DNA of 64,000 nucleotides from Ehretia macrophylla. Taxonomy: Eukaryota > Streptophyta > Magnoliopsida > Boraginales > Ehretiaceae. Position numbers and translations under genes: made by a program. Positions 1 through 64,000 of the stretch are shown one piece after another. The notes below the pieces were generated by a model that saw nothing but the letters and a program-made list of their open reading frames with translations, was not told the DNA's origin and did not search any database. The DNA lies in the NCBI GenBank assembly GCA_037974665.1, contig CM075773.1, positions 63,332,763 through 63,396,762 of the forward strand, in the 5' to 3' direction. Within the stretch, counting starts at the first letter, position 1. The number at the start of each line of letters is the position of its first letter.

Positions 1-2750
1 ACTCAATTAGCTTTGGATCATCAGTATTATAGCAAATAAAGAAAAGCCACTGCCTACTGCGTATTCGATTTCAAATATATATAGTTATAGGCCGCGGTCT
101 AGAATCAACATGTCAAAATAAAAGGAATAAAAAATTAGCTATTATTATAAGCCATGGTTAAGAAAACTGCCTCCTATAATGTCCACGAAAACATAATAAA
201 TTTTTATGCGCTATGTTTATTTATTTAAGGGAGGTGTAAACTATTTACATCATTTAAGATGTTATACACAAAACACGATCTCGAAAGCTCTCGTATCTAA
301 AATGAGAATCATATTACTAGACCAAATGACTTATGGCATGTTCAATTTTTGTAATTTCAACTCTCTCTCTCTCTCTTTTTGGTTATAACATTCTAATAAT
401 ACTATGCATCAAAAGTGATAGAAACAATCCAGAATGAAGTGCAACTGTATAAAGTTAAGTTAACATTAGCCAAAAGGCAAATCCAACAAACTGTCAAAAG
501 CAACTTAGAAGTAAGTGTAAATGCTAATATTACAATGCTTGCTTCTTTTATGAATAAAAGCAAATTAGATAGATATCAAAAAGAAGATTTTGGAACATCG
601 AGATGGTTGGAATCTGAATGCGACAGTTGATGAGTTTATCACCAGAGGTGTATGGAATTGGTCAGTTAACGCTGCTTGATGTTCCGATTGAAAACAAATT
701 AATAGGGCCATGCTCAGTGGCAAAGCCAGACACCAAGAGTTAAAAGGCAATATGTGGCAGAATCAGTAACAGAGATCAGGGATACCGATTTACACAAATT
801 TGTTTTATATAAATTACAAAAAAAGCTATTGACTTTGTGCTTAGAATCCTCAATTTGATGATAAGAGATTACAACATTTAAAAATAAAAAATTTGTGAGT
901 ATTCAAATTCGAACTGTTTAATTAAAGACACAAAATAATCAATTAAAAATAAAAAAGAATCTAAAACTCATTCACAAAGTTTAAAATTGAAATAAATGTA
1001 CAATTAAACTAGAAAAGTTTAACTTAAAAATGTTAAAAATATTCTAAAAATAAATGAATTGAAATTCATACACAATGATAAATACAAATAGTCTTTCAAA
1101 TATAGAAAATAAATTAAAAACTTATTTAAGAATAAGAGAATAGAAATCGAAAATGAAGAGAGAAAAACAAGAGGAAATGGAAAAAAAGAAACATAAGAGG
1201 GTATTAAAAAAAAAAGACATTTTTTTCTTCAAGTTTCATGCATCCCCTCACCTCCACTTGGCTCCACCAATGGCCATGCTAGTTTGAGTGAGTATGTGTT
1301 AAAAAAGTCAATTTCTCCCCTAAGACACCCAAAATAAGGGCCCGAACTTCTAAATAACGACTCTCTTTTTTACAATATTGAAGAGAATTTAGGAGGAATT
1401 CTTCCGAGCATAAATAGACAAGACAAAGTTACTTAGCAGCTCAGATGGTTACTTCTCAGTTTCCTCTACATGGAATCTTATCAGGCCAAGATGCAATCCT
1501 GTGTACTGGTCCAAAATCATATGGCTCAAGTATCACATATTCAAGTAGGGGCAGATTCATAATTTTTGTTAGCGGGAGTAATTAATTTTTTTAAAACTAA
1601 AATACATAGTTATATATCTATTTTTTTTTTTGAAAAATACATAGAATTTTTAACATTTTTTTAAATTAGTAGAGACTGCAACCCCCACGATTCCCCATGT
1701 GGATTTTCCATGTACCCAATCATGTGTTTTTGTGCATGGCATGCGTGGCTTGATAAGTTACCACCAACTTTTTTTTCCACTTGTTTCTTGAGGAATCCCA
1801 ATTGACCCCGAATGCGTTTTCTGTCACTAAGGATTAGAGACCAGATCATTTGTTTCTCGAATGTGAATTTTTCTAAAGAATTTGAAGGAAAGGGGCAGAA
1901 CTTACCAAATACAAAGCCAATTTGTGAAATTGGGACCAAATCACTACATGATCATCCTCAATTGTGACAACAAGGCGTATCGGAATACAACACTCAGACT
2001 GTTCTTTTCGTGCTTCTATTTTTCCACTTACGAAAATAAAGGAATTTAAGATATCTATCGAGTAGGGCACCAAGTGAGGAACAACTATTTATAAAGATTC
2101 AACTTGGGATCAAGTACAAATTATACACTACTCTTCGTTCCTGGTTCTCCTATAGCCGGATCCTTTGGAACCACAAGAATTCTTCGTTTAGAGGATTCTA
2201 ACTCAGCAATGAAAAGTTTAGGAACAACGCTAACAATAGGGATATTTGTAGAGCATGGAACTTTAAGGATGTCACTAGATGCTCATTGTTATAGTAATTG
2301 AGTAAAAGGTTATCAATGTGGATTCCGTTACTTTTTATATATTTTTGCAAATAATATACAATCTTACTTCCCTAAAAATGCACTTTATGTTACATGCGAT
2401 CTTTTCTCTGGAGGGACTTATCTTAGGCTATATATGAATACAGTTTCAAAACATGACACAAAGTCAAATTAGAGTTCACAAAGTCGACTCCTTCAAACTT
2501 TTTCTCAGCTACATGGTTAAAAAACAAGTTCTTTAATACATAAAAGAGCCTAAGTGACCAAACAATTAGATTGGAATCGTCGGGTAGCAACTGATGTAAT
2601 AGGATATTTTGAGTTCTAACCACGGTTTCAGCCTCTATTGTTTCCCAAAGAAAATAAAAAAAAGGGTCTCTTAAAGTTGTAACATTTAATTGGCATGCCA
2701 GAACAAGAAAGAACAAAGGGTATGGAAACTCAAACATGCCATTTTTTTTG
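1..2750. other. AT-rich intergenic DNA, no recognisable gene
   Basis: Only short open frames are present and none shows a domain I recognise. There is a (CT)8 run at 361-376 and several A-rich and T-rich stretches (for example 840-1210). The homology between the two duplication blocks starts at 2751, so this stretch is outside the duplicated unit. It could hold regulatory DNA or decayed transposon sequence, but nothing specific can be supported. Confidence 0.5.
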
Positions 2751-3782
2751 TATCCACTTATATTCTACCCCATCCCTCATTTTTCTGAAAAAAGAAGAAG
2801 AAAGGAAAGAGTAAAGAAAACCAATAAAAGAAATTGTGATTTCCATATAAAAGAATGTCTATTTGTATGCAATACTACTCTTTGTGCTTTCAATTGAGGT
2901 ACGAGTGAATATATTTGTGGTGCTTCCATCGCTATTCTATTTAGGAAATACGTCCTCATGATATGTGGCATCATAGAAGGGCTCACGTGACGCGACAGTA
3001 GGTCTCTCATGCTCAAAAGATCGTTTTAAAGGGTAACCTCTCTATTTATGTCTCAGACAAGTTATTTTATATGACTAGCTGATAATTGGGAAGCTTTGGT
3101 GATGATTCTGCATCTTTTGTGTAGGAGTATATCTGTGAAAAACAGATTCTTAGCTACTATTGTAATTGGTTTATGGGTCAATATGGCAGCTGAATCTTAT
3201 TCTGCATTAGAACACATTAGCATCGAGCTGAAATTTTATTTAATACACATCTGCTGAAGCTTTTATTGTTTTCAGTGATAGAACTTTTAATCTATCAGAA
3301 TTCACAGGCTAAATTGGTGAAAACTAAAAGCAATCCATAAACTCCAACAGTATCAGAGAACAAAATTGACAACACAATTGCATTTGTAAGGAGAGTAAAC
3401 CAAATGTACTAAAAACTGATCAAGTAAGTACTTTATGAAACAAAACTTTCTGAGTTTGTAATATTTATGAAGAAATACACAAAATTAGATTTTGTATTTA
3501 AAAGCAGCTGAACCCTTAATTAGGCTGCCTACGTACTTTGACACCAAGTGATATCAAAGATCAAGCTGCACGTAGTTCTATAATTTACATCGGAAGATCA
3601 TATACTATAAAAATTCTATTACAATTTAGCACTCTTCGTTTCTTCATCACTGATTGTTCCTTAAGAAGCTTGACAATTTGAAGCACATCAACAAGTTGTG
3701 GAGAGATCTTAATCAGCAACTGGGCTCCAATGAATCCCGAAACGATTCTGGCATGAAATTTGAAGTGTGAAGCTCTGCCGAG

Positions 3783-5033
3783 CTAAAAAGAATCTGCCTC
3801 AGGGATATCTCCTAAAAATATGCCATTCATAAAGGACATATTTTCTTCATCAGTCTCTTGCAAACGTTCATATTCTACAGTAGAACTCTCTATGTCTCGG
3901 AGGATCTCAAGATTTGCTGCAGAAGCGTCAATATGCTCCGCATTGTTTTGAACCGCTTCTTCCATGGAGCTGGTGGCAATTCCATTTGAAATATGACCAG
4001 CCTTCGTATTGCAATCTTTCAGAATGCTGGAGGCCTTGAGGCATAATAGGATTTGCTGCAGAAGTATCAATATTCTCTGCAGGATCTGCAATAGGATGCT
4101 GTAGGTCCTCAGGCACGTAAGAATTCACTGCAGAAGCATCAACATTCACCATATCGTTTTGAATCGATTTCTGGTGGCAGTTTCGTTTGCAGCTTCCATT
4201 ACTCCATTGTTCATGTGTACCTCTGCCTCTGCTTGTGACCCATTATTAGCGTACCAAGGCAATTGAGGCAACTGTTCTATAGACATGGTCGAGTCCACTC
4301 CGAATGATGCCGTAGCCCAAAGATTTCCTTGTACCATATCTGTATCGACACCAATTGTAACATGATGCTCACCCGGAAAACTCCATCGTGGTGTCTTCTC
4401 TTCTTGGGGAATATAAATCTCCTCTCTCGACTTTCTCTTGCCCAAATCTTGAGTATCAGCTTCCGATACAAGTATGATTTCAGAATTTTCTTGTTTCTTG
4501 AAGTTTTTCGATTCGTCCTTTGTAATTCTGCAAACAACATAGTCCGTGCTTCCAATGCCTATCAAGCCATCATCCGAAAGAGAATATTCATGCATAATCC
4601 AATGCCCTTTTCCATCAAAATCTTTCTTAGTCGACTTAAACGTGAACATCCTTTTAGAGCCTATTTTGGTTTTCGTTTTCCCTTTCACAATATCTTTTGG
4701 CGCCGTATGTCCATGCCATTTGCCACAGCCGCCTGTTCGAATAACGTTCTTATTACCCTGCCTCCCAAGCTTCGACAATTTAGTAAATACATAGATAGTC
4801 TTCTTAACCTTGCTCGAATCATCGTCATCATCAGTAACTAGGATGTTCCAAGGATCATTCTCGGTAAACAAATCCCAAGGATTTGCTTTCTCCCCGTAAA
4901 GGTCTCTTTCAACGATCCCCTCCCAAGGCAATGGCTGCCTCAAAAGCCTTCTCCTCAGGAATGATAGAAGCAATTCTTGATCCGAAGGCATGAATAGAAA
5001 ACCTTCAGGAATATGAACACTACTGCTGTTCAT
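3783..5033 (-). pseudogene. NAC-domain transcription factor, copy 1, C-terminus broken by deletions
   Basis: The NAC domain is intact: subdomain A reads IPEGFLFMPSDQELLLSFL, a later block reads CGKWHGH, and another reads IGSKRMFTF followed by WIMHEYSL, in canonical order. Translation from the ATG at 5033 gives about 295 residues and ends in a frameshifted tail (...NRFKTIW) at 4146. Compared with the intact copy at 24839-26185, 10 bp are missing near 4170 and 86 bp near 4012; neither is a multiple of three. The 86-bp loss lies between two TTGC tetramers. The downstream C-terminal segments survive in other frames (3928-4152 and 3783-4091). If transcribed it would make a NAC domain without most of the acidic tail. 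A GTG 12 codons upstream is in frame but is not a credible plant start. Confidence 0.85.
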
Positions 5034-5594
5034 CTTTACTATTCCTATATTATCACCAACAAATCTCACAAATCACTCTCTTGATGTCTATAATACCGCA
5101 ATAACTCACAATCTTAACTAGGTTTTGTAATGATGAATATTGTGCGGCTAGCTAGATTGGCATACATATATTAGTATAACTGTAACTTGTGATGCAATCT
5201 AGTATAATGCATTAGGAAACACTATACTCACACAAGGACTCAAATTCTTACACGGGCGGTTTGTTAATTATAAGCATTTCAGAATCCTATCTCTGATTAA
5301 CTTCTTCTTGTCTAAATTCATTCATAATTTGATACGCAAAACAGTGAAGAACCAAGAACAGATTCAATTACATGAATGTTTACAAATTATGCATAACCAA
5401 CCGGAGGGCATTTTCGGGTTTTCGATCTTAAATTCAACTGCCACACCATTACCCTTCAATACACAAATACAAACTCACCCACGCACCTAACAAATTCCCA
5501 TGGCCTACACAATTCTCTGTCGACTATCTTGGTGATTTGGTTTATGTATCTAAATTTAGACCCTATTCTATGTTTTGTTTTCTTGAATGATTAT
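5034..5594 (-). promoter_or_regulatory. 5' flanking region of NAC copy 1
   Basis: This non-coding stretch precedes the NAC start codon and is shared with the flank of the intact copy (26186-26742). A TATA-like tract lies at 5165-5172, about 135 bp before the ATG. Copy 2 has a longer run, tatatata, at the matching place. No other defined element is recognised. The promoter role is inferred from position. Confidence 0.35.
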
Positions 5595-5780
5595 TTCTAT
5601 TTGTTTCCATGATTGAATTCACTATTTGATAGAGTTTTATTTTCTTGATTGAATTCACTATCTAATATGTTTTTAACTTCTTTTTTTTTTCTTTTTTTTC
5701 AATAACTTTTATTGTTCTTTTCCTTCTTCTTTTTTTGTGAATTTGATTAGTTGTGCGTCTTAGGTTACCATTTGTGCCAA
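5595..5780. repeat. Direct repeat a flanking a LINE fragment
   Basis: This roughly 180-bp segment recurs at 6853-7030. It contains gattgaattcactatttgat and ends in ggttaccatttgtgcca in both copies. The two copies bracket the LINE fragment 5781-6852. It is much longer than a usual LINE target-site duplication. The NAC copy 2 block carries the same flank at about 26743-26930. Confidence 0.7.
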
Positions 5781-6852
5781 AAATTGCAAATTCTTTTCTC
5801 TTTGCAAAACTGCAACCCTTTTATAAGGTCCTTCTTACAGTCACGAAGAATTCCCCCACCTCCTATCAATGTTGAGCTTGTAAAAGCCAACAGCGGGTTT
5901 TCTGAACTTCACAATATTAGGCACATAAGACGGTGGTCTTTCATAAGAACAATAGAAGGAGGCTGCCAGATTTAAGTCTCCCTTCCAATGCCATCTCTTT
6001 AAAGCAAAGTTTATGCCAAGAAGTCCAACGCAATTTTTTGGAATCAGCTCTGTCTCCCCCAAGGAATTTGTTGAAAAGTCTTTCAATTTTATGAAAAACT
6101 TCCTTGGTAGGAGGGATTATCTGCATCAAATAACAAGGCATGAAGGAGAGGATGCTCGGGACTGTTGACAATCCTCGCCTTGTATTCCTAAGTGCAAGCT
6201 TCTCAAATGAAAGATATTTGACAATACATAGATCTACTCAGATAATTCTTTGATGTTTTTGCTTGGAGTTCGTCTTCAAGATGGATCGCCCTTACGCAGT
6301 CAACGAACTCATACTTGCACGAAAAGGCCTAATGTCTCAAATAGGGGAATGGCAACGACTCCCAATCTTCTTTGTAGTCTTTTTCTGGGAATAAGGTTTT
6401 TAGTTCCCAACCTGTGAGCTTGTTGTTAATTTTTTGAAAAAACTCATCAAAAAGAGCAGACTTTTTAGCACCTTTGTAAAGGGGTACTCCAAGATATTTG
6501 AATGGAAATTGTTGTTGCTTGTAATCTGAAGCACCAGCTATGATGCCAATTCTAGAGCTAGGAACTTTTTTTGTCCATAATTAAACCACTTTTATCTTTG
6601 TTGACTTGCTGTCTAGAGACATGTTCATAGTGATTCAGAAAATTCATCAACTTTTTAATAGCACTCTTGCTGCCATTGGAGAAGATGATTATGTCATCTG
6701 CAAATGAGAGGTGAGTAACAGAGAAAAAAGAGCCAGTCTTATACTTTAAAGCTGGGAAATTAGAGAATAATTTGTTGATGCCCTAGATAGATATTTAGCA
6801 ACAATAATAAAAAGGCTTGGACATATGGGATCTCTTTACCCTGAATTATTAG
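5781..6852 (-). mobile_element. LINE (L1-type) fragment: reverse transcriptase end and RNase H start
   Basis: On the minus strand the fragment reads in order SFADDIIIF (reverse-transcriptase catalytic box, around 6690-6710), FPFKYLGVPLYKG (about 6460-6510), a linker containing PCYLMQ (about 6120-6150), then KGDLNLAASFYCSYERPPS and VGFYKLNID, the start of an RNase H domain (about 5870-5990). Frames are broken and the element is truncated at both ends. It lies in the NAC upstream region and was there before the block was duplicated, because pieces of it end both parts of copy 2. Confidence 0.85.
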
Positions 6853-7030
6853 TTCTATTTATTTTATTGATTGAATTCACTATTTGATAGAGCTCTATTT
6901 TCTTGATTGAATTCACTTTTTGATACGTTTTTAACTTATTTTTTTCTTGATTCTCAATAACTTGTATTGTTCTTTTCCTTTTTTTTTTGAATTTGACTAG
7001 TTGTGTATCTTGGGTTACCATTTGTGCCAA
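6853..7030. repeat. Direct repeat b flanking a LINE fragment
   Basis: This is the second copy of the segment at 5595-5780. It is also present, inverted, at about 59957-60135 in the second block copy. An open frame in it (MAQMVTQDTQ...) is conserved between the arms only because the DNA is duplicated. Confidence 0.7.
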
Positions 7031-7545
7031 GTTATCTTGGGTAGACTGGAAATTTTGAAGATATGATTTGAGGTGTGAATTATGCTTCTGCCAGTGCTGG
7101 AATTATTTTCTCAAGCGGTTTTGAATTTTGAATTGGTAACATTGTCTTCTAATTTGTTCCGTTTAAACTAACATCATCGTTTAGTCATAGTTGTCACTTT
7201 ATTAGTACTTAATCGGCTGCAATTTGCTCATGGCTAGATTGATTTGTTTCAGGTGAAGAACTAATTTAAGATTTGTCAAGAATGTAGATTAACAGGACAT
7301 TTATGAAAATAATTTAAGATTTATTAACTTTGATGTCTTTATATATAGCACTTAATCCCTAAACTTTTCTCTCTGGCTACGAGAAAAATGTAGCGAAAAT
7401 GACAAGACAAGTGAAAGAGCCAGTGATTGACACAAGCCAAAGCTGGTCAGAATATGGACAAAGTAGACACCAAAAAGTCCAAATTATCCTTGATATTTAG
7501 ATTTAAAAGATGTGCAAAATGACGGGTGTGGACATATAAATAAAA
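7031..7545. other. Single-copy-like DNA distal to NAC copy 1
   Basis: No transposon hallmark and no convincing open frame. It continues the non-transposon DNA interrupted by the LINE and may be the distal upstream region of the NAC gene. The inverted counterpart is about 59443-59956. Confidence 0.4.
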
Positions 7546-7978
7546 GGATAAATATCATTCAACTCCCCTGTAAAACTCATATATATCAACCCGCTCCCCT
7601 GTATTAGCAAAACTATCAAAAATTCCCCTATGATTTTTAAAAAATGACATACCTTCCCCCTCAATCTCTTTTAAACTAACACTGTTAAAAAATTTAGTAA
7701 AATGACATTTTTATCCTTATAGTATACATTTTTTTTCTCTTCTTTATTCTCTTTCCTCCTATTCTTTTCATCCAAAAAAAAATCATCATTTTCCTCACCT
7801 CACCCCCCGTCCCCCCTCCCCCACCCCCACCCCCACCCCCACCATCAGCCACTCAGCCCCCCCACCCCCACCCCACACCTCACACCCCGTTAGCTACCCT
7901 CTACCCCCTATCAACTCCACCCAGCCCACTGCATCCCACATCAGCACCCCCTCCCCCCATTTTTCCCCTACCTTCCCA
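7546..7978. mobile_element. Terminal fragment of an unclassified transposon with a C-rich tract
   Basis: The stretch begins ggataaatatcattcaactc, a style typical of TIR ends of plant DNA transposons, and passes into a very C-rich tract at about 7795-7930 with many CCCCCAC repeats. No partner end was found before an LTR begins at 7979. The counterpart 58350-59442 contains a G-rich tract on the plus strand and a MITE insertion. Superfamily cannot be assigned. Confidence 0.4.
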
Positions 7979-9607
7979 TGTCAGCACCCCTAAACCCCTC
8001 CTAGAAGTCAAGTTCGAACTCGACAAAAATCGGACAAAGTCTTCTCTGTATTACGGACATTCCAACACCTGTACAATTATGCTCAAAGCCAACAACAAAT
8101 ACACAAGACAACATCTTGAAACTCTATTTATGCATATCATGTTAAACACAACATTTTTCCATACTAAGTCTATGCAAACCTAGCAACATTTACAATTCCA
8201 AGTCCAAAAGTAAGCTAAACGTGCTTTAGTTATATTTCCAAAGTAGTTCATAAACTTACAACTAGCTTATTTAATTTCTACAAGTCAAAAGCTATGATCC
8301 AACATGTGCACAATGAAACTTTGTTGCAAAACGAGCTATACAACTTGCAAAACATCATAATCCACATTCCTAGATCATAGCCAAAACACATGCCAACCTT
8401 TTAAGCAAACAAGCAAATTATCCTCAATCTTCTTCTTGAGGGGCTACTTCGGCTTCACCTGAAATTGTTGAATAAATGGTGTGATCAACCACTAGCTCAG
8501 TGAGGGGGGTATGGGGAGGCTTTTGAAAACCTCTTCATGATGCACATATGCCAAGTAATATGTATCAAAGCAATAAATATACAAGTAGGCATTAGACAAT
8601 AACAAGAAGCATGAAAGCACTCAATCAAGTAATATAAAACTATATAAACACTCAAGTAAAGGATATGATTTCATTCCAACCTTATCACTCCTACTTCTTT
8701 GCCCCTTTGTGATTGCGATGTAGATAATCCCTTATATCACTAGTGTGTGTACTCCAGATGTACCCCAAAATCCTACAACCAAACACCCCAATGCCTTCAC
8801 CGACCAAGTGAGTGTGGGAATAGGTCGCGGAGGTCATGTAACCATTGGCAAGCCTGCTGCCGCCAAGTGGAGACATAACACAATCGTGCCTCAATAAAAG
8901 GTTGCAACCTTACGATATCACGCAATCAATCATTAAAACATTCATTCAATGAGCACTTAAAACGAGGGGACAACAAAGTAGGTTGCCCCTCTAGCATTAG
9001 AATAAGCAATATCACTCCGTAAGCATTAATAACCAAATCACAAACACATATGAAAGTATATCCACTTAAGCATTCCTTTAAGACATTCACTTGCATACAT
9101 ATACATTTTACCCATTTTCCAATAGCTAGAAGCTTGCTCGTGAGTACCGTTAAGTTCACTTAGTAACAATTTAATCATCCAATTAACTAGCAACACAAAG
9201 AAAGTAGTATTGCACTAGAAATCCAAAGTTGAAAAATGCTGAAAAATACTGTTCGACCGCGAAACCACCCCAAAAAGGCTAAAATTTTGACCTTTTAAGC
9301 CTTATTTGCATGAATTTACATATATGTAGGTGTTGAGCAATTAGATTGAGTCAAGAATAATCATTCAAGCATTTTATTAAACATATAAATTACATATTAA
9401 GCAACATACTACACAACTAAATCATTCACATAAAATTCTAACTACCAAGAGTTATAATACACAAATTATTGCAATAAACATTCCAGAACATGATTCCATA
9501 GCTAAGTGCTGTGCGGGGCAAAATGCTACACTTAGAAGGCTGGTGGGAGCCACCTTTTGAACCTGTAGAAGTCACCTCTAAAACCTTCACCGTCTAGTCT
9601 GTCCTGG
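7979..9607 (+). repeat. LTR fragment A (Tekay/Del-like Gypsy)
   Basis: It begins TGTCAGCACCCC and, about 50 bp on, has caaagtcttctctgtatta. This resembles the start of other LTRs here (for example LTR B: TGTAACGCCCCGAACC then cagagtctcctctgtac). A shared body motif, ccagatgtaccccaaaatcc, lies at about 8755. The 3' part is not identifiable because LTR B follows at 9608. The open frame 8691-8894 is conserved in the inverted copy but lies inside the LTR. The family is inferred from LTR style, as no coding domain is attached. Confidence 0.55.
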
Positions 9608-10763
9608 TGTGACGCCCAAGAATTTCATCATAAATACCTTATAACAGTTGAATACCTACTTGAGCATTCTTACGTGCATCACCTTTCTTGCTTAACTGCT
9701 TTAATTTAAGATTACTATTCATAAGATTTTCAACCCTTTTAAAAGTTCGATTTAATATTTTTTCTAAGTCATATGACATATAAAAGGAATCGAGACCTTG
9801 CTATTTTGGACTTTCGAGCTTGGGAGCATGTGTTTGGAAAATAGTTTTCGCACCATTTGAATAGTGTTACGTACGTAACAACCTTAGTTTTGACTTAGTA
9901 TTTGATTAGTAATTAAGCTCAATTGACCAAGTTTTATGTAGTATTTGACCACAACTTATTGCACCTATATATCTATATATGAAGTTATCATCATTTAACA
10001 AAAAACAACTCATAAAACAAAGCAAAGAATTTCCTTTGTGTCCCCCCCCTTGGCCGACCACTTCAAGGAGAAAAAAGAGAAAAATTTCTTCAACAATCTT
10101 GCTAGCTTGACTCTTGGCTTGGATCTTGGAGTTGTTTGAGCATCCTAGGATTCCCCAACAAGCTTCTACACATCATAAATTGTGAGGGAGTTGCATTTTA
10201 TAACTTTCAAAGTTTATGCTCATATGTTGAAATTCTTGATTTGTTGATTATAGCTATAATACTTGTTATGAATGCTTTATATGTGTTTATTAGAGCCTAT
10301 AGAGTAAAATGTTATAGTTTGATAGCATAATCCATGGTTGAAAGCATGAATGTTATGAAAGAGATGATAAATAGTGCTTGTATTTAGGGTTTTGAATAAA
10401 TGTGCTAATTGGAATGAATTGAGGTTTCAATTAGATGCTCTAGACCCTAATGAAGCTAGTTGGGAGGCCACGTAAAGTTGAATCACCCCAAACCGAGCTA
10501 AATTGCAAAATTAGTCGACTTTAAAAAGAGGACTTTTCTCGTTGTGCAATCCGGGCACGTTTGGGCTTTGGATTAGGTATCCTTGGGGTATGGAAGCACT
10601 TTTGGTGCTTTCGTTATGCGAAATCGGGGTTCGGATAGTATAGTTGTAGTTAAAACCCGCTCGGGGCCTTCTCGAGCTTTAGCTTCTAAAATGGGTTTTT
10701 ATGATCTTAATAGGTGTCTTTTGGCTTAATTAGGGTTGTAGTATGAGTAAGATATGGTTTGGG

Positions 10764-13471
10764 TGTAACACCCCGATCCCTCTCGAGACCGGAAGTTCTA
10801 TCAATCAATCTAATCACAACCCAATTCCAAACCCGGGCATAAAATTTAGGGAAAAACTGACGGAGTCTCCCCTGTTTCTAGAAAAAATGAAAACCTGCGA
10901 CAGCATATAAGTGGACCAGTACCGTGTCCAACCATTCAAAATTCCTCAATGCCATCCGAGCCTCGGTTCTCAACAATTAAACACAACAAGTATATATACA
11001 TTTCCAAGTACCCAGACTATTCTAACTCTTTCCTTTAGACAATACAAACATGCATTGAAATCAGAACTTTCTAACCTATACATAAAACTTAAATGACTTT
11101 TCTTTACACATTGATTATATACATCTCATGAAAGTAAAATCTTTACATCTTTGACAACTCAAGCCACATAGCACGCAAGGCAACTCTTCAAGCACGATCT
11201 ATCACATAACCACAAACTTTCCAGCTAACATGGTATTTCATGAAATGTGGTGGTGAGGAGTGAGTATACACAACACGTATACTCAGTGAGGGCAGAACAA
11301 ATATCGAGGCGGAGAGAAAGAAAGTCGTGCAATGCAAATAAGACAATTAAGCAATATAACCGACAAGTAAAGCAATCAATATAGATAACAATACAATAAA
11401 CAATTAATAAAAGCATTAACACAACCATTCAAAGCTATACCACACTTTGAAGGCTATGGTTCACTCATATGAGCAATGTACCATTTCACGAGCAATACAT
11501 CAATCTCGAGCTTGATGTTGACAACGATGACAAAAAGCGCGTAACCACCTTATAACTTCCACTGGGTATACTCTGGATGTACCCCGATACATCTACGACC
11601 CAAATCTCTCAGGGCGACACCCTTAGCGAGAATGGGAATAGGACACGGAGCTAGAGCAAACCAACCCTGGCAGCCCGAGACTGCCCAGAGAGGCCCATCA
11701 CTCACGCGCCTGACACTATGCAAGACAATACGAGGTACAAGCAATAAATGAGCGATAGCACGAAAGTGCAGATTAGTGGCGATATACGAGATATCAAGCA
11801 TTTACAATTAATATTAGCATTCAATTAACTTTTCAAGCATGACTATCATTAACATCAACAATAACATCAACTAAACAAGTAATAACAGTTCAAACACGAA
11901 AATGACAAATATCATTATTCAATCTCTAACTTCCAAAGGCAATTACGAGCAAACGAGCTACGGGATTAGGAAACCGATTTCACTACATTCACTTAGGTAC
12001 TACAAGGCACGTTTCTATATCACGAAACTTCACTTTCTCACCCGAAGCTCGAAAGTCCACCTATTGCGTTCGAACTACAACTATGCTAACCGGTCGCTCA
12101 ATCAACGCCACAACAGTGCCAAAATCCATGCCCTCAATAGCAAAACCCCCAACTCAATTCGAGCACGGTCAACTCTTGGTCAAATGGCCCCTTTACGTTT
12201 CTTTGTCTAATTTCCAATTTTAACAAAGGCCGGTCCGTTTTTATTGCACATTTTATCTTTCTAACATTAATGGCACCTAACCAAATGAAGAAATCGCAAT
12301 TCGGATCAAAAATCCAAAAATCTAGGGTTTTACTATTCAAAAACACTATTCATTATTCTTTCCCAATTTCAATTTACGTTTTTAGCCGTAAAAATCGCTA
12401 AATAACTAACAAGCAATGCTCTACGAACCCTAAGGAAGTTATTTCAAGCAATAACAGGCATTATAACGCAATAAATATCAAATCTAAAAATTTGAAACAA
12501 AAATCAAATTCAAATAAAAATGCACAAAAACGTGAAAACCCTCACAGAGATTGAAGAGGAAGGCTTGCAAGGACCCGAGCCACGATCCTCGTCCAATTCC
12601 ACGCAAGATTTTGGCTTAAAAATGCAAAATTAATTTTTTTTTTCTTTTTCCCTTGAACTTTCGGCCATGGGGGGATAAATGGGGAATTTGTGGTTTTGTT
12701 TTTGAGTCATTTTTTCCTTTGTTTTGCTTATTTAAAAGATGACAAAGGCCCAAGGGCATTTTGGTCTTTTTGCAAAGTCAAGCTTAAGTGAAAATATGGT
12801 CAACAAGCTCAATTAATTAGCATTTAGTCTAATTCAAGCTAAAACAATGTAATTAAATGAAAAACAGCTAAAACTAACTCAATTAAGCTAAAAACACTAT
12901 TTACTAAATTCGGGAAATATTTCTCTTACTCTCGTTTTCGATGCACTACGACCAAACGGTCAATAAACGATCACTATTAGAATGATGAACAATTTCTTAA
13001 AAATATAATTTTTGAAAAGTAATATAGTTTAAAATTCACCCCGGCTTGGAGTTACTTTTCTCATTTAATTGAAAACCGAGTAATTAAATGTAAGAAAATA
13101 AAACCGATTACTAAAATAATCAAAATAATCAATATTTATTTAAAAATAAATAATTTAACTATTTCTAGAATATTTTAAAGAATTATGAAATTAATGTTAA
13201 GATACGAATGAACAAGTTAATATAAACACGTAATCAAATGCAATTAAATACTAACATTTAAGATGACACTTAATTATATACAAGAAAATAAATCTAATTA
13301 CTATAAACAATAAAAATAGGTAATAATCTTTTAAATTAATCAATATAAAAATTATTTGAATATTTTTAAAATAAATATCAAAATAGTGCAAAATAAATTA
13401 TTTAACTAATTAAACACTTAATTAAATGCAGTTAAATGCTATTAAATGCCTGCCAGATTCGGGGTATCACA
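10764..13471 (-). repeat. 3' LTR of the LARD-like element
   Basis: It runs from tgtaacaccccgatcc to ggggtatcaca on the plus strand (TG...CA). Compared with the other LTR it carries extra sequence near 12612-12650 and near 12840-12890, which explains the 75-bp length difference. Open frames such as 11225-11428 recur in the other LTR and have no known domain. Confidence 0.9.
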
Positions 13472-13484
13472 TCCTTCCCCCCTT
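13472..13484 (-). other. Polypurine tract of the LARD-like element
   Basis: On the minus strand this reads AAGGGGGGAAGGA, directly before the 3' LTR start TGTGATACCCC. This is the expected position and composition of a plus-strand primer. Confidence 0.8.
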
Positions 13485-15020
13485 AAAACAATTGCGTCCT
13501 CGCAATTCTTCTTCCAATAGGACTCAGCATCACCTGAGATCCAACTCTAACCACTCTTCATTGGTTGCTGAGCAAGACACTGAATAAGATACTCGTAGGA
13601 AAACCCCAATAGAAATCCCAACCAAGAATGCCGAGAAAATACCAACTAAAGACTGAAGCAGGGATACTGTAGATAAAATTAACATCACATAATAATGACA
13701 AGAAGGATGCCGAAGAAATATTCCACATACGAATCTCCAATAGAAGTTCAACAAGTACCAAATAAGGAAGTCAAATGATAGCCAGAGTAGATGCATCACA
13801 TATAAGACCAAACTCCAAGACCTCATCACCATTTGCCGAGTGCAAACTTTATACAACTTACTACCAAGAAAGCCCAAAGTATTCCACAGCATACCGTAAG
13901 CAATATGAGATAATAGGTCTGAACAAGATTCCAAGTGTAAAACTTCCAATAAGGGCCATCAAGGAAAATACTAGTAGAATGCCTACTAAGAATTCCACAG
14001 AATACCGTAAGTAGTACCATACAATAAGTATGATAGGAATTCCAAATACCAAACCTACTGAGGAACACTAAAGAAAATACCCGAAACAATGCTCCAGTAA
14101 GAAAGTAGCAAGGATTGCCCAATAAGTAAGTACTAGATAAATGGCCACTAAGAATTCTATAGAATGCCATTGAAGAATTTCCAATAAGGGATGCCAGTAA
14201 CACACCAATAAAGACCGAGACACATATACCATAGATAATACCATGCAGTAAGTCCGATTGAAAACCCAATAGCCAAGTCTACCAAGAAGTGCCAACAGAA
14301 GTTTCCAAAGAATACCCAATAAGAAAACCAAAGAATGCTCCAGAGAACAACCAAATAGAACCCCAAAAGAAAGCTACTCTTTCACAACTGTTAAGCACAG
14401 AGGAGAACCTTAGAGATTCGCCAATAACCGAGCTCCAAAAGCAAACACCAACTCCCAAATAAAGGCTAGTCAAATACTGCTCATTCCCGTCAATCCACAT
14501 AACTTGGAGGGCCTACTACTAACCACTTCTCTTCAGGGGAGGAAGAAGTCTTTCTTACCATTTCAATAGGACATGTATGAATGCCAAGATATCACATTTA
14601 TACATACATGCCTTAAACTATTATGCAAGGAAGTTTATAATAGAGTTTATAAAACAGTTTATTCAACAAAGTCACTCAAGCACGACAATCAAGTCAAGCA
14701 CAACATAATCAATTCAAATCACGGCATAACCAATTCAAGACATTCCAATACACACATTACAAGTAATACTCCAAGTAAATAACAATTCACGAGGTCGATT
14801 CGATTCACGATGCCAATTCGATACACAAATAGTCACTTCACTTCACGTAACACACCTTTAACACATATCACAGAACTATATCACATCGGTGCACACATTC
14901 AGGTCAAGACACACGATCTCACATATAGGCACACACTTTCAAAACACACTTAACAAGGATACAACCAAGGGTTACTACCCGACAGACTGAGGATCCTGTC
15001 CCGGCTTATGAGCTAAACAA
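13485..15020 (-). other. Non-coding internal region of the LARD-like element, with diffuse repeats
   Basis: No gag, protease, integrase or reverse-transcriptase motif is visible in any frame. From about 13590 to 14480 the plus strand is built from recurring short words (ccaataag, aattcca, aatacc, aatgcc, accaagaa), so several frames stay open and hydrophobic by composition (for example 13826-14269 minus, 147 aa). About 14600-14960 is CA-rich without clear structure. Confidence 0.7.
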
Positions 15021-15032
15021 GCTCTAATACCA
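15021..15032 (-). other. Primer-binding site of the LARD-like element (tRNA-iMet type)
   Basis: The minus strand reads TGGTATTAGAGC, one base off the canonical TGGTATCAGAGC, and starts two bases inside the 5' LTR boundary at 15035. Confidence 0.85.
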
Positions 15033-15034
15033 CT

Positions 15035-17667
15035 TGTAACACCCCGATCCCTCTCGAGACCGGAAGTTCTATCAATAAATCTAATCGCAACCCAATTCCA
15101 AACCCAGGCATAAAATTTAGGGAAAAACAGACGGAGTCTCCCCTATTTCTAGGCAAAATGGAAACCTGCGACAGCATATAAGTGGACTAGTACCGTGTCC
15201 AACCATTCAAAATTCCTCAAGGCCATCCGAGCCTCGGTTCTCAACAATTAAACACAACAAGTATATATACATTTCCAAGTACCCAGACTATTTTAACTCT
15301 TTCCTTTAGACAATACAAACATGCATTGAAATCAGAACATTCTAACCTATACATAAAACCTAAATGATTTTTCTTTACACATTGATTATATACATCTCAT
15401 GAAAGTAAAATCTTTACATCTTTGACAACTCAAGCCACATAGCACGCAAGGCAACTCTTCAAGCACGATCTATCACATAACCACAAACTTTCCAGCTAAC
15501 ATGGTATTTCCTGAAATGCGGTGGTGAGGAGTGAGTATACACAACACGTATACTCAGTGAGGGCGGAACAGATATCGAGGTGGAGAGAAAGAAAGTCGTG
15601 CAATGCAAATAAGACAATTAAGCAATATAACCGACAAGTAAAATAATCAATATAGATAACAATACAATAAACAATTAATAAAAGCATTAACACAACCATT
15701 CAAAGCTATACCACACTTTGAAGGCTATGGTTCACTCATACGAGCAATGTACCATTTCATGAGCAATACATCAATCTCGAGCTTGATGTTGACAACGATG
15801 ACAATAAGCACGCAACCACCTTATAACTTCCACTGGGTATACTCCAGATGTACCCCGACACATCTACGACCTAAATCTCCCAAGGCGGCACACTTAGCGA
15901 GAATAGGAATAGGACACGGAGCTAGAGCAAACCAACCCTGGTAGCCCGAGACTGCCTAGAGAGGCCCATCTCTCACGCGCCTGACACTATGCAATGCAAT
16001 ACGAGGTACAAGCAATAAATGAGCGATAGCACGAAAGTGCAGATTAGTGGCGATATACGAGATATCAAGCATTTACGATCAATATTAGCATTCAATTAAC
16101 TTTTCAAGCATGACTATCATTAACATCAACAATAACATCAACTAAACAAGTAATAACAGTTCAAACACGAAAACGACAAATATCAATATTCAATCTCTAA
16201 CTTCCAAAGACAATTACGAGCAAACGAGCTACGGGATTAGGAAACTGATTTCACTATATTCACTTAGGTACTACAAGGCACGTTTCTATTTCACGAAACT
16301 TTACTTTCTCACCCGAAGCCCGAAAGTCCACCTACTACATTTGAATTACAACTATGCTAACCGGTCGCTCAATCAACACCACAACAGCGCCAAAAGTGCT
16401 TCCATGCCCTCAATAGCAAACCCCCAACTCAATTCGAGAACAGTCAACTCTTGGTCAAACGGCCCCTTTACGTTTCTTTGTCTAATTTCTAATTTTAACA
16501 AAGGCCGGTCCGTTTTTATTGCACATTTTATCTTTCTAACATTAATGGCACCTAACCAAATCAAGAAATCGCAATTCGGATAAAAAATCTAAAAATCTAG
16601 GGTTTTACTATTCAAAAACACTATTAATTGTTCTTCCCTAATTTTAATTTGCGTTTTTAGCTGTAAAAATCGCTAAATAACTAACAAGCAATGCTCTACG
16701 AACCTTAAGGAAGTTATTTCAAGCAATAATAGGCATTATAACGCAATAAAATATCAAATCTAAAAATTTGAAACGAAAATCAAATTCAAATAAAAATGCA
16801 CAAAAACGTGAAAACCCTCACAGGGATTGAAGAGGAAGGCTTGCAAGGACCCGAGCCACGATTCTCATCCAATTCCACGCAAGATTTTCTTTTTCCCTTG
16901 AACTTTCGGCCATGGGGGGACAAATGGGGAATTTGTGGTTTTGTTTTTGAGTCAATTTTTCCTTTGTTTTGCTTATTTAAAAGATGACAAAGGCTCAATG
17001 GCATTTTGGTCTTTTTGCAAAGTCAAACTTAAGTGAAAATATGGTCAACAAGCTCAATTAATTAGCATTTAGTCTAATTCAAGCTAAAAACACTATTTAC
17101 TAAATTCAGAAAATATTTCTCTTACTCTCGTTTTCGATGCACTATGACCAAACGGTCAATAAACGATCACTATTAGAATGATAAACAATTTCTTAAAAAT
17201 ATAATTTTTAAAAAGTAATTTAGTTTAAAATTCACTCCGGCTCGAAGTTACCTTTCTCATTTAATTGAAAATCGAGTAATTAAATGCAAGAAAATAAAAC
17301 CGATTACTAAAATAATCAAAATAATTAATATTTATTTTTAAATGAATATTTTAACTATTTCTAGAATATTTTAAAGAATTATGAAATTAATGCTAAGATA
17401 CGAATGAACAAGTTAATATAAATACGTAATCAAATGCAATTAAATACTAACATTTAAGATGACACTTAATTAAATATAAGAAAATAAATCTAATTACTAT
17501 AAACAATAAAAATAGGTAATAATCTTTTAAATTAATCAATATAAAAATTATTTGAATATTTTTAAAATAAATATCAAAATAGTGCAAAATGAATTATTTA
17601 ACTAATTAAACACTTAATTAAATGCAGTTAAATACTATTAAATGCGTGCTGGGTTCGGGGTATCACA
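15035..17667 (-). repeat. 5' LTR of the LARD-like element
   Basis: This is the direct-repeat partner of 10764-13471, with the same termini. Many point differences and two larger indels separate the pair, so the insertion is not very recent. Confidence 0.9.
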
Positions 17668-19007
17668 TTGGGAATCTTGAAATGCACATAGGAGAAGAAA
17701 AGATGGGTTAAAAAAAGGGGAAAAGTGGTACTAGGCTTCTATTGACGTGTCTAAAGCTTGTTGTTGTGTTGTCATGCATTATATTGATTGTCTAGATGTC
17801 ATACATTATATTGATTGTCTAGAGTATAATTGAGCTATTTGAGTAAATTGTGGGTAAAAGTTATTTTGATTGCTTCTTTTGAGACTTTAAAGCTATTTCG
17901 TGCTTATGTGAGCTTATATTGTGTTTATATGTGAGGGCGGCCTACTTTGTCGACCCTTTTACGTGTTATTTGATATTTTGATGCTTGTGGACTTGTCTCG
18001 GGGTTGCACAACCTTTTCGGATATGGTAGTGTCGAGAAACACGGGCGGCGTCGGGCTTGCCGTGCTCCCTCGACTACCATGGTGCCTATTCCCTTTATCG
18101 CTGAGCATACTCCACTATCCCAGAGGCGTGGTTTACCTGCTGGGCATATAGACCTACCTCAGGAGAAAGGGTCGTAAGATCGGGATACATCCAGAGTATC
18201 CCAACTTGTTAGTGTATGGGTTTGCCTGCACTTGCGTGAAGTTCGTGGCTCGTGGCTCGTGATTGAAGACTTGAAGTGGAACCGTATCCTTTTTAATGTG
18301 GTTAATTACTTGGCTATTTAACCTTGTTGGTTTATGTTGTATATATATGACTTCTTGTGTTTGCATATCATTATGCACGCTACGGTATGTTGCATCACTT
18401 CCCTCGCTGGGCAACATTGTTGCTCACTCCTCATTTGACATGTTTCAGGAAAGGCTGAGGTGAACCCCCAACTGATAGCAGTAGAAGAAGAAGAAGAAGA
18501 AGTGCCTATAGATCAGAACCCTTGACTCTTGTGTGATAAGGTTGATCATACGTGCAGTTTGCTTGGAGTTGATGTTAGTTGTTGTGTTTTAAGACCTTGA
18601 GGTCTTGTATGTTTGCTCGGAAAATTGTAACTTAATTATATTCTTGAATGTTGAATATAAAGTAGAATGGCATATAATAGATTATAGTAGATCTAACTCA
18701 GTTGTTGCATGCTTGGGGGTGATAATTAGCTTGTTTTAACCATGTCATACTACTGGAAAGTTTAAGTTAGAATTGAACCTGCATGCTTGTATGTTTCTGT
18801 TTTTGTTATGCCAAGGCTCGGATGGCCTTGTGAATTTGGTTGGTTCCGTCAAACTTGGAAGTTAGATTGAATGAAGTGGTTGTTGTGGTTTAGGCATTGT
18901 ATGTGATTATCGCAGGTACCAGTTTAGTCCACGGTACAGAGGAGACTCTGTCTGAGTGACGGGCTCGGACTTGACCTGTAGCGTGGGGTTGGGTTCGGGG
19001 CATTACA

Positions 19008-20122
19008 CTGGGTTTATGTGCCTCTGATGAGGATGTTAGGTCCTTAACGGGGGGTATGTATAATATCCCACATCGCTGAAATATAGTGTGATTATGTGGT
19101 TTATAAGTGAGTGTTGTTGGTATAAGGAATAACTTGGGTTAGCCATTTTGGACCAGTAGAAAAGAGGGCTTAGGTAGTTGTTTCTCATGCCTACAACACT
19201 AGTCGCGCATGCGGGCCTGAGAGTCTGGGCCCAGGGCGTGACAGTATCTATGACTTTGGATCAATCACGATGATTTAGACATAAGGATTCGATTGCGGGG
19301 AAATTACTCAAAAAGGGTTCATGTACTTGCACTTCATCATTAATTGGATAATTACGATATATTACTAGGTGTCACTCGCGATTTGTGAATTAATTAGAAA
19401 GGGTTCTAATTAAATATTACTTAGATTAATATCCGCTGCTAATTAATTATGAACTCGAGAGGTCACACACAAAAGAAATTAACAAATAAATTAGATTAGA
19501 AAAGAGATTAAATTAATTTTAGGATTGTCATAATATTAATATAATAGACTCGTAGTAATTAGATGATTGATCAGATTATTGCAGAGTCCAAGTCTGGTCA
19601 ATTTAGACTGGCCCATGTATGATCGTAGGTCGAGAGAAGTTACTATATAAAGGAATATTATGACACAGAAAAAGCTAGCGCACAATTCTTTGTCAGTTCA
19701 AAATAATATGGGTTTTCTCTAAAAGCTATAGTTAGGGCTAGATCTAATTGGTTGCGCGAATCTCGTGTGGATTACTCTTAGAGGCTTCACACTTGGGAAG
19801 CTCGTCTCATAATCTTCTATTGTTTTGCATTTAGAGGTAATCCTAGAACTACGCATTAAATTTAATTAGATTAAATTTGTCATATGTTTCAAATCTGCGT
19901 GAATAACCATAAACAGATACATGTAATTAATTCCGCTGTAAAATTAAAATTTTTAATTATAATGTATGTTTCCCAACCCCTTGTTGGCGGGGATAAATGT
20001 CAATAATTTTGAATCTTTGGCGGAGGATAAATGTCAATACTTCTGACTCTATGATGAAGGATAAATGTCAATACTTCCAACTCTATGCAGGAGGATAATT
20101 GCCAATATTTTTTACTCGATGG
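19008..20122 (+). repeat. LTR-like region with promoter motif and a minisatellite
   Basis: This transposon-like DNA includes ggggggtatgtataatatcccacatcg split across about 19048-19075, resembling a polypurine tract plus LTR start, and a TATA box (tatataa, 19644-19650). Its counterpart is 53819-54942 in inverted orientation. A four-unit, 34-bp minisatellite (ggataaatgtcaata...) starts at 19991, 20025, 20059 and 20093. Boundaries and superfamily are uncertain; the tail resembles Copia LTRs. Confidence 0.4.
19991..20122. repeat. 34-bp minisatellite, four units
   Basis: The core ggataaatgtcaata recurs at 19991, 20025 and 20059, and as ggataattgccaata at 20093. The array ends at the block boundary. 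The inverted copy at about 53819-53950 has the same units. Confidence 0.8.
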
Positions 20123-22105
20123 GAGTCTAGCAATACAAGTAAGAACAAGTCAAGTATCAATAACAAGATCAAGCAATAAATTAGGACATCAAACTAGACA
20201 ATTCATTGAAAGGATACGATTTGATAACCCTTATCACTCTAAACCGCAATCACGATCCACGAACCACGAATGCGAGATGATATAGCCGGCATCCCTAAAT
20301 GCCAATGAGTACTCCGGATTGTACTCAATACCTAAGACCTAACACCCCCTGTTGATCTCCAGAAAAGTAGGTGAGGGACTAAGGTACGGAGCTAGAGCAA
20401 CATAGCTTCGACAAGCCCGATGCCGCCTAGAGAGGCTCGTCATATCCGACCAGAATTTAAGGTTGCACAACCATCGATTCGATACGATAACATACTATAT
20501 CAATTAACAAGTATATTTGCACGATTCGATACACACAATTGAGGAACAAAAAAGTAAGTTGTCCTCGCACGTAGGATAACAATAACAATCAATAGCTAAA
20601 CAAACTATAAAAAATGATAGATCAAACATATTCACACAATGCATAACGAGGTATACATGTAATTTAACTCACGAAACTCCTCCGATTAGCTAACAATCTA
20701 TTCAAGTTCTCCTAGACACCTAACTGGTCAATTCCATAAGTAATCAAGAAACATTTAACACCTTCTCACACAATTACTCTTAGCTATTCATATTCTCTCA
20801 AAATAGCAATTCACTTAGCTATAACACAAGTACCAATTCAATACCAAGTTCAAGCATTCACCTATATAGATTCTTCTTCACCAAACCACTCCAATATTCC
20901 ACTCAACTCAGATAAAGTACACCACTACACTCAAATCAAACACTTAACACTCAAAGTACTCAAAGGACTCCAATCAAACACTTAACACCTAATAGAACAC
21001 ACTTGGCACACCATTGAACATAACACTCAACTACCTATGTACCCATGCATTTTGATCATTTCTACTCCTCCGATTAATCACATATTCCATTCATCCTCAT
21101 CTAGACACTTCACTAGTCAATTTCAATCCAACTATGAACAATCGATTCAATAACCATTAACTAGCCCTTTATACTTTCTAGCAATTATACAAGCTATCTA
21201 ACAACGAGGACTCATTACGAGCATACTAGATACTTCACAATCACCAACGGACCATGACCAAGCTCTATAAACCACTCATATACACACACAACCAAAAATA
21301 TACAAATGGACCCTTTATGTTCAATCAATTCTAACTAAGTTCCAATCACATTCTATCGAGTTTACGCACTAATCTAGACATTTTAGCAATTACGGCACCT
21401 TATCCAAGCATCGAAACAAACATCTAACCATTTGCACACAAACACACATTTTCGCACACACATTGATTTCTAGCCTGTTCTAAGAAATTTAACCATTAAT
21501 CTAGCTTCACTAACATTTATGGCACATGATACAAGTAATAGAACAAACATTTAAGCCAAAATCATAAACTTTGTTGAAAAAATTATTCATCATCTTCTCC
21601 AATATGTCAACTTGCATTTCTATGGCTAAACAAGTGTAAAAACCTTAAAGTATGTTCTACACATCTAATAAACATCAATACAAGCAAAAATAACTATTGA
21701 TTCAAGCATCAATAACATATCTAACATTTGGCATAAATTAGGTAAAGCATTAAATGCACAACATTATGAAATCCCTCACCAAAAATGAAGTTTAACAAGC
21801 TTGAAGATGGCTCTAGGAAGGTTTGGAAGACTCCCATAAAGTTCCAAAGATCAACCCTAGCAATTTTTTCCCTTTCTTCCCTTTGGTTGATTCTTCCATT
21901 TTTTTCTATTTTTGCTCATTTTTTTGGCTATTATCTGTTATATGGTTATTTGCTAGGTGGGTTGGGTCATGGGTCGTGGGTTTGGGTCAATAAAATTAGT
22001 TAGGTGGGTTAGTTTAGTCCAAATGCAAAGCTAAGTCTTCTAATAACCCAAAATGCAAACTAGTTAACACTATTCATTTATTATGTTTAACAATTATTCT
22101 ACCCA
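20123..22105 (+). repeat. LTR fragment of a Tekay-like element (5' end missing)
   Basis: It has a body layout like the other LTRs here: a gtactccggattgtactcaa motif near 20310, a region of short AC-rich repeats and a T-rich stretch near 21870. It lacks the TGTAAC-type start because it begins at the block boundary. No coding domain. The open frame 21785-22003 has no recognised function. Confidence 0.4.
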
Positions 22106-23805
22106 TGTCACGACCCCATTTTCGTTCACTAATATAATCTCTGATACCATAGTAAACCACAAGCATTCTTGGGATCGTGATGCTACGGGCTTAAAAAGAT
22201 CACTCCTCCCAAGTCCGCTAAGGCATAATTACAAAAGCTTGAGCACTATTATCCACAATTCAAAGCATCAAGGCTATTAAGTTAAAGTGTAATGGAAAAA
22301 CAAACAGACTCTCCCCTAAAAGTCGGATAATACAGTTCTTCAACCTGCACAGAAAAGATCCCAAAACCAATTCAACCAATACAACTATAACCGCCAACAA
22401 CTATTAGCCAACCATTCAAGCCATCAACACAATTTCCCAACCTCGAACCATAGTTAACCACAAGATACTTAAATAAACTAACATAACTAATTAACCTTCA
22501 TTAACTTCTGAGTAGTCCTTCAGTTTTCAAACTTAGTTCCCGACATGTAATCAAAAGCAAAAACAAAACTAATTACATGCAAGACGTGTATATGAGTATA
22601 ACTTAGTCATCAAAATAGATTTCTAGGTATATACAGACTATGACTAAGTCAGACTTATGTACAGATATACTACAAGTCCAAACATAATATATATAGTATA
22701 TTGTTCACAGTATCTGGTTCACTCGTATCCTATAAGGATTTACGCTAGTCAAACAGTCCACGATCAAAGTAAACAGAAATCAGCTTCATCACATACAGGC
22801 ACAGTCTCATCAACTTGTCGATCACATTCTTGTTCATTTTCACTTGAAAGGGGGGCATAAAACGGGGTGAGCTTACAACAAATTAAGCTCAGTGAGGGGG
22901 GAATCTGGGAAGGGATTTTGAAATCATTTACTCTTTTAAAACTAGTTTGAAAGCCCGTGAATGTTATGCACAAAGTAATAACATATAGAATCATCATGGA
23001 AACAATAACAGATCATCAGACCCACTATCCGAGGAGCTAGTGCCCAAGCAAAAGTAGTAACCCACATATGAACATTTATAAACTGGAGTTAAACATGGTA
23101 ACAAGTAATCAACTCTACTCTTCGAGGACCTCTAGGGACCAAGCGAGAGTAGGTAAAAGGATACAGTTGCACAAACATTTCTCGAAGATGGCCAGTCTCG
23201 TATTATCTGTCAATAATCTCTTCTCCAACACGCTAAACAAGGAGGGTGTACTCCGGATATACCCCAAATATTACTACCCGCTTCTCCAAGGAACTGGCAT
23301 ACAAGCGAGATGGGGAATGTGGACCACAATGGTCGAGTAGGCCCGGCAAGCCCGATACTGCCTGAGCGTCTCGACACTATCATGCCAAGGAACGGTTGCA
23401 ACCTTCCAAATTATCGATAGTTTAAATAGTGAATCATGTTCCAATATTATATCACATATCACGGTAAATAACAAATCAACATAGACTTAAATCTCATATC
23501 AATATAAGTTTCAACTCATATATATACATGATTCATGGCATGTACCACATGTAGTTAAGAACTCATAGTTCATATTTTGACAATAGAAATCAACAATAGC
23601 ACAAGCAAACTAGTTTAACACTGTTAAAATTTTCAGCAGATATCAAACTTTGATAGCTTGGTTACCTAGGTAAATAACCTCTAATTAAACTAATTTTTAT
23701 GTGTACACGAAGCTCTTCGAGTGTAGATAATTTTGGAATCAAACAGAACTCAATTCCGATTTAAATTCATTAAGTTATGACTGAAATAGTACAACTACGC
23801 AAAGC
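22106..23805 (+). repeat. LTR fragment of a Tekay-like element (3' end missing)
   Basis: It starts TGTCACGACCCC, contains cagactctcccctaaaagtc near 22307 and gtactccggatatacccc near 23250, matching the LTR layout seen at 10764. It is cut off at 23806, where the NAC block copy 2 begins. Confidence 0.5.
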
Positions 23806-24838
23806 TATCCACTTATATTCTACCCCATCCCTCATTTTTCTGAAGAAAAAAAAGAAGAAAGGAAAGAGTAAAGAAAACCAATAAAAGAAATTGTGATTTC
23901 CATATAAAAGAATGTCTATTTGTATGTAGTACTACTCTTTATGCTTTCAATTGAGGTATGAGTGAATATATTTGTGGTGCTTCCATCGCTATTCTATTTA
24001 GGAAATACGTCCTCATGATATGTGGCATCGTAGCAGGGCTCACGTCACGCGACAGTAGGTCTCACATGCTCAAAAGATCGTTTTAAAGTGTAACCCCTCT
24101 ATTTATGTCTCAGACAAGTTATTTTATATGACTAGCTGATAATTGGGAAGCATTGGTGATGATTCTGCATCTTTTGTGTAGGAGTATATCTGTGAAAAAC
24201 AGATTCTTAGCTACTATTGTAATTGGTTTATGAGTCAATATGGCAGCTGAATCTTATTCTGCATTAGAACACATTAGCATCGAGCTGAAATTTTATTTAA
24301 TACACATCTGCTGAAGCTTTTATTGTTTTCAGTGATAGAACTTTTAATCTATCAGAATTCACAGGCTAAATTGGTGAAAACTAAAAGCAATCCATAAACT
24401 CCAACAGTATCAGAGAACAAAATTGACAACACAATTGCATTTGTAAGGAGAGTAAACCAAATGCACTAAAAACTGATCAAGTAAGTACTTTATGAAACAA
24501 AACTTTCTAAGTTTGTAATATTTATGAAGAAATACACAAAATTAGATTTTGTATTTAAAAGCAGCTGAACCCTTAATTAGGCTGCCTACGTACTTTGACA
24601 ACAAGTGATATCAAAGATCAAGCTGCACGTAGTTCTACAATTTACATCGGAAGATCATATACTATAAAAAATCTATTACAATTTAGCACTCTTCATTTCT
24701 TCATCACTGATTGTTCCTTAAGAAGCTTGACAATTTGAAGCATATCAACAAGTTGTGGAGAGATCTTAATCAGCAACTGGACTCCAATGAACCCGAAACG
24801 ATTCTGGCATGAAATTTGAAGTGTGAAGCTCTGCCGAG

Positions 24839-26185
24839 CTAAAAAGAATCTGCCTCAGGGATATCTCCTAAAAATATGCCATTCATAAAGGACATATTTT
24901 CTTCATCATTCTCTTGCAAACGTTCATATTCTACAGTAGAACTCTCTATGTCTCGGAGGAACTCAAGATTTGCTGCTGAAGCGTCAAAATGCTCCGCATT
25001 GTTTTGAACTGCTTCTTCCATGGAGCTGGTGGCAATTCCATTTGAAATATGATCAGCCTTCGTATTGCTATCAAGCTCCGCAGCGCTATCTGCTAATAAT
25101 ATGTCTTGCAAGTTGGACGCATATATGTCCATATCATCATCAACATCATCTTGCAATCTTTCAGAATGCTGGAGGCCTTGAGGCATAATAGGGTTTGCTG
25201 CAGAAGTATCAATATTCTCTGCAGGATCTGCAATAGGATGCTGTAGGTCCTCAGGCACGTGAGAATTCACTGCAGAAGCATCAACATTCACCATATCGTT
25301 TTGAATCGATTCTTCCATGGGTCTGGTGGCAGTTTCGTTTGCAGCTTCCATTACTCCATTATTCATGTGTACCTCTGCCTCTGCTTGTGACCCATTATTA
25401 GCGTACCAAGGCAATTGAGGCAACTGTTCTATAGACATGGTCGAGTCCGCTCCGAATGATGCCGTAGCCCAAAGATTTCCTTGTACCATATCTGTATCGA
25501 CACCAATTGTAACATGATGCTCACCCGGAAAACTCCATCGTGGTGTCTTCTCTTCTTGGGGAATATAAATCTCCTCTCTCGACTTTCTCTTGCCCAAATC
25601 TTGAGTATCAGCTTCTGATACAAGTATGATTTCAGAAATTTCTTGTTTCTTGAAGTTTTTCGATTCGTCCTTTGTAATTCTGCAAACAACATAGTCCGTG
25701 CTTCCAATGTCTATCAAGCCATCATCCGAAAGAGAATATTCATGCATAATCCAATGTCCTTTTCCATCAAAATCTTTCTTAGTCGACTTAAACGTGAACA
25801 TCCTTTTAGAGCCTATTTTCGTTTTCGTTTTCCCTTTCACAATATCTTTTGGCGCCGTATGTCCATGCCATTTACCACAGCCCGCTGTTCGAATAACGTT
25901 CTTATTACCCTGCCTCCCAAGCTTCGACAATTTAGTAAATACATAGATAGTCTTCTTAACCTTGCTCGAATCATCGTCACCATCAGTAACTAGGATGTTC
26001 CAAGGATCATTCTCGGTAAACAAATCCCAAGGATTTGCTTTCTCCCCGTAAAGGTCTCTTTCAACGATCCCCTCCCAAGGCAATGGCTGCCTCAAAAGCC
26101 TTCTCCTCAGGAATGATAGAAGCAATTCTTGATCCGAAGGCATGAATAGAAAACCTTCAGGAATATGAATACTACTGCTGCTCAT
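24839..26185 (-). CDS. NAC-domain transcription factor, copy 2, intact single exon
   Basis: This is a 448-residue protein from the ATG at 26185. NAC proteins are plant-specific nuclear transcription factors. The NAC domain covers about residues 7-180: IPEGFLFMPSDQELLLSFL (subdomain A), DPWNIL, YVFTKLSK, CGKWHGH (in place of the usual GYWKATG), IGSKRMFTF and WIMHEYSL, then YVVCRI. It is a divergent member. The C-terminal half is acidic and holds three related segments with the core DASAVN, DTSAAN or DASAAN, two preceded by MEE(S/A)(I/V)QN and two followed by ERLQ; this is a candidate activation region. Most NAC genes have introns in the domain, so an uninterrupted frame is notable. A GTG 36 bp upstream is in frame but unlikely as a start. 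Expression and target genes are unknown. Confidence 0.88.
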   Translation of the reverse strand: MSSSSIHIPEGFLFMPSDQELLLSFLRRRLLRQPLPWEGIVERDLYGEKANPWDLFTENDPWNILVTDGDDDSSKVKKTIYVFTKLSKLGRQGNKNVIRTAGCGKWHGHTAPKDIVKGKTKTKIGSKRMFTFKSTKKDFDGKGHWIMHEYSLSDDGLIDIGSTDYVVCRITKDESKNFKKQEISEIILVSEADTQDLGKRKSREEIYIPQEEKTPRWSFPGEHHVTIGVDTDMVQGNLWATASFGADSTMSIEQLPQLPWYANNGSQAEAEVHMNNGVMEAANETATRPMEESIQNDMVNVDASAVNSHVPEDLQHPIADPAENIDTSAANPIMPQGLQHSERLQDDVDDDMDIYASNLQDILLADSAAELDSNTKADHISNGIATSSMEEAVQNNAEHFDASAANLEFLRDIESSTVEYERLQENDEENMSFMNGIFLGDIPEADSF

Positions 26186-26742
26186 CTTTACTATTCCTAT
26201 ATTATCACCAACAAATCTCACAAATCACTCTCTTGATGTCTATAATACCGCAATAACTCACAATCTTAACTAGGTTTTGTAATGATGAATATTGTGCGGC
26301 TAGCTAGATTGGCATACATATATATACTAGTATAACTGTAACTTGTGATGCAATCTAGTATAATGCATTAGGAAATACTATACTCACAAAAGGACTCAAA
26401 TTCTTACATGGGCGGTTTGTTAATTATAAGCATTCCAGAGTCCTATCTCTGATTAACTTCTTCTTCTCTAAATTCATTCATAATTTGATACGCAAAACAG
26501 TGAAGAACCAAGAACAGATTCAATTACATGAATGTTTACAAATTATGCATAACCAACCGGAGGGCATTTTCGGGTTTTCGATCTTAAATTCAACTGCCAC
26601 ACCATTACCCTTCAATACACAAATACAAACTCACCCACGCACCTAACAAATTCCCATGGCCTACACAATTCTCTGTCGACTATCTTGGTGATTTGGTTTA
26701 TGTATCTAAATTTAGACCCTATTCTATGTTTTGTTTTCTTCA
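26186..26742 (-). promoter_or_regulatory. 5' flanking region of NAC copy 2
   Basis: This is non-coding DNA upstream of the NAC ATG, nearly identical to 5034-5594. A TATA-like run, tatatata, lies at 26319-26326, about 135 bp before the start codon. Farther upstream the flank is cut by a LINE fragment and an inversion breakpoint at 27157, so distal elements present in the ancestral gene are now elsewhere in the window. Confidence 0.35.
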
Positions 26743-26930
26743 ATTATAAGTTCTATTTATTTTCTTGATTGAATTCACTATTTGATAGAGTTTTTTTTCG
26801 TGATTGAATTCACTATCTAATACCTTTTTAACTTTTTTTTTCTTGATTTTCAATAACTTTTGTTGTTCTTTTCCTTTTTTTTTGTGAGTTTGATTAGTTG
26901 TGCGTCTTGGGTTACCATTTGTGCCAAAAA

Positions 26931-27157
26931 TTGCAAATTCTTTTCTCTTTGCAAAACTGCAACCCTTTTATAAGGTCCTTCTTACAGTCACGAAGAATTC
27001 CCCCACCTCCTGTCAATGTTGAGGTTGTAAAAGCCAACAGCTGGTTTTCTGAACTTCACAATATTAGGCACATAAGAAGGTGGTCTTTCATAAGAACAAT
27101 AGAAGGACGCTGCCAGATTTAAGTCTCCCTTCCAATGCCATCTCTTTAAAACAATGA
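26931..27157 (-). mobile_element. LINE fragment (RNase H start), truncated at a rearrangement breakpoint
   Basis: The minus strand reads KRWHWKGDLNLAASFYCSY then AVGFYNLNID, as in 5781-6852. The fragment ends at DNV (GATAATGTC), where unrelated Copia sequence starts. Confidence 0.8.
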
Positions 27158-29460
27158 CATTATCAATGGTGAGAGGCAGATCACGGAACGTGGCTTTAGT
27201 GGGAGCAACAACCATGGTAGATCAAAATCAAAGAGTAGAAAGAATATCAAATGCTACAACTGTGGCAAGAAAGGGCACTTCAAGAAGGATTGTTGGAGCA
27301 ACAAAAAGAATCCCGATGTGACAAATTCTCAGGGATGTGTAGCAACTGCACCAGATGATGGAGATATTTTATACAGCGAAGCAGCAACTGTAACAAAAGG
27401 TAGAAAGGAGCTCACTGATACTTGGATAATGGATTCAGGAGCACTATGGCATATGACTTCTCGTAGAGAATGGTTCCACACCTATGAACCTGTTTATGGA
27501 GGATCTGTGTACATGGGTAATGATCATGCCTTAGAGATTGCTGGCATCGGTACCGTCAAAATTAAAATGTATGATGGTACCATTCACACCATTCAAGGGG
27601 TACGACACGTGAATGGCTTGAAGAAGAACCTATTGTCCATTGGACAATTGGATGACCTTGGCTGCAAGACCCATATCGAGGATGGGATCATGAAGGTCGT
27701 CAAAGGAGCGCTTGTGATGATCAAGGCAGAAAAGATCGGGGTAAATCTATACATGCTTTTGGGAGATACATGGCAGGAGACAGATGTATCAGTTGCATCA
27801 GCCGGTCAAGAAGAATCAACTATAACGTGGCATCGCAGATTTGGCCACATGACAGAACGTGGCTTGAAGATTCTCGCTAAACGTAAACTCCTACCCGGGC
27901 TCAAGATAGTAAACTTACCTTTCTGTGAGCACTGTGTTACCAGTAAGCAGCATAGATTGAAATTTGGAAGATCTACTGCCGAAGCAAACACATTCTAGAC
28001 TTGATCTATTCAGACGTTTGGGAATCACCGGTTTTTTTCCTAGGAGAAGCCAAATACTTTGTATCATTTATTGATGATTACTCCAAGAGACTGTGGGTGT
28101 ATCCAATCAAGAACAAGTCAGATATGTTTCCAATATTCAGAACTTTCAAAGCGCTGGTGGAACTTGAATCCGGGAAAATGATCAAGTGTTTGAGGACAGA
28201 CAATGGAGGAGAATACACTAACGGGAGTTTCCTGGCATTTTGCAAGCAAAAGGGTATTCAGAGGCAATTTATTGTTGCACATACACCTAAGCAAAATAGT
28301 GTAGCAGAGCGGATGAACAGAACTCTTCTTGAAAGAATGAGAGCTATGTTGGAAACTGCAGGTCTAGCCAAATCATTTTGGGCAGAAGCAGCTAGAACTG
28401 CCTGTTACGTGATAAACCGATCACCGTCAACTGCAATTGGGTTGAAGACACCAATGGAAATGTAGACCGGAAAACCCGCAGATTATTCTACCTTGCACAT
28501 ATTTAGGTGTCCGACATATGTGATGTATGGTTCCCAAGAAAGAACAAAGCTAGATCCAAAATCTAGGAAATGTGTATTCTTGGGAAATGTTGATGGTGGT
28601 AAGAGGTATCGCTTGTGGGATTCTACTGCCCACAAGGTTGTCATCAGCAGAGATGTGATATTTGCAGAAGATAAATTGCAAAGTGAAGACGACAGCAACA
28701 CTTCAAAGGAGATTACTACAATACAAATTGAAGATAAGTCAGAACAAGGAGATGTTTTTTCTGAAGCTGCACCGGAGCACGAGGAACAAGAACCAGATGA
28801 TGTTAAGGTTACAGAAGTCTGACGTTCATTGCGTTAGACAACAAGACCAACTTGGCATTTAGATTTTGTCATGGCGAGCAATGCTGCATATTGTCTTCTA
28901 ACGGAGGATGCAGAGACATCTACCTTTCACGAGGCTATAAAAAGCCCCGATGATGCCCTGTGGATGATAGCAATGCAGGAAGAAATTGAAGCTCTACATA
29001 GAAACAAGACATGGGAGCTTGTTCCACTACCACCTGGACGGAAAGCCATTGGTAACAAATGGGTCTACAAGATCAAGCGAGATGGTAATGACCAAGTAGA
29101 GCGATATCGTGCAAGACTGGTGGTGAAAGGATATGCTCAGAAAGAAGGAATTGATTTCAACGAGATATTTTTTTCCTGTGGTAAGACTTACAACTATCAG
29201 AGTAGTCTTGGCCATGTGTGCTGTGTTAGACTTATATCTAGAACAATTAGACGTAAAGACGGCTTTTCTTCATGGTGAGCTTGAAGAAGAGATTTACATG
29301 CTTCAACCAGAAGGTTTTGTTGAGAAAGGAAAAGAAAACTTGGTTTGCAGGTTGACTAAATCTCTGTCCGGTTTAAAGCAGGCGCCAAGGTATTGGTACA
29401 AGAGATTTGATTCCTTCGTGATTAGCCTCGGGTACAACAGACTCAATTATGTTGCACCGT
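27158..29460 (+). pseudogene. Copia (Tnt1-like) gag-pol fragment, truncated at both ends
   Basis: It has the same family as the element at 61695-64000. In order: end of gag with zinc knuckle CYNCGKKGHFKKDC (from 27252), protease region WIMDSGALWHMTS (from 27421), the pre-integrase block TWHRRFGHMTERGL, the integrase core FIDDYSK, LRTDNGGEY and NSVAERMNRTLLE (28001-28465), then reverse transcriptase from about 28960 with RYRARLVVKGYAQK and LDVKTAFLHGELEEE. It stops at 29460 before the YVDD box. Frameshifts and stops occur, for example a TAG at 28463-28465 where Trp is expected. gag upstream of the zinc knuckle is missing. Confidence 0.9.
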
Positions 29461-29923
29461 AGAGGATTGTATTTAAATATCCCAACTGGCATATAATAAC
29501 TTTAAAGATTTACCTTATTGTCTAAGTAGCTTGTTTGCTTGTGTGAAATGAGATAAAGAATGATTGAAATATTTAACCTTTAAGTAGGTTGAATAGAGTA
29601 TAATAGAGTGGTATGATAACCAATATCCTGACTAGGGAATTCTATAATCTATTGCATGCTTGCTTGTGGACTTTTGTTGTGTTCCAAGACTCGGATGGCC
29701 TTGAGGAGTTGTTGAATGTGATGAAAAGGGAGGATGAGAACTGTTAAAGAGCTTGGTTTATGATTTTGTGAGTTTATATTTTGTGTGCAGGTAAACTGTT
29801 AGCTCTATAAATAGGGAAAACTCCGTCCATTTCCCTTAAAATTTTTGTGCCCGGGTTTGGAATTAGGTTGAGAATAACATGGTTAATAGAAGTTCCAGTC
29901 TCGCGAGGGATCGAGGTGTTACA
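29461..29923 (-). repeat. LTR fragment (Tekay-like)
   Basis: On the minus strand it begins TGTAACACCTCGATCCCTCG at 29923, very like the LTR start at 10764. It then continues with the usual ...gtcatctcctcattt-style body, but only about 460 bp remain, ending where the Copia fragment stops. Confidence 0.7.
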
Positions 29924-29944
29924 CAAAGTCTGTCCTCATCTTTT

Positions 29945-30347
29945 GGAGTAAAATGTAGCATACCCCCTTATGTTTTGTAAAAGTTGCATAACAAACCCTG
30001 TGTTTTCAAAAGTGGCATAGAATCTCTTGTGTTATCTATAATGTTGCATCATAACCCTTCTATACAATTTTTCGTTAAATTTAACGGAGAGTGATACACA
30101 CACACTTACAATACAACTAAGAATTGCAAAAATTATTAAAATACATGTTCATTGACCAAAATACCCTTATATTGTTTCTAACTTTTTTTTCACTCATCTT
30201 CTTCCTCACCACTACCACATTCCACCACTACATATCTTCACCATAAATAATTTTAGATACTCAATATTAATAATCTTTTAAAAATTCTTATAACGTATAT
30301 ATAATTTTCATCTAGTAATTGAACCTTGAGATTGAATTTTAAATTAA

Positions 30348-30395
<48 letters not shown>

Positions 30396-31333
30396 ACGAC
30401 GGATGGTATGGCATTATACATTGATATTGGCAAATTTCGTGTTGCTATCACCTGTCATCCACAATGGATGGTTTAGTTAAAAAATATATAAAATTAAAAT
30501 AGATTAACTTTTGAATTAAACCCTATTTTTTTCAAAATTTTATGACTTTAAAATGCTTATTGTCTTTGACAAAAAAAAAAAAAAACTTGTTGTCGTGTAT
30601 TACTTTGATGGATCTTCGAACTGATACATTCGTCAGTCGCTGGTAGAGGTAGTTGCAGGAAGTGGCAGAGGTAGTTGGTGAAGCTGGCTAGAGGAATGGC
30701 GGAGATGGTAGGTTGTGGTGGCTATTTTATTATAAAGGATATAGATTATTTCGAGCTTTAACAAGACAAAAGATTATTTTCAACCTAATGGTCAAGTTAT
30801 TCACATGCGTGAGAAGGTTGTGGGTTCAAATCTCTGTAGTGGCAATATATTTTTTAAATTCTACCATTTGGTACGTGGCATTACTTTATTGGTCGGGCTT
30901 GAATCTCAAAACGACGTCGTTTGGGTCATCATCTTTAGCACTGCAGTGTGTTGATCCATGAAAAAACCTTTAAAATTTTATATCTTTCTCAATTCTTGTT
31001 GAAATCGCATTAAACTTGAAGCATTAGATTCGTAATTTCAAGTAGAATTAAAAGTGATAAAATTTATATGAATTTGTTTTAATCAAAATTTCATTAATGT
31101 GATGCATTATAGTGAAGAAATTTGAAAAGTTAAATAAAAATACAAACAAAAATAATTTAATGGGGATAATTTTGTCTTTTATAGTTTATGACAAAACAAA
31201 TTTAACAGAAGTTCATATTGGGGAAAGTGTGCAACATTATGAATAACACAGAGGGTTATACGCCACTTTTGAAAATACAAGGTTTATTATACAACTTTTG
31301 CAAAACACAAGGGGGTATGATACATTTTACTCC
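29945..31333. mobile_element. Non-autonomous DNA transposon with long TIRs, 1.39 kb
   Basis: The left end ggagtaaaatgtagcatacc and the right end (reverse complement ggagtaaaatgtatcatacc) form inverted repeats of at least 75 bp with further similarity inwards. The flanks carry atctttt (29938-29944 and 31334-31340). A related uninterrupted sequence at about 53515-53535 shows the empty site. The 7-bp duplication does not settle the superfamily (hAT is 8 bp, Mutator about 9 bp). No transposase frame is visible. Confidence 0.8.
30349..30392. repeat. (TG)n(TA)n microsatellite
   Basis: About eight TG units are followed by about fourteen TA units, inside the TIR element. Confidence 0.9.
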
Positions 31334-31651
31334 ATCTTTTTCAAAGAAAAATATTTTTACAAACTAAGAAACAAATCTCAGTAAGTGGTAACCCCCAAAA
31401 AAACTTCTTGGGACCTTTAAAATATTCTTATACGTTAGATAGTCATATTATCATAGTTCATAAATATCATATATTCAAAAATGATGAAGTTCATGCAAAA
31501 ATCATAAGATTTCATGCCTAGAATCATAAAAGTTCATGTCAAACTAAATTCATATGCCAAGAATTCATAGTGCCAGAAACCAAAGACAAATTCATATGCT
31601 ATGGTATACATGAGAAAAAAAATTACACTAATATAATATGCTATGCTATGG
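31334..31651 (+). repeat. LTR-like fragment hosting two DNA transposons
   Basis: The sequence from caaagaaaaatatttttaca through ccaagaattcatagtgccag matches 53527-53770 closely. Both are probably pieces of one LTR family whose start may be TGTCACGCCCCCAAAA at 48715. The TIR element 29945-31333 interrupts it, and the Mutator-like element at 31661 adjoins it. Confidence 0.5.
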
Positions 31652-31660
31652 GTTATATAA

Positions 31661-33349
31661 GGGCAAATTTCACAAATAGTCCCTATTGTTACCCTTTTGT
31701 CTCAGTTTAGTCCCTATTGTTCTATTTGTCTCAATTTAGTCCCTATTGTTTGCAAAAAAATCTCAATTTGGTCCCTTCCGTCAAATAAGGGTTAAATCTA
31801 ACAAAAAATTGGTCACGTGCACCGCACGTGACCACGGTCTCAGGGGCAATTTTGGAATATAACAATAAAAGTTCAATTTAGTCTTCAATGTTTTGAAAAA
31901 ATTTTATTTGAGTCCTCAATGTTTTAAAAAAATTTTAAATAAGTCCTCTATGTTTTAAAAATATTTTAAATAAGTCCTCAATGTTTTAAAAATGTTTCAA
32001 ATAGGTCCTCAATGTTTTAAAAATATTTCAAATAGGTCCTCAATGTTTTAAAAATGTTTCAAATAAGTCCTCAATGTTTTAAAAATATTTCAAATAAGTC
32101 CTCAATATTTTGAAAAGATTTCAATTAAGTCTTTACTTTGTTCACATTGATGAATGAACATGGTATGAACAAAGTTAGTCAACCCAGTGGTTTTGTGGAT
32201 GGGTTACAAATGAGTTATGACAGGACTGATGGATATTTTTTTGTAACTTTGTTCGTATTGATGAATGAACATGCTATGAACAAAGTTAGTCAACTCAGTG
32301 GTTTTTGTGGATGGGTTACAAATAGGTTATGACATGACTGATGGATATTTTTGTAAATAGATGGGATTATGACAGGATATGTAAAGATGATTTTTGTATG
32401 TGGATGGGACTATGACAACTAAATGTAATGACTTTAACCATATTTAATGACTTTTTTTATGACAGGTTATGGGATTATGACAGGCTTTTATGATTGATGC
32501 TTTGATGATATTATTGTTATGTTTTTTTTGGATTAAGGATGAAGAAACATCATTTTTTCTAATGTTGAGGTGTTTATGATTGTTTTCATAACAGGTATTC
32601 AAATGAAAAATGCTAAAGGTCTGTAGTTGGTAATGTATATTGTGTCATTATTCTGCCTATTTGTTTACGTATTCTGACTTCCCTAATTTGGTTTTGATGA
32701 ATTCGAATTTGGTTTCGCGGACGCTATCTTAGTTATCTATCACTTATTAGTAAAAAGCTAACTCGACTAAATTTTTTGAGCTACATCCATCAAGACAAGT
32801 CTATTTCCTCCTTGTTAACCACCCAAACCTTGTGTGTTTAAGAGATAGGGGACCGTAAGGGTTTATTTACAACTTTATAGAACAGTAAGGACTTAATTGA
32901 AATCTTTTCAAAACATTGAGGACTTATTCGAAATATTTTTAAAATATTGAGGACTTATTTAAAATATTTTAAAAATATTGAGGACCTATTTGAAACATTT
33001 TTAAAATATTGAGGACCTATTTAAAATATTGAGGACTTATTTGAAATATTTTTAAAACATTGAGGACTTATTTGAAATTTTTTTTAAATATTGAGGACTC
33101 AAATGAAACTTTTTCAAAACATTGAGGACTAAATTGAACTTTTGTTGTTATATTCCAAAATTGCCCTTGAGACCGTGGTCACCTGCGGTGCACGTGACCA
33201 ACTTTCTGTTAGATTTAACCCTTATTTGACGGAAAGGACTGAATTGAGATTTTTTTGCAAACAATAGGGACTAAATTGAGACAAATGGAATAATAGGGAC
33301 TAAATTGAGACAAAAGGGTAACAATAGGGACTATTTATGAAATTTGCCC
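31661..33349. mobile_element. Mutator-like non-autonomous element with long TIRs, 1.69 kb
   Basis: The ends gggcaaatttcacaaatagt and (reverse complement) gggcaaatttcataaatagt begin TIRs of about 450 bp that stay highly similar throughout. The flanks repeat gttatataa (31652-31660 and 33351-33359), with one extra base at 33350; a 9-10 bp duplication and long TIRs fit Mutator-like elements. Each TIR contains a tandem array of about 30-bp units (agtcctcaatgttttaaaaa) at about 31880-32115 and, inverted, 32885-33125. No transposase is present. Confidence 0.85.
32135..32355 (+). repeat. 111-bp tandem duplication in the Mutator-like element core
   Basis: Two units starting near 32135 and 32246 share actttgttc, attgatgaatgaacat and gtggatgggttacaaa. 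The duplication makes a short repetitive open frame (32138-32332) with no known domain. Confidence 0.75.
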
Positions 33350-33359
33350 AGTTATATAA

Positions 33360-33654
33360 TGCAAAGTATGACAATATAATTAAATATACTAATCAAATGG
33401 TGTATATTTAATCCAATCACCATGAGCTATAGCTTTAAATTAATTAACATACAACATAGGAACTAATAATTATAAGAAAGGTATATGTCTTATCATTTGC
33501 CTCTACAAGTAATTATAATATTGATTATTACATATGACAATATGATTACTTATCATATAGTGTGTAAATAAAATTGTTAGTAAATATATCCAAATTTCAA
33601 TACATCATATATTTCACAAAAATAAATAATAGTATTTGAGTCTTATTAACTTTA
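33360..33654. other. AT-rich spacer, nothing recognised
   Basis: No open frame, repeat or transposon end could be identified between the Mutator-like element and the LINE tail. Confidence 0.5.
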
Positions 33655-36080
33655 TTTGTTTGGCAAAACGAGAGGAACTTCCCTGTGGGGTTTTATTAAT
33701 TATCAAAAAAAGAAGTACAAGGTTGGAGGGGGACCAAACTTGACCTGCACTGGAGGGCGGGGAATTGAAGCATGTCCTACCGTCCTAACTACTCTAGAAG
33801 AGGTACAAGCCACCTCTTCTTACAAAGATCCTAATCAAGCTTCTTAATTGAGTTGTTAAGTGGAAAGATGTATAACATCTTTGCAAGAAACAACTCAATT
33901 AATAGCAACAAGCAAAAAGATACGAAACTGAAAAATTACAATAAAAGCAGTTAAAAGGAACCTATAATCTAAATTGAGGAAGAGCTGCTTTATCCAGATG
34001 GATCAAACCTCAAAGCCTTTTAAAGCTATTTGTATCCTCAAAAACTTGAAGGCTCGTAACAGAAACTCCAAGATTAGCAAGAAATCAGTTGGCTAGTTAC
34101 CTTATCTAAAAATGTGAGAGATCATGGCTCTATATTCTTTCAGGAGTTTTCTAGCTACTTCTATTTCATAACATATATCATATGACCCTTGTTTTTGTTA
34201 ATTTAGCAAGTGATTCCATTAAACTCAACAAAATTCATTACATCATGACAAAGAAACCATGGCACCAAACCATACTAGTCATTCACAAGTTGGTAGCCAT
34301 CAATATTCTAAAAAGTACCAATACGTGTGTTAGTTATATTTATCCTATATTTATGTACATTCCTGATTCTATACTTTACAACGAACTTCATTTCCTCAAA
34401 AACACACTCTTCATTAAGAGAAACCTGGTCATGAAGCCTTTTGTTTCTTTCACTCCAAAGAAAATAAAATGTGGCCGAGAACAGATATTTAAAAACTAGT
34501 GATTGGAGCTAATCACACTTGCAAACTTCAATCAGCCACTCAAGAACATTATTCCAAACAATTAGGAGTCGAGAACTACAAGAGTACCTCAGACCCTTAA
34601 GCCAAATCTTCTTCGAGAAACTACAGGAAAAGAAAATATGATCTCTAGATTCATCTAATTCACCACACAGCAGGCATTTAGGATTATCTTGTAAACCCCA
34701 GCTATTAAGTCGTTGTTTAGTAGGAAGACGATCCAAAATAGTAACCCAAGCAATAAAACTATGACAAGGAACATGTTGTTTAAACTAAACTAGATGGTAC
34801 CAAGGGACAGAGTTACCTCGAGCTCGAATGCCATCCCAAGTATGGTACAAGCTGAATTTACCGTAAAGGCTCAAAGTCCAAATCAGTTGTCCCGTCTAGT
34901 AACCTCCATAATAAAGGACTGGGCTTGTCTAACAATGGAATCAATCTCAACATTCGAAGAGAATGATCTTGGCAGCATAATAACATCAGCGATTGACAAA
35001 TCAATACTAATACCAAACTCAAGCACAACATCAAAAGAGAATCTATCAAGCAAAATACCATCCTCATGCCAAAGATATTTCCTAAAAAAAGTATTAACTC
35101 CATTGCCAAGTCTATGCCGAACAAGAGATCTTGCAATATTTCTAACACTCAGGAGCTTTCTCCACCCCCAAGCCACATTGATAGGGGTATCAATATCCTC
35201 AAATATTTTGCCCTTAAGAAGAACAGATCTTACCCAACGAGACCAAACAAAATTAGACTCATGTAATAAGGCCCAAACTTGTTTTAGCAGAAGAGAAGTA
35301 TTTAATTCTTCAAGCTGACGGTTTCCAAGTCCCCCTTCCTTAAAAGGTTTCATAACTAATATCCAAGCAACTTTAGCACGAGCCTAGCTAGCGGCATCCC
35401 CGTTCCAAAGAAAATGAGCAAATTTACTCTCTATATCTTTAAGAGTACCAATCGGCAATATCAACATGCTAGACAAAAAAAAATGGATCCCAATCAGAAC
35501 TAATTTAATAAGTTGAAGGCACCCAGCATATGAAAGAGATCTAGTAGCCCAATGATTGATTATACTCAACACTTTATCCACAAGTTCTCTGCAGGACTGC
35601 ATACCAAGTCTACCCGTGATTAAAGGGAGACCAAGGTACTTAATCGACAAAGAGCCCTCCTCAAACTCAAGAATCCGTAGAATCTGATTCTTAAGTTGAT
35701 CTCTACAATCCGCAAGAAATATGTTGCTCTTGCAAGGATTCATTTGTAAACCAAACATCCGATAGAAGAGCCTGAGTGAAGCTTTGATACAAGACACAAA
35801 TTAAACATCAGGTTTAGAAAATATGAGCAGATCATCAACAAACATAAAGTGGTTCAGCTTGAGTTTATGACAACTGGGGTGAAATAAAAACCCCCTTTTG
35901 AGAGCAACTTTGAAGAGGATGCAGGACAAGATTTCCATACCAATAACAAAAAAGTAGGGGGATAAAGGGTCCCCCTACCTAAGACCTTCAACTCCGTTGA
36001 AGAATCCCACAAGTTCACCATTAGCCACGATCGAGTACCTTGGAGAGAAAATGCATACTTCAATAAGCTGAACAAAAAAG
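33655..36080 (-). pseudogene. LINE (L1-type), 5'-truncated, degenerate
   Basis: On the minus strand the reverse-transcriptase region reads NGELVGFFNGVEGLR, a stop (35975-35977, where Gln is expected), then GDPLSPYFFVIGMEIL, and FVDDLLIF (catalytic box, about 35823-35842). It continues with KYLGLPLITGRLG, GGLGNRQLEELN and a C-terminal zf-RVT domain with CLLCGE and RDHIFFSC (34509-34736). The 3' untranslated part runs to about 33655. Upstream endonuclease sequence is absent. Multiple frameshifts make it inactive. Confidence 0.85.
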
Positions 36081-38040
36081 GCTAGGAATTTCTATTTGAT
36101 TCTCAATCTTCATTGGGGGGTACGATGATGCTACAAGCAGGAGGATCACCAATATTTTTGGTTTCAATATTGGCTCCTTTCCTATCAAATACCTAGGAGT
36201 GCCTCTTATACCTGGTAGACTTCTCAACAGTCACTGCAAACAACTTGTTAATCGCAGCACTAATAGAATTGGAAAGTGGTCAACTAGGAATTTTTCATAT
36301 GCGAGCCGTCTCTAAATTGTGAAGTCAATTCTTAGCAATGTTCACTCTTTCTGGGCCCGTATGTTCATCCTCCTTAAAGGATGTCTCAAAGCTATTGAAC
36401 AGGTTCTTGTTTCTTTTCTCTGGTCCGGTTCAGACAATCTTGGCAAAAAAGCCTAAGTTATGTGGAGTGAGGTCTGTAAAAACAGATGAGGGAGGCTTGG
36501 GATTGCCAAGGCTCCAAGATACCAATCAAGCAGCCATCTTAAGGTATCTTTGGATTCTACATACTAAACAAAAATCTGTGGGGGGTCGGTGGATCTATTC
36601 AAACTACCTCTGCGACACAAATATTTGGGATGCTCTTATGCCCAATCGCCCGACTTGGTCATGGAGGAAAATTCTCCAGTTACGACCATTGGGTAAAAAT
36701 TGTATCATACATAAGGTTGGTAATGGTTGCAATACTCTTTTCTGGAAGGACCATTGGCACCCTTTGGGAATTCTAATTGATGTGTTTGGGGAACATGTTA
36801 TTCAAGAGGCCAGCTATGACATTAATTCTCTGTTAAAGACTTCATTTCAGAAGGTCACTCGTCTTGGTCGAAAAAATCCTCTATCTTTTAGGTAATTTCT
36901 CAATACATTGGTGATTTGTAACCTGACCTCAACAGAGAAGATCATTGCATTTGGATCAACTCCCCCAATGGGGAATACAAAATGAGATGGTTGTTGGATC
37001 TTATCAAACCACAATATAGCTTGGCCATTTGGAACAAATCTATTTGGTTTACACAGGAAATACCTAAACATTCATTTTGTACGTAACTCTGTTGGTTAGA
37101 TAAGCTCCCTACTAAACAGCGGATTTTGTCTTAGGGATTGTCCTTGGATCCCCTTTGTGTTCTTTGTCGGGCCTGCATTGGGGATATGGATCACCTCTTT
37201 GGTTTATGCTCATTCAGTCGCCGAATCTAGAGAAGAGGGTGGAATCTAACCAAAGGCCCTCCCAATATTAACAATTGGAGCTCGATTGTTGAGTGGTTTG
37301 ATCATATTGCAGCAACTTCCACTTTTCAATCTACTGTTATTTCTTTGGATCCTTTGTTTTCCACTTATGGAAAGAAAGAAATAGACGTGTTTACACTGGA
37401 GAAGCTCTATCCGAAGAAGACATCTTCAAGCATATTGTTTTTGATGTTATGACTAAAATATACAAGATTAAGAAAGTTAGATATTCTCTGTTGAACCAAG
37501 TCATCTGTAAGGCTTGGAATGTTGATGACCATATTTTTTGGTAATTGTTTTTTGGATTCTGTTGTTTTTTTTTACCATTAATTTATACCCGCTTCCTTTT
37601 AGCAAAAAAAATGATGCCAAGTATAGGAATTTGGGCTTTTACTCCTCTAGAATTATCTGGCATGTGAGGAGACTCATAGCACAATTGTTTCAAACAAATC
37701 TTTTAAAGATATGGCAATGGAAGGGAGACTTAAATCTGGCAGCCTCCTTCTGTTGTTCTTATGAAAGACCATCTTCATGTGTGCCTAAAAATGTGAAGTT
37801 GAGAAAACCAGCTGTTGGCTTTTACAAGCTTAACATTGATGGTAATGTTCATGGTCCTGAAGGAATGGCAGGAGGTGGGGGAATTCTTTATGACTGTAAG
37901 GAGGACCTTATATTTGGTTTCTTTATTCACTTGGGCCAGCAAAATACTTTGAAAATTGAAATTTTGGCTCTTATAAATATAAAGGCTTATCACATAAGAG
38001 ATTTCTCTTTATCTCTAATTACTGATTGTGTTGGCATAAT
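36081..38040 (+). pseudogene. LINE (L1-type) fragment, opposite orientation: RT end, zf-RVT, RNase H
   Basis: It starts in the late reverse-transcriptase region (FPIKYLGVPLIPGRL, about 36175-36220), continues with GGLGLPRLQDTNQAA (36338-36895 frame), a zf-RVT region (CVLCRAC...DMDHLFGLC, about 37155-37215) and an RNase H start (KGDLNLAASFCCSYERPSS, then VGFYKLNIDGN, about 37725-37850). The RNase H part is closely related to the LINE at 5781-6852. It begins directly where the minus LINE stops and ends where a Copia LTR remnant begins. Confidence 0.85.
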
Positions 38041-38170
38041 TTGTTGTTATCTTCAGTTACACTTGTACATATCAAATACGTTTTCTACTTCTTGTAAACT
38101 TCTCTGTAATTGTAACCTTAAATAGTCAATGAAAGCACTGTATGTTCAGGGCGAAAAATCATTTCTTACA
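38041..38170 (+). repeat. Copia-1 5' LTR remnant (3' part)
   Basis: It contains a typical Copia LTR tail (cttgtaaacttctctgtaatt, then a near caatgaaa motif) and ends in ttcttaca directly before the primer-binding site. The LTR start is lost at the LINE junction, whose exact place is uncertain. Confidence 0.55.
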
Positions 38171-38183
38171 TGGTATACAGAGC
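38171..38183 (+). other. Copia-1 primer-binding site (tRNA-iMet type)
   Basis: It reads TGGTATACAGAGC, one inserted base away from TGGTATCAGAGC, directly after the LTR end. Confidence 0.75.
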
Positions 38184-38239
38184 TTAGGGATTTCTTTTTT
38201 TACAAAATCTTCTTCTCTTGCAAACTCACCTTTCTTCTC

Positions 38240-39184
38240 ATGGTATCCACCGTTGCCGCTGATGGCTCCTCTAATACACCCTCCCGTACTACGAACCCAA
38301 AAATTGATACACCCACCTCTTCCCTGGCATCTTTGCCCTTCGTTAAGAGCATTCCCTAAGAACTTTCCCTTAAACTTGGTACTGATAACTTTATCCTATA
38401 GAAGACGCAGGTTTATCCCGTTCTTCATTGTCATGGCTTGTTAGGTTTCATTGATGGATCAATTCCTAAACCTTCTACTCCTGCTTCTGAAATGATTCAA
38501 TGGATACGTCTCGATCAAATAGTTCTCGGGTGGCTGTTGGTTTCCCTTTCTGATTTAGAATTATCTTAGGTGGTTGATAAAGTCACAGCTTGCGATGTTT
38601 GGACTACTACTTTGGATCTTCTCTACGGTTCACAATCCATAGCAAGAATCCAACAAATAAAGACTGAACTTCAATCTCTGTGTAAAGCGTCTCGATTAAT
38701 TCATGCCTATATACAACATGCCAAGTCGTTGTCTCTTATTCTCGTAAGTGCTGGCTGTAATGTTACCGACGACGATCTTGTGTTATAGACTCTTTGGGGC
38801 TTAGGTTCTGATTTTGATCCAATAGTTGTTGCTGTGAACTCCAAACCTGATAGCCCCACGTTCGCTGAAGTGTGTGGTCTTCTTATGGATTTTGAAATTC
38901 ACTTGCAGTCTTCTTCATCCCTTGTCTCCAAATTTGTTGCTCTTATCGTTGTACCTGCTCATGAATCAAATGACTCTCCATGCCAATTCTCTCCTCAACG
39001 TGGTTTATTTTTATCTGGACGTCGAGGGGGGCATGACAATTGTGGTCAAGGGCAAGGACGAGAACTCTAGCCAACTAATTCAACTTCTTCTAATTCAGGC
39101 TCTTCACATGCCGTCTGTTATCGGTGTGGCTATCCCTATCACAAGGCCAACAACTGTTGGGCTCCGGACGATGCAATTAATGCT
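38240..39184 (+). pseudogene. Copia-1 gag
   Basis: A Ser/Thr-rich start (MVSTVAADGSSNTPSRT) is followed by the gag core: WTTTLDLLYGSQSIARIQQI, LQSLCKASR and VTDDDLVL, then a zinc knuckle CYRCGYPYHKANNC at 39116-39157. A TAG at 38786-38788 stands where Gln is expected, and other frameshifts are present. Gag would form the virus-like particle of the retrotransposon. The frame continues into protease at 44049 after Copia-2 is skipped. Confidence 0.85.
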
Positions 39185-39189
39185 AATAC

Positions 39190-39407
39190 AAAAGGATATA
39201 AGACTGAAAAAGTATAATACAAGAATCTCATCTTCATATTTTGTGTTTAGATATCTTATAGAATGTAATGCAATAGGGTTTAAATAGACAAACTAAACTA
39301 CAATTGTCAAACATAATAAATGCATCACACTGCTCAAGAATCACATTGCTCAAGATCTGATGAGGCACACTGCTCAAGAAATCTTCTTCTTTACAGATAT
39401 TTCAACA
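39190..39407 (-). repeat. Copia-2 3' LTR
   Basis: On the minus strand it starts TGTTGAAATATCTG and ends ATATCCTTTT, so the terminal pair is TG...TT instead of TG...CA. Three ctgctcaagaa-like words lie inside. Confidence 0.9.
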
Positions 39408-39418
39408 CTCCCCCTCAA
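39408..39418 (-). other. Copia-2 polypurine tract
   Basis: The minus strand reads TTGAGGGGGAG directly before the 3' LTR, a very common Copia arrangement. Confidence 0.85.
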
Positions 39419-42400
39419 GTTGGGGTGAAGATATCAATGAGCCCGAGCTTGACAAGAGCTGATTGGAGAAGTGACGGTCCAATTGACTTAGTAAACATAT
39501 CAGCAACCTGCTCGGATGATGTAACAAAACAAGGTGTGATAACCCCTGAGCGAACTTTTTCCCGAATAAAATGGATATCAACCTCAATGTGTTTTGTCCT
39601 CTCATGAAGGACTGAGTCAGAGGACAACATAATGGCAGATTTATTATCACAGAACAAGGTAGACGAGTTAATCACTTAAAAACCCAACTCAGTCAAAAGA
39701 TACGTAACCAGAGAAGTTCACATGTTCCTTGAGCCATAGCACGGTACTTAGCTTCTACGGAAGATCGTGAGACAACAGCTTGCTTCTTACTTTTCCATGA
39801 GATAAGATGATTTACACGGAAGGTGCATATCCCCGAGGTAAAACGCCTATCACTTTTTGACCCTGCATAATCAGCATTAGTGTAACACGATAGTCCCTCC
39901 TATATACCAGTTGTGTAGAAGATACCGAGACCAGGACAAGCTTTAAGATACCGAAGGATATGATAGACTACATCCAGATGAGGTGTGCGAGGTGCATGCA
40001 TAAACTAGCTTACAACACTCACTGCATATGTAAGGTCCGGCCTTGTATTAGTTAAGTAGATAAGTCGGCCCACAAGTCTTTGATATACTGATGGCTCAGT
40101 TAATAATTTCCCTAATTCTATTGTCAACTTAAGATTGGGATCTATAGGAGTGGAGGCAGGTCGACAACCAAGCACACCTGTATCCTGAAGGAGATCCATT
40201 GTATATTTTCGCTAGGATAAAGATATATCCTGACGATTTCAAGCCACCTCAATACCAAGAAAGTATCGTAGTATGCCTAAATCCTTAATGTCAAAGATCG
40301 TCCCAAGGTCACGCTTCACTTGAACCATCCCTGTAGTGTCATCTTCAGTAATGATAATATCATCTACATATACTAAGAAAATGATGCACCTACCCTGAGG
40401 ATGGCAACAAATGAAACATATATGATCTGAATGACACTGAGTGAAGCTCATAGTAAGGACCACCTCACTGAAACGACTAAACCAAGCTCGAGGGGACTGT
40501 TTAAGCCCGTAGAGAGAGTTGCGAAGGCAACATACTTTCTTTGAATACTCCTCCTAAGCCCGAAAACCTGGTGGAGGATCCATGTAGATTGTCTTAGATA
40601 GGTCGCCATTGAGGAAGGAATTCTTGACATCCAATTGGCGAAGAAGCCAAGAATGAGAGTCGGCCAAAGAAACAAGGAGTCGGACGGTAGTTAATTTAGC
40701 AACAGGGGCAAATGTGGCACCGAAATCTTTGCCTGGTACTTGAGTGAACCCTTTAGCCACAAGACAGGTCTTATATCGATCGATGGTGTCGTCTGCAAGG
40801 TACTTCACACTAAATACCCATTTACACCCAACTGTCCGTTCACTAGCTGAAAGATCTACCAGCTCCCACATCTAATTCTGTTGTAGGGCATCCATTTATG
40901 TTTTCATAGCAGCCACCCATAAAGGATTCTGGAGAGCCTCATGAATGGAGCGAGGAATAGAAACTGAATCAACCTGGCCAAGGAAAGATTTATATTGATT
41001 GGAGAGACCCTGAAAAGACACAGACTTGGCAATATGATGATTAGTACTACTCGAAAGCAAGTAACGGGAAGGGGGACGCCGTTCACGAGTAGGGTAATGA
41101 GGAAAGATAGGTTCAGATACCAAGGGAGAAGTAGGGTTACCTGAATCTGAAGAAGAATCTGGAAGTGGAGTGGAGCACGATAACGCCGAGAGTAGACCTG
41201 TAATGGGATTGGAGACGAAACAGGTAGTAAAAAGTCACTGGTGTTAGGTGGTAATTTAGTGGTAGGCAGAGATATGTCAAGTAGAAGAATAGGGCGTGGA
41301 AGCAAAGGAGGATCTGAAGTAGATAACTTCTTAGGAGGTTGCTCTAAGGACGAAGAAGGAGTAGAGAAGAATGGGGTAGTCTCAAGGAAAGTGACATCCA
41401 TAGAGTGGTGAAAGTGAGTTACAGGATCATAACACCTATATCCTTTAGACATGGAAGAATACCCGAGAAAGATACAACGGATAGCCTTATCGTCTAGCTT
41501 AGTGCGGGTAGGGCTACGATTTTGAACAAAACATGTACACCCAAAAACTTGTAGGAGAATAGGGAAGAGAATAGTATTTGGCAGTAGAATGTGCAAGGGT
41601 GTTTGACCTTGGAGAACACGACTAGGTGTGCAATTTATTATGTATGTAGCAGTGAGGACAGCCATGTGCCAAAAATGTTTCAGGACATTCATACCACGTA
41701 AAAGACACCGAACCATATACATAATGTGGTGGTTCTTTCGTTCTACCACACCATTTTGTTCAGGTGTATAAGGACAAGTAAGTTGCTGAAGAATGCCTCT
41801 CTTATTAAGTTCAGCTCGAAAATCATTGGTTAAGTATTCCCTACCATTATCAGACCTGATATTACGAACAACAGTGTGAAATTAGGCTTTCACCATTTGA
41901 AGGAAGTGAATGAAATGAGTGAAGTCTTCAGATTTTTTCTTCATTAGGTAGACCCAAGTACAACGACTATAATCATCTATAAAAGTTACATAGTAACGAT
42001 GTTGAGAAAGAGTCATGATAGAAGAGGGTCCCCAAATATTAGAGTGGACAAGGTCAAAGGCACAGGGAGCTCGATACATTCGAGGAATATATGTAGTACG
42101 AGTATGTTTTGACAATTCACAAGTCACACATTTGAACTTAGAATCCTTGCATGCTTTATTAAAAGACGGAAATAACCAACATAAATATTGAAAATTTGTA
42201 TGTCCTAAACGAGCATGCCACAAATCTAGGTTTTGAAGAGATTCAACAGAAGTACCAAAAATAGAAGACACGGAGGCGTGCAGACTAGACGAGGGTATAG
42301 TAAAAATTGAAGGTTCACCAAAATAGTAAAGTCCATCGTGCTCATATCATTTGCCAAGAATCTTCTTCAAAGTCAGGTCCTGCAAGAAACAATGATTGGG

Positions 42401-42649
42401 TAAGAAAACAACTGCACAGTTGAGACTTTTGATAAGATGGCTAACAAATAACATATTATAAGCAAATTTAGGGACATAGTAGACAGAGTGACAAGTAATA
42501 TTTGAGGATAAACAGGCATCTCCCTGACAATGGATATGAATAGAAGTTCCGTCGGCAATTCGAACTGATTGATTTATAGAAGTGACAAAAGAGGAAAATA
42601 TGGAAAGCTCACCAGCCATATGGTTATTGGCCCCAGAATCCAAAATTCA
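39415..42649 (-). pseudogene. Copia-2 pol (protease, integrase, reverse transcriptase, RNase H)
   Basis: In order on the minus strand: protease LDSGANNHMAG (about 42610-42643), pre-integrase LWHARLGHTNF (about 42200-42240), integrase FIDDYSRCTWVY, IRSDNGREYL and GVVERKNHH (42000 down to 41720), reverse transcriptase from WELVDLS (40870) with GCKWVFSVKYL, LDVKNSFLNGDL and YVDDIII (about 40350-40380), then RNase H with CDNKSAIML and ERTKHIEVDIHFIRE (39675 to 39415). Stops include TGA at 42647-42649 (Trp expected), TAA at 41882-41884, TAG at 40872-40874 and TAG at 40554-40556 (Gln expected). Several frames are needed, so it cannot make a polyprotein. Confidence 0.9.
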
Positions 42650-43811
42650 AGATGGTTGGCCTAACTTACTATGAAGAGCGGTAAGAGTACCGGTAGCAAG
42701 GGTAGTCGTGGGGCCAAACGTGAAGTTAGACCCAAATGTAGTCGAAGCTAAGCAATTCGAGCCTGAAGTTGACTGTAATCTGGCGGAGCCAGAGTTGATT
42801 CTAAGGGCACAAAAGTATGAGCCATAGATGCAATATTCTAAAGATAATAGCTTCAAAATAAAAATAGTGATAATATCACTATTGTTCCAAAAGAACAAAT
42901 AAGACATTGATATTTAGCAAATAAAATACAGCTGATATTTAGTAAATAAAAAAAGGCTAATACTTAGCAAAGAAGAGAATGACACGAAGACAAGGCAGAT
43001 GAAGGCAGATAACAACAGTGACGATAAAAGGTAGCCGGACACTCGGATACCACGAAGAGAGACGACAATGTAGAGAAAGAACACCAACCACGTGGGACCA
43101 ATAGGTCACTTTTGATAATAATCTTATTCAAAAAATGCACAAGTGCTTGCCTCGGGTAGAGATTTTTACATTAAACAAACAAAAAATTATTGTGGTGTCC
43201 CCATGTTATCTTCTGATTTTCATCATTCGCAGAATGCACAACTTTAACTCAAATATAAATGAACAAGAAATAGCTGGATTTTTTTTTAATTTTTTTTTAT
43301 TTTAGGGGAAAAGAATGGGGACCACGTGCTTTTTCATGTAAATGAGTCTACCAATGTTGACTTTAACCCCATAAGAAACGTGCAAGAAATGGCTAGAATT
43401 TTTGTAGGGAAAAAGATTGGGGACCGCTTGCTTTATCATGAAAAAGAACCTACCAATGTTGACTTTAACCCTATAAGAAATGAACAAGAAATGGCTGGAA
43501 GCAATTGGGACAATGTGCAACTTAAAATGGCTGAAAATTTTTTGAAGGAAAAAAAATGGCGACCGTGAGCATGATTTTTTTTTAATCATGAAGACCGTTG
43601 ATTTGGTTGCGTCGGAGAGCAGCTATGGTGGCGACGTCAGAGATGGTGTCGGAGATCTGTTGACGGTGGCGTGGAAGATTTGCTCCCTAAGCCGCGATTG
43701 AGATAAGTTTGTTTGTGAAGAAAATCTAAAGGAGATGAATAGTAGATAGCTGAAGGATGACGATGAACAGTAACTTTTTTTGTGTGTGTGTGTGTTTTCC
43801 TCTAACGTTGT
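42650..43811 (-). other. Copia-2 leader and former gag region, degenerate, with tandem duplication
   Basis: No convincing gag core or zinc knuckle is visible. Two units of about 113 bp (43309-43535) share ctaccaatgttgactttaac and ataagaaa; the duplication makes short open frames on both strands without known domains. The leader near 43600-43800 is GC-richer and carries a gtgtgt run. Confidence 0.55.
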
Positions 43812-43825
43812 GGCTTTTGATACCA
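43812..43825 (-). other. Copia-2 primer-binding site (tRNA-iMet type)
   Basis: The minus strand reads TGGTATCAAAAGCC, adjoining the 5' LTR with no spacer. Confidence 0.85.
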
Positions 43826-44043
43826 AAAAGGATATAAGACTGAAAAAGTATAATACAAGAATCTCATCTTCATGTTTTGTGTTTAGATATCTTATAGAAT
43901 GTAAAACAATAGGGTTTAAATAGACATTCTAAACTACAATTGTCAAACATAATAAATGCATCAAACTACTCAAGAATCACATTGCTCAAGATCTGGTGAG
44001 GCACACTGCTCAAGAAATCTTCTTCTTTACAGATATTTCAACA
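43826..44043 (-). repeat. Copia-2 5' LTR
   Basis: It has the same 218-bp length and termini as the 3' LTR. Confidence 0.9.
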
Positions 44044-44048
44044 AATAC

Positions 44049-44504
44049 TAATGCTATTTCGGCAATGCAAATTTCTGACTCATCTGATTCTGTCTGGTAT
44101 ATTGATACAGGAGCTAGTCATCACATGACCTCAGATGAAAATTGTGTTTCTAATAAGCAACCATATATGGTACTAATCGTGTCTTAGTTGGAAATGGCGT
44201 TGGGTTGCCTATCTCTCAAACTGGTATCACTTCTATTCCTTTATCTCATAGCTCTATTTTACATTCTAATGTACTGGTTGTTCCCTCAATTACCAAACAA
44301 CTTCTATCTGCTGCTTAGTTCACAAAGGAACATGACTGCTACTTTATTTTCACTCCATCTGACTATTGTATTAAGGATATTAAGACAGGCAGAACTCTTC
44401 ACCAAGGCACGATTGAGGGAGCTCTTTATGCTCTTCGTCAACCTTTCAAGTTCAGTTTCACAGCAAATAAAGTATCCTCCGAGGTTTGGCTTGCTCGCTT
44501 GGGG
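44049..44504 (+). pseudogene. Copia-1 protease and start of pre-integrase region
   Basis: The frame resumes from gag after the Copia-2 insertion: SSDSVWYIDTGASHHMTSD (about 44080-44138) is the aspartic protease active site with DTGAS. Downstream, fragments of the linker are in different frames, ending in the pre-integrase words EVWLARLG at 44504, where the hAT-like element begins. Confidence 0.85.
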
Positions 44505-45712
44505 CATAGTTCGCGAATCGTGAATCGTATCGTGAATCGAAATCTCATTTTTTTGAATCGTGAATCGTACCGATTCGGTCACAAATTTAAAAATAGATAA
44601 TATTTGATATATTACATTTTCATAATAGTTTTTAGTCAAAATTATTCATTTCAATTGATATAAATATTTGTTTTTTGTTAACCATAGTTTAATAGTAAAT
44701 ATCAAAGTACATTAAAAACAAAATATTATGAAATAATCAAATAATAATAGTGGCCAATTAAAGTGTTATCACCATTAAAGTCTTTGATTTAATAATGCAA
44801 AGTTGTTGACTTGACTCTTGACCATACAAAAGCAATGACTGAAAAGGCAAGGCTTTTAAGCATCAACCACTGATCAACTCAATAAAAATAAACACCAAGC
44901 AAAGACAATAGTTTTCCAAGACTTTTTTTTTTTTGTCGGTAAAGACTAAGGTCCAAGACCATTTCAAGCCACTCAATAAAGGCCCGTAAACAAAGATAAA
45001 ATGCAAAGTTCCAAAAACAAAAGAAAGAGCAAGATCAGTGAGCACACTGAGCAGTAAAGAAGGAGTTCGACCAAAAAAAAAAGAGCAGTAAAAAAAAAGC
45101 AAGATCAAATGCAAAGTTTCAAAAAGTAAAGAAAAAGCAAAGATCAGTGAGCAGTAAAGAAAGAGAAGATCAACAACGCACTTATAATCGGTGAAGCTAT
45201 TTGATCGATGAAGCAATTTGATCGGCGAAGCAAGTTGATCGGCGAAGCAATTTCATCGGCGAAGCAATTTCATCGACGAAGCCTTTGATCGAGATGAGTA
45301 CATTTCTCTCCCTCTCTATATTTTAGGGCTTTTAATTGGATGATTTTTAACTGTTTTGATTTTATAATTATAGTTAAAAAGTTGATGTTTTTAACATAAA
45401 TGGGATTTTTTTTTGTTTGTTTGTTTATATTTTTAAAAAATCAACCAATTGTTTGCTGATTGAAAAAATCTAAAGTGGGCTCTTTCGTTTTTTTTTTTTT
45501 TTTGGATTTTTTGGGCTTTTGTTTTTGTTTTTTTCCCGAATTGTGCCGATTCACCGAATCGCACGATTCGCTGCGATTCGCTACGATTCACTCCGATTCG
45601 CTTACCGATTCACTCTAATTAACGATTCACCAATTGATTCGTATCGTTTTTCATATGAATCGAACCAAATCGGACGATTCGTAGGGCGAATCGTACGATT
45701 ACGATAACTATG
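44505..45712. mobile_element. hAT-like non-autonomous element, 1.2 kb
   Basis: The host sequence gcttgggg is duplicated on both sides (44497-44504 and 45713-45720), an exact 8-bp target duplication. The ends start CATAGTTCGCGAATCG and, from the right, CATAGTTATCGTAATCG. Both subterminal zones are packed with cgattcg or cgaatcg words (for example 44514-44575 and 45539-45705), as in transposase-binding repeats of hAT elements. There is no transposase; the centre is A-rich and holds a GATCGGCGAAGC minisatellite. The interrupted Copia pre-integrase frame confirms the boundaries. Confidence 0.88.
45195..45295 (+). repeat. Minisatellite, 18-20 bp unit, inside the hAT-like element
   Basis: About five copies of tgatcggcgaagcaattt-type units follow one another. 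Confidence 0.8.
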
Positions 45713-45720
45713 GCTTGGGG

Positions 45721-46775
45721 TACCCATCCATTTTAACCTTTCAGCAACTTCGCAAATTAGATCCAATAACTGTTTCCCCTGCTTCAACATCACTGTGCGG
45801 CAGTTGTCAATTACGCAAGAGTCACCGGCTGTCCTTTGAGAATCATGTATTATGTTCTTCAAATGTACTCCATATTATTCATTGCGATGTATGGGGTCCA
45901 GCCCCGACAAATTCAATTGAAGGCTTTCAGTATTATCTCATTTTAATAGATGATTTTACTCGTTATGCATGGTATTTTCCACTTGTTCGTAAATCAGATG
46001 TTACAACTGTCTTTCCGCAATTTATCTCCATGGTTGAAAATCTGTGGTACTAAAACAAAAATTATCCAGAGTGATGGTGGGGGTGAATTCATTGCTAATA
46101 ATCTCCAATTATATTTTAAAGAACGAGGTATTATTCATCAAATGTCATGTCCCGGAACCCCGGAACATAATGAAATAGCGGAATGTAAACAATGACATCT
46201 GGTTGAAACTGAGCTAACTATGCTCGCCTACAGTACGTTGCCTCATGCGTTTTGGAACTTTGCCTTCTCAACAACAATCTATCTAATCAACAGGATGCTT
46301 ACACCATTATTGGGTAACAAATCTTCTTATGAGTTTCTCTATGGGAAAATTCCAGATTATTCATTTTTAAGGTACTTGGCTTGCTTTGTTATCCGTGCTC
46401 AAGTCCATTTGGCCGTTCCAAACTGGATTATAAGAGTTGTCGCTGCATATTTCTTGGCTATAGCCCATGTCACAAAGGATATAAATGCTTCAATCTTCGT
46501 ACATATAAAGTGTTCATATCTCGGCATGTTGTATTTGATGAAGCTAATTTTCCTTCTCTGTCGTCTATCTCTAATGCTCCATCTTTGCAGCAACAGGTCA
46601 CGACATTCACAAAGTCTCCATTTCCTATTTCCCGCCTTAATGATATTTTGGCACAACAAGGACCATTTGCTCGCTCTTCAACTCAATTGCATTCATCAAT
46701 GCCAAATAATACTCCGCATGCAAGTGTCGAAATTGAGCCATCCACCCAATCTCCAATCACTCATGAGTCATAACC
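45721..46775 (+). pseudogene. Copia-1 pre-integrase and integrase
   Basis: It reads CGSCQLRKSHRLSF (pre-integrase zinc motif half), HCDVWGPAP, LILIDDFTRYAWYFPL (first catalytic Asp), IIQSDGGGEF (second Asp) and GTPEHNEIAECKQ (Glu region). A TGA at 46193-46195 stands where Arg is usual, then HLVETELTML, and SCRCIFLGYSPCHKGYKCF. The last 340 bp (46437-46775) are nearly identical to 60978-61316. Confidence 0.88.
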
Positions 46776-48714
46776 CTTAAAATTAATGCAGTTCTTTATT
46801 CAAATCAGTTTCTATCGCATTTGGTTTACTGTCCTTATCATATGTAATTATGTTGTGAATATTGTTCTCTCCTTACCGTTCGAGGATTGCTTTTGGTTTT
46901 CACCTTTATACCCTTTAAATTCTGATAGGTTATTATAGTACAATTGGTTAGGTATACGGTTAAGTTCCAACTCGCAATTTCATACATGTAAACTAAAATT
47001 ATGGATATTCATAACAATAGGAAGTAGCTAATTAAGCTATCTGAAAACTATCAATGCTGCAGTTGAAATCTGCAATGGTTCCAACTGTTAGAAATCATAT
47101 GAGGTGCCAATGTAACAGACATCAAACTTTTGATCATTGATGAAAAATTCTAGATGCTCTACTTTGAATTGAAAGTAGAGTGGAAATTTTAGATGTTATT
47201 TTTTAATATCTCTTACATTTCTTGGATCTGGCTTGCAATGGATAGGTGATGCAATGAAAACCAAGTTGCTCCACGGGCAAAATAGTGGAAGATTATCCAT
47301 TGTTTCATAACCTGATTGACAAAATTTGCAAATCAGCCACGCACAAAAACTTTGCTTTTGGGCCTAAATTAGCTAAATTGTTTATTTGAACTAAGGATTA
47401 AAAATTAAACTTTTGTTGGATTAGGCTTTTTAATAATTATTTGAGCCCAAGCCAATAAGTGTATTTCTAACCTAGAGTAGCCTATAAAATCTCTTGAGTT
47501 GTAGCCTAAATACATTCAGTTATTATGCCTAAGCCTTGAACATTTTTCACAACCTTGGATTTTATCACTATTTACATTCTTGTTCATGTGAAAGTCTTGG
47601 ATATCTTGAAGTTTAGTGATTAATTCTTCTTAGTGGTAAGTGGTCTAATCCTCACCTTTGTAAATTTCTATATTTTTGTCCTATTACGATTATGATTTAT
47701 AGAATTATTCGAAATTATTTGGTTTTAGAAATTTATTATGTATACTTTAAAATTTTCCACAAGCATTGTTATTTTATGGCAAATAAACGAAGCCTAAATT
47801 TTAATGATATCCTCAAGGACTAAAAGGCTCAATTTAACAGAGGTGCAATATCTACAAATTTGACAATAGATCCAAATGGGATGTTGATAGGAAGGGGGTA
47901 AGCCTTATGCATACTGGACTATCAACAATATAGCAAGAGTAGTAATAATTTTCAATGCAATCTTACTAAGAGACTAGGTTTTCGATTTTTAGAACCAATG
48001 ACCCACAATGGTATAAGGATATTGTTTACCAAAGTATTATCAATCAATAGCACTGAATAAAACAAAATCACTTAATGCCAGCCATCTATCATTTTTATGA
48101 ATAACTAAACAATCATGAAGGATGCTTAATGATTGATAACATAAAGATTTAACCAAATGATTCAAATAAGGAAATTACAATTGGCGTAGAAAAAATAAGG
48201 GGTAAGTCTTATATTACATCAAAACTTTTCATTTAACTCATAAATACATGATCAAGTTTTCCATTCTAAATAGTGTGTATAAGTATAAATGTAACAATGT
48301 CATTTTCTAACATAGCATGCAAAACAAAATTTATATAAAAGTAAATAATAGTTAGTTACACATCCCTAAAAAAATCCTCAATGAAAATAGATTCAATAAA
48401 ATGCATGATTATTATAATTGAGAAGAACTAGAGTATCTTAACCAAGAGATTCCTCAAAGTTTATTCAAATAGATCAGGCTCTGGTTCAGTAAATAATATA
48501 AAGAATGAAAGTGATTTCATGTTAGTGAGAATTCTTAGTTAACACTTAAAACAGAAAAAAATAATAATAATGAATGAAATGAGACAATCAATGAAGTAAA
48601 AACCTTAATTACATTAGTTACGTTTGAGAATCCATACCTCGTAGAGCAAAAACCTAGTAACCCATTCCCACCTAGGTCTCAAATGATCAATGAACCTAAT
48701 CTCTGACACTAATC
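46776..48714. other. Unassigned AT-rich region
   Basis: No long open frame and no clear transposon end were found. Around 47190-47300 a short plus-strand stretch could encode FLGSGLQWIGDAMKTKLLHG but has no recognised family. Around 47460-47560 the tataaaatctcttgagt stretch looks promoter-like. It may be decayed transposon DNA or a fragment of host sequence. Confidence 0.4.
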
Positions 48715-48810
48715 TGTCACGCCCCCAAAATTTGCTTAGGTAAATCTCAGAAATACAACTACCGTGCACTAAGAAAGATGACCTTCCTACGACGAAAAGT
48801 GCAAAATTAA
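48715..48810 (+). repeat. LTR-like sequence, left of the Harbinger insertion
   Basis: It begins TGTCACGCCCCCAAAATTTG, similar to other LTR starts in the window, and is interrupted at the taa (48808-48810) by the Harbinger element. It continues at 53298. Confidence 0.55.
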
Positions 48811-48849
48811 GGCTTCGTTTGTTTGTCGCAAAATAACTTGCTGAGGAAA

Positions 48850-49025
48850 AATGTTTTATTGAAAAATATTTTCCTGAAAAATGTTTTATGATGTTAGGTT
48901 GTCACACTGAAAAATATTTTCTGGTGTTTGGTTGTCACAATAGAAAATATTTTCTGGTGTTTGGTTGTGACATTGGAAAATATTTTAAGGTCTTCGGTTG
49001 TTATTAGAAAATACTTTCCAGTGAA
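48850..49025. repeat. Subterminal tandem repeats of the Harbinger element
   Basis: About four units contain gaaaatattttctggtgttt and ggttgtcaca. The right end has scattered gaaaatatttta words (53145-53280). These may be transposase or Myb-like protein binding sites; that role is inferred. Confidence 0.7.
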
Positions 49026-49485
49026 TTCTTTTTTACAAAAAGAATGAATTTTATTCTTAGAGAAATGTTTACCAAAAAAAAATGAATGAATTTTATTATT
49101 ACAAAAATATTAGTAAATAAAAAAATTGTAAATAGAATTTAAGAAACAGAAAGAAGAACTAATTCATCTAAAATAAATCAAAGTATGAAAGTTGCCATAT
49201 ACAAAAATAAGCCCCTAAAACACATACAAGCATCTATAATGATATAAATTAGATCTTAACTAATTTAAGTATCATACTACAAAGGGTCGTAATATTACCA
49301 ACATACATAATAGTTCAAGCATATCCATAATAACATAATCATATCCACCATAGTTGAAGCAAATCATCCAAAATATAATACATAGCCTAACATTAAACAT
49401 ATCAACCATAGTTTTTGACAAAAACAATATCCATCATAGTTAAAGCAAATCATCCATAATATTATACATTAATAATATTAAACAT

Positions 49486-50278
49486 TCATGGACTTTCATC
49501 AACTGTGGTTCTCAATGAAATTGAAGATCCAAAGCCTTCAAAGTTCACTGTTTTTGGCCATAAAAGCTTTAGCTTGCATCTCCCGCTCCACAAAGTTGGA
49601 TCTTCCACATTTCGGCGTCTCTTGCGATGAGACCTTGTACTCGAAGGACTAGCAAAAGAAGATGTGTCCATCATCTTGTTCATGCTCACTTCCACATCAA
49701 AATCATCAACTGGTGTGGAGTCAACTTCAATAGCTTCTTCCAAGTTGATGTCAGTAAAGGACTTTGCAAAGTTGCTCGTCGCCATATCCTTGCCAACTAC
49801 CAAAGTCATCGCATCATACATCTTAATCTTCTTGTTCAAGTATTTTTCATGATTTGGATGAGCCTGTAATGAAAATAAAAGTACGAAGCAAACATCAAGA
49901 AACATAAATATATATAGAGTTTTATATAAAGGGTCGAAATATTACCGCCACTACAACTTCATACACATGTTTGTCACATGTGATCATCTTCATGTTGTCA
50001 TCCCAACTGAAGCCACTTTTTGCTTTGAGTTGGGTAATTATCTTCCATTCTTTTTTGATAGTCCTCAAATGATTTTCAACATGAATAACTTGACAATCAA
50101 CATCAAATTTATCAACAGTTGCTTTGGCAACATTTACAAAGCTTTCGGTCTGGAAAGTGGATGAAGGTTTGTTTCTCTTCATTGCCTCCTCAACCAATAA
50201 TTCCATAAGTGTGTGGGACATTGGCTTTGACCACCTGAATTATTTAGCTTTACCCTTTCCATCCTTTGATGTATTCAT
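49486..50278 (-). pseudogene. Harbinger Myb/SANT-like DNA-binding protein
   Basis: Exon 1 starts at an ATG at 50278 (MNTSKDGKGKAK), meets a TAA near 50240, and continues open with FRWSKPMSHTLMELLVEEA to 49946. An 82-bp intron (49864-49945, GT...AG) joins VYEVVVA to AHPNHEKYLNKKI, and exon 2 ends at 49486. The segment with GFSWDDNMKMITCDKHVYE and HPNHEKYLNKKIKMYDAM matches the Myb/SANT-like proteins of PIF/Harbinger elements and related host proteins. In that family this protein binds DNA and helps the transposase enter the nucleus. Without the stop the protein would be about 255 residues. Translation could restart at the ATG at 50221. Confidence 0.8.
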
Positions 50279-50553
50279 GACTACATACAAACATTTAAGG
50301 TTGAGGCAAAATGAATAATCAAACAACCAATCCAATTTATAACAAACCATAACAGTCTATAGTAAAAAACCATAACAGTCATGCACTTGACCAATAATCC
50401 AATTCATCCAATTCATAATTAAACATAATAGTCCATAATAAACATCAATTCATAACAAACCATAGAAAAAAATCTAACAAACTAGTCAATACAACAATAT
50501 ACAAGAAGAACATTACATAATAGTAAACAATCCGATATATGACAACTCATGCA

Positions 50554-51770
50554 TTAATTATCTAATGTATTGTTGTAATCATTCCACATCATCGTTGCTA
50601 TCATTTCTCTTCTTGCCAACGATTCTCGGTTTTCTTCCCTCTCCTGTCTTTGACTTAATGTAGGCCTACGACTTTCTATGCGAACATTTTCTTCAAATTC
50701 ATCCATTATGAAATCATGTGGATCAATGACCATTACAAGGTTATGAAGGATGCAACTTCCCAAAACAACATCAACTTGTGTTTGGTATCACCAATGCGGT
50801 TAAGCATCAATTACACGAAAGCGTTTCTTCAATATTCCAAACCTGCGTTCAATGGTGGTCCTCAACGAGGAGTGATGAAGGTTAAATAACTCTTTCTCAT
50901 TTTTAGGTGGATGTTCACTAAATTCCGTGAGACGATATCTAACACCACGATAAGGGGAAATGATTCCATTACGGATGCCATATCCAGCATCACCCAAGTA
51001 ATACTTGCCTACAATTAAATAGGAAATTGTGTAATTATTTCCAATTTCATATGTATATATATACGCATACACGATTACAAGTCTATTTCTAATACCTTCA
51101 GGAATCTTAAGACCGCCTTGCCTCGATAGTGCATCAGTCAATACACGTGAGTCATGTGCACTTCCTTCCCAACCAGCAAAAACATAAGTGAATCTTAAAT
51201 CAAAAGTGATTGCTGCCAAGACATTTTGTGTTGTTCCATCTTTACGACCACGAAATTTGCCTTGAAATTCAAATGGGACATTTGCATCAACAAGAGTTCC
51301 ATCTATTGCTCCCACACAATCCTATTGATAAACATTTCTAATCAAATTTTTAAGAAGATTAATGTAAAAGGAAAATGCCATTTTTAATAAAACATAAAAC
51401 TTACCTTAAAAAATGGATAAAATCTTGTGTTGTTTGCAATTTGGGAAGGTGTTGAAAGCTCTGGGTCTTTTATGACATACTTGTACAACTTTAAAATTGC
51501 AGTCAACACAATCTTAAAGTATCGATGGACAGTCTCCACTGATCGGTAAAATCTTCCACTAATAACCCAAAACCTAAGATTGTGTCCTAATATTTGTAGG
51601 AACATCATAACTTGTTCCTTAACAGACAAATTTATGGTTGGGCGCAATAAATTATTTATAGTTAGAAGATCACAAAGTTTATTAAAAACTATAGGTTTCA
51701 TACGAATTTGCTCAACACAATGAGTGTCAGAGCGACACAATATATTGTTCATATAAAAATCTCCCTCACA
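50554..51770 (-). pseudogene. Harbinger DDE transposase
   Basis: There are three exons with clean introns of 83 bp (51322-51404) and 87 bp (51009-51095). Exon 1 holds the N-terminal region (CDLLTINNLLRPT, VKEQVMMFLQILGHNLRFW). Splicing gives FKDCVGAIDGTLV (first catalytic Asp), GWEGSAHDSRVL (second Asp), PEGKYYLGDAGYG and TIERRFGILKKRF (third catalytic residue, Glu). A single TAA at 50800-50802, where Gln would fit, separates this from the open tail VLGSCILHNLVMV to 50554. The true N-terminus may lie further upstream; an ATG near 51896 (MDHRKKIHVM) is followed by stops before joining, so the start is unsure. It cuts and pastes the element at TAA/TTA sites. Confidence 0.9.
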
Positions 51771-51896
51771 CTCGGCATGTAATCGAGGTTTTCTACGTAC
51801 AGACTATTTACGCTTAAGTTTTCTTAAATAGACATGACAATAGAGCTAGAGCAATTGCAACCATAGATATGGTCATCACATGAATTTTTTTCCTGT

Positions 51897-53297
51897 GATC
51901 CATAGAAGCTTTCTGCAGCTGCATAATAATATATAATGATGACAACTATTACTACACAGTGTAATAAAAATCAATAAAGAGTTAGTTTTATAACATAGAT
52001 GTAACTAATTGCAATATACAGTGAAAGAGCCTTCAGAGAATATTTCAAAAACAAAGCTATTAAAATCATAGTTGAAGCACATACTCCATGGCATAAGCCA
52101 GTCTTAACTAGGTACCATTATTTGGATATCTCATTTAACATACTAATGAGCCATCAAATAGAGAAAAGTACAGCTAACACAGTCACCAGTTTCGATAAAG
52201 TAAAACAATATTGCACGAAAAGAATAAAAACAAGCTTGTCAAAATGCAAATTGCAACAAGCACAAAGCAACAAGAAAATACACATTCTACTTCCTTAAAA
52301 AGCAAATCAAAACAGACAATGTAAACAAGATCCATCTTCATAAGATCAAATTTCCATTATCACAATCATTTCACTAACTTCAACAACAAAACATAAAATT
52401 AACAACCTTTGCAAAAATAAAAGTTGAAAAAAAAAAACACAAATGAGCAAATCATTATATATTTGAATGTACTAAAAAAAATTCCATTCTCATACCTTAT
52501 TGAAACTCTACCACAACTTTCAAACCACAGATCTCAGAAATTCCATAACCACACCAAATCAAACTCTAATAGTAAAAAAGAGCTCTAACACCACATTTTC
52601 AAGACATCCAAATCAACACACACCTCAAAATAGCAAATTATTGAACTTGCAACCTTTAACTTTCACTTAAATCAACAAATGTGATTCACCAAATCCAACC
52701 TAAGATGGTGCCTGTTGACAACACCACAATCAATCGTCTCTTTCACCAACACAAAAATATATATATATATGCTTGTGAAAAAGAAAAAGAAAAAGAAAAA
52801 ACAATGAAAAAGTAAAAAAAAAACATGGATTGCAAGACAATGTTGTTAACTAACCAAAAAAAAAAATCATAAATAAAAAAATATGCTTGTGAAAGCTATG
52901 AACATTGGCATCTTTTAAGAAGAAAAAAAAAAAGAAATCAGAAATATATAGAGACAATGTTGTGAAATTTATAAAATAATAATAATAAATAAATAAAACA
53001 TACATTGATCTAGATCTGATATTGTGGTAGGAGAAGGTGAGAGAGAGAGAAGAGAGAGACGGTGAAGGCAAAAGCTTTAGCAGCCGCACTTTTTTATGAG
53101 ATGAGAGAGAAAACGGTAGGTAAAAAGTGAATGCACAACTGATGTAAAATATTTTCTTCTCCCATTTTAACTACAACTTTTCCTTTGACTGAAAATATTT
53201 TACCATTGACTATATTTTTCGTCCTACCAAACACCGTAAAATGTTTTATGTGGAAAACATTTTACGGGAAAATATTTTATGGCAAACAAACGGAGCC
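51897..53297. other. Harbinger 5' non-coding region
   Basis: AT-rich DNA between the transposase and the right end, with an (AT) run at 52759-52770, A-rich tracts and a gaga-rich stretch at 53037-53062. No gene is apparent. It should contain the transposase promoter, but no clear motif can be singled out. Confidence 0.5.
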
Positions 53298-53818
53298 TAA
53301 ATGAAAATTTTAAAATAACAATTATATATATGCTACGAGCAATCAGAGCATCTAATTCTAGCATAACGTAGTGGAATACTTCTTCCAAAGTCTCAAACCA
53401 ACCTAATAAATTAAAACTCATAAGTCTAAGTGAAATAATCAATTTATTCCTAACTAAGAAATTCAAAAGAGTTGTATTAGCTATTCATCAAGGTTGTCTC
53501 AGCCCCAAGCCAAAACCAAAGTCTATCCTTACCTTTTACAAAGAAAAACATTTTTACAAAATAAGAAACAAATCTTAGTAAGTGGTAATCTCCCAAAAAA
53601 ACTCTTGGGATCTTTAAAATATTCTTATATGTTAGATAGTCATATTATCATAGTTCATAGATTTGACAATGATGAAGTTCATGCAAAAATCATAATTTTT
53701 AATGTATAGAATAATAAAAGTTCATGTCAAACCAAATTCATATGCCAAGAATTCCTAATGCCAGAAACCATAGTCAAATGAATCCAATATCCAAGTTTAA
53801 GTAAGCATTTATCCTCTA
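53298..53818 (+). repeat. LTR-like sequence, right of the Harbinger insertion
   Basis: It continues the sequence interrupted at 48810. The part 53527-53770 closely matches 31341-31600. It ends where the inverted block begins. Confidence 0.55.
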
Positions 53819-54942
53819 CCATCGAGTAAAAAATATTGGCAATTATCCTCCTGCATAAGTTGGAAGTATTGACATTTATCCTTCATCATAGAGTCAGAAG
53901 TATTGACATTTATCCTCCGCCAAAGAGTCAGAATTATTGACATTTATCCTCAGCCAACAAGGGGTTGGGAAACATACATTATAATTAAAAATTTTAATTT
54001 TACAGCGGAATTAATTACATGTATCCGTTTATGGTTATTCACACAGATTTGAAACATATGACAAATTTAATCTAATTAAATTTAATGTGTAGTTCTAGGA
54101 TTACCTCTAAATGCAAAACAATAGAAGATTATGAGACGAGATTCCCAAGTGTGAAGCCTCCAAGAGTAATCCACATGAGATTCGCGCAACCAATTAGATC
54201 TAGCCCTAACTAGAGCTTTTAGAGAAAACCCGTATTATTTTGAACTGAAAAAGAATTGTATGCTAGCTTTTTCTGTGTCATAATATTCCTTTATATAGTA
54301 ACTTCTCTCGACCTACGATCATACATGGGCCAGTCTAAATTGACCAGACTTGGACTCTGCAATAATCTGATCAATCATCTAATTACTACGAGTCCATTAT
54401 ATTAATATTATGACAATCCTAAAATTAATTTAATCTTTTTTCTAATCTAATTTATTTGTTAATTTCTTTTGTGTGTGACATCTCGAGTTCATAATTAATT
54501 AGCATCGGATATTAATCTAAGTAATATTTAATTAGAACCCTTTCTAATTAATTCACAAATCGCGAGTGACACCTAGTAATATATCGCAATTATCCAATTA
54601 ATGATGAAGTGCAAGTACACAAACCCTTTTAGAGTAATTTCCACGCAATCGAATCCTTATGTCTAAATCATCGTGATTGATCCAGAGTCATGGATACTGT
54701 CACGCTCCGGGCCCAGACTCTCAGGCCCGCATGCGCGACTAGTGTTGTAGGCATGAGAAACAACTACCTAAGCCCTCTTTTCTACTGGTCCAAAATGGCT
54801 AACCCAAGTTATTCTTTATACCCACAATACCCACTTATAAACCACATAATCACACTATATTTCAGCGATGTGGGATATTATACACACCCTCCCCTCCCCC
54901 GGTTAAGGACCTAACATCCTCATCAGAGGCACATAAACCCAG
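53819..54942 (-). repeat. Inverted counterpart of the LTR-like region 19008-20122
   Basis: It includes the same 34-bp minisatellite (about 53819-53950) and TATA region (about 54290-54300). Only point differences and small indels distinguish it from copy 1. Confidence 0.7.
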
Positions 54943-57264
54943 TGTAACGCCCCGAACCCAACCCCACGCTACAGGTCAAGTCCGGGCCCGTCACTCAGAC
55001 AGAGTCTCCTCTGTACTGTGGACTAAATTGGTACCTGTGATAATCACATAAAATGCCTGAACCACAACAACCACTTCATTCAATCTAACTTCCAAGTTTG
55101 ACAGAACCAACCAAATTCACAAGGCCATCCGAGCCTTTGCATAACAAAAATAGAAACATACAAGCATGCAGGTTCAATTCTAACTTAAACTTTCCAGTAG
55201 TATGACATGGTTAAAACAAGCTAATTATCACCCCCAAGCATGCAACAACCGAGTTAGGTCTAGTATAATCTATTATATGCCATTCTACTTTATATTCAAC
55301 ATTCAAGAATATAATTAAGTTACAACTTTCCTAGCAAATATACAAGACCTCAAGGTCTCAAAACATAACAACTAACATCAACTCCAAGCAAACTGCACGT
55401 ATGATCAACCTTATCACACAGGAATCAAGGGTTCTGATCTATGGGCACCTCTTCTTCTTCTTCTATTGCTATCAGCTGGGGGTTCACCTCAGCCTCTCCT
55501 GAAACATGTCAAATGAAGCGTGAGCAACAATGTTGCCCAGCGAGGGAGATGATGCAACATACCGTAGCGTGCATAATGATATACAAACACAAGAAGTCAT
55601 ATATATACAACATAAACCAACAAGGTTAAATAGCCAAGTAATTAACCATATTAAAAAGGATATGGTTCCACTTCAAGTCTTCAATCACAAGGCACGAGCC
55701 ACGAACTTCACGCAAGTGCCGGCAAACCCATACACTAACAAGTTGGGATACTCTAGATGTATCCCGATCCTACGACCCTTTCTCCTGAGGTAGGTCCATA
55801 TGCCCAGCAGGTAAACCATGCCTCTAGGGTAGTGGAGTATGCTCAGCGATAAAGGAAATAGGCACCATGGTAATCGAGGGAGCACGGCAAACCCGACGCC
55901 ACCTGTGTTTCTCGACACTACCATGTCCGAAAAGGTTGCGCAACCCCGAGACAAGTCCACAAGCATCAAAATATCAAATAACACGTAAAAGGGTCGACAA
56001 AGTAGGCCGCCCTCACATATAAACACAATATAAGCTCACATAAGCACGAAATAGCTTTAAAGTCTCAAAAGAAGCAATCAAAATAATTTTTTCCCACAAT
56101 CTACTCAAATAGATCAATTATACTATAGACAATCAATATAATGCATGACAACACAACAACAAGCTTTAGATGCGTCAATAGAAGCCTAGTACCACTTTTC
56201 CCCTTTCTTTAACCTATCTTTTCTTCTCCTATGTGCATTTCAAGATTCTCAAACCATATCCTACTCATACTACAACCCTAATTAAGCCAAAAGACACCTA
56301 TTAAGATCATAAAAACCTATTTTAGAAGCTAAATCTCGGGAAGGCCCCGAGCGGGTTTTAACTACAACTATACTATCCGAACCCCGATTTCGCGTAACGA
56401 AAGCACCAAAAGTGCTTCCATACCCCAAGGATACCTAATCCAAAGCCCAAACGTGCCCGGATTGCACAACGAGAAAAGTCATCTTTTTAAAGTCGACTAA
56501 TTTTGCAATTTAGCTCGGTTTGGGGTGATTCAACTTCACATGGCCTCCCAACTAACTTCATTAGGGTCTAGAGAATCTAATTGATGCCTCAATTCATTCC
56601 AATTAGCACATTTATTCAAAACCCTAAATACAAGCACTATTTATCATCTCTTTCATAACATTCATGCTTTCAACCATGGATTATGCTATCAAACTATAAA
56701 ATTTTACTCTATAGGCTCTAATAAACACATATAAAGCATTCATAACAAGTATTGTAGCTATAATCAACAAATCAAAATTTTCAACATATGAGCATAAACT
56801 CTGAAAGCTATAAAATGCAACTCCCTCACAATTTATGATGTGTAGAAGCTTGTTGAGGAATCCTAGGATGCTCAAACAACTCCAAGATCCAAGCCAAGAG
56901 TCAAGCTAGCAATATTGTTGAAGAAATTTTCCTCTTTTTTCTCCTTGAAGTGGTCGGCCAATGGGGGGACACAAAGGGAATTCTTTGCTTTGTTTTATGA
57001 GTTGTTTTTTGTTAAATGGTGATAACTTAATATATAGATATATAGGTGCAATAAGTTGTGGTCAAATACTACATAAAACTTGGTCAATTGAGCTTAATTA
57101 CTAATCAAATACTAACTAAGTCAAAACTAAGGTTGTTACGTACGTAACACTATTCAAATAGTGTGAAAACTATTTTCCAAACACATGCTTCCAAGCTCGA
57201 AAGTCCAAAATAACAAGGTCTCAATTCCTTTTATATGTCATATGACTTAGGAAAAATATTAAGT
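54943..57264 (+). repeat. LTR B, second copy, 3' end deleted
   Basis: It starts TGTAACGCCCCGAACCCAAC at 54943 and continues uninterrupted through the point where the LARD-like element sits in copy 1 (empty site near 56253-56268). It stops at the 686-bp deletion junction. A (CTT)n run lies at about 55448. Confidence 0.65.
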
Positions 57265-58349
57265 GGATATACTTTCATACGTGTTTGTGATTTGGTTATT
57301 AATGCTTATGGAGTGATATTGCTTATTCTAATGCTAGAGGGGCAACCTACTTTGTTGTCCCATCGTTTTAAGTGCTCATTGAATGAATGTTTTAATGATT
57401 GATTGCGTGATATCATAAGGTTGCAACCTTCTATTGAGGCACGATTGTGTTGTGTCTCCACTTGGCGGCAGCAGGCTTGCCAATGGTTACATGACCTCCG
57501 CGACCTATTCCCTCACTCACTTGGTCGGTGAAGGCATTGAGGTGTTTGGTCGTAGGATTTTGGGGTACATCTGGAGTACATCCACTAGTGATATAAAGGA
57601 TTGTCTACATCGCAATCACAAAGGGGCAAAGAAGTGGGAGTGATAAGGTTGGAATGAAATCGTATCCTTTACTTGAGTGTTTATATAGTTTTATATTACT
57701 TGATTGAGTGCTTTCATGCTTCTTGTTATTGTCTAATGCCTACTTGTATATTTATTGCTTTGATACATGTTACTTGGCATATGTGCATCATGAAAAGGTT
57801 TTCAAAAGCCTCCCCATACCCCCCCTCACTGAGCTAGTGGTTGATCACCCCATTTATTCAACAATTTTATGTGAAGCCAAAGTAGCCCCTCAAGAAGTAA
57901 ATTGAAGATAATTTGCTTGTTTACTTAAAAGGTTGGCATGTGTTTTGGCTATGATCTAGGAATGTGGATTATGATGTTTTGCAAGTTGTATAGCTCGTTT
58001 TGCAACAAAGTTTCATTGTGCACATGTTGGATCATAGCTTTTGACTTGTAGAAATTAAATAAGCTAGTTGTAAGTTTATGAACTACTTTGGAAATATAAC
58101 TAAAGCACGTTTAGCTTACTTTTGGACTTGGAATTGTAAATGTTGCTAGGTTTGCATAGACTTAGTATGGAAAAATGTTGTGTTTAACAGATATGCATAA
58201 ACAGAGTTTCAAGATGTTGTCTTGTGTATTTGTTGTTGGCTTTGAGCATAATTGTACAGGTGTTGGAATGTCCGTAATACAGAGAAGACTCTGTTCGATT
58301 TTTGTCGAGTTCAAACTTGACTTCTAGGAAAGGGTTGGGGGTGCTGACA
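57265..58349 (-). repeat. LTR A, second copy, truncated
   Basis: This is the inverted match of about 7979-9067; its start, TGTCAGCACCCC on the minus strand, is at 58349. The open frame 57434-57643 is conserved with copy 1 but is LTR sequence. Confidence 0.6.
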
Positions 58350-59442
58350 TGGGGAGGGGGGGGTAGAATGAGGGGATGGGGTGTTGATGTGGGATGGGGT
58401 AGGCTGGGTAGAGTTGATAGGGGGTAGGGTGGGGGGGGGGTAGAGGGTAGCTAACGGGGTGTGGGGTGGGGGGTGGGGAGTGGGGGGGCTGAGTGGCTAA
58501 TGGTGGGGGGGGAAGGGGGGGAAAGGGGGTGAGGTGAGGAAAATGATGATTTTTTATTTTATTTTTTTTGGATGAAAAGAATAGGAGGAGAGAGAATAAA
58601 GAAGATAAAAAAAAATGTATAATATAAGGGTAAAAATGTGATTTTACTAAAATTTTTAACACTGATAGTTTAAAAGAGATTGAGGGGGAAGGTATGTCAT
58701 TTTTTAAAAATCGTAGGGGAATTTTTTATAGTTTTGCTAACACAGGGGAGCGGGTTGATATACAGTAGAATCTCTTTAAATTAATACTCGATAAATTAAT
58801 AATCTATTTTAATTAATAAAAATGTCCGATCCCGACTGGGACCAGTGTAAAAAGTTGATAAATTTGATAAAATTATAAGATAATACATTTAAAAATTTTC
58901 ATTTGTATTTTATTGACCCAAATATTTCATAAATTAATAATTAACTAAAAAATACATAATAAATTGGCTATGAGGTTTTCTTAAAGTATGAATCAAGAGT
59001 AGCTTGTCATTTGTTGAACTTCAAATCTAGTTGAATCTCATATTTAATTATTTAAAGAGAAAAATTGAGATAATCCTACAAGGATTAGGATACAAGATTA
59101 GAGAAATTAGTTCTCATCCTAATCCTACAAAGACTTGGATACTAGATTAGGAAAACTTTGTTCTAATCCAACTAAATTAAAATTTATCTTCTATTCTGAT
59201 TACGTATCTTTTCAAATTGGACCGAAAAAATACAAGTCACTTTTCAAAAAAAGACATCATAATCATAATATGTTTACTATAAATTCAAAACAATTAAAAA
59301 TATCTCTATTAATTAATAGTTATTAATTTATCGATAAATTAATATCTCGCTAAATTAATAGAATTTGGTGGTCCCAACGCTATTAATTTAAAGAGGTTCT
59401 ACTGTATATGAGTTTTACAGGGGAGTTGAATGATATTTATCC
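58350..59442 (-). mobile_element. Unclassified transposon end with G-rich tract, hosting a MITE
   Basis: This is the inverted match of 7546-7978. The G-rich tract runs about 58351-58545 and differs in length from the C-rich tract of copy 1. The MITE 58763-59404 interrupts it. Confidence 0.45.
58763..59404. mobile_element. Pogo-like MITE (Emigrant/Lemi type), 642 bp
   Basis: The ends read CAGTAGAATCTCTTTAAATT and, from the right, CAGTAGAACCTCTTTAAATT; the first 24 bp differ at one base. The element is flanked by TA (58761-58762 and 59405-59406). Copy 1 of the block shows the uninterrupted site (near 7580). The TIR style CAGTAnAACCTCTnTAAATTAATA is that of plant Emigrant MITEs and the pogo-like Lemi elements of the Tc1/mariner superfamily. 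No transposase is encoded. Confidence 0.9.
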
Positions 59443-60137
59443 TTTTATTTATATGTCCACACCTGTCATTTTGCACATCTTTTAAATCTAAATATCAAGG
59501 ATAATTTGGACTTTTTGGTGTCTACTTTGTCCATATTCTGACCAGCTTTGGCTTGTGTCAGTCACTGGCTCTTTCACTTGTCTTGTCATTTTCGCTACAT
59601 TTTTGTCATAGCCAGAGAGAAAAGTTTAGGGATTAAGTGCTATATATAAAGACATTAAAGTTAATAAATCTTAAATTATTTTCATAAATGTCCTATTAAT
59701 CTACATTCTTGACAAATCTTAAATTAGTTCTTCACCTGAAACAGATCAATCTAGCCATGAGCAAATTGCAACTGATTAAGTACTGATAAAGTGACAACTA
59801 TGACTAAACGATGATGTTAGTTTAAACGGAACAAATTAGAAGACAGTGTTACCAATTCAAAATTCAAAACCGCTTGAGAAAATAATTCCAGCACTGGCAG
59901 AAGCATAATTTACACCTCAAATCATATCTTCCAAATTTCCAGTCTGCCCAAGATAACTTGGCACAAATGGTAACCCAAGATACACAACTAGTCAAATTCA
60001 AAAAAAAAAAAAGGAAAAGAACAATACAAGTTATTGAGAATCAAGAAAATAATAAGTTAAAAACGTATCAAAAAGTGAATTCAATCAAGAAAATAGAGCT
60101 ATATCAAATAGTGAATTCAATCAATAAAATAAAAAGA
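59443..60137 (-). other. Inverted counterpart of the NAC distal upstream region
   Basis: It matches 6853-7545, including direct repeat b at about 59957-60135. In copy 2 this DNA has been separated from the NAC gene by the inversion. Confidence 0.6.
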
Positions 60138-60974
60138 ACTAATAATTCAGCGTAAGGAGACCCCATATCTCCAAGCCTTTTTATTATTGTTGCTAAATAT
60201 TTATCCAGGCCGTCAATAAATTATTCTCTAATTTCCCAGCTTTAAAGTATAAGACTGGCTCTTTTTTCTTTGTTACTCACCTCTCATTTGCAGATGACAT
60301 AATCATCTTCTCCAATGGCAGCAAAAGTGCTATAAAAAAGTTGATGAATTTTCTGAATCACTATGAACATGTTTCTGGATAGCAAGTCAACAAAGACAAA
60401 AGTGGTTTAATTGTGGACAAAAAAGTTCCTAGCTCTAGAATTGGCATCATAGCTGGTGCTTCAGGTTACAAGCAACAACAATTTCCATTCAAATATCTTG
60501 GAGTACCCCTTTACAAAGGTGCTAAAAAGTCTGCCCTTTTTGATGAGTTTTTTCAGAAAATTAACAAGAAGCTCATAGGTTGGAAACTAAAAACCTTACT
60601 CCCAAACAAATACTACAAAGAAGATTGGGAGCCGTTGCCATTCCCCTATTTGAGACATTAGGCCTTTTCAAGCAAGTATGAGTTCGTTGACCGCGTAAGG
60701 GCCATCCATCTTGATGACGAATTCCAAGCGAAAACATCAAAGAATTATTTGAGTAGATCCGTGTATTGTCAAATCTCTTTCAATTGAGAAGCTTGCACTT
60801 AGGAATACAGGGCGAGGATTATCAACAGTCCCAAGCATCCACTCCTCCATGCCTTGTTATTTGATGCAGATAATCCCTCCTACCAAGGAAGTTTTTCATA
60901 AAATTGAAAGACTTTTCAACAAATTCCTTTGGGGAGACACAGTTGATTCCAAAAAAATTGCATTGGACTTATTG
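60138..60974 (+). mobile_element. LINE fragment, truncated at a rearrangement breakpoint
   Basis: It reads SFADDIIIFSNGSKSAIKKL (about 60284-60343), then FPFKYLGVPLYKGAKKSA and finally IALDLLG or, in another frame, LHWTYWDNV. It ends at GATAATGTC, followed directly by Copia-1 sequence. It matches 6010-6852. Confidence 0.85.
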
Positions 60975-61694
60975 GGATAATGTCGCTGCATATTTCTTGG
61001 CTATAGCTCATGTCACAAAGGATATAAATGCTTCAATCTTCGTACATATAAAGTGTTCATATCTCGGCATGTTGTATTTGATGAAGCTAATTTTCCTTCT
61101 CTGTCATCTATCTCTAATGCTCTATCTTTGCAGCAACAGGTCACGACATTCATAAAGACTCCATTTCCTATTTCCTGCCTTAATGATATTTTGGCACAAC
61201 AAGGACCATTTGTTCGCTCTTCAACTCAATTGCATTCATCAATGCCAAATAATACTCCGCATGCAAGTGTCGAAATTGAGCCATCCACCCAATCTCCAAT
61301 CACTCATGAGTCACAACCCTTATTGGATGACTCACATTTAAGCCAAGCAGACCAAGAACAATTGCATTCTCATGATGCTCAGTCAACGTCTTCGATATCC
61401 AATGCTCTAGCAAGAACTCATCACATGATCATTACCAGGAATTGAATATGGATGGTACTAGACGTCCTAAAGCTCTATTTGCTACACGCTATCCTTTACC
61501 TGCTTTTTTTCTCGCTGCCGATCAGCAACTACCTGCAGAGCCTACCTTTTATAGCCAAGCAAATAAGGGCTCAAATTGGCGTACGGCAATGATCGAGGAA
61601 TTCAATTCTTTGCTTAAAAACAAAACTTGGATGCTGGTTCCTCTAACAAATGACATGAACATCATCAAATGCAAATAGGTATATCATGTTAAAC
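60975..61694 (+). pseudogene. Copia-1 family fragment: integrase tail to start of reverse transcriptase
   Basis: It begins inside the CIFLGYS region, continues with RTYKVFISRHVVFDEANFPS (61053-61445 frame) and a Ser/Gln-rich linker, and reaches WRTAMIEEFNSLLKNKTWML, the entry to reverse transcriptase. It stops at a TAG (61676-61678) where Trp is expected. The first 340 bp are nearly identical to 46437-46775, and the rest extends beyond that copy. Confidence 0.85.
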
Positions 61695-62266
61695 TGTTGA
61701 GTTGTAAAGCTCATTTGAAATCAAAAGGCAACAACAACTTTTGTTGCTTTGTTGACAAAAGACAAAAGCAGCAGACAAAGAAGACAAAAGCAATGGAAAA
61801 AGAAAGAAAAAGTTTGTGCAGCAAAGTTTGGCTGCAAAAGTTAGGCACATGCAATTGAAAATTGTTTTCACACTGTTGTGTTGCTTTGATTTTGGGTATG
61901 GAATGAGCCTATAAATAGAGGCTCATTCCTCACCATTTTGCATCAACAAAACATTCCAAATCAGAGAGAAAAATAAGCTTTCTCCTGAGTATTTTTTTCT
62001 TCTTTTGTTGTTCTATATTTATGAGTGAGAGTTGGTTTCTCTTATTATTTGAGAGAGTGATATTGTTCTCTTCTTATATTAAGAAGGTTATTATAAAATA
62101 CTCCACATCATAGTGAAATCCTCCATTACTTGCCCGTGGTTTTTCCCTCGATTTGTTTGAGAGTTTTCTACGTAAATCTTGTGTCTCTACTTTCTCTATT
62201 CTCATTCATATTTTAGCTGTGTGATACTGTTTGTCCCCGATCATTCTGCTACGCCTATACCTAACA
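61695..62266 (+). repeat. Copia-3 5' LTR
   Basis: It starts TGTTGAGTTGTAAAGC and ends ACCTAACA (TG...CA), about 572 bp. The end is fixed by the primer-binding site one base downstream; the start is inferred from the TGTTG pattern and the end of the preceding Copia frame, so it may shift by a few bases. Confidence 0.75.
61910..61917 (+). promoter_or_regulatory. Copia-3 LTR TATA box
   Basis: TATAAATA followed by gaggctcattcctcacc is a good plant core promoter. It lies about 215 bp into the LTR, so transcription would start near 61945. Confidence 0.7.
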
Positions 62267-62267
62267 G

Positions 62268-62281
62268 TGGTATCAGAGCCA
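62268..62281 (+). other. Copia-3 primer-binding site (tRNA-iMet)
   Basis: TGGTATCAGAGCCA is an exact match to the canonical plant initiator tRNA-Met site, one base after the LTR. Confidence 0.93.
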
Positions 62282-62477
62282 CTGGTTACGGGTCACTGGT
62301 ATACATACGGGATTACTGTTCACAGTTACTATTCACACATACGATATAGTACTATTCATCTATACGGTATCGATACTATTTTCGTATACAATTTTGGTAC
62401 TATTCACATAAATAGTACTATTTACAGTGAAATAGTGGGAGCCGGTTCAAGTTACGAAGCAGATCGTCGTTAATACT

Positions 62478-64000
62478 ATGGTGGCAAAATTTGAAATTGA
62501 GAAGTTCAACGAAAATTTTTTTTTCCTATGAAAATTAAAGATGAATGCAATCTTGAGAAAGGAGAATTGCTTGGCAGCAATTGGAGATAGACCAGCGGAG
62601 GTGACAGACGATAAGTGGAAAGAGATAGATGACAACGCTATGGCTAATCTGCACCTGGCATTGGCAGATTCGGTATTATCAAGCGTTGAGGAAAAGAAGT
62701 CAGCGAAAGAAATTTGGGATGCGCTGACCAAACTGTATGAGGTTAAATCACTTCACAACAAGATTTTCTTGAAGATGAGACTTTACACCCTTCGGATGAG
62801 TAAGTCCACATCGGTGACAGATCATATCAATACCTTAAATACGTTATTCTCTCAATTGACTACAATTGGGCATAAAATAACGGAGCTTGAACGTGAAAAA
62901 ATTCTACTTCAAAGTATACCTGATTCGTATGATCAACTCATCATTAGTTACACTAACAATGTTCTTTCAGATTTTGTTATCTTTGATGATGTTGCAGCCA
63001 CTGTTCTAGAAGAAGAATCTAGGCGCAAAACTAAGGAAGACAGAATCGAAAGTTCACAACAAGCAGAGGCATTATCAATGGTGAGAGGCAGATCAACGGA
63101 ACGTGGCTTTAGTGGGAGCAACAACCATGGTAGATCAAAATCAAAGAGTAGAAAGAATATCGAATGCTACAACTGTGGCAAGAAAGGGCACTTCAAGAAG
63201 GATTGTTGGAGCAACAAAAAGAATCCTGAGGTGATAAATTCTCAGGGATGTATGGCGACTGCATCAGATGATGGATATATTTTATACAGCGAAGCAGCAA
63301 TTGTAACAAAAGGTAGAAAAAAGCTCACTGATGCTTGGATAATGGATTCGGGAGCAACATGGCATATGACCTCTCGTAGAGAATGGTTCCGCACCTTACC
63401 TGTCTCTAGAGGATCTGTGTACATGGGTAATGATCATGCCTTAGAGATTGCTGGCATCGGTACCGCCAAAATTAAAATGTATAATGGTACCATTCGTACC
63501 ATTTAAGGGGTACGACACATGAAGGGCTTGAAGAAGAACCTAGTGTCCATTGGACAATTGGATGACCTTGGCTGCAAGACCCATATCGAGGATGGGATCA
63601 TGAAGGTTGTCAAAGGAGCGCTTGTGGTGATCAAGGCAGAAAAGATCGGGGTAAATCTATACATGTTTTTGGGAGATACGTTGCAGGAGGCAAATGTATC
63701 AGTTGCATCAGCCAGTCAAGAAGAATCAACTATAATATGGCATCGCAGATTGGGCCACATGACAGAACGAGGCTTGAAGATTCTCGCTGAACGTAATCTC
63801 CTACCCGGGCTCAAGATAGTAAACTTACCTTTCTGTGAGCACTGTGTTACCAGTAAGCAGCATAGATTGAAATTTGGAAGATCTACTGCCAAAAGCAAAC
63901 ACATTCTAGACTTGATCCATTCAGACGTTTGGAAATCACTGGTTTTGTCCCTAGGAGGAGCCAAATACTTTGTATCATTTATTGATGATTACTCCAGGAG
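62478..64000 (+). pseudogene. Copia-3 gag-pol (5' part), two premature stops
   Basis: The start ATG at 62478 gives MVAKFEIEKFNENFFF, then a TGA at 62529-62531 where Trp is typical, then KLKMNAILRKENCLAAIGD. The gag core contains SAKEIWDALTKLYEVKSL and is followed by zinc knuckle CYNCGKKGHFKKDC (63165-63206) and protease WIMDSGATWHMTSRR (from about 63337). A TAA at 63504-63506 stands where Gln is expected; the same frame then stays open through the pre-integrase HRRLGHMTERGL and CEHCVTSKQH to FIDDYSR at the window end. The family resembles the tobacco Tnt1 polyprotein. Without the stops the frame would be continuous. Confidence 0.9.

Follow-up and report, generated by a model that had tools for sequence, protein, structure and literature searches.

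Inversions formed by end joining and inversions formed from staggered breaks have both been described (PMC6861252, PMC12368964), and in a poplar tandem array several cuts led to inversions and losses (PMC10460964). The joints of chromothripsis, as characterised in PMC6371609, are of the end-joining type. Here we describe a rearrangement inside a NAC gene array of Ehretia macrophylla, at a repeat unit called H3, which is a new instance of an already known kind of event. The window, the whole stretch of DNA analysed (64,000 nucleotides, C10:63332763-63396762), is best explained as part of a multi-break rearrangement within this array and as containing two of its three joints.

The assembly comprises 1.58 Gb in 20 contigs, and the window sits inside a NAC/LINE array spanning C10:63.14-64.005 Mb. 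A 505-bp LINE query taken beside junction J1 gave 42 listed matches, 41 of which are in the array, and at least 36 of these 41 are LINE copies of at least 300 bp; the remaining match, at C10:58.20 Mb, is the single outlying copy among the matches listed. The array has a higher-order structure in which an H unit and the three smaller units ('a') after it are repeated together, the units being 97-99% alike in our sister comparisons, and copies of CopiaA and CopiaB occur across it in both orientations. Unit types were assigned from identities, and the RT half of the 'a' unit at 63703737 is not among the matches listed. A sequence-only reading of the window had recognised a tandem duplication of two copies, which understates an array of this size. 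The frame at 24839..26221 is identified as a NAC gene by its NAM domain (Pfam), and Pfam also supports CopiaA as a Copia element. We take the LINE to be one from our own reading of its translations and of the motifs in them, two of its frames having returned no Pfam family. CopiaB is presumably also a Copia element, on our reading of its translation and its motifs, one frame having returned no Pfam family. On these grounds the foreign sides of the junctions in the window are Copia-like, as the sequence-only reading had it.

Self-alignment of the window placed the first copy of the NAC block at 2751-20125 and divided the second between a direct part (23806-27154) and an inverted part (60980-53816). 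The two parts are complementary and meet at copy-1 positions 6007/6011, which bears out the earlier description of a second block in two pieces. The gap opposite copy-1 positions 10764-17668 reflects an insertion in copy 1 and not a missing piece, because this stretch is an LTR element, flanked by TTGGG on each side, and its empty site is seen in the inverted part. The parts are thus real, but the two copies represent different unit types; distances to copy 1 are 69/3247 for the direct part and 253/6473 for the inverted part (p 2e-6).

Several smaller features accompany these blocks. The LTR element has 2.7-kb LTRs (109/2627 differences) separated by only some 1.6 kb, and is also inserted in a sister at C10:63225730-63232679. 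Unit-specific insertions of about 0.65 kb are found at 9070-9751 in copy 1, flanked by TTAA, and at 58763-59404 in the inverted part, where the inverted termini start CAGTAGAA. The LINE copies that were read all carry one old internal deletion, which brings the RT side straight onto the RNase-H side. This scar was considered as a cause of the break and rejected, because the unbroken copies read carry it too and the majority of copies show no break at this place.

Two sister units on the same chromosome, H1 and H2, show the uninverted order, which the sequence-only reading had wanted looked for; both lie in the 200 kb of sequence read leftwards of the window. Window positions 23806-27154 correspond to 63137660-63140712 in H1 and are followed there by 60980-27158 in reverse; in H2, positions 1-27154 correspond in several aligned pieces to 63214915-63242154 and are again followed by 60980-27158 in reverse (Table 1). 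The LINE is unbroken in both units, and CopiaA runs on through its 5' part and LTR to CopiaB. Relative to these closest sisters the segment 27158-60980 is therefore reversed, as had been proposed. Within the H2 segment about 9 kb are additionally duplicated (C10:63257614-63278077), a duplication that H1 and the window lack.

The two halves of the broken LINE were compared with the other copies. The half in the 1.5 kb left of J1 (L1) differs from H2 at 7/1491 sites (0.47%) and the RT half at J2 (L2) at 11/1575 (0.70%), H2 being the nearest of 9 and of 8 copies, respectively, and both trees pair H3 with H2. Since both are nearest to H2 among the copies compared, the halves probably derive from one unit, H3. 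The direct part (15/3348) does not differ from the RT half (11/1575) in its distance to H2 (p 0.29). Positions 49593-60980 are farther from H2 (155/11353, 1.37%) than are positions 23806-27154 (0.45%; p 3e-6), and our guess is that gene conversion in the NAC part produced this unequal distance. In the left-side comparison H1 lies at 5.1%, mostly owing to one 500-site stretch; by distance, unit L042 is the nearer of the two. Among the matches listed, 30 of the 36 RNase-H copies of at least 300 bp have an RT half within 15 bp, and the one at J2 is the only one of 31 RT entries to lack an RNase-H half. At a substitution rate of about 7e-9 per site per year, the H2/H3 distance would place their split at about one million years ago, with the rearrangement later, a figure that gives the scale only.

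At base level, J1 joins the LINE to CopiaA through three inserted bases and J2 joins it bluntly to CopiaB. The unbroken sisters read TTTAAAACAA-AGT-TTATCCC at the LINE break, where 3 bp are missing. The sequence-only reading placed the end of both parts at one LINE point; this stands insofar as they meet there, but the word GATAATGTC given as the end is not LINE sequence. Nor are the bases thought to be shared with the LINE common to both sides, as GATAATG is CopiaA and TGTC is CopiaB, and the LINE gives GATAA only. Set against the unbroken parent sequences, J2 and the distant junction Z each have 0 bp of homology and J1 has a 3-bp insert, which speaks against the microhomology-mediated joining that had been suggested. 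J1 and J2 both carry the 9-mer GACATTATC, in inverted orientation, and this word is absent from the unbroken LINE. Such a word was shared in 0.0375% of simulated independent joins under a loosened criterion, which scored the observed case 9 after the first criterion had scored it 0. J1 and J2 may therefore not be fully independent. A head-to-head fusion of CopiaA and CopiaB preceding a 34-kb inversion was entertained as the origin of the 9-mer and rejected, because Z joins the CopiaB half to unit sequence; a pattern search of the genome gave 0 such fusions.

The sequence to the right of 60981 is inverted array, reaching C10:63732495. This is not what a simple two-junction inversion of 34 kb, as first read from the sequence, would leave: the inverted order persists for another 339 kb, up to a third junction, Z. 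A search with the CopiaB 5' part located this half at C10:63732496-63733211, stopping at window-equivalent 46429. In the 340 bp read at Z, 195 bp of H-type unit sequence are joined bluntly to the CopiaB 5' half; their identity is 98.5% with H1/H2 and 89-92% with other copies. The CopiaB 3' half at J2 starts 8 bp beyond the 5' half at Z, and as only these 8 bp are missing, J2 and Z hold the halves of one CopiaB break. In H1 and H2 the ends at which CopiaA and CopiaB broke do not lie next to each other. Of the markers tested, 25/25 between J1 and Z are inverted and 35/35 outside are forward.

The H-type side of Z lies 4144 bp past the CopiaA break in H2 and 4156 bp past it in H1. A query of 1001 bp, of which 969 bp came from the lost stretch, gave 50 listed matches and among them no extra full-length copy of this part of the missing 4.1 kb at 98% identity or above; the three full-length matches listed at that level are H1, H2 and C10:63436970, where the sequence runs past the break. 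When both segments are turned back by coordinates, the series H-a-a-a-H-a-a-a-H continues with a-a-a-H. The restored H3 spacing is 15,306 bp, compared with 15,330 bp in H1, which is not independent evidence because it follows from the alignments.

Other candidates for the far end were tried. The first position proved to be an ordinary forward unit, and the CopiaB at 63654971, which had looked broken from the matches first listed, is continuous. The CopiaA 5' part, sought at the far junction, was rejected there because Z shows unit sequence; at C10:63439 and 63613 kb, CopiaA elements continue across the break point without interruption. J2 as a mere deletion inside an inverted unit was likewise rejected, since it fits the unit order worse and the LINE half at J2 groups with H2.

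Table 1. Positions of the array features and junctions in the window, with strand and basis or remarks.
Feature	Position	Strand	Basis or remarks
Forward array, colinear with H2 (C10:63214915-63242154)	1..27154	+	Ends in RNase-H side of H3 LINE (L1)
Copy-1 LINE, same place unbroken: RNase-H side directly joined to RT side	5865..6300	-	
NAC gene frame of H3 (NAM domain)	24839..26221	-	J1 about 1 kb upstream of start
Junction J1 (C10:63359919): 3-bp insert TGA between LINE (to 27154) and CopiaA (from 27158)	27155..27157	.	Sequence letters
Segment S of unit H3, 33,823 bp	27158..60980	-	Inverted relative to H1 (63140716-63173452) and H2 (63242158-63283524)
CopiaA fragment A1	27158..29448	+	Cut in gag at J1; 3' end at 29448 older, common to H1/H2
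CopiaB copy inside S, comparison standard	45713..46779	+	Unbroken where the J2/Z CopiaB is broken
NAC/LINE block of H3, RT-side half, ending in L2	53816..60980	-	Self-alignment
Junction J2 (C10:63393742/3): LINE (L2, to 60980) and CopiaB (B1, from 60981), joined bluntly	60980..60981	.	Sequence letters
Second inverted segment, start; 338,753 bp, reaching C10:63732495	60981..64000	-	Alignment, markers
CopiaB at J2 with CopiaA' inserted	60981-61692		CopiaA' LTRs 61695-62266 and 66448-67019 (beyond window)

We consider it likely that four breaks were followed by three joins, with two adjacent segments flipped in place and 4.1 kb lost. The breaks would lie in the LINE of H3 (L), in the CopiaA gag of H3 about 33 kb downstream of L (A), in unit sequence 4.1 kb beyond A (Y) and, about 339 kb past Y, in a CopiaB (B). 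The 33.8-kb segment from L2 to A1 would have been joined, flipped, to L1 to give J1, and the 338.8-kb segment from Y to B1 would have flipped alongside it, so that L2 met B1 at J2 and Y met B2 at Z, while the 4.1 kb between A and Y were lost. To judge from the 195 bp at Z, Y would have belonged to H3. The lack of shared bases at the joints, the losses of 3 and 8 bp and an insert of at most 3 bp indicate that double-strand breaks were probably repaired by non-homologous end joining.

The same three final joints could result from two successive inversions, a flip of 339 kb and then one of 33.8 kb that re-used the first joint and deleted 4.1 kb, and breakpoint reuse is known in Drosophila (work cited in PMC6861252). 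The second break would have had to fall no more than about 8 bp from the first joint, as the CopiaB divided between J2 and Z misses only 8 bp, and this history appears unlikely to us. We infer a single event for all the joins, because two events need exact re-use of a joint. Complementary LINE halves and an inverted S would equally be left by one inversion of 34 kb in an array that is forward elsewhere, but the array right of J2 is inverted up to Z and the other half of the J2 CopiaB lies at Z, not beside CopiaA. That account can hardly be credited, and is already contradicted by Z if the assembly is correct there.

The likeness of the units in a highly repetitive array also invites the suspicion of an assembly artefact. 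Misassemblies usually switch within long identical stretches; the joints here have no homology, the complementary halves miss only 3 and 8 bp, and no N occurs in the 200 kb checked, making an artefact very improbable. Ectopic recombination between inverted CopiaA or CopiaB repeats could have drawn on the copies that exist in both orientations, but unrelated sequences meet at all three joints and homologous inverted repeats do not stand at both ends, so that its chances are negligible and the joint sequences already contradict it.

The four-break rearrangement resembles the end-joining inversions of PMC6861252 and PMC12368964 in its unrelated joint sequences, few-base losses and lack of long inverted end repeats, and here too the segments are reversed against the ancestral order, as seen in H1/H2 and in the markers, at joints without extended homology. 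It differs in having two adjacent segments, three joints and a 4.1-kb loss, where those cases have one segment and two joints. The 9-bp word inverted at J1 and J2 recalls staggered-break inversions (the same two sources); unlike in these, the word is absent from the unbroken LINE, and no break-site DNA is duplicated in inverted form, the LINE and CopiaB having lost 3 and 8 bp and gained none.

As with the Cas9-cut NRX1 array of poplar (PMC10460964), several breaks fell in one tandem gene array and fragments were flipped, some being lost. There the cuts were made in genes by guide RNAs over an array of about 100 kb, whereas here they are natural, lie in transposons and unit sequence and cover about 373 kb. 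Clustered breaks on one chromosome, end-joining joints, fragment loss and little copy change are shared with chromothripsis and chromoanagenesis as outlined in PMC6371609. In contrast to these, there are only four breaks and three joints, and the two retained fragments kept their order, with orientation alone changed. A more specific version, which we offer tentatively and rather doubt, is a natural, inherited local shattering in a single event, with four breaks, two fragments flipped and one lost, in which the ends were processed together and the J1 insert was copied from the new J2 joint, which would account for the 9-mer common to both. The literature searched contained no natural plant case with this architecture, and we make no claim of its absence from print.

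The history of rearrangement is usually hidden in repeated arrays; here unbroken sisters match the broken ends almost to the base, and an event of a known kind is unusually well resolved. What looked like a small inversion in a 64-kb window is one end of a 373-kb rearrangement. Large gene arrays can thus be rebuilt by end joining, besides unequal crossing-over. The H3 NAC gene would also have gained a new neighbouring sequence, starting about 1 kb upstream of it, and changed expression of this gene may be a consequence.
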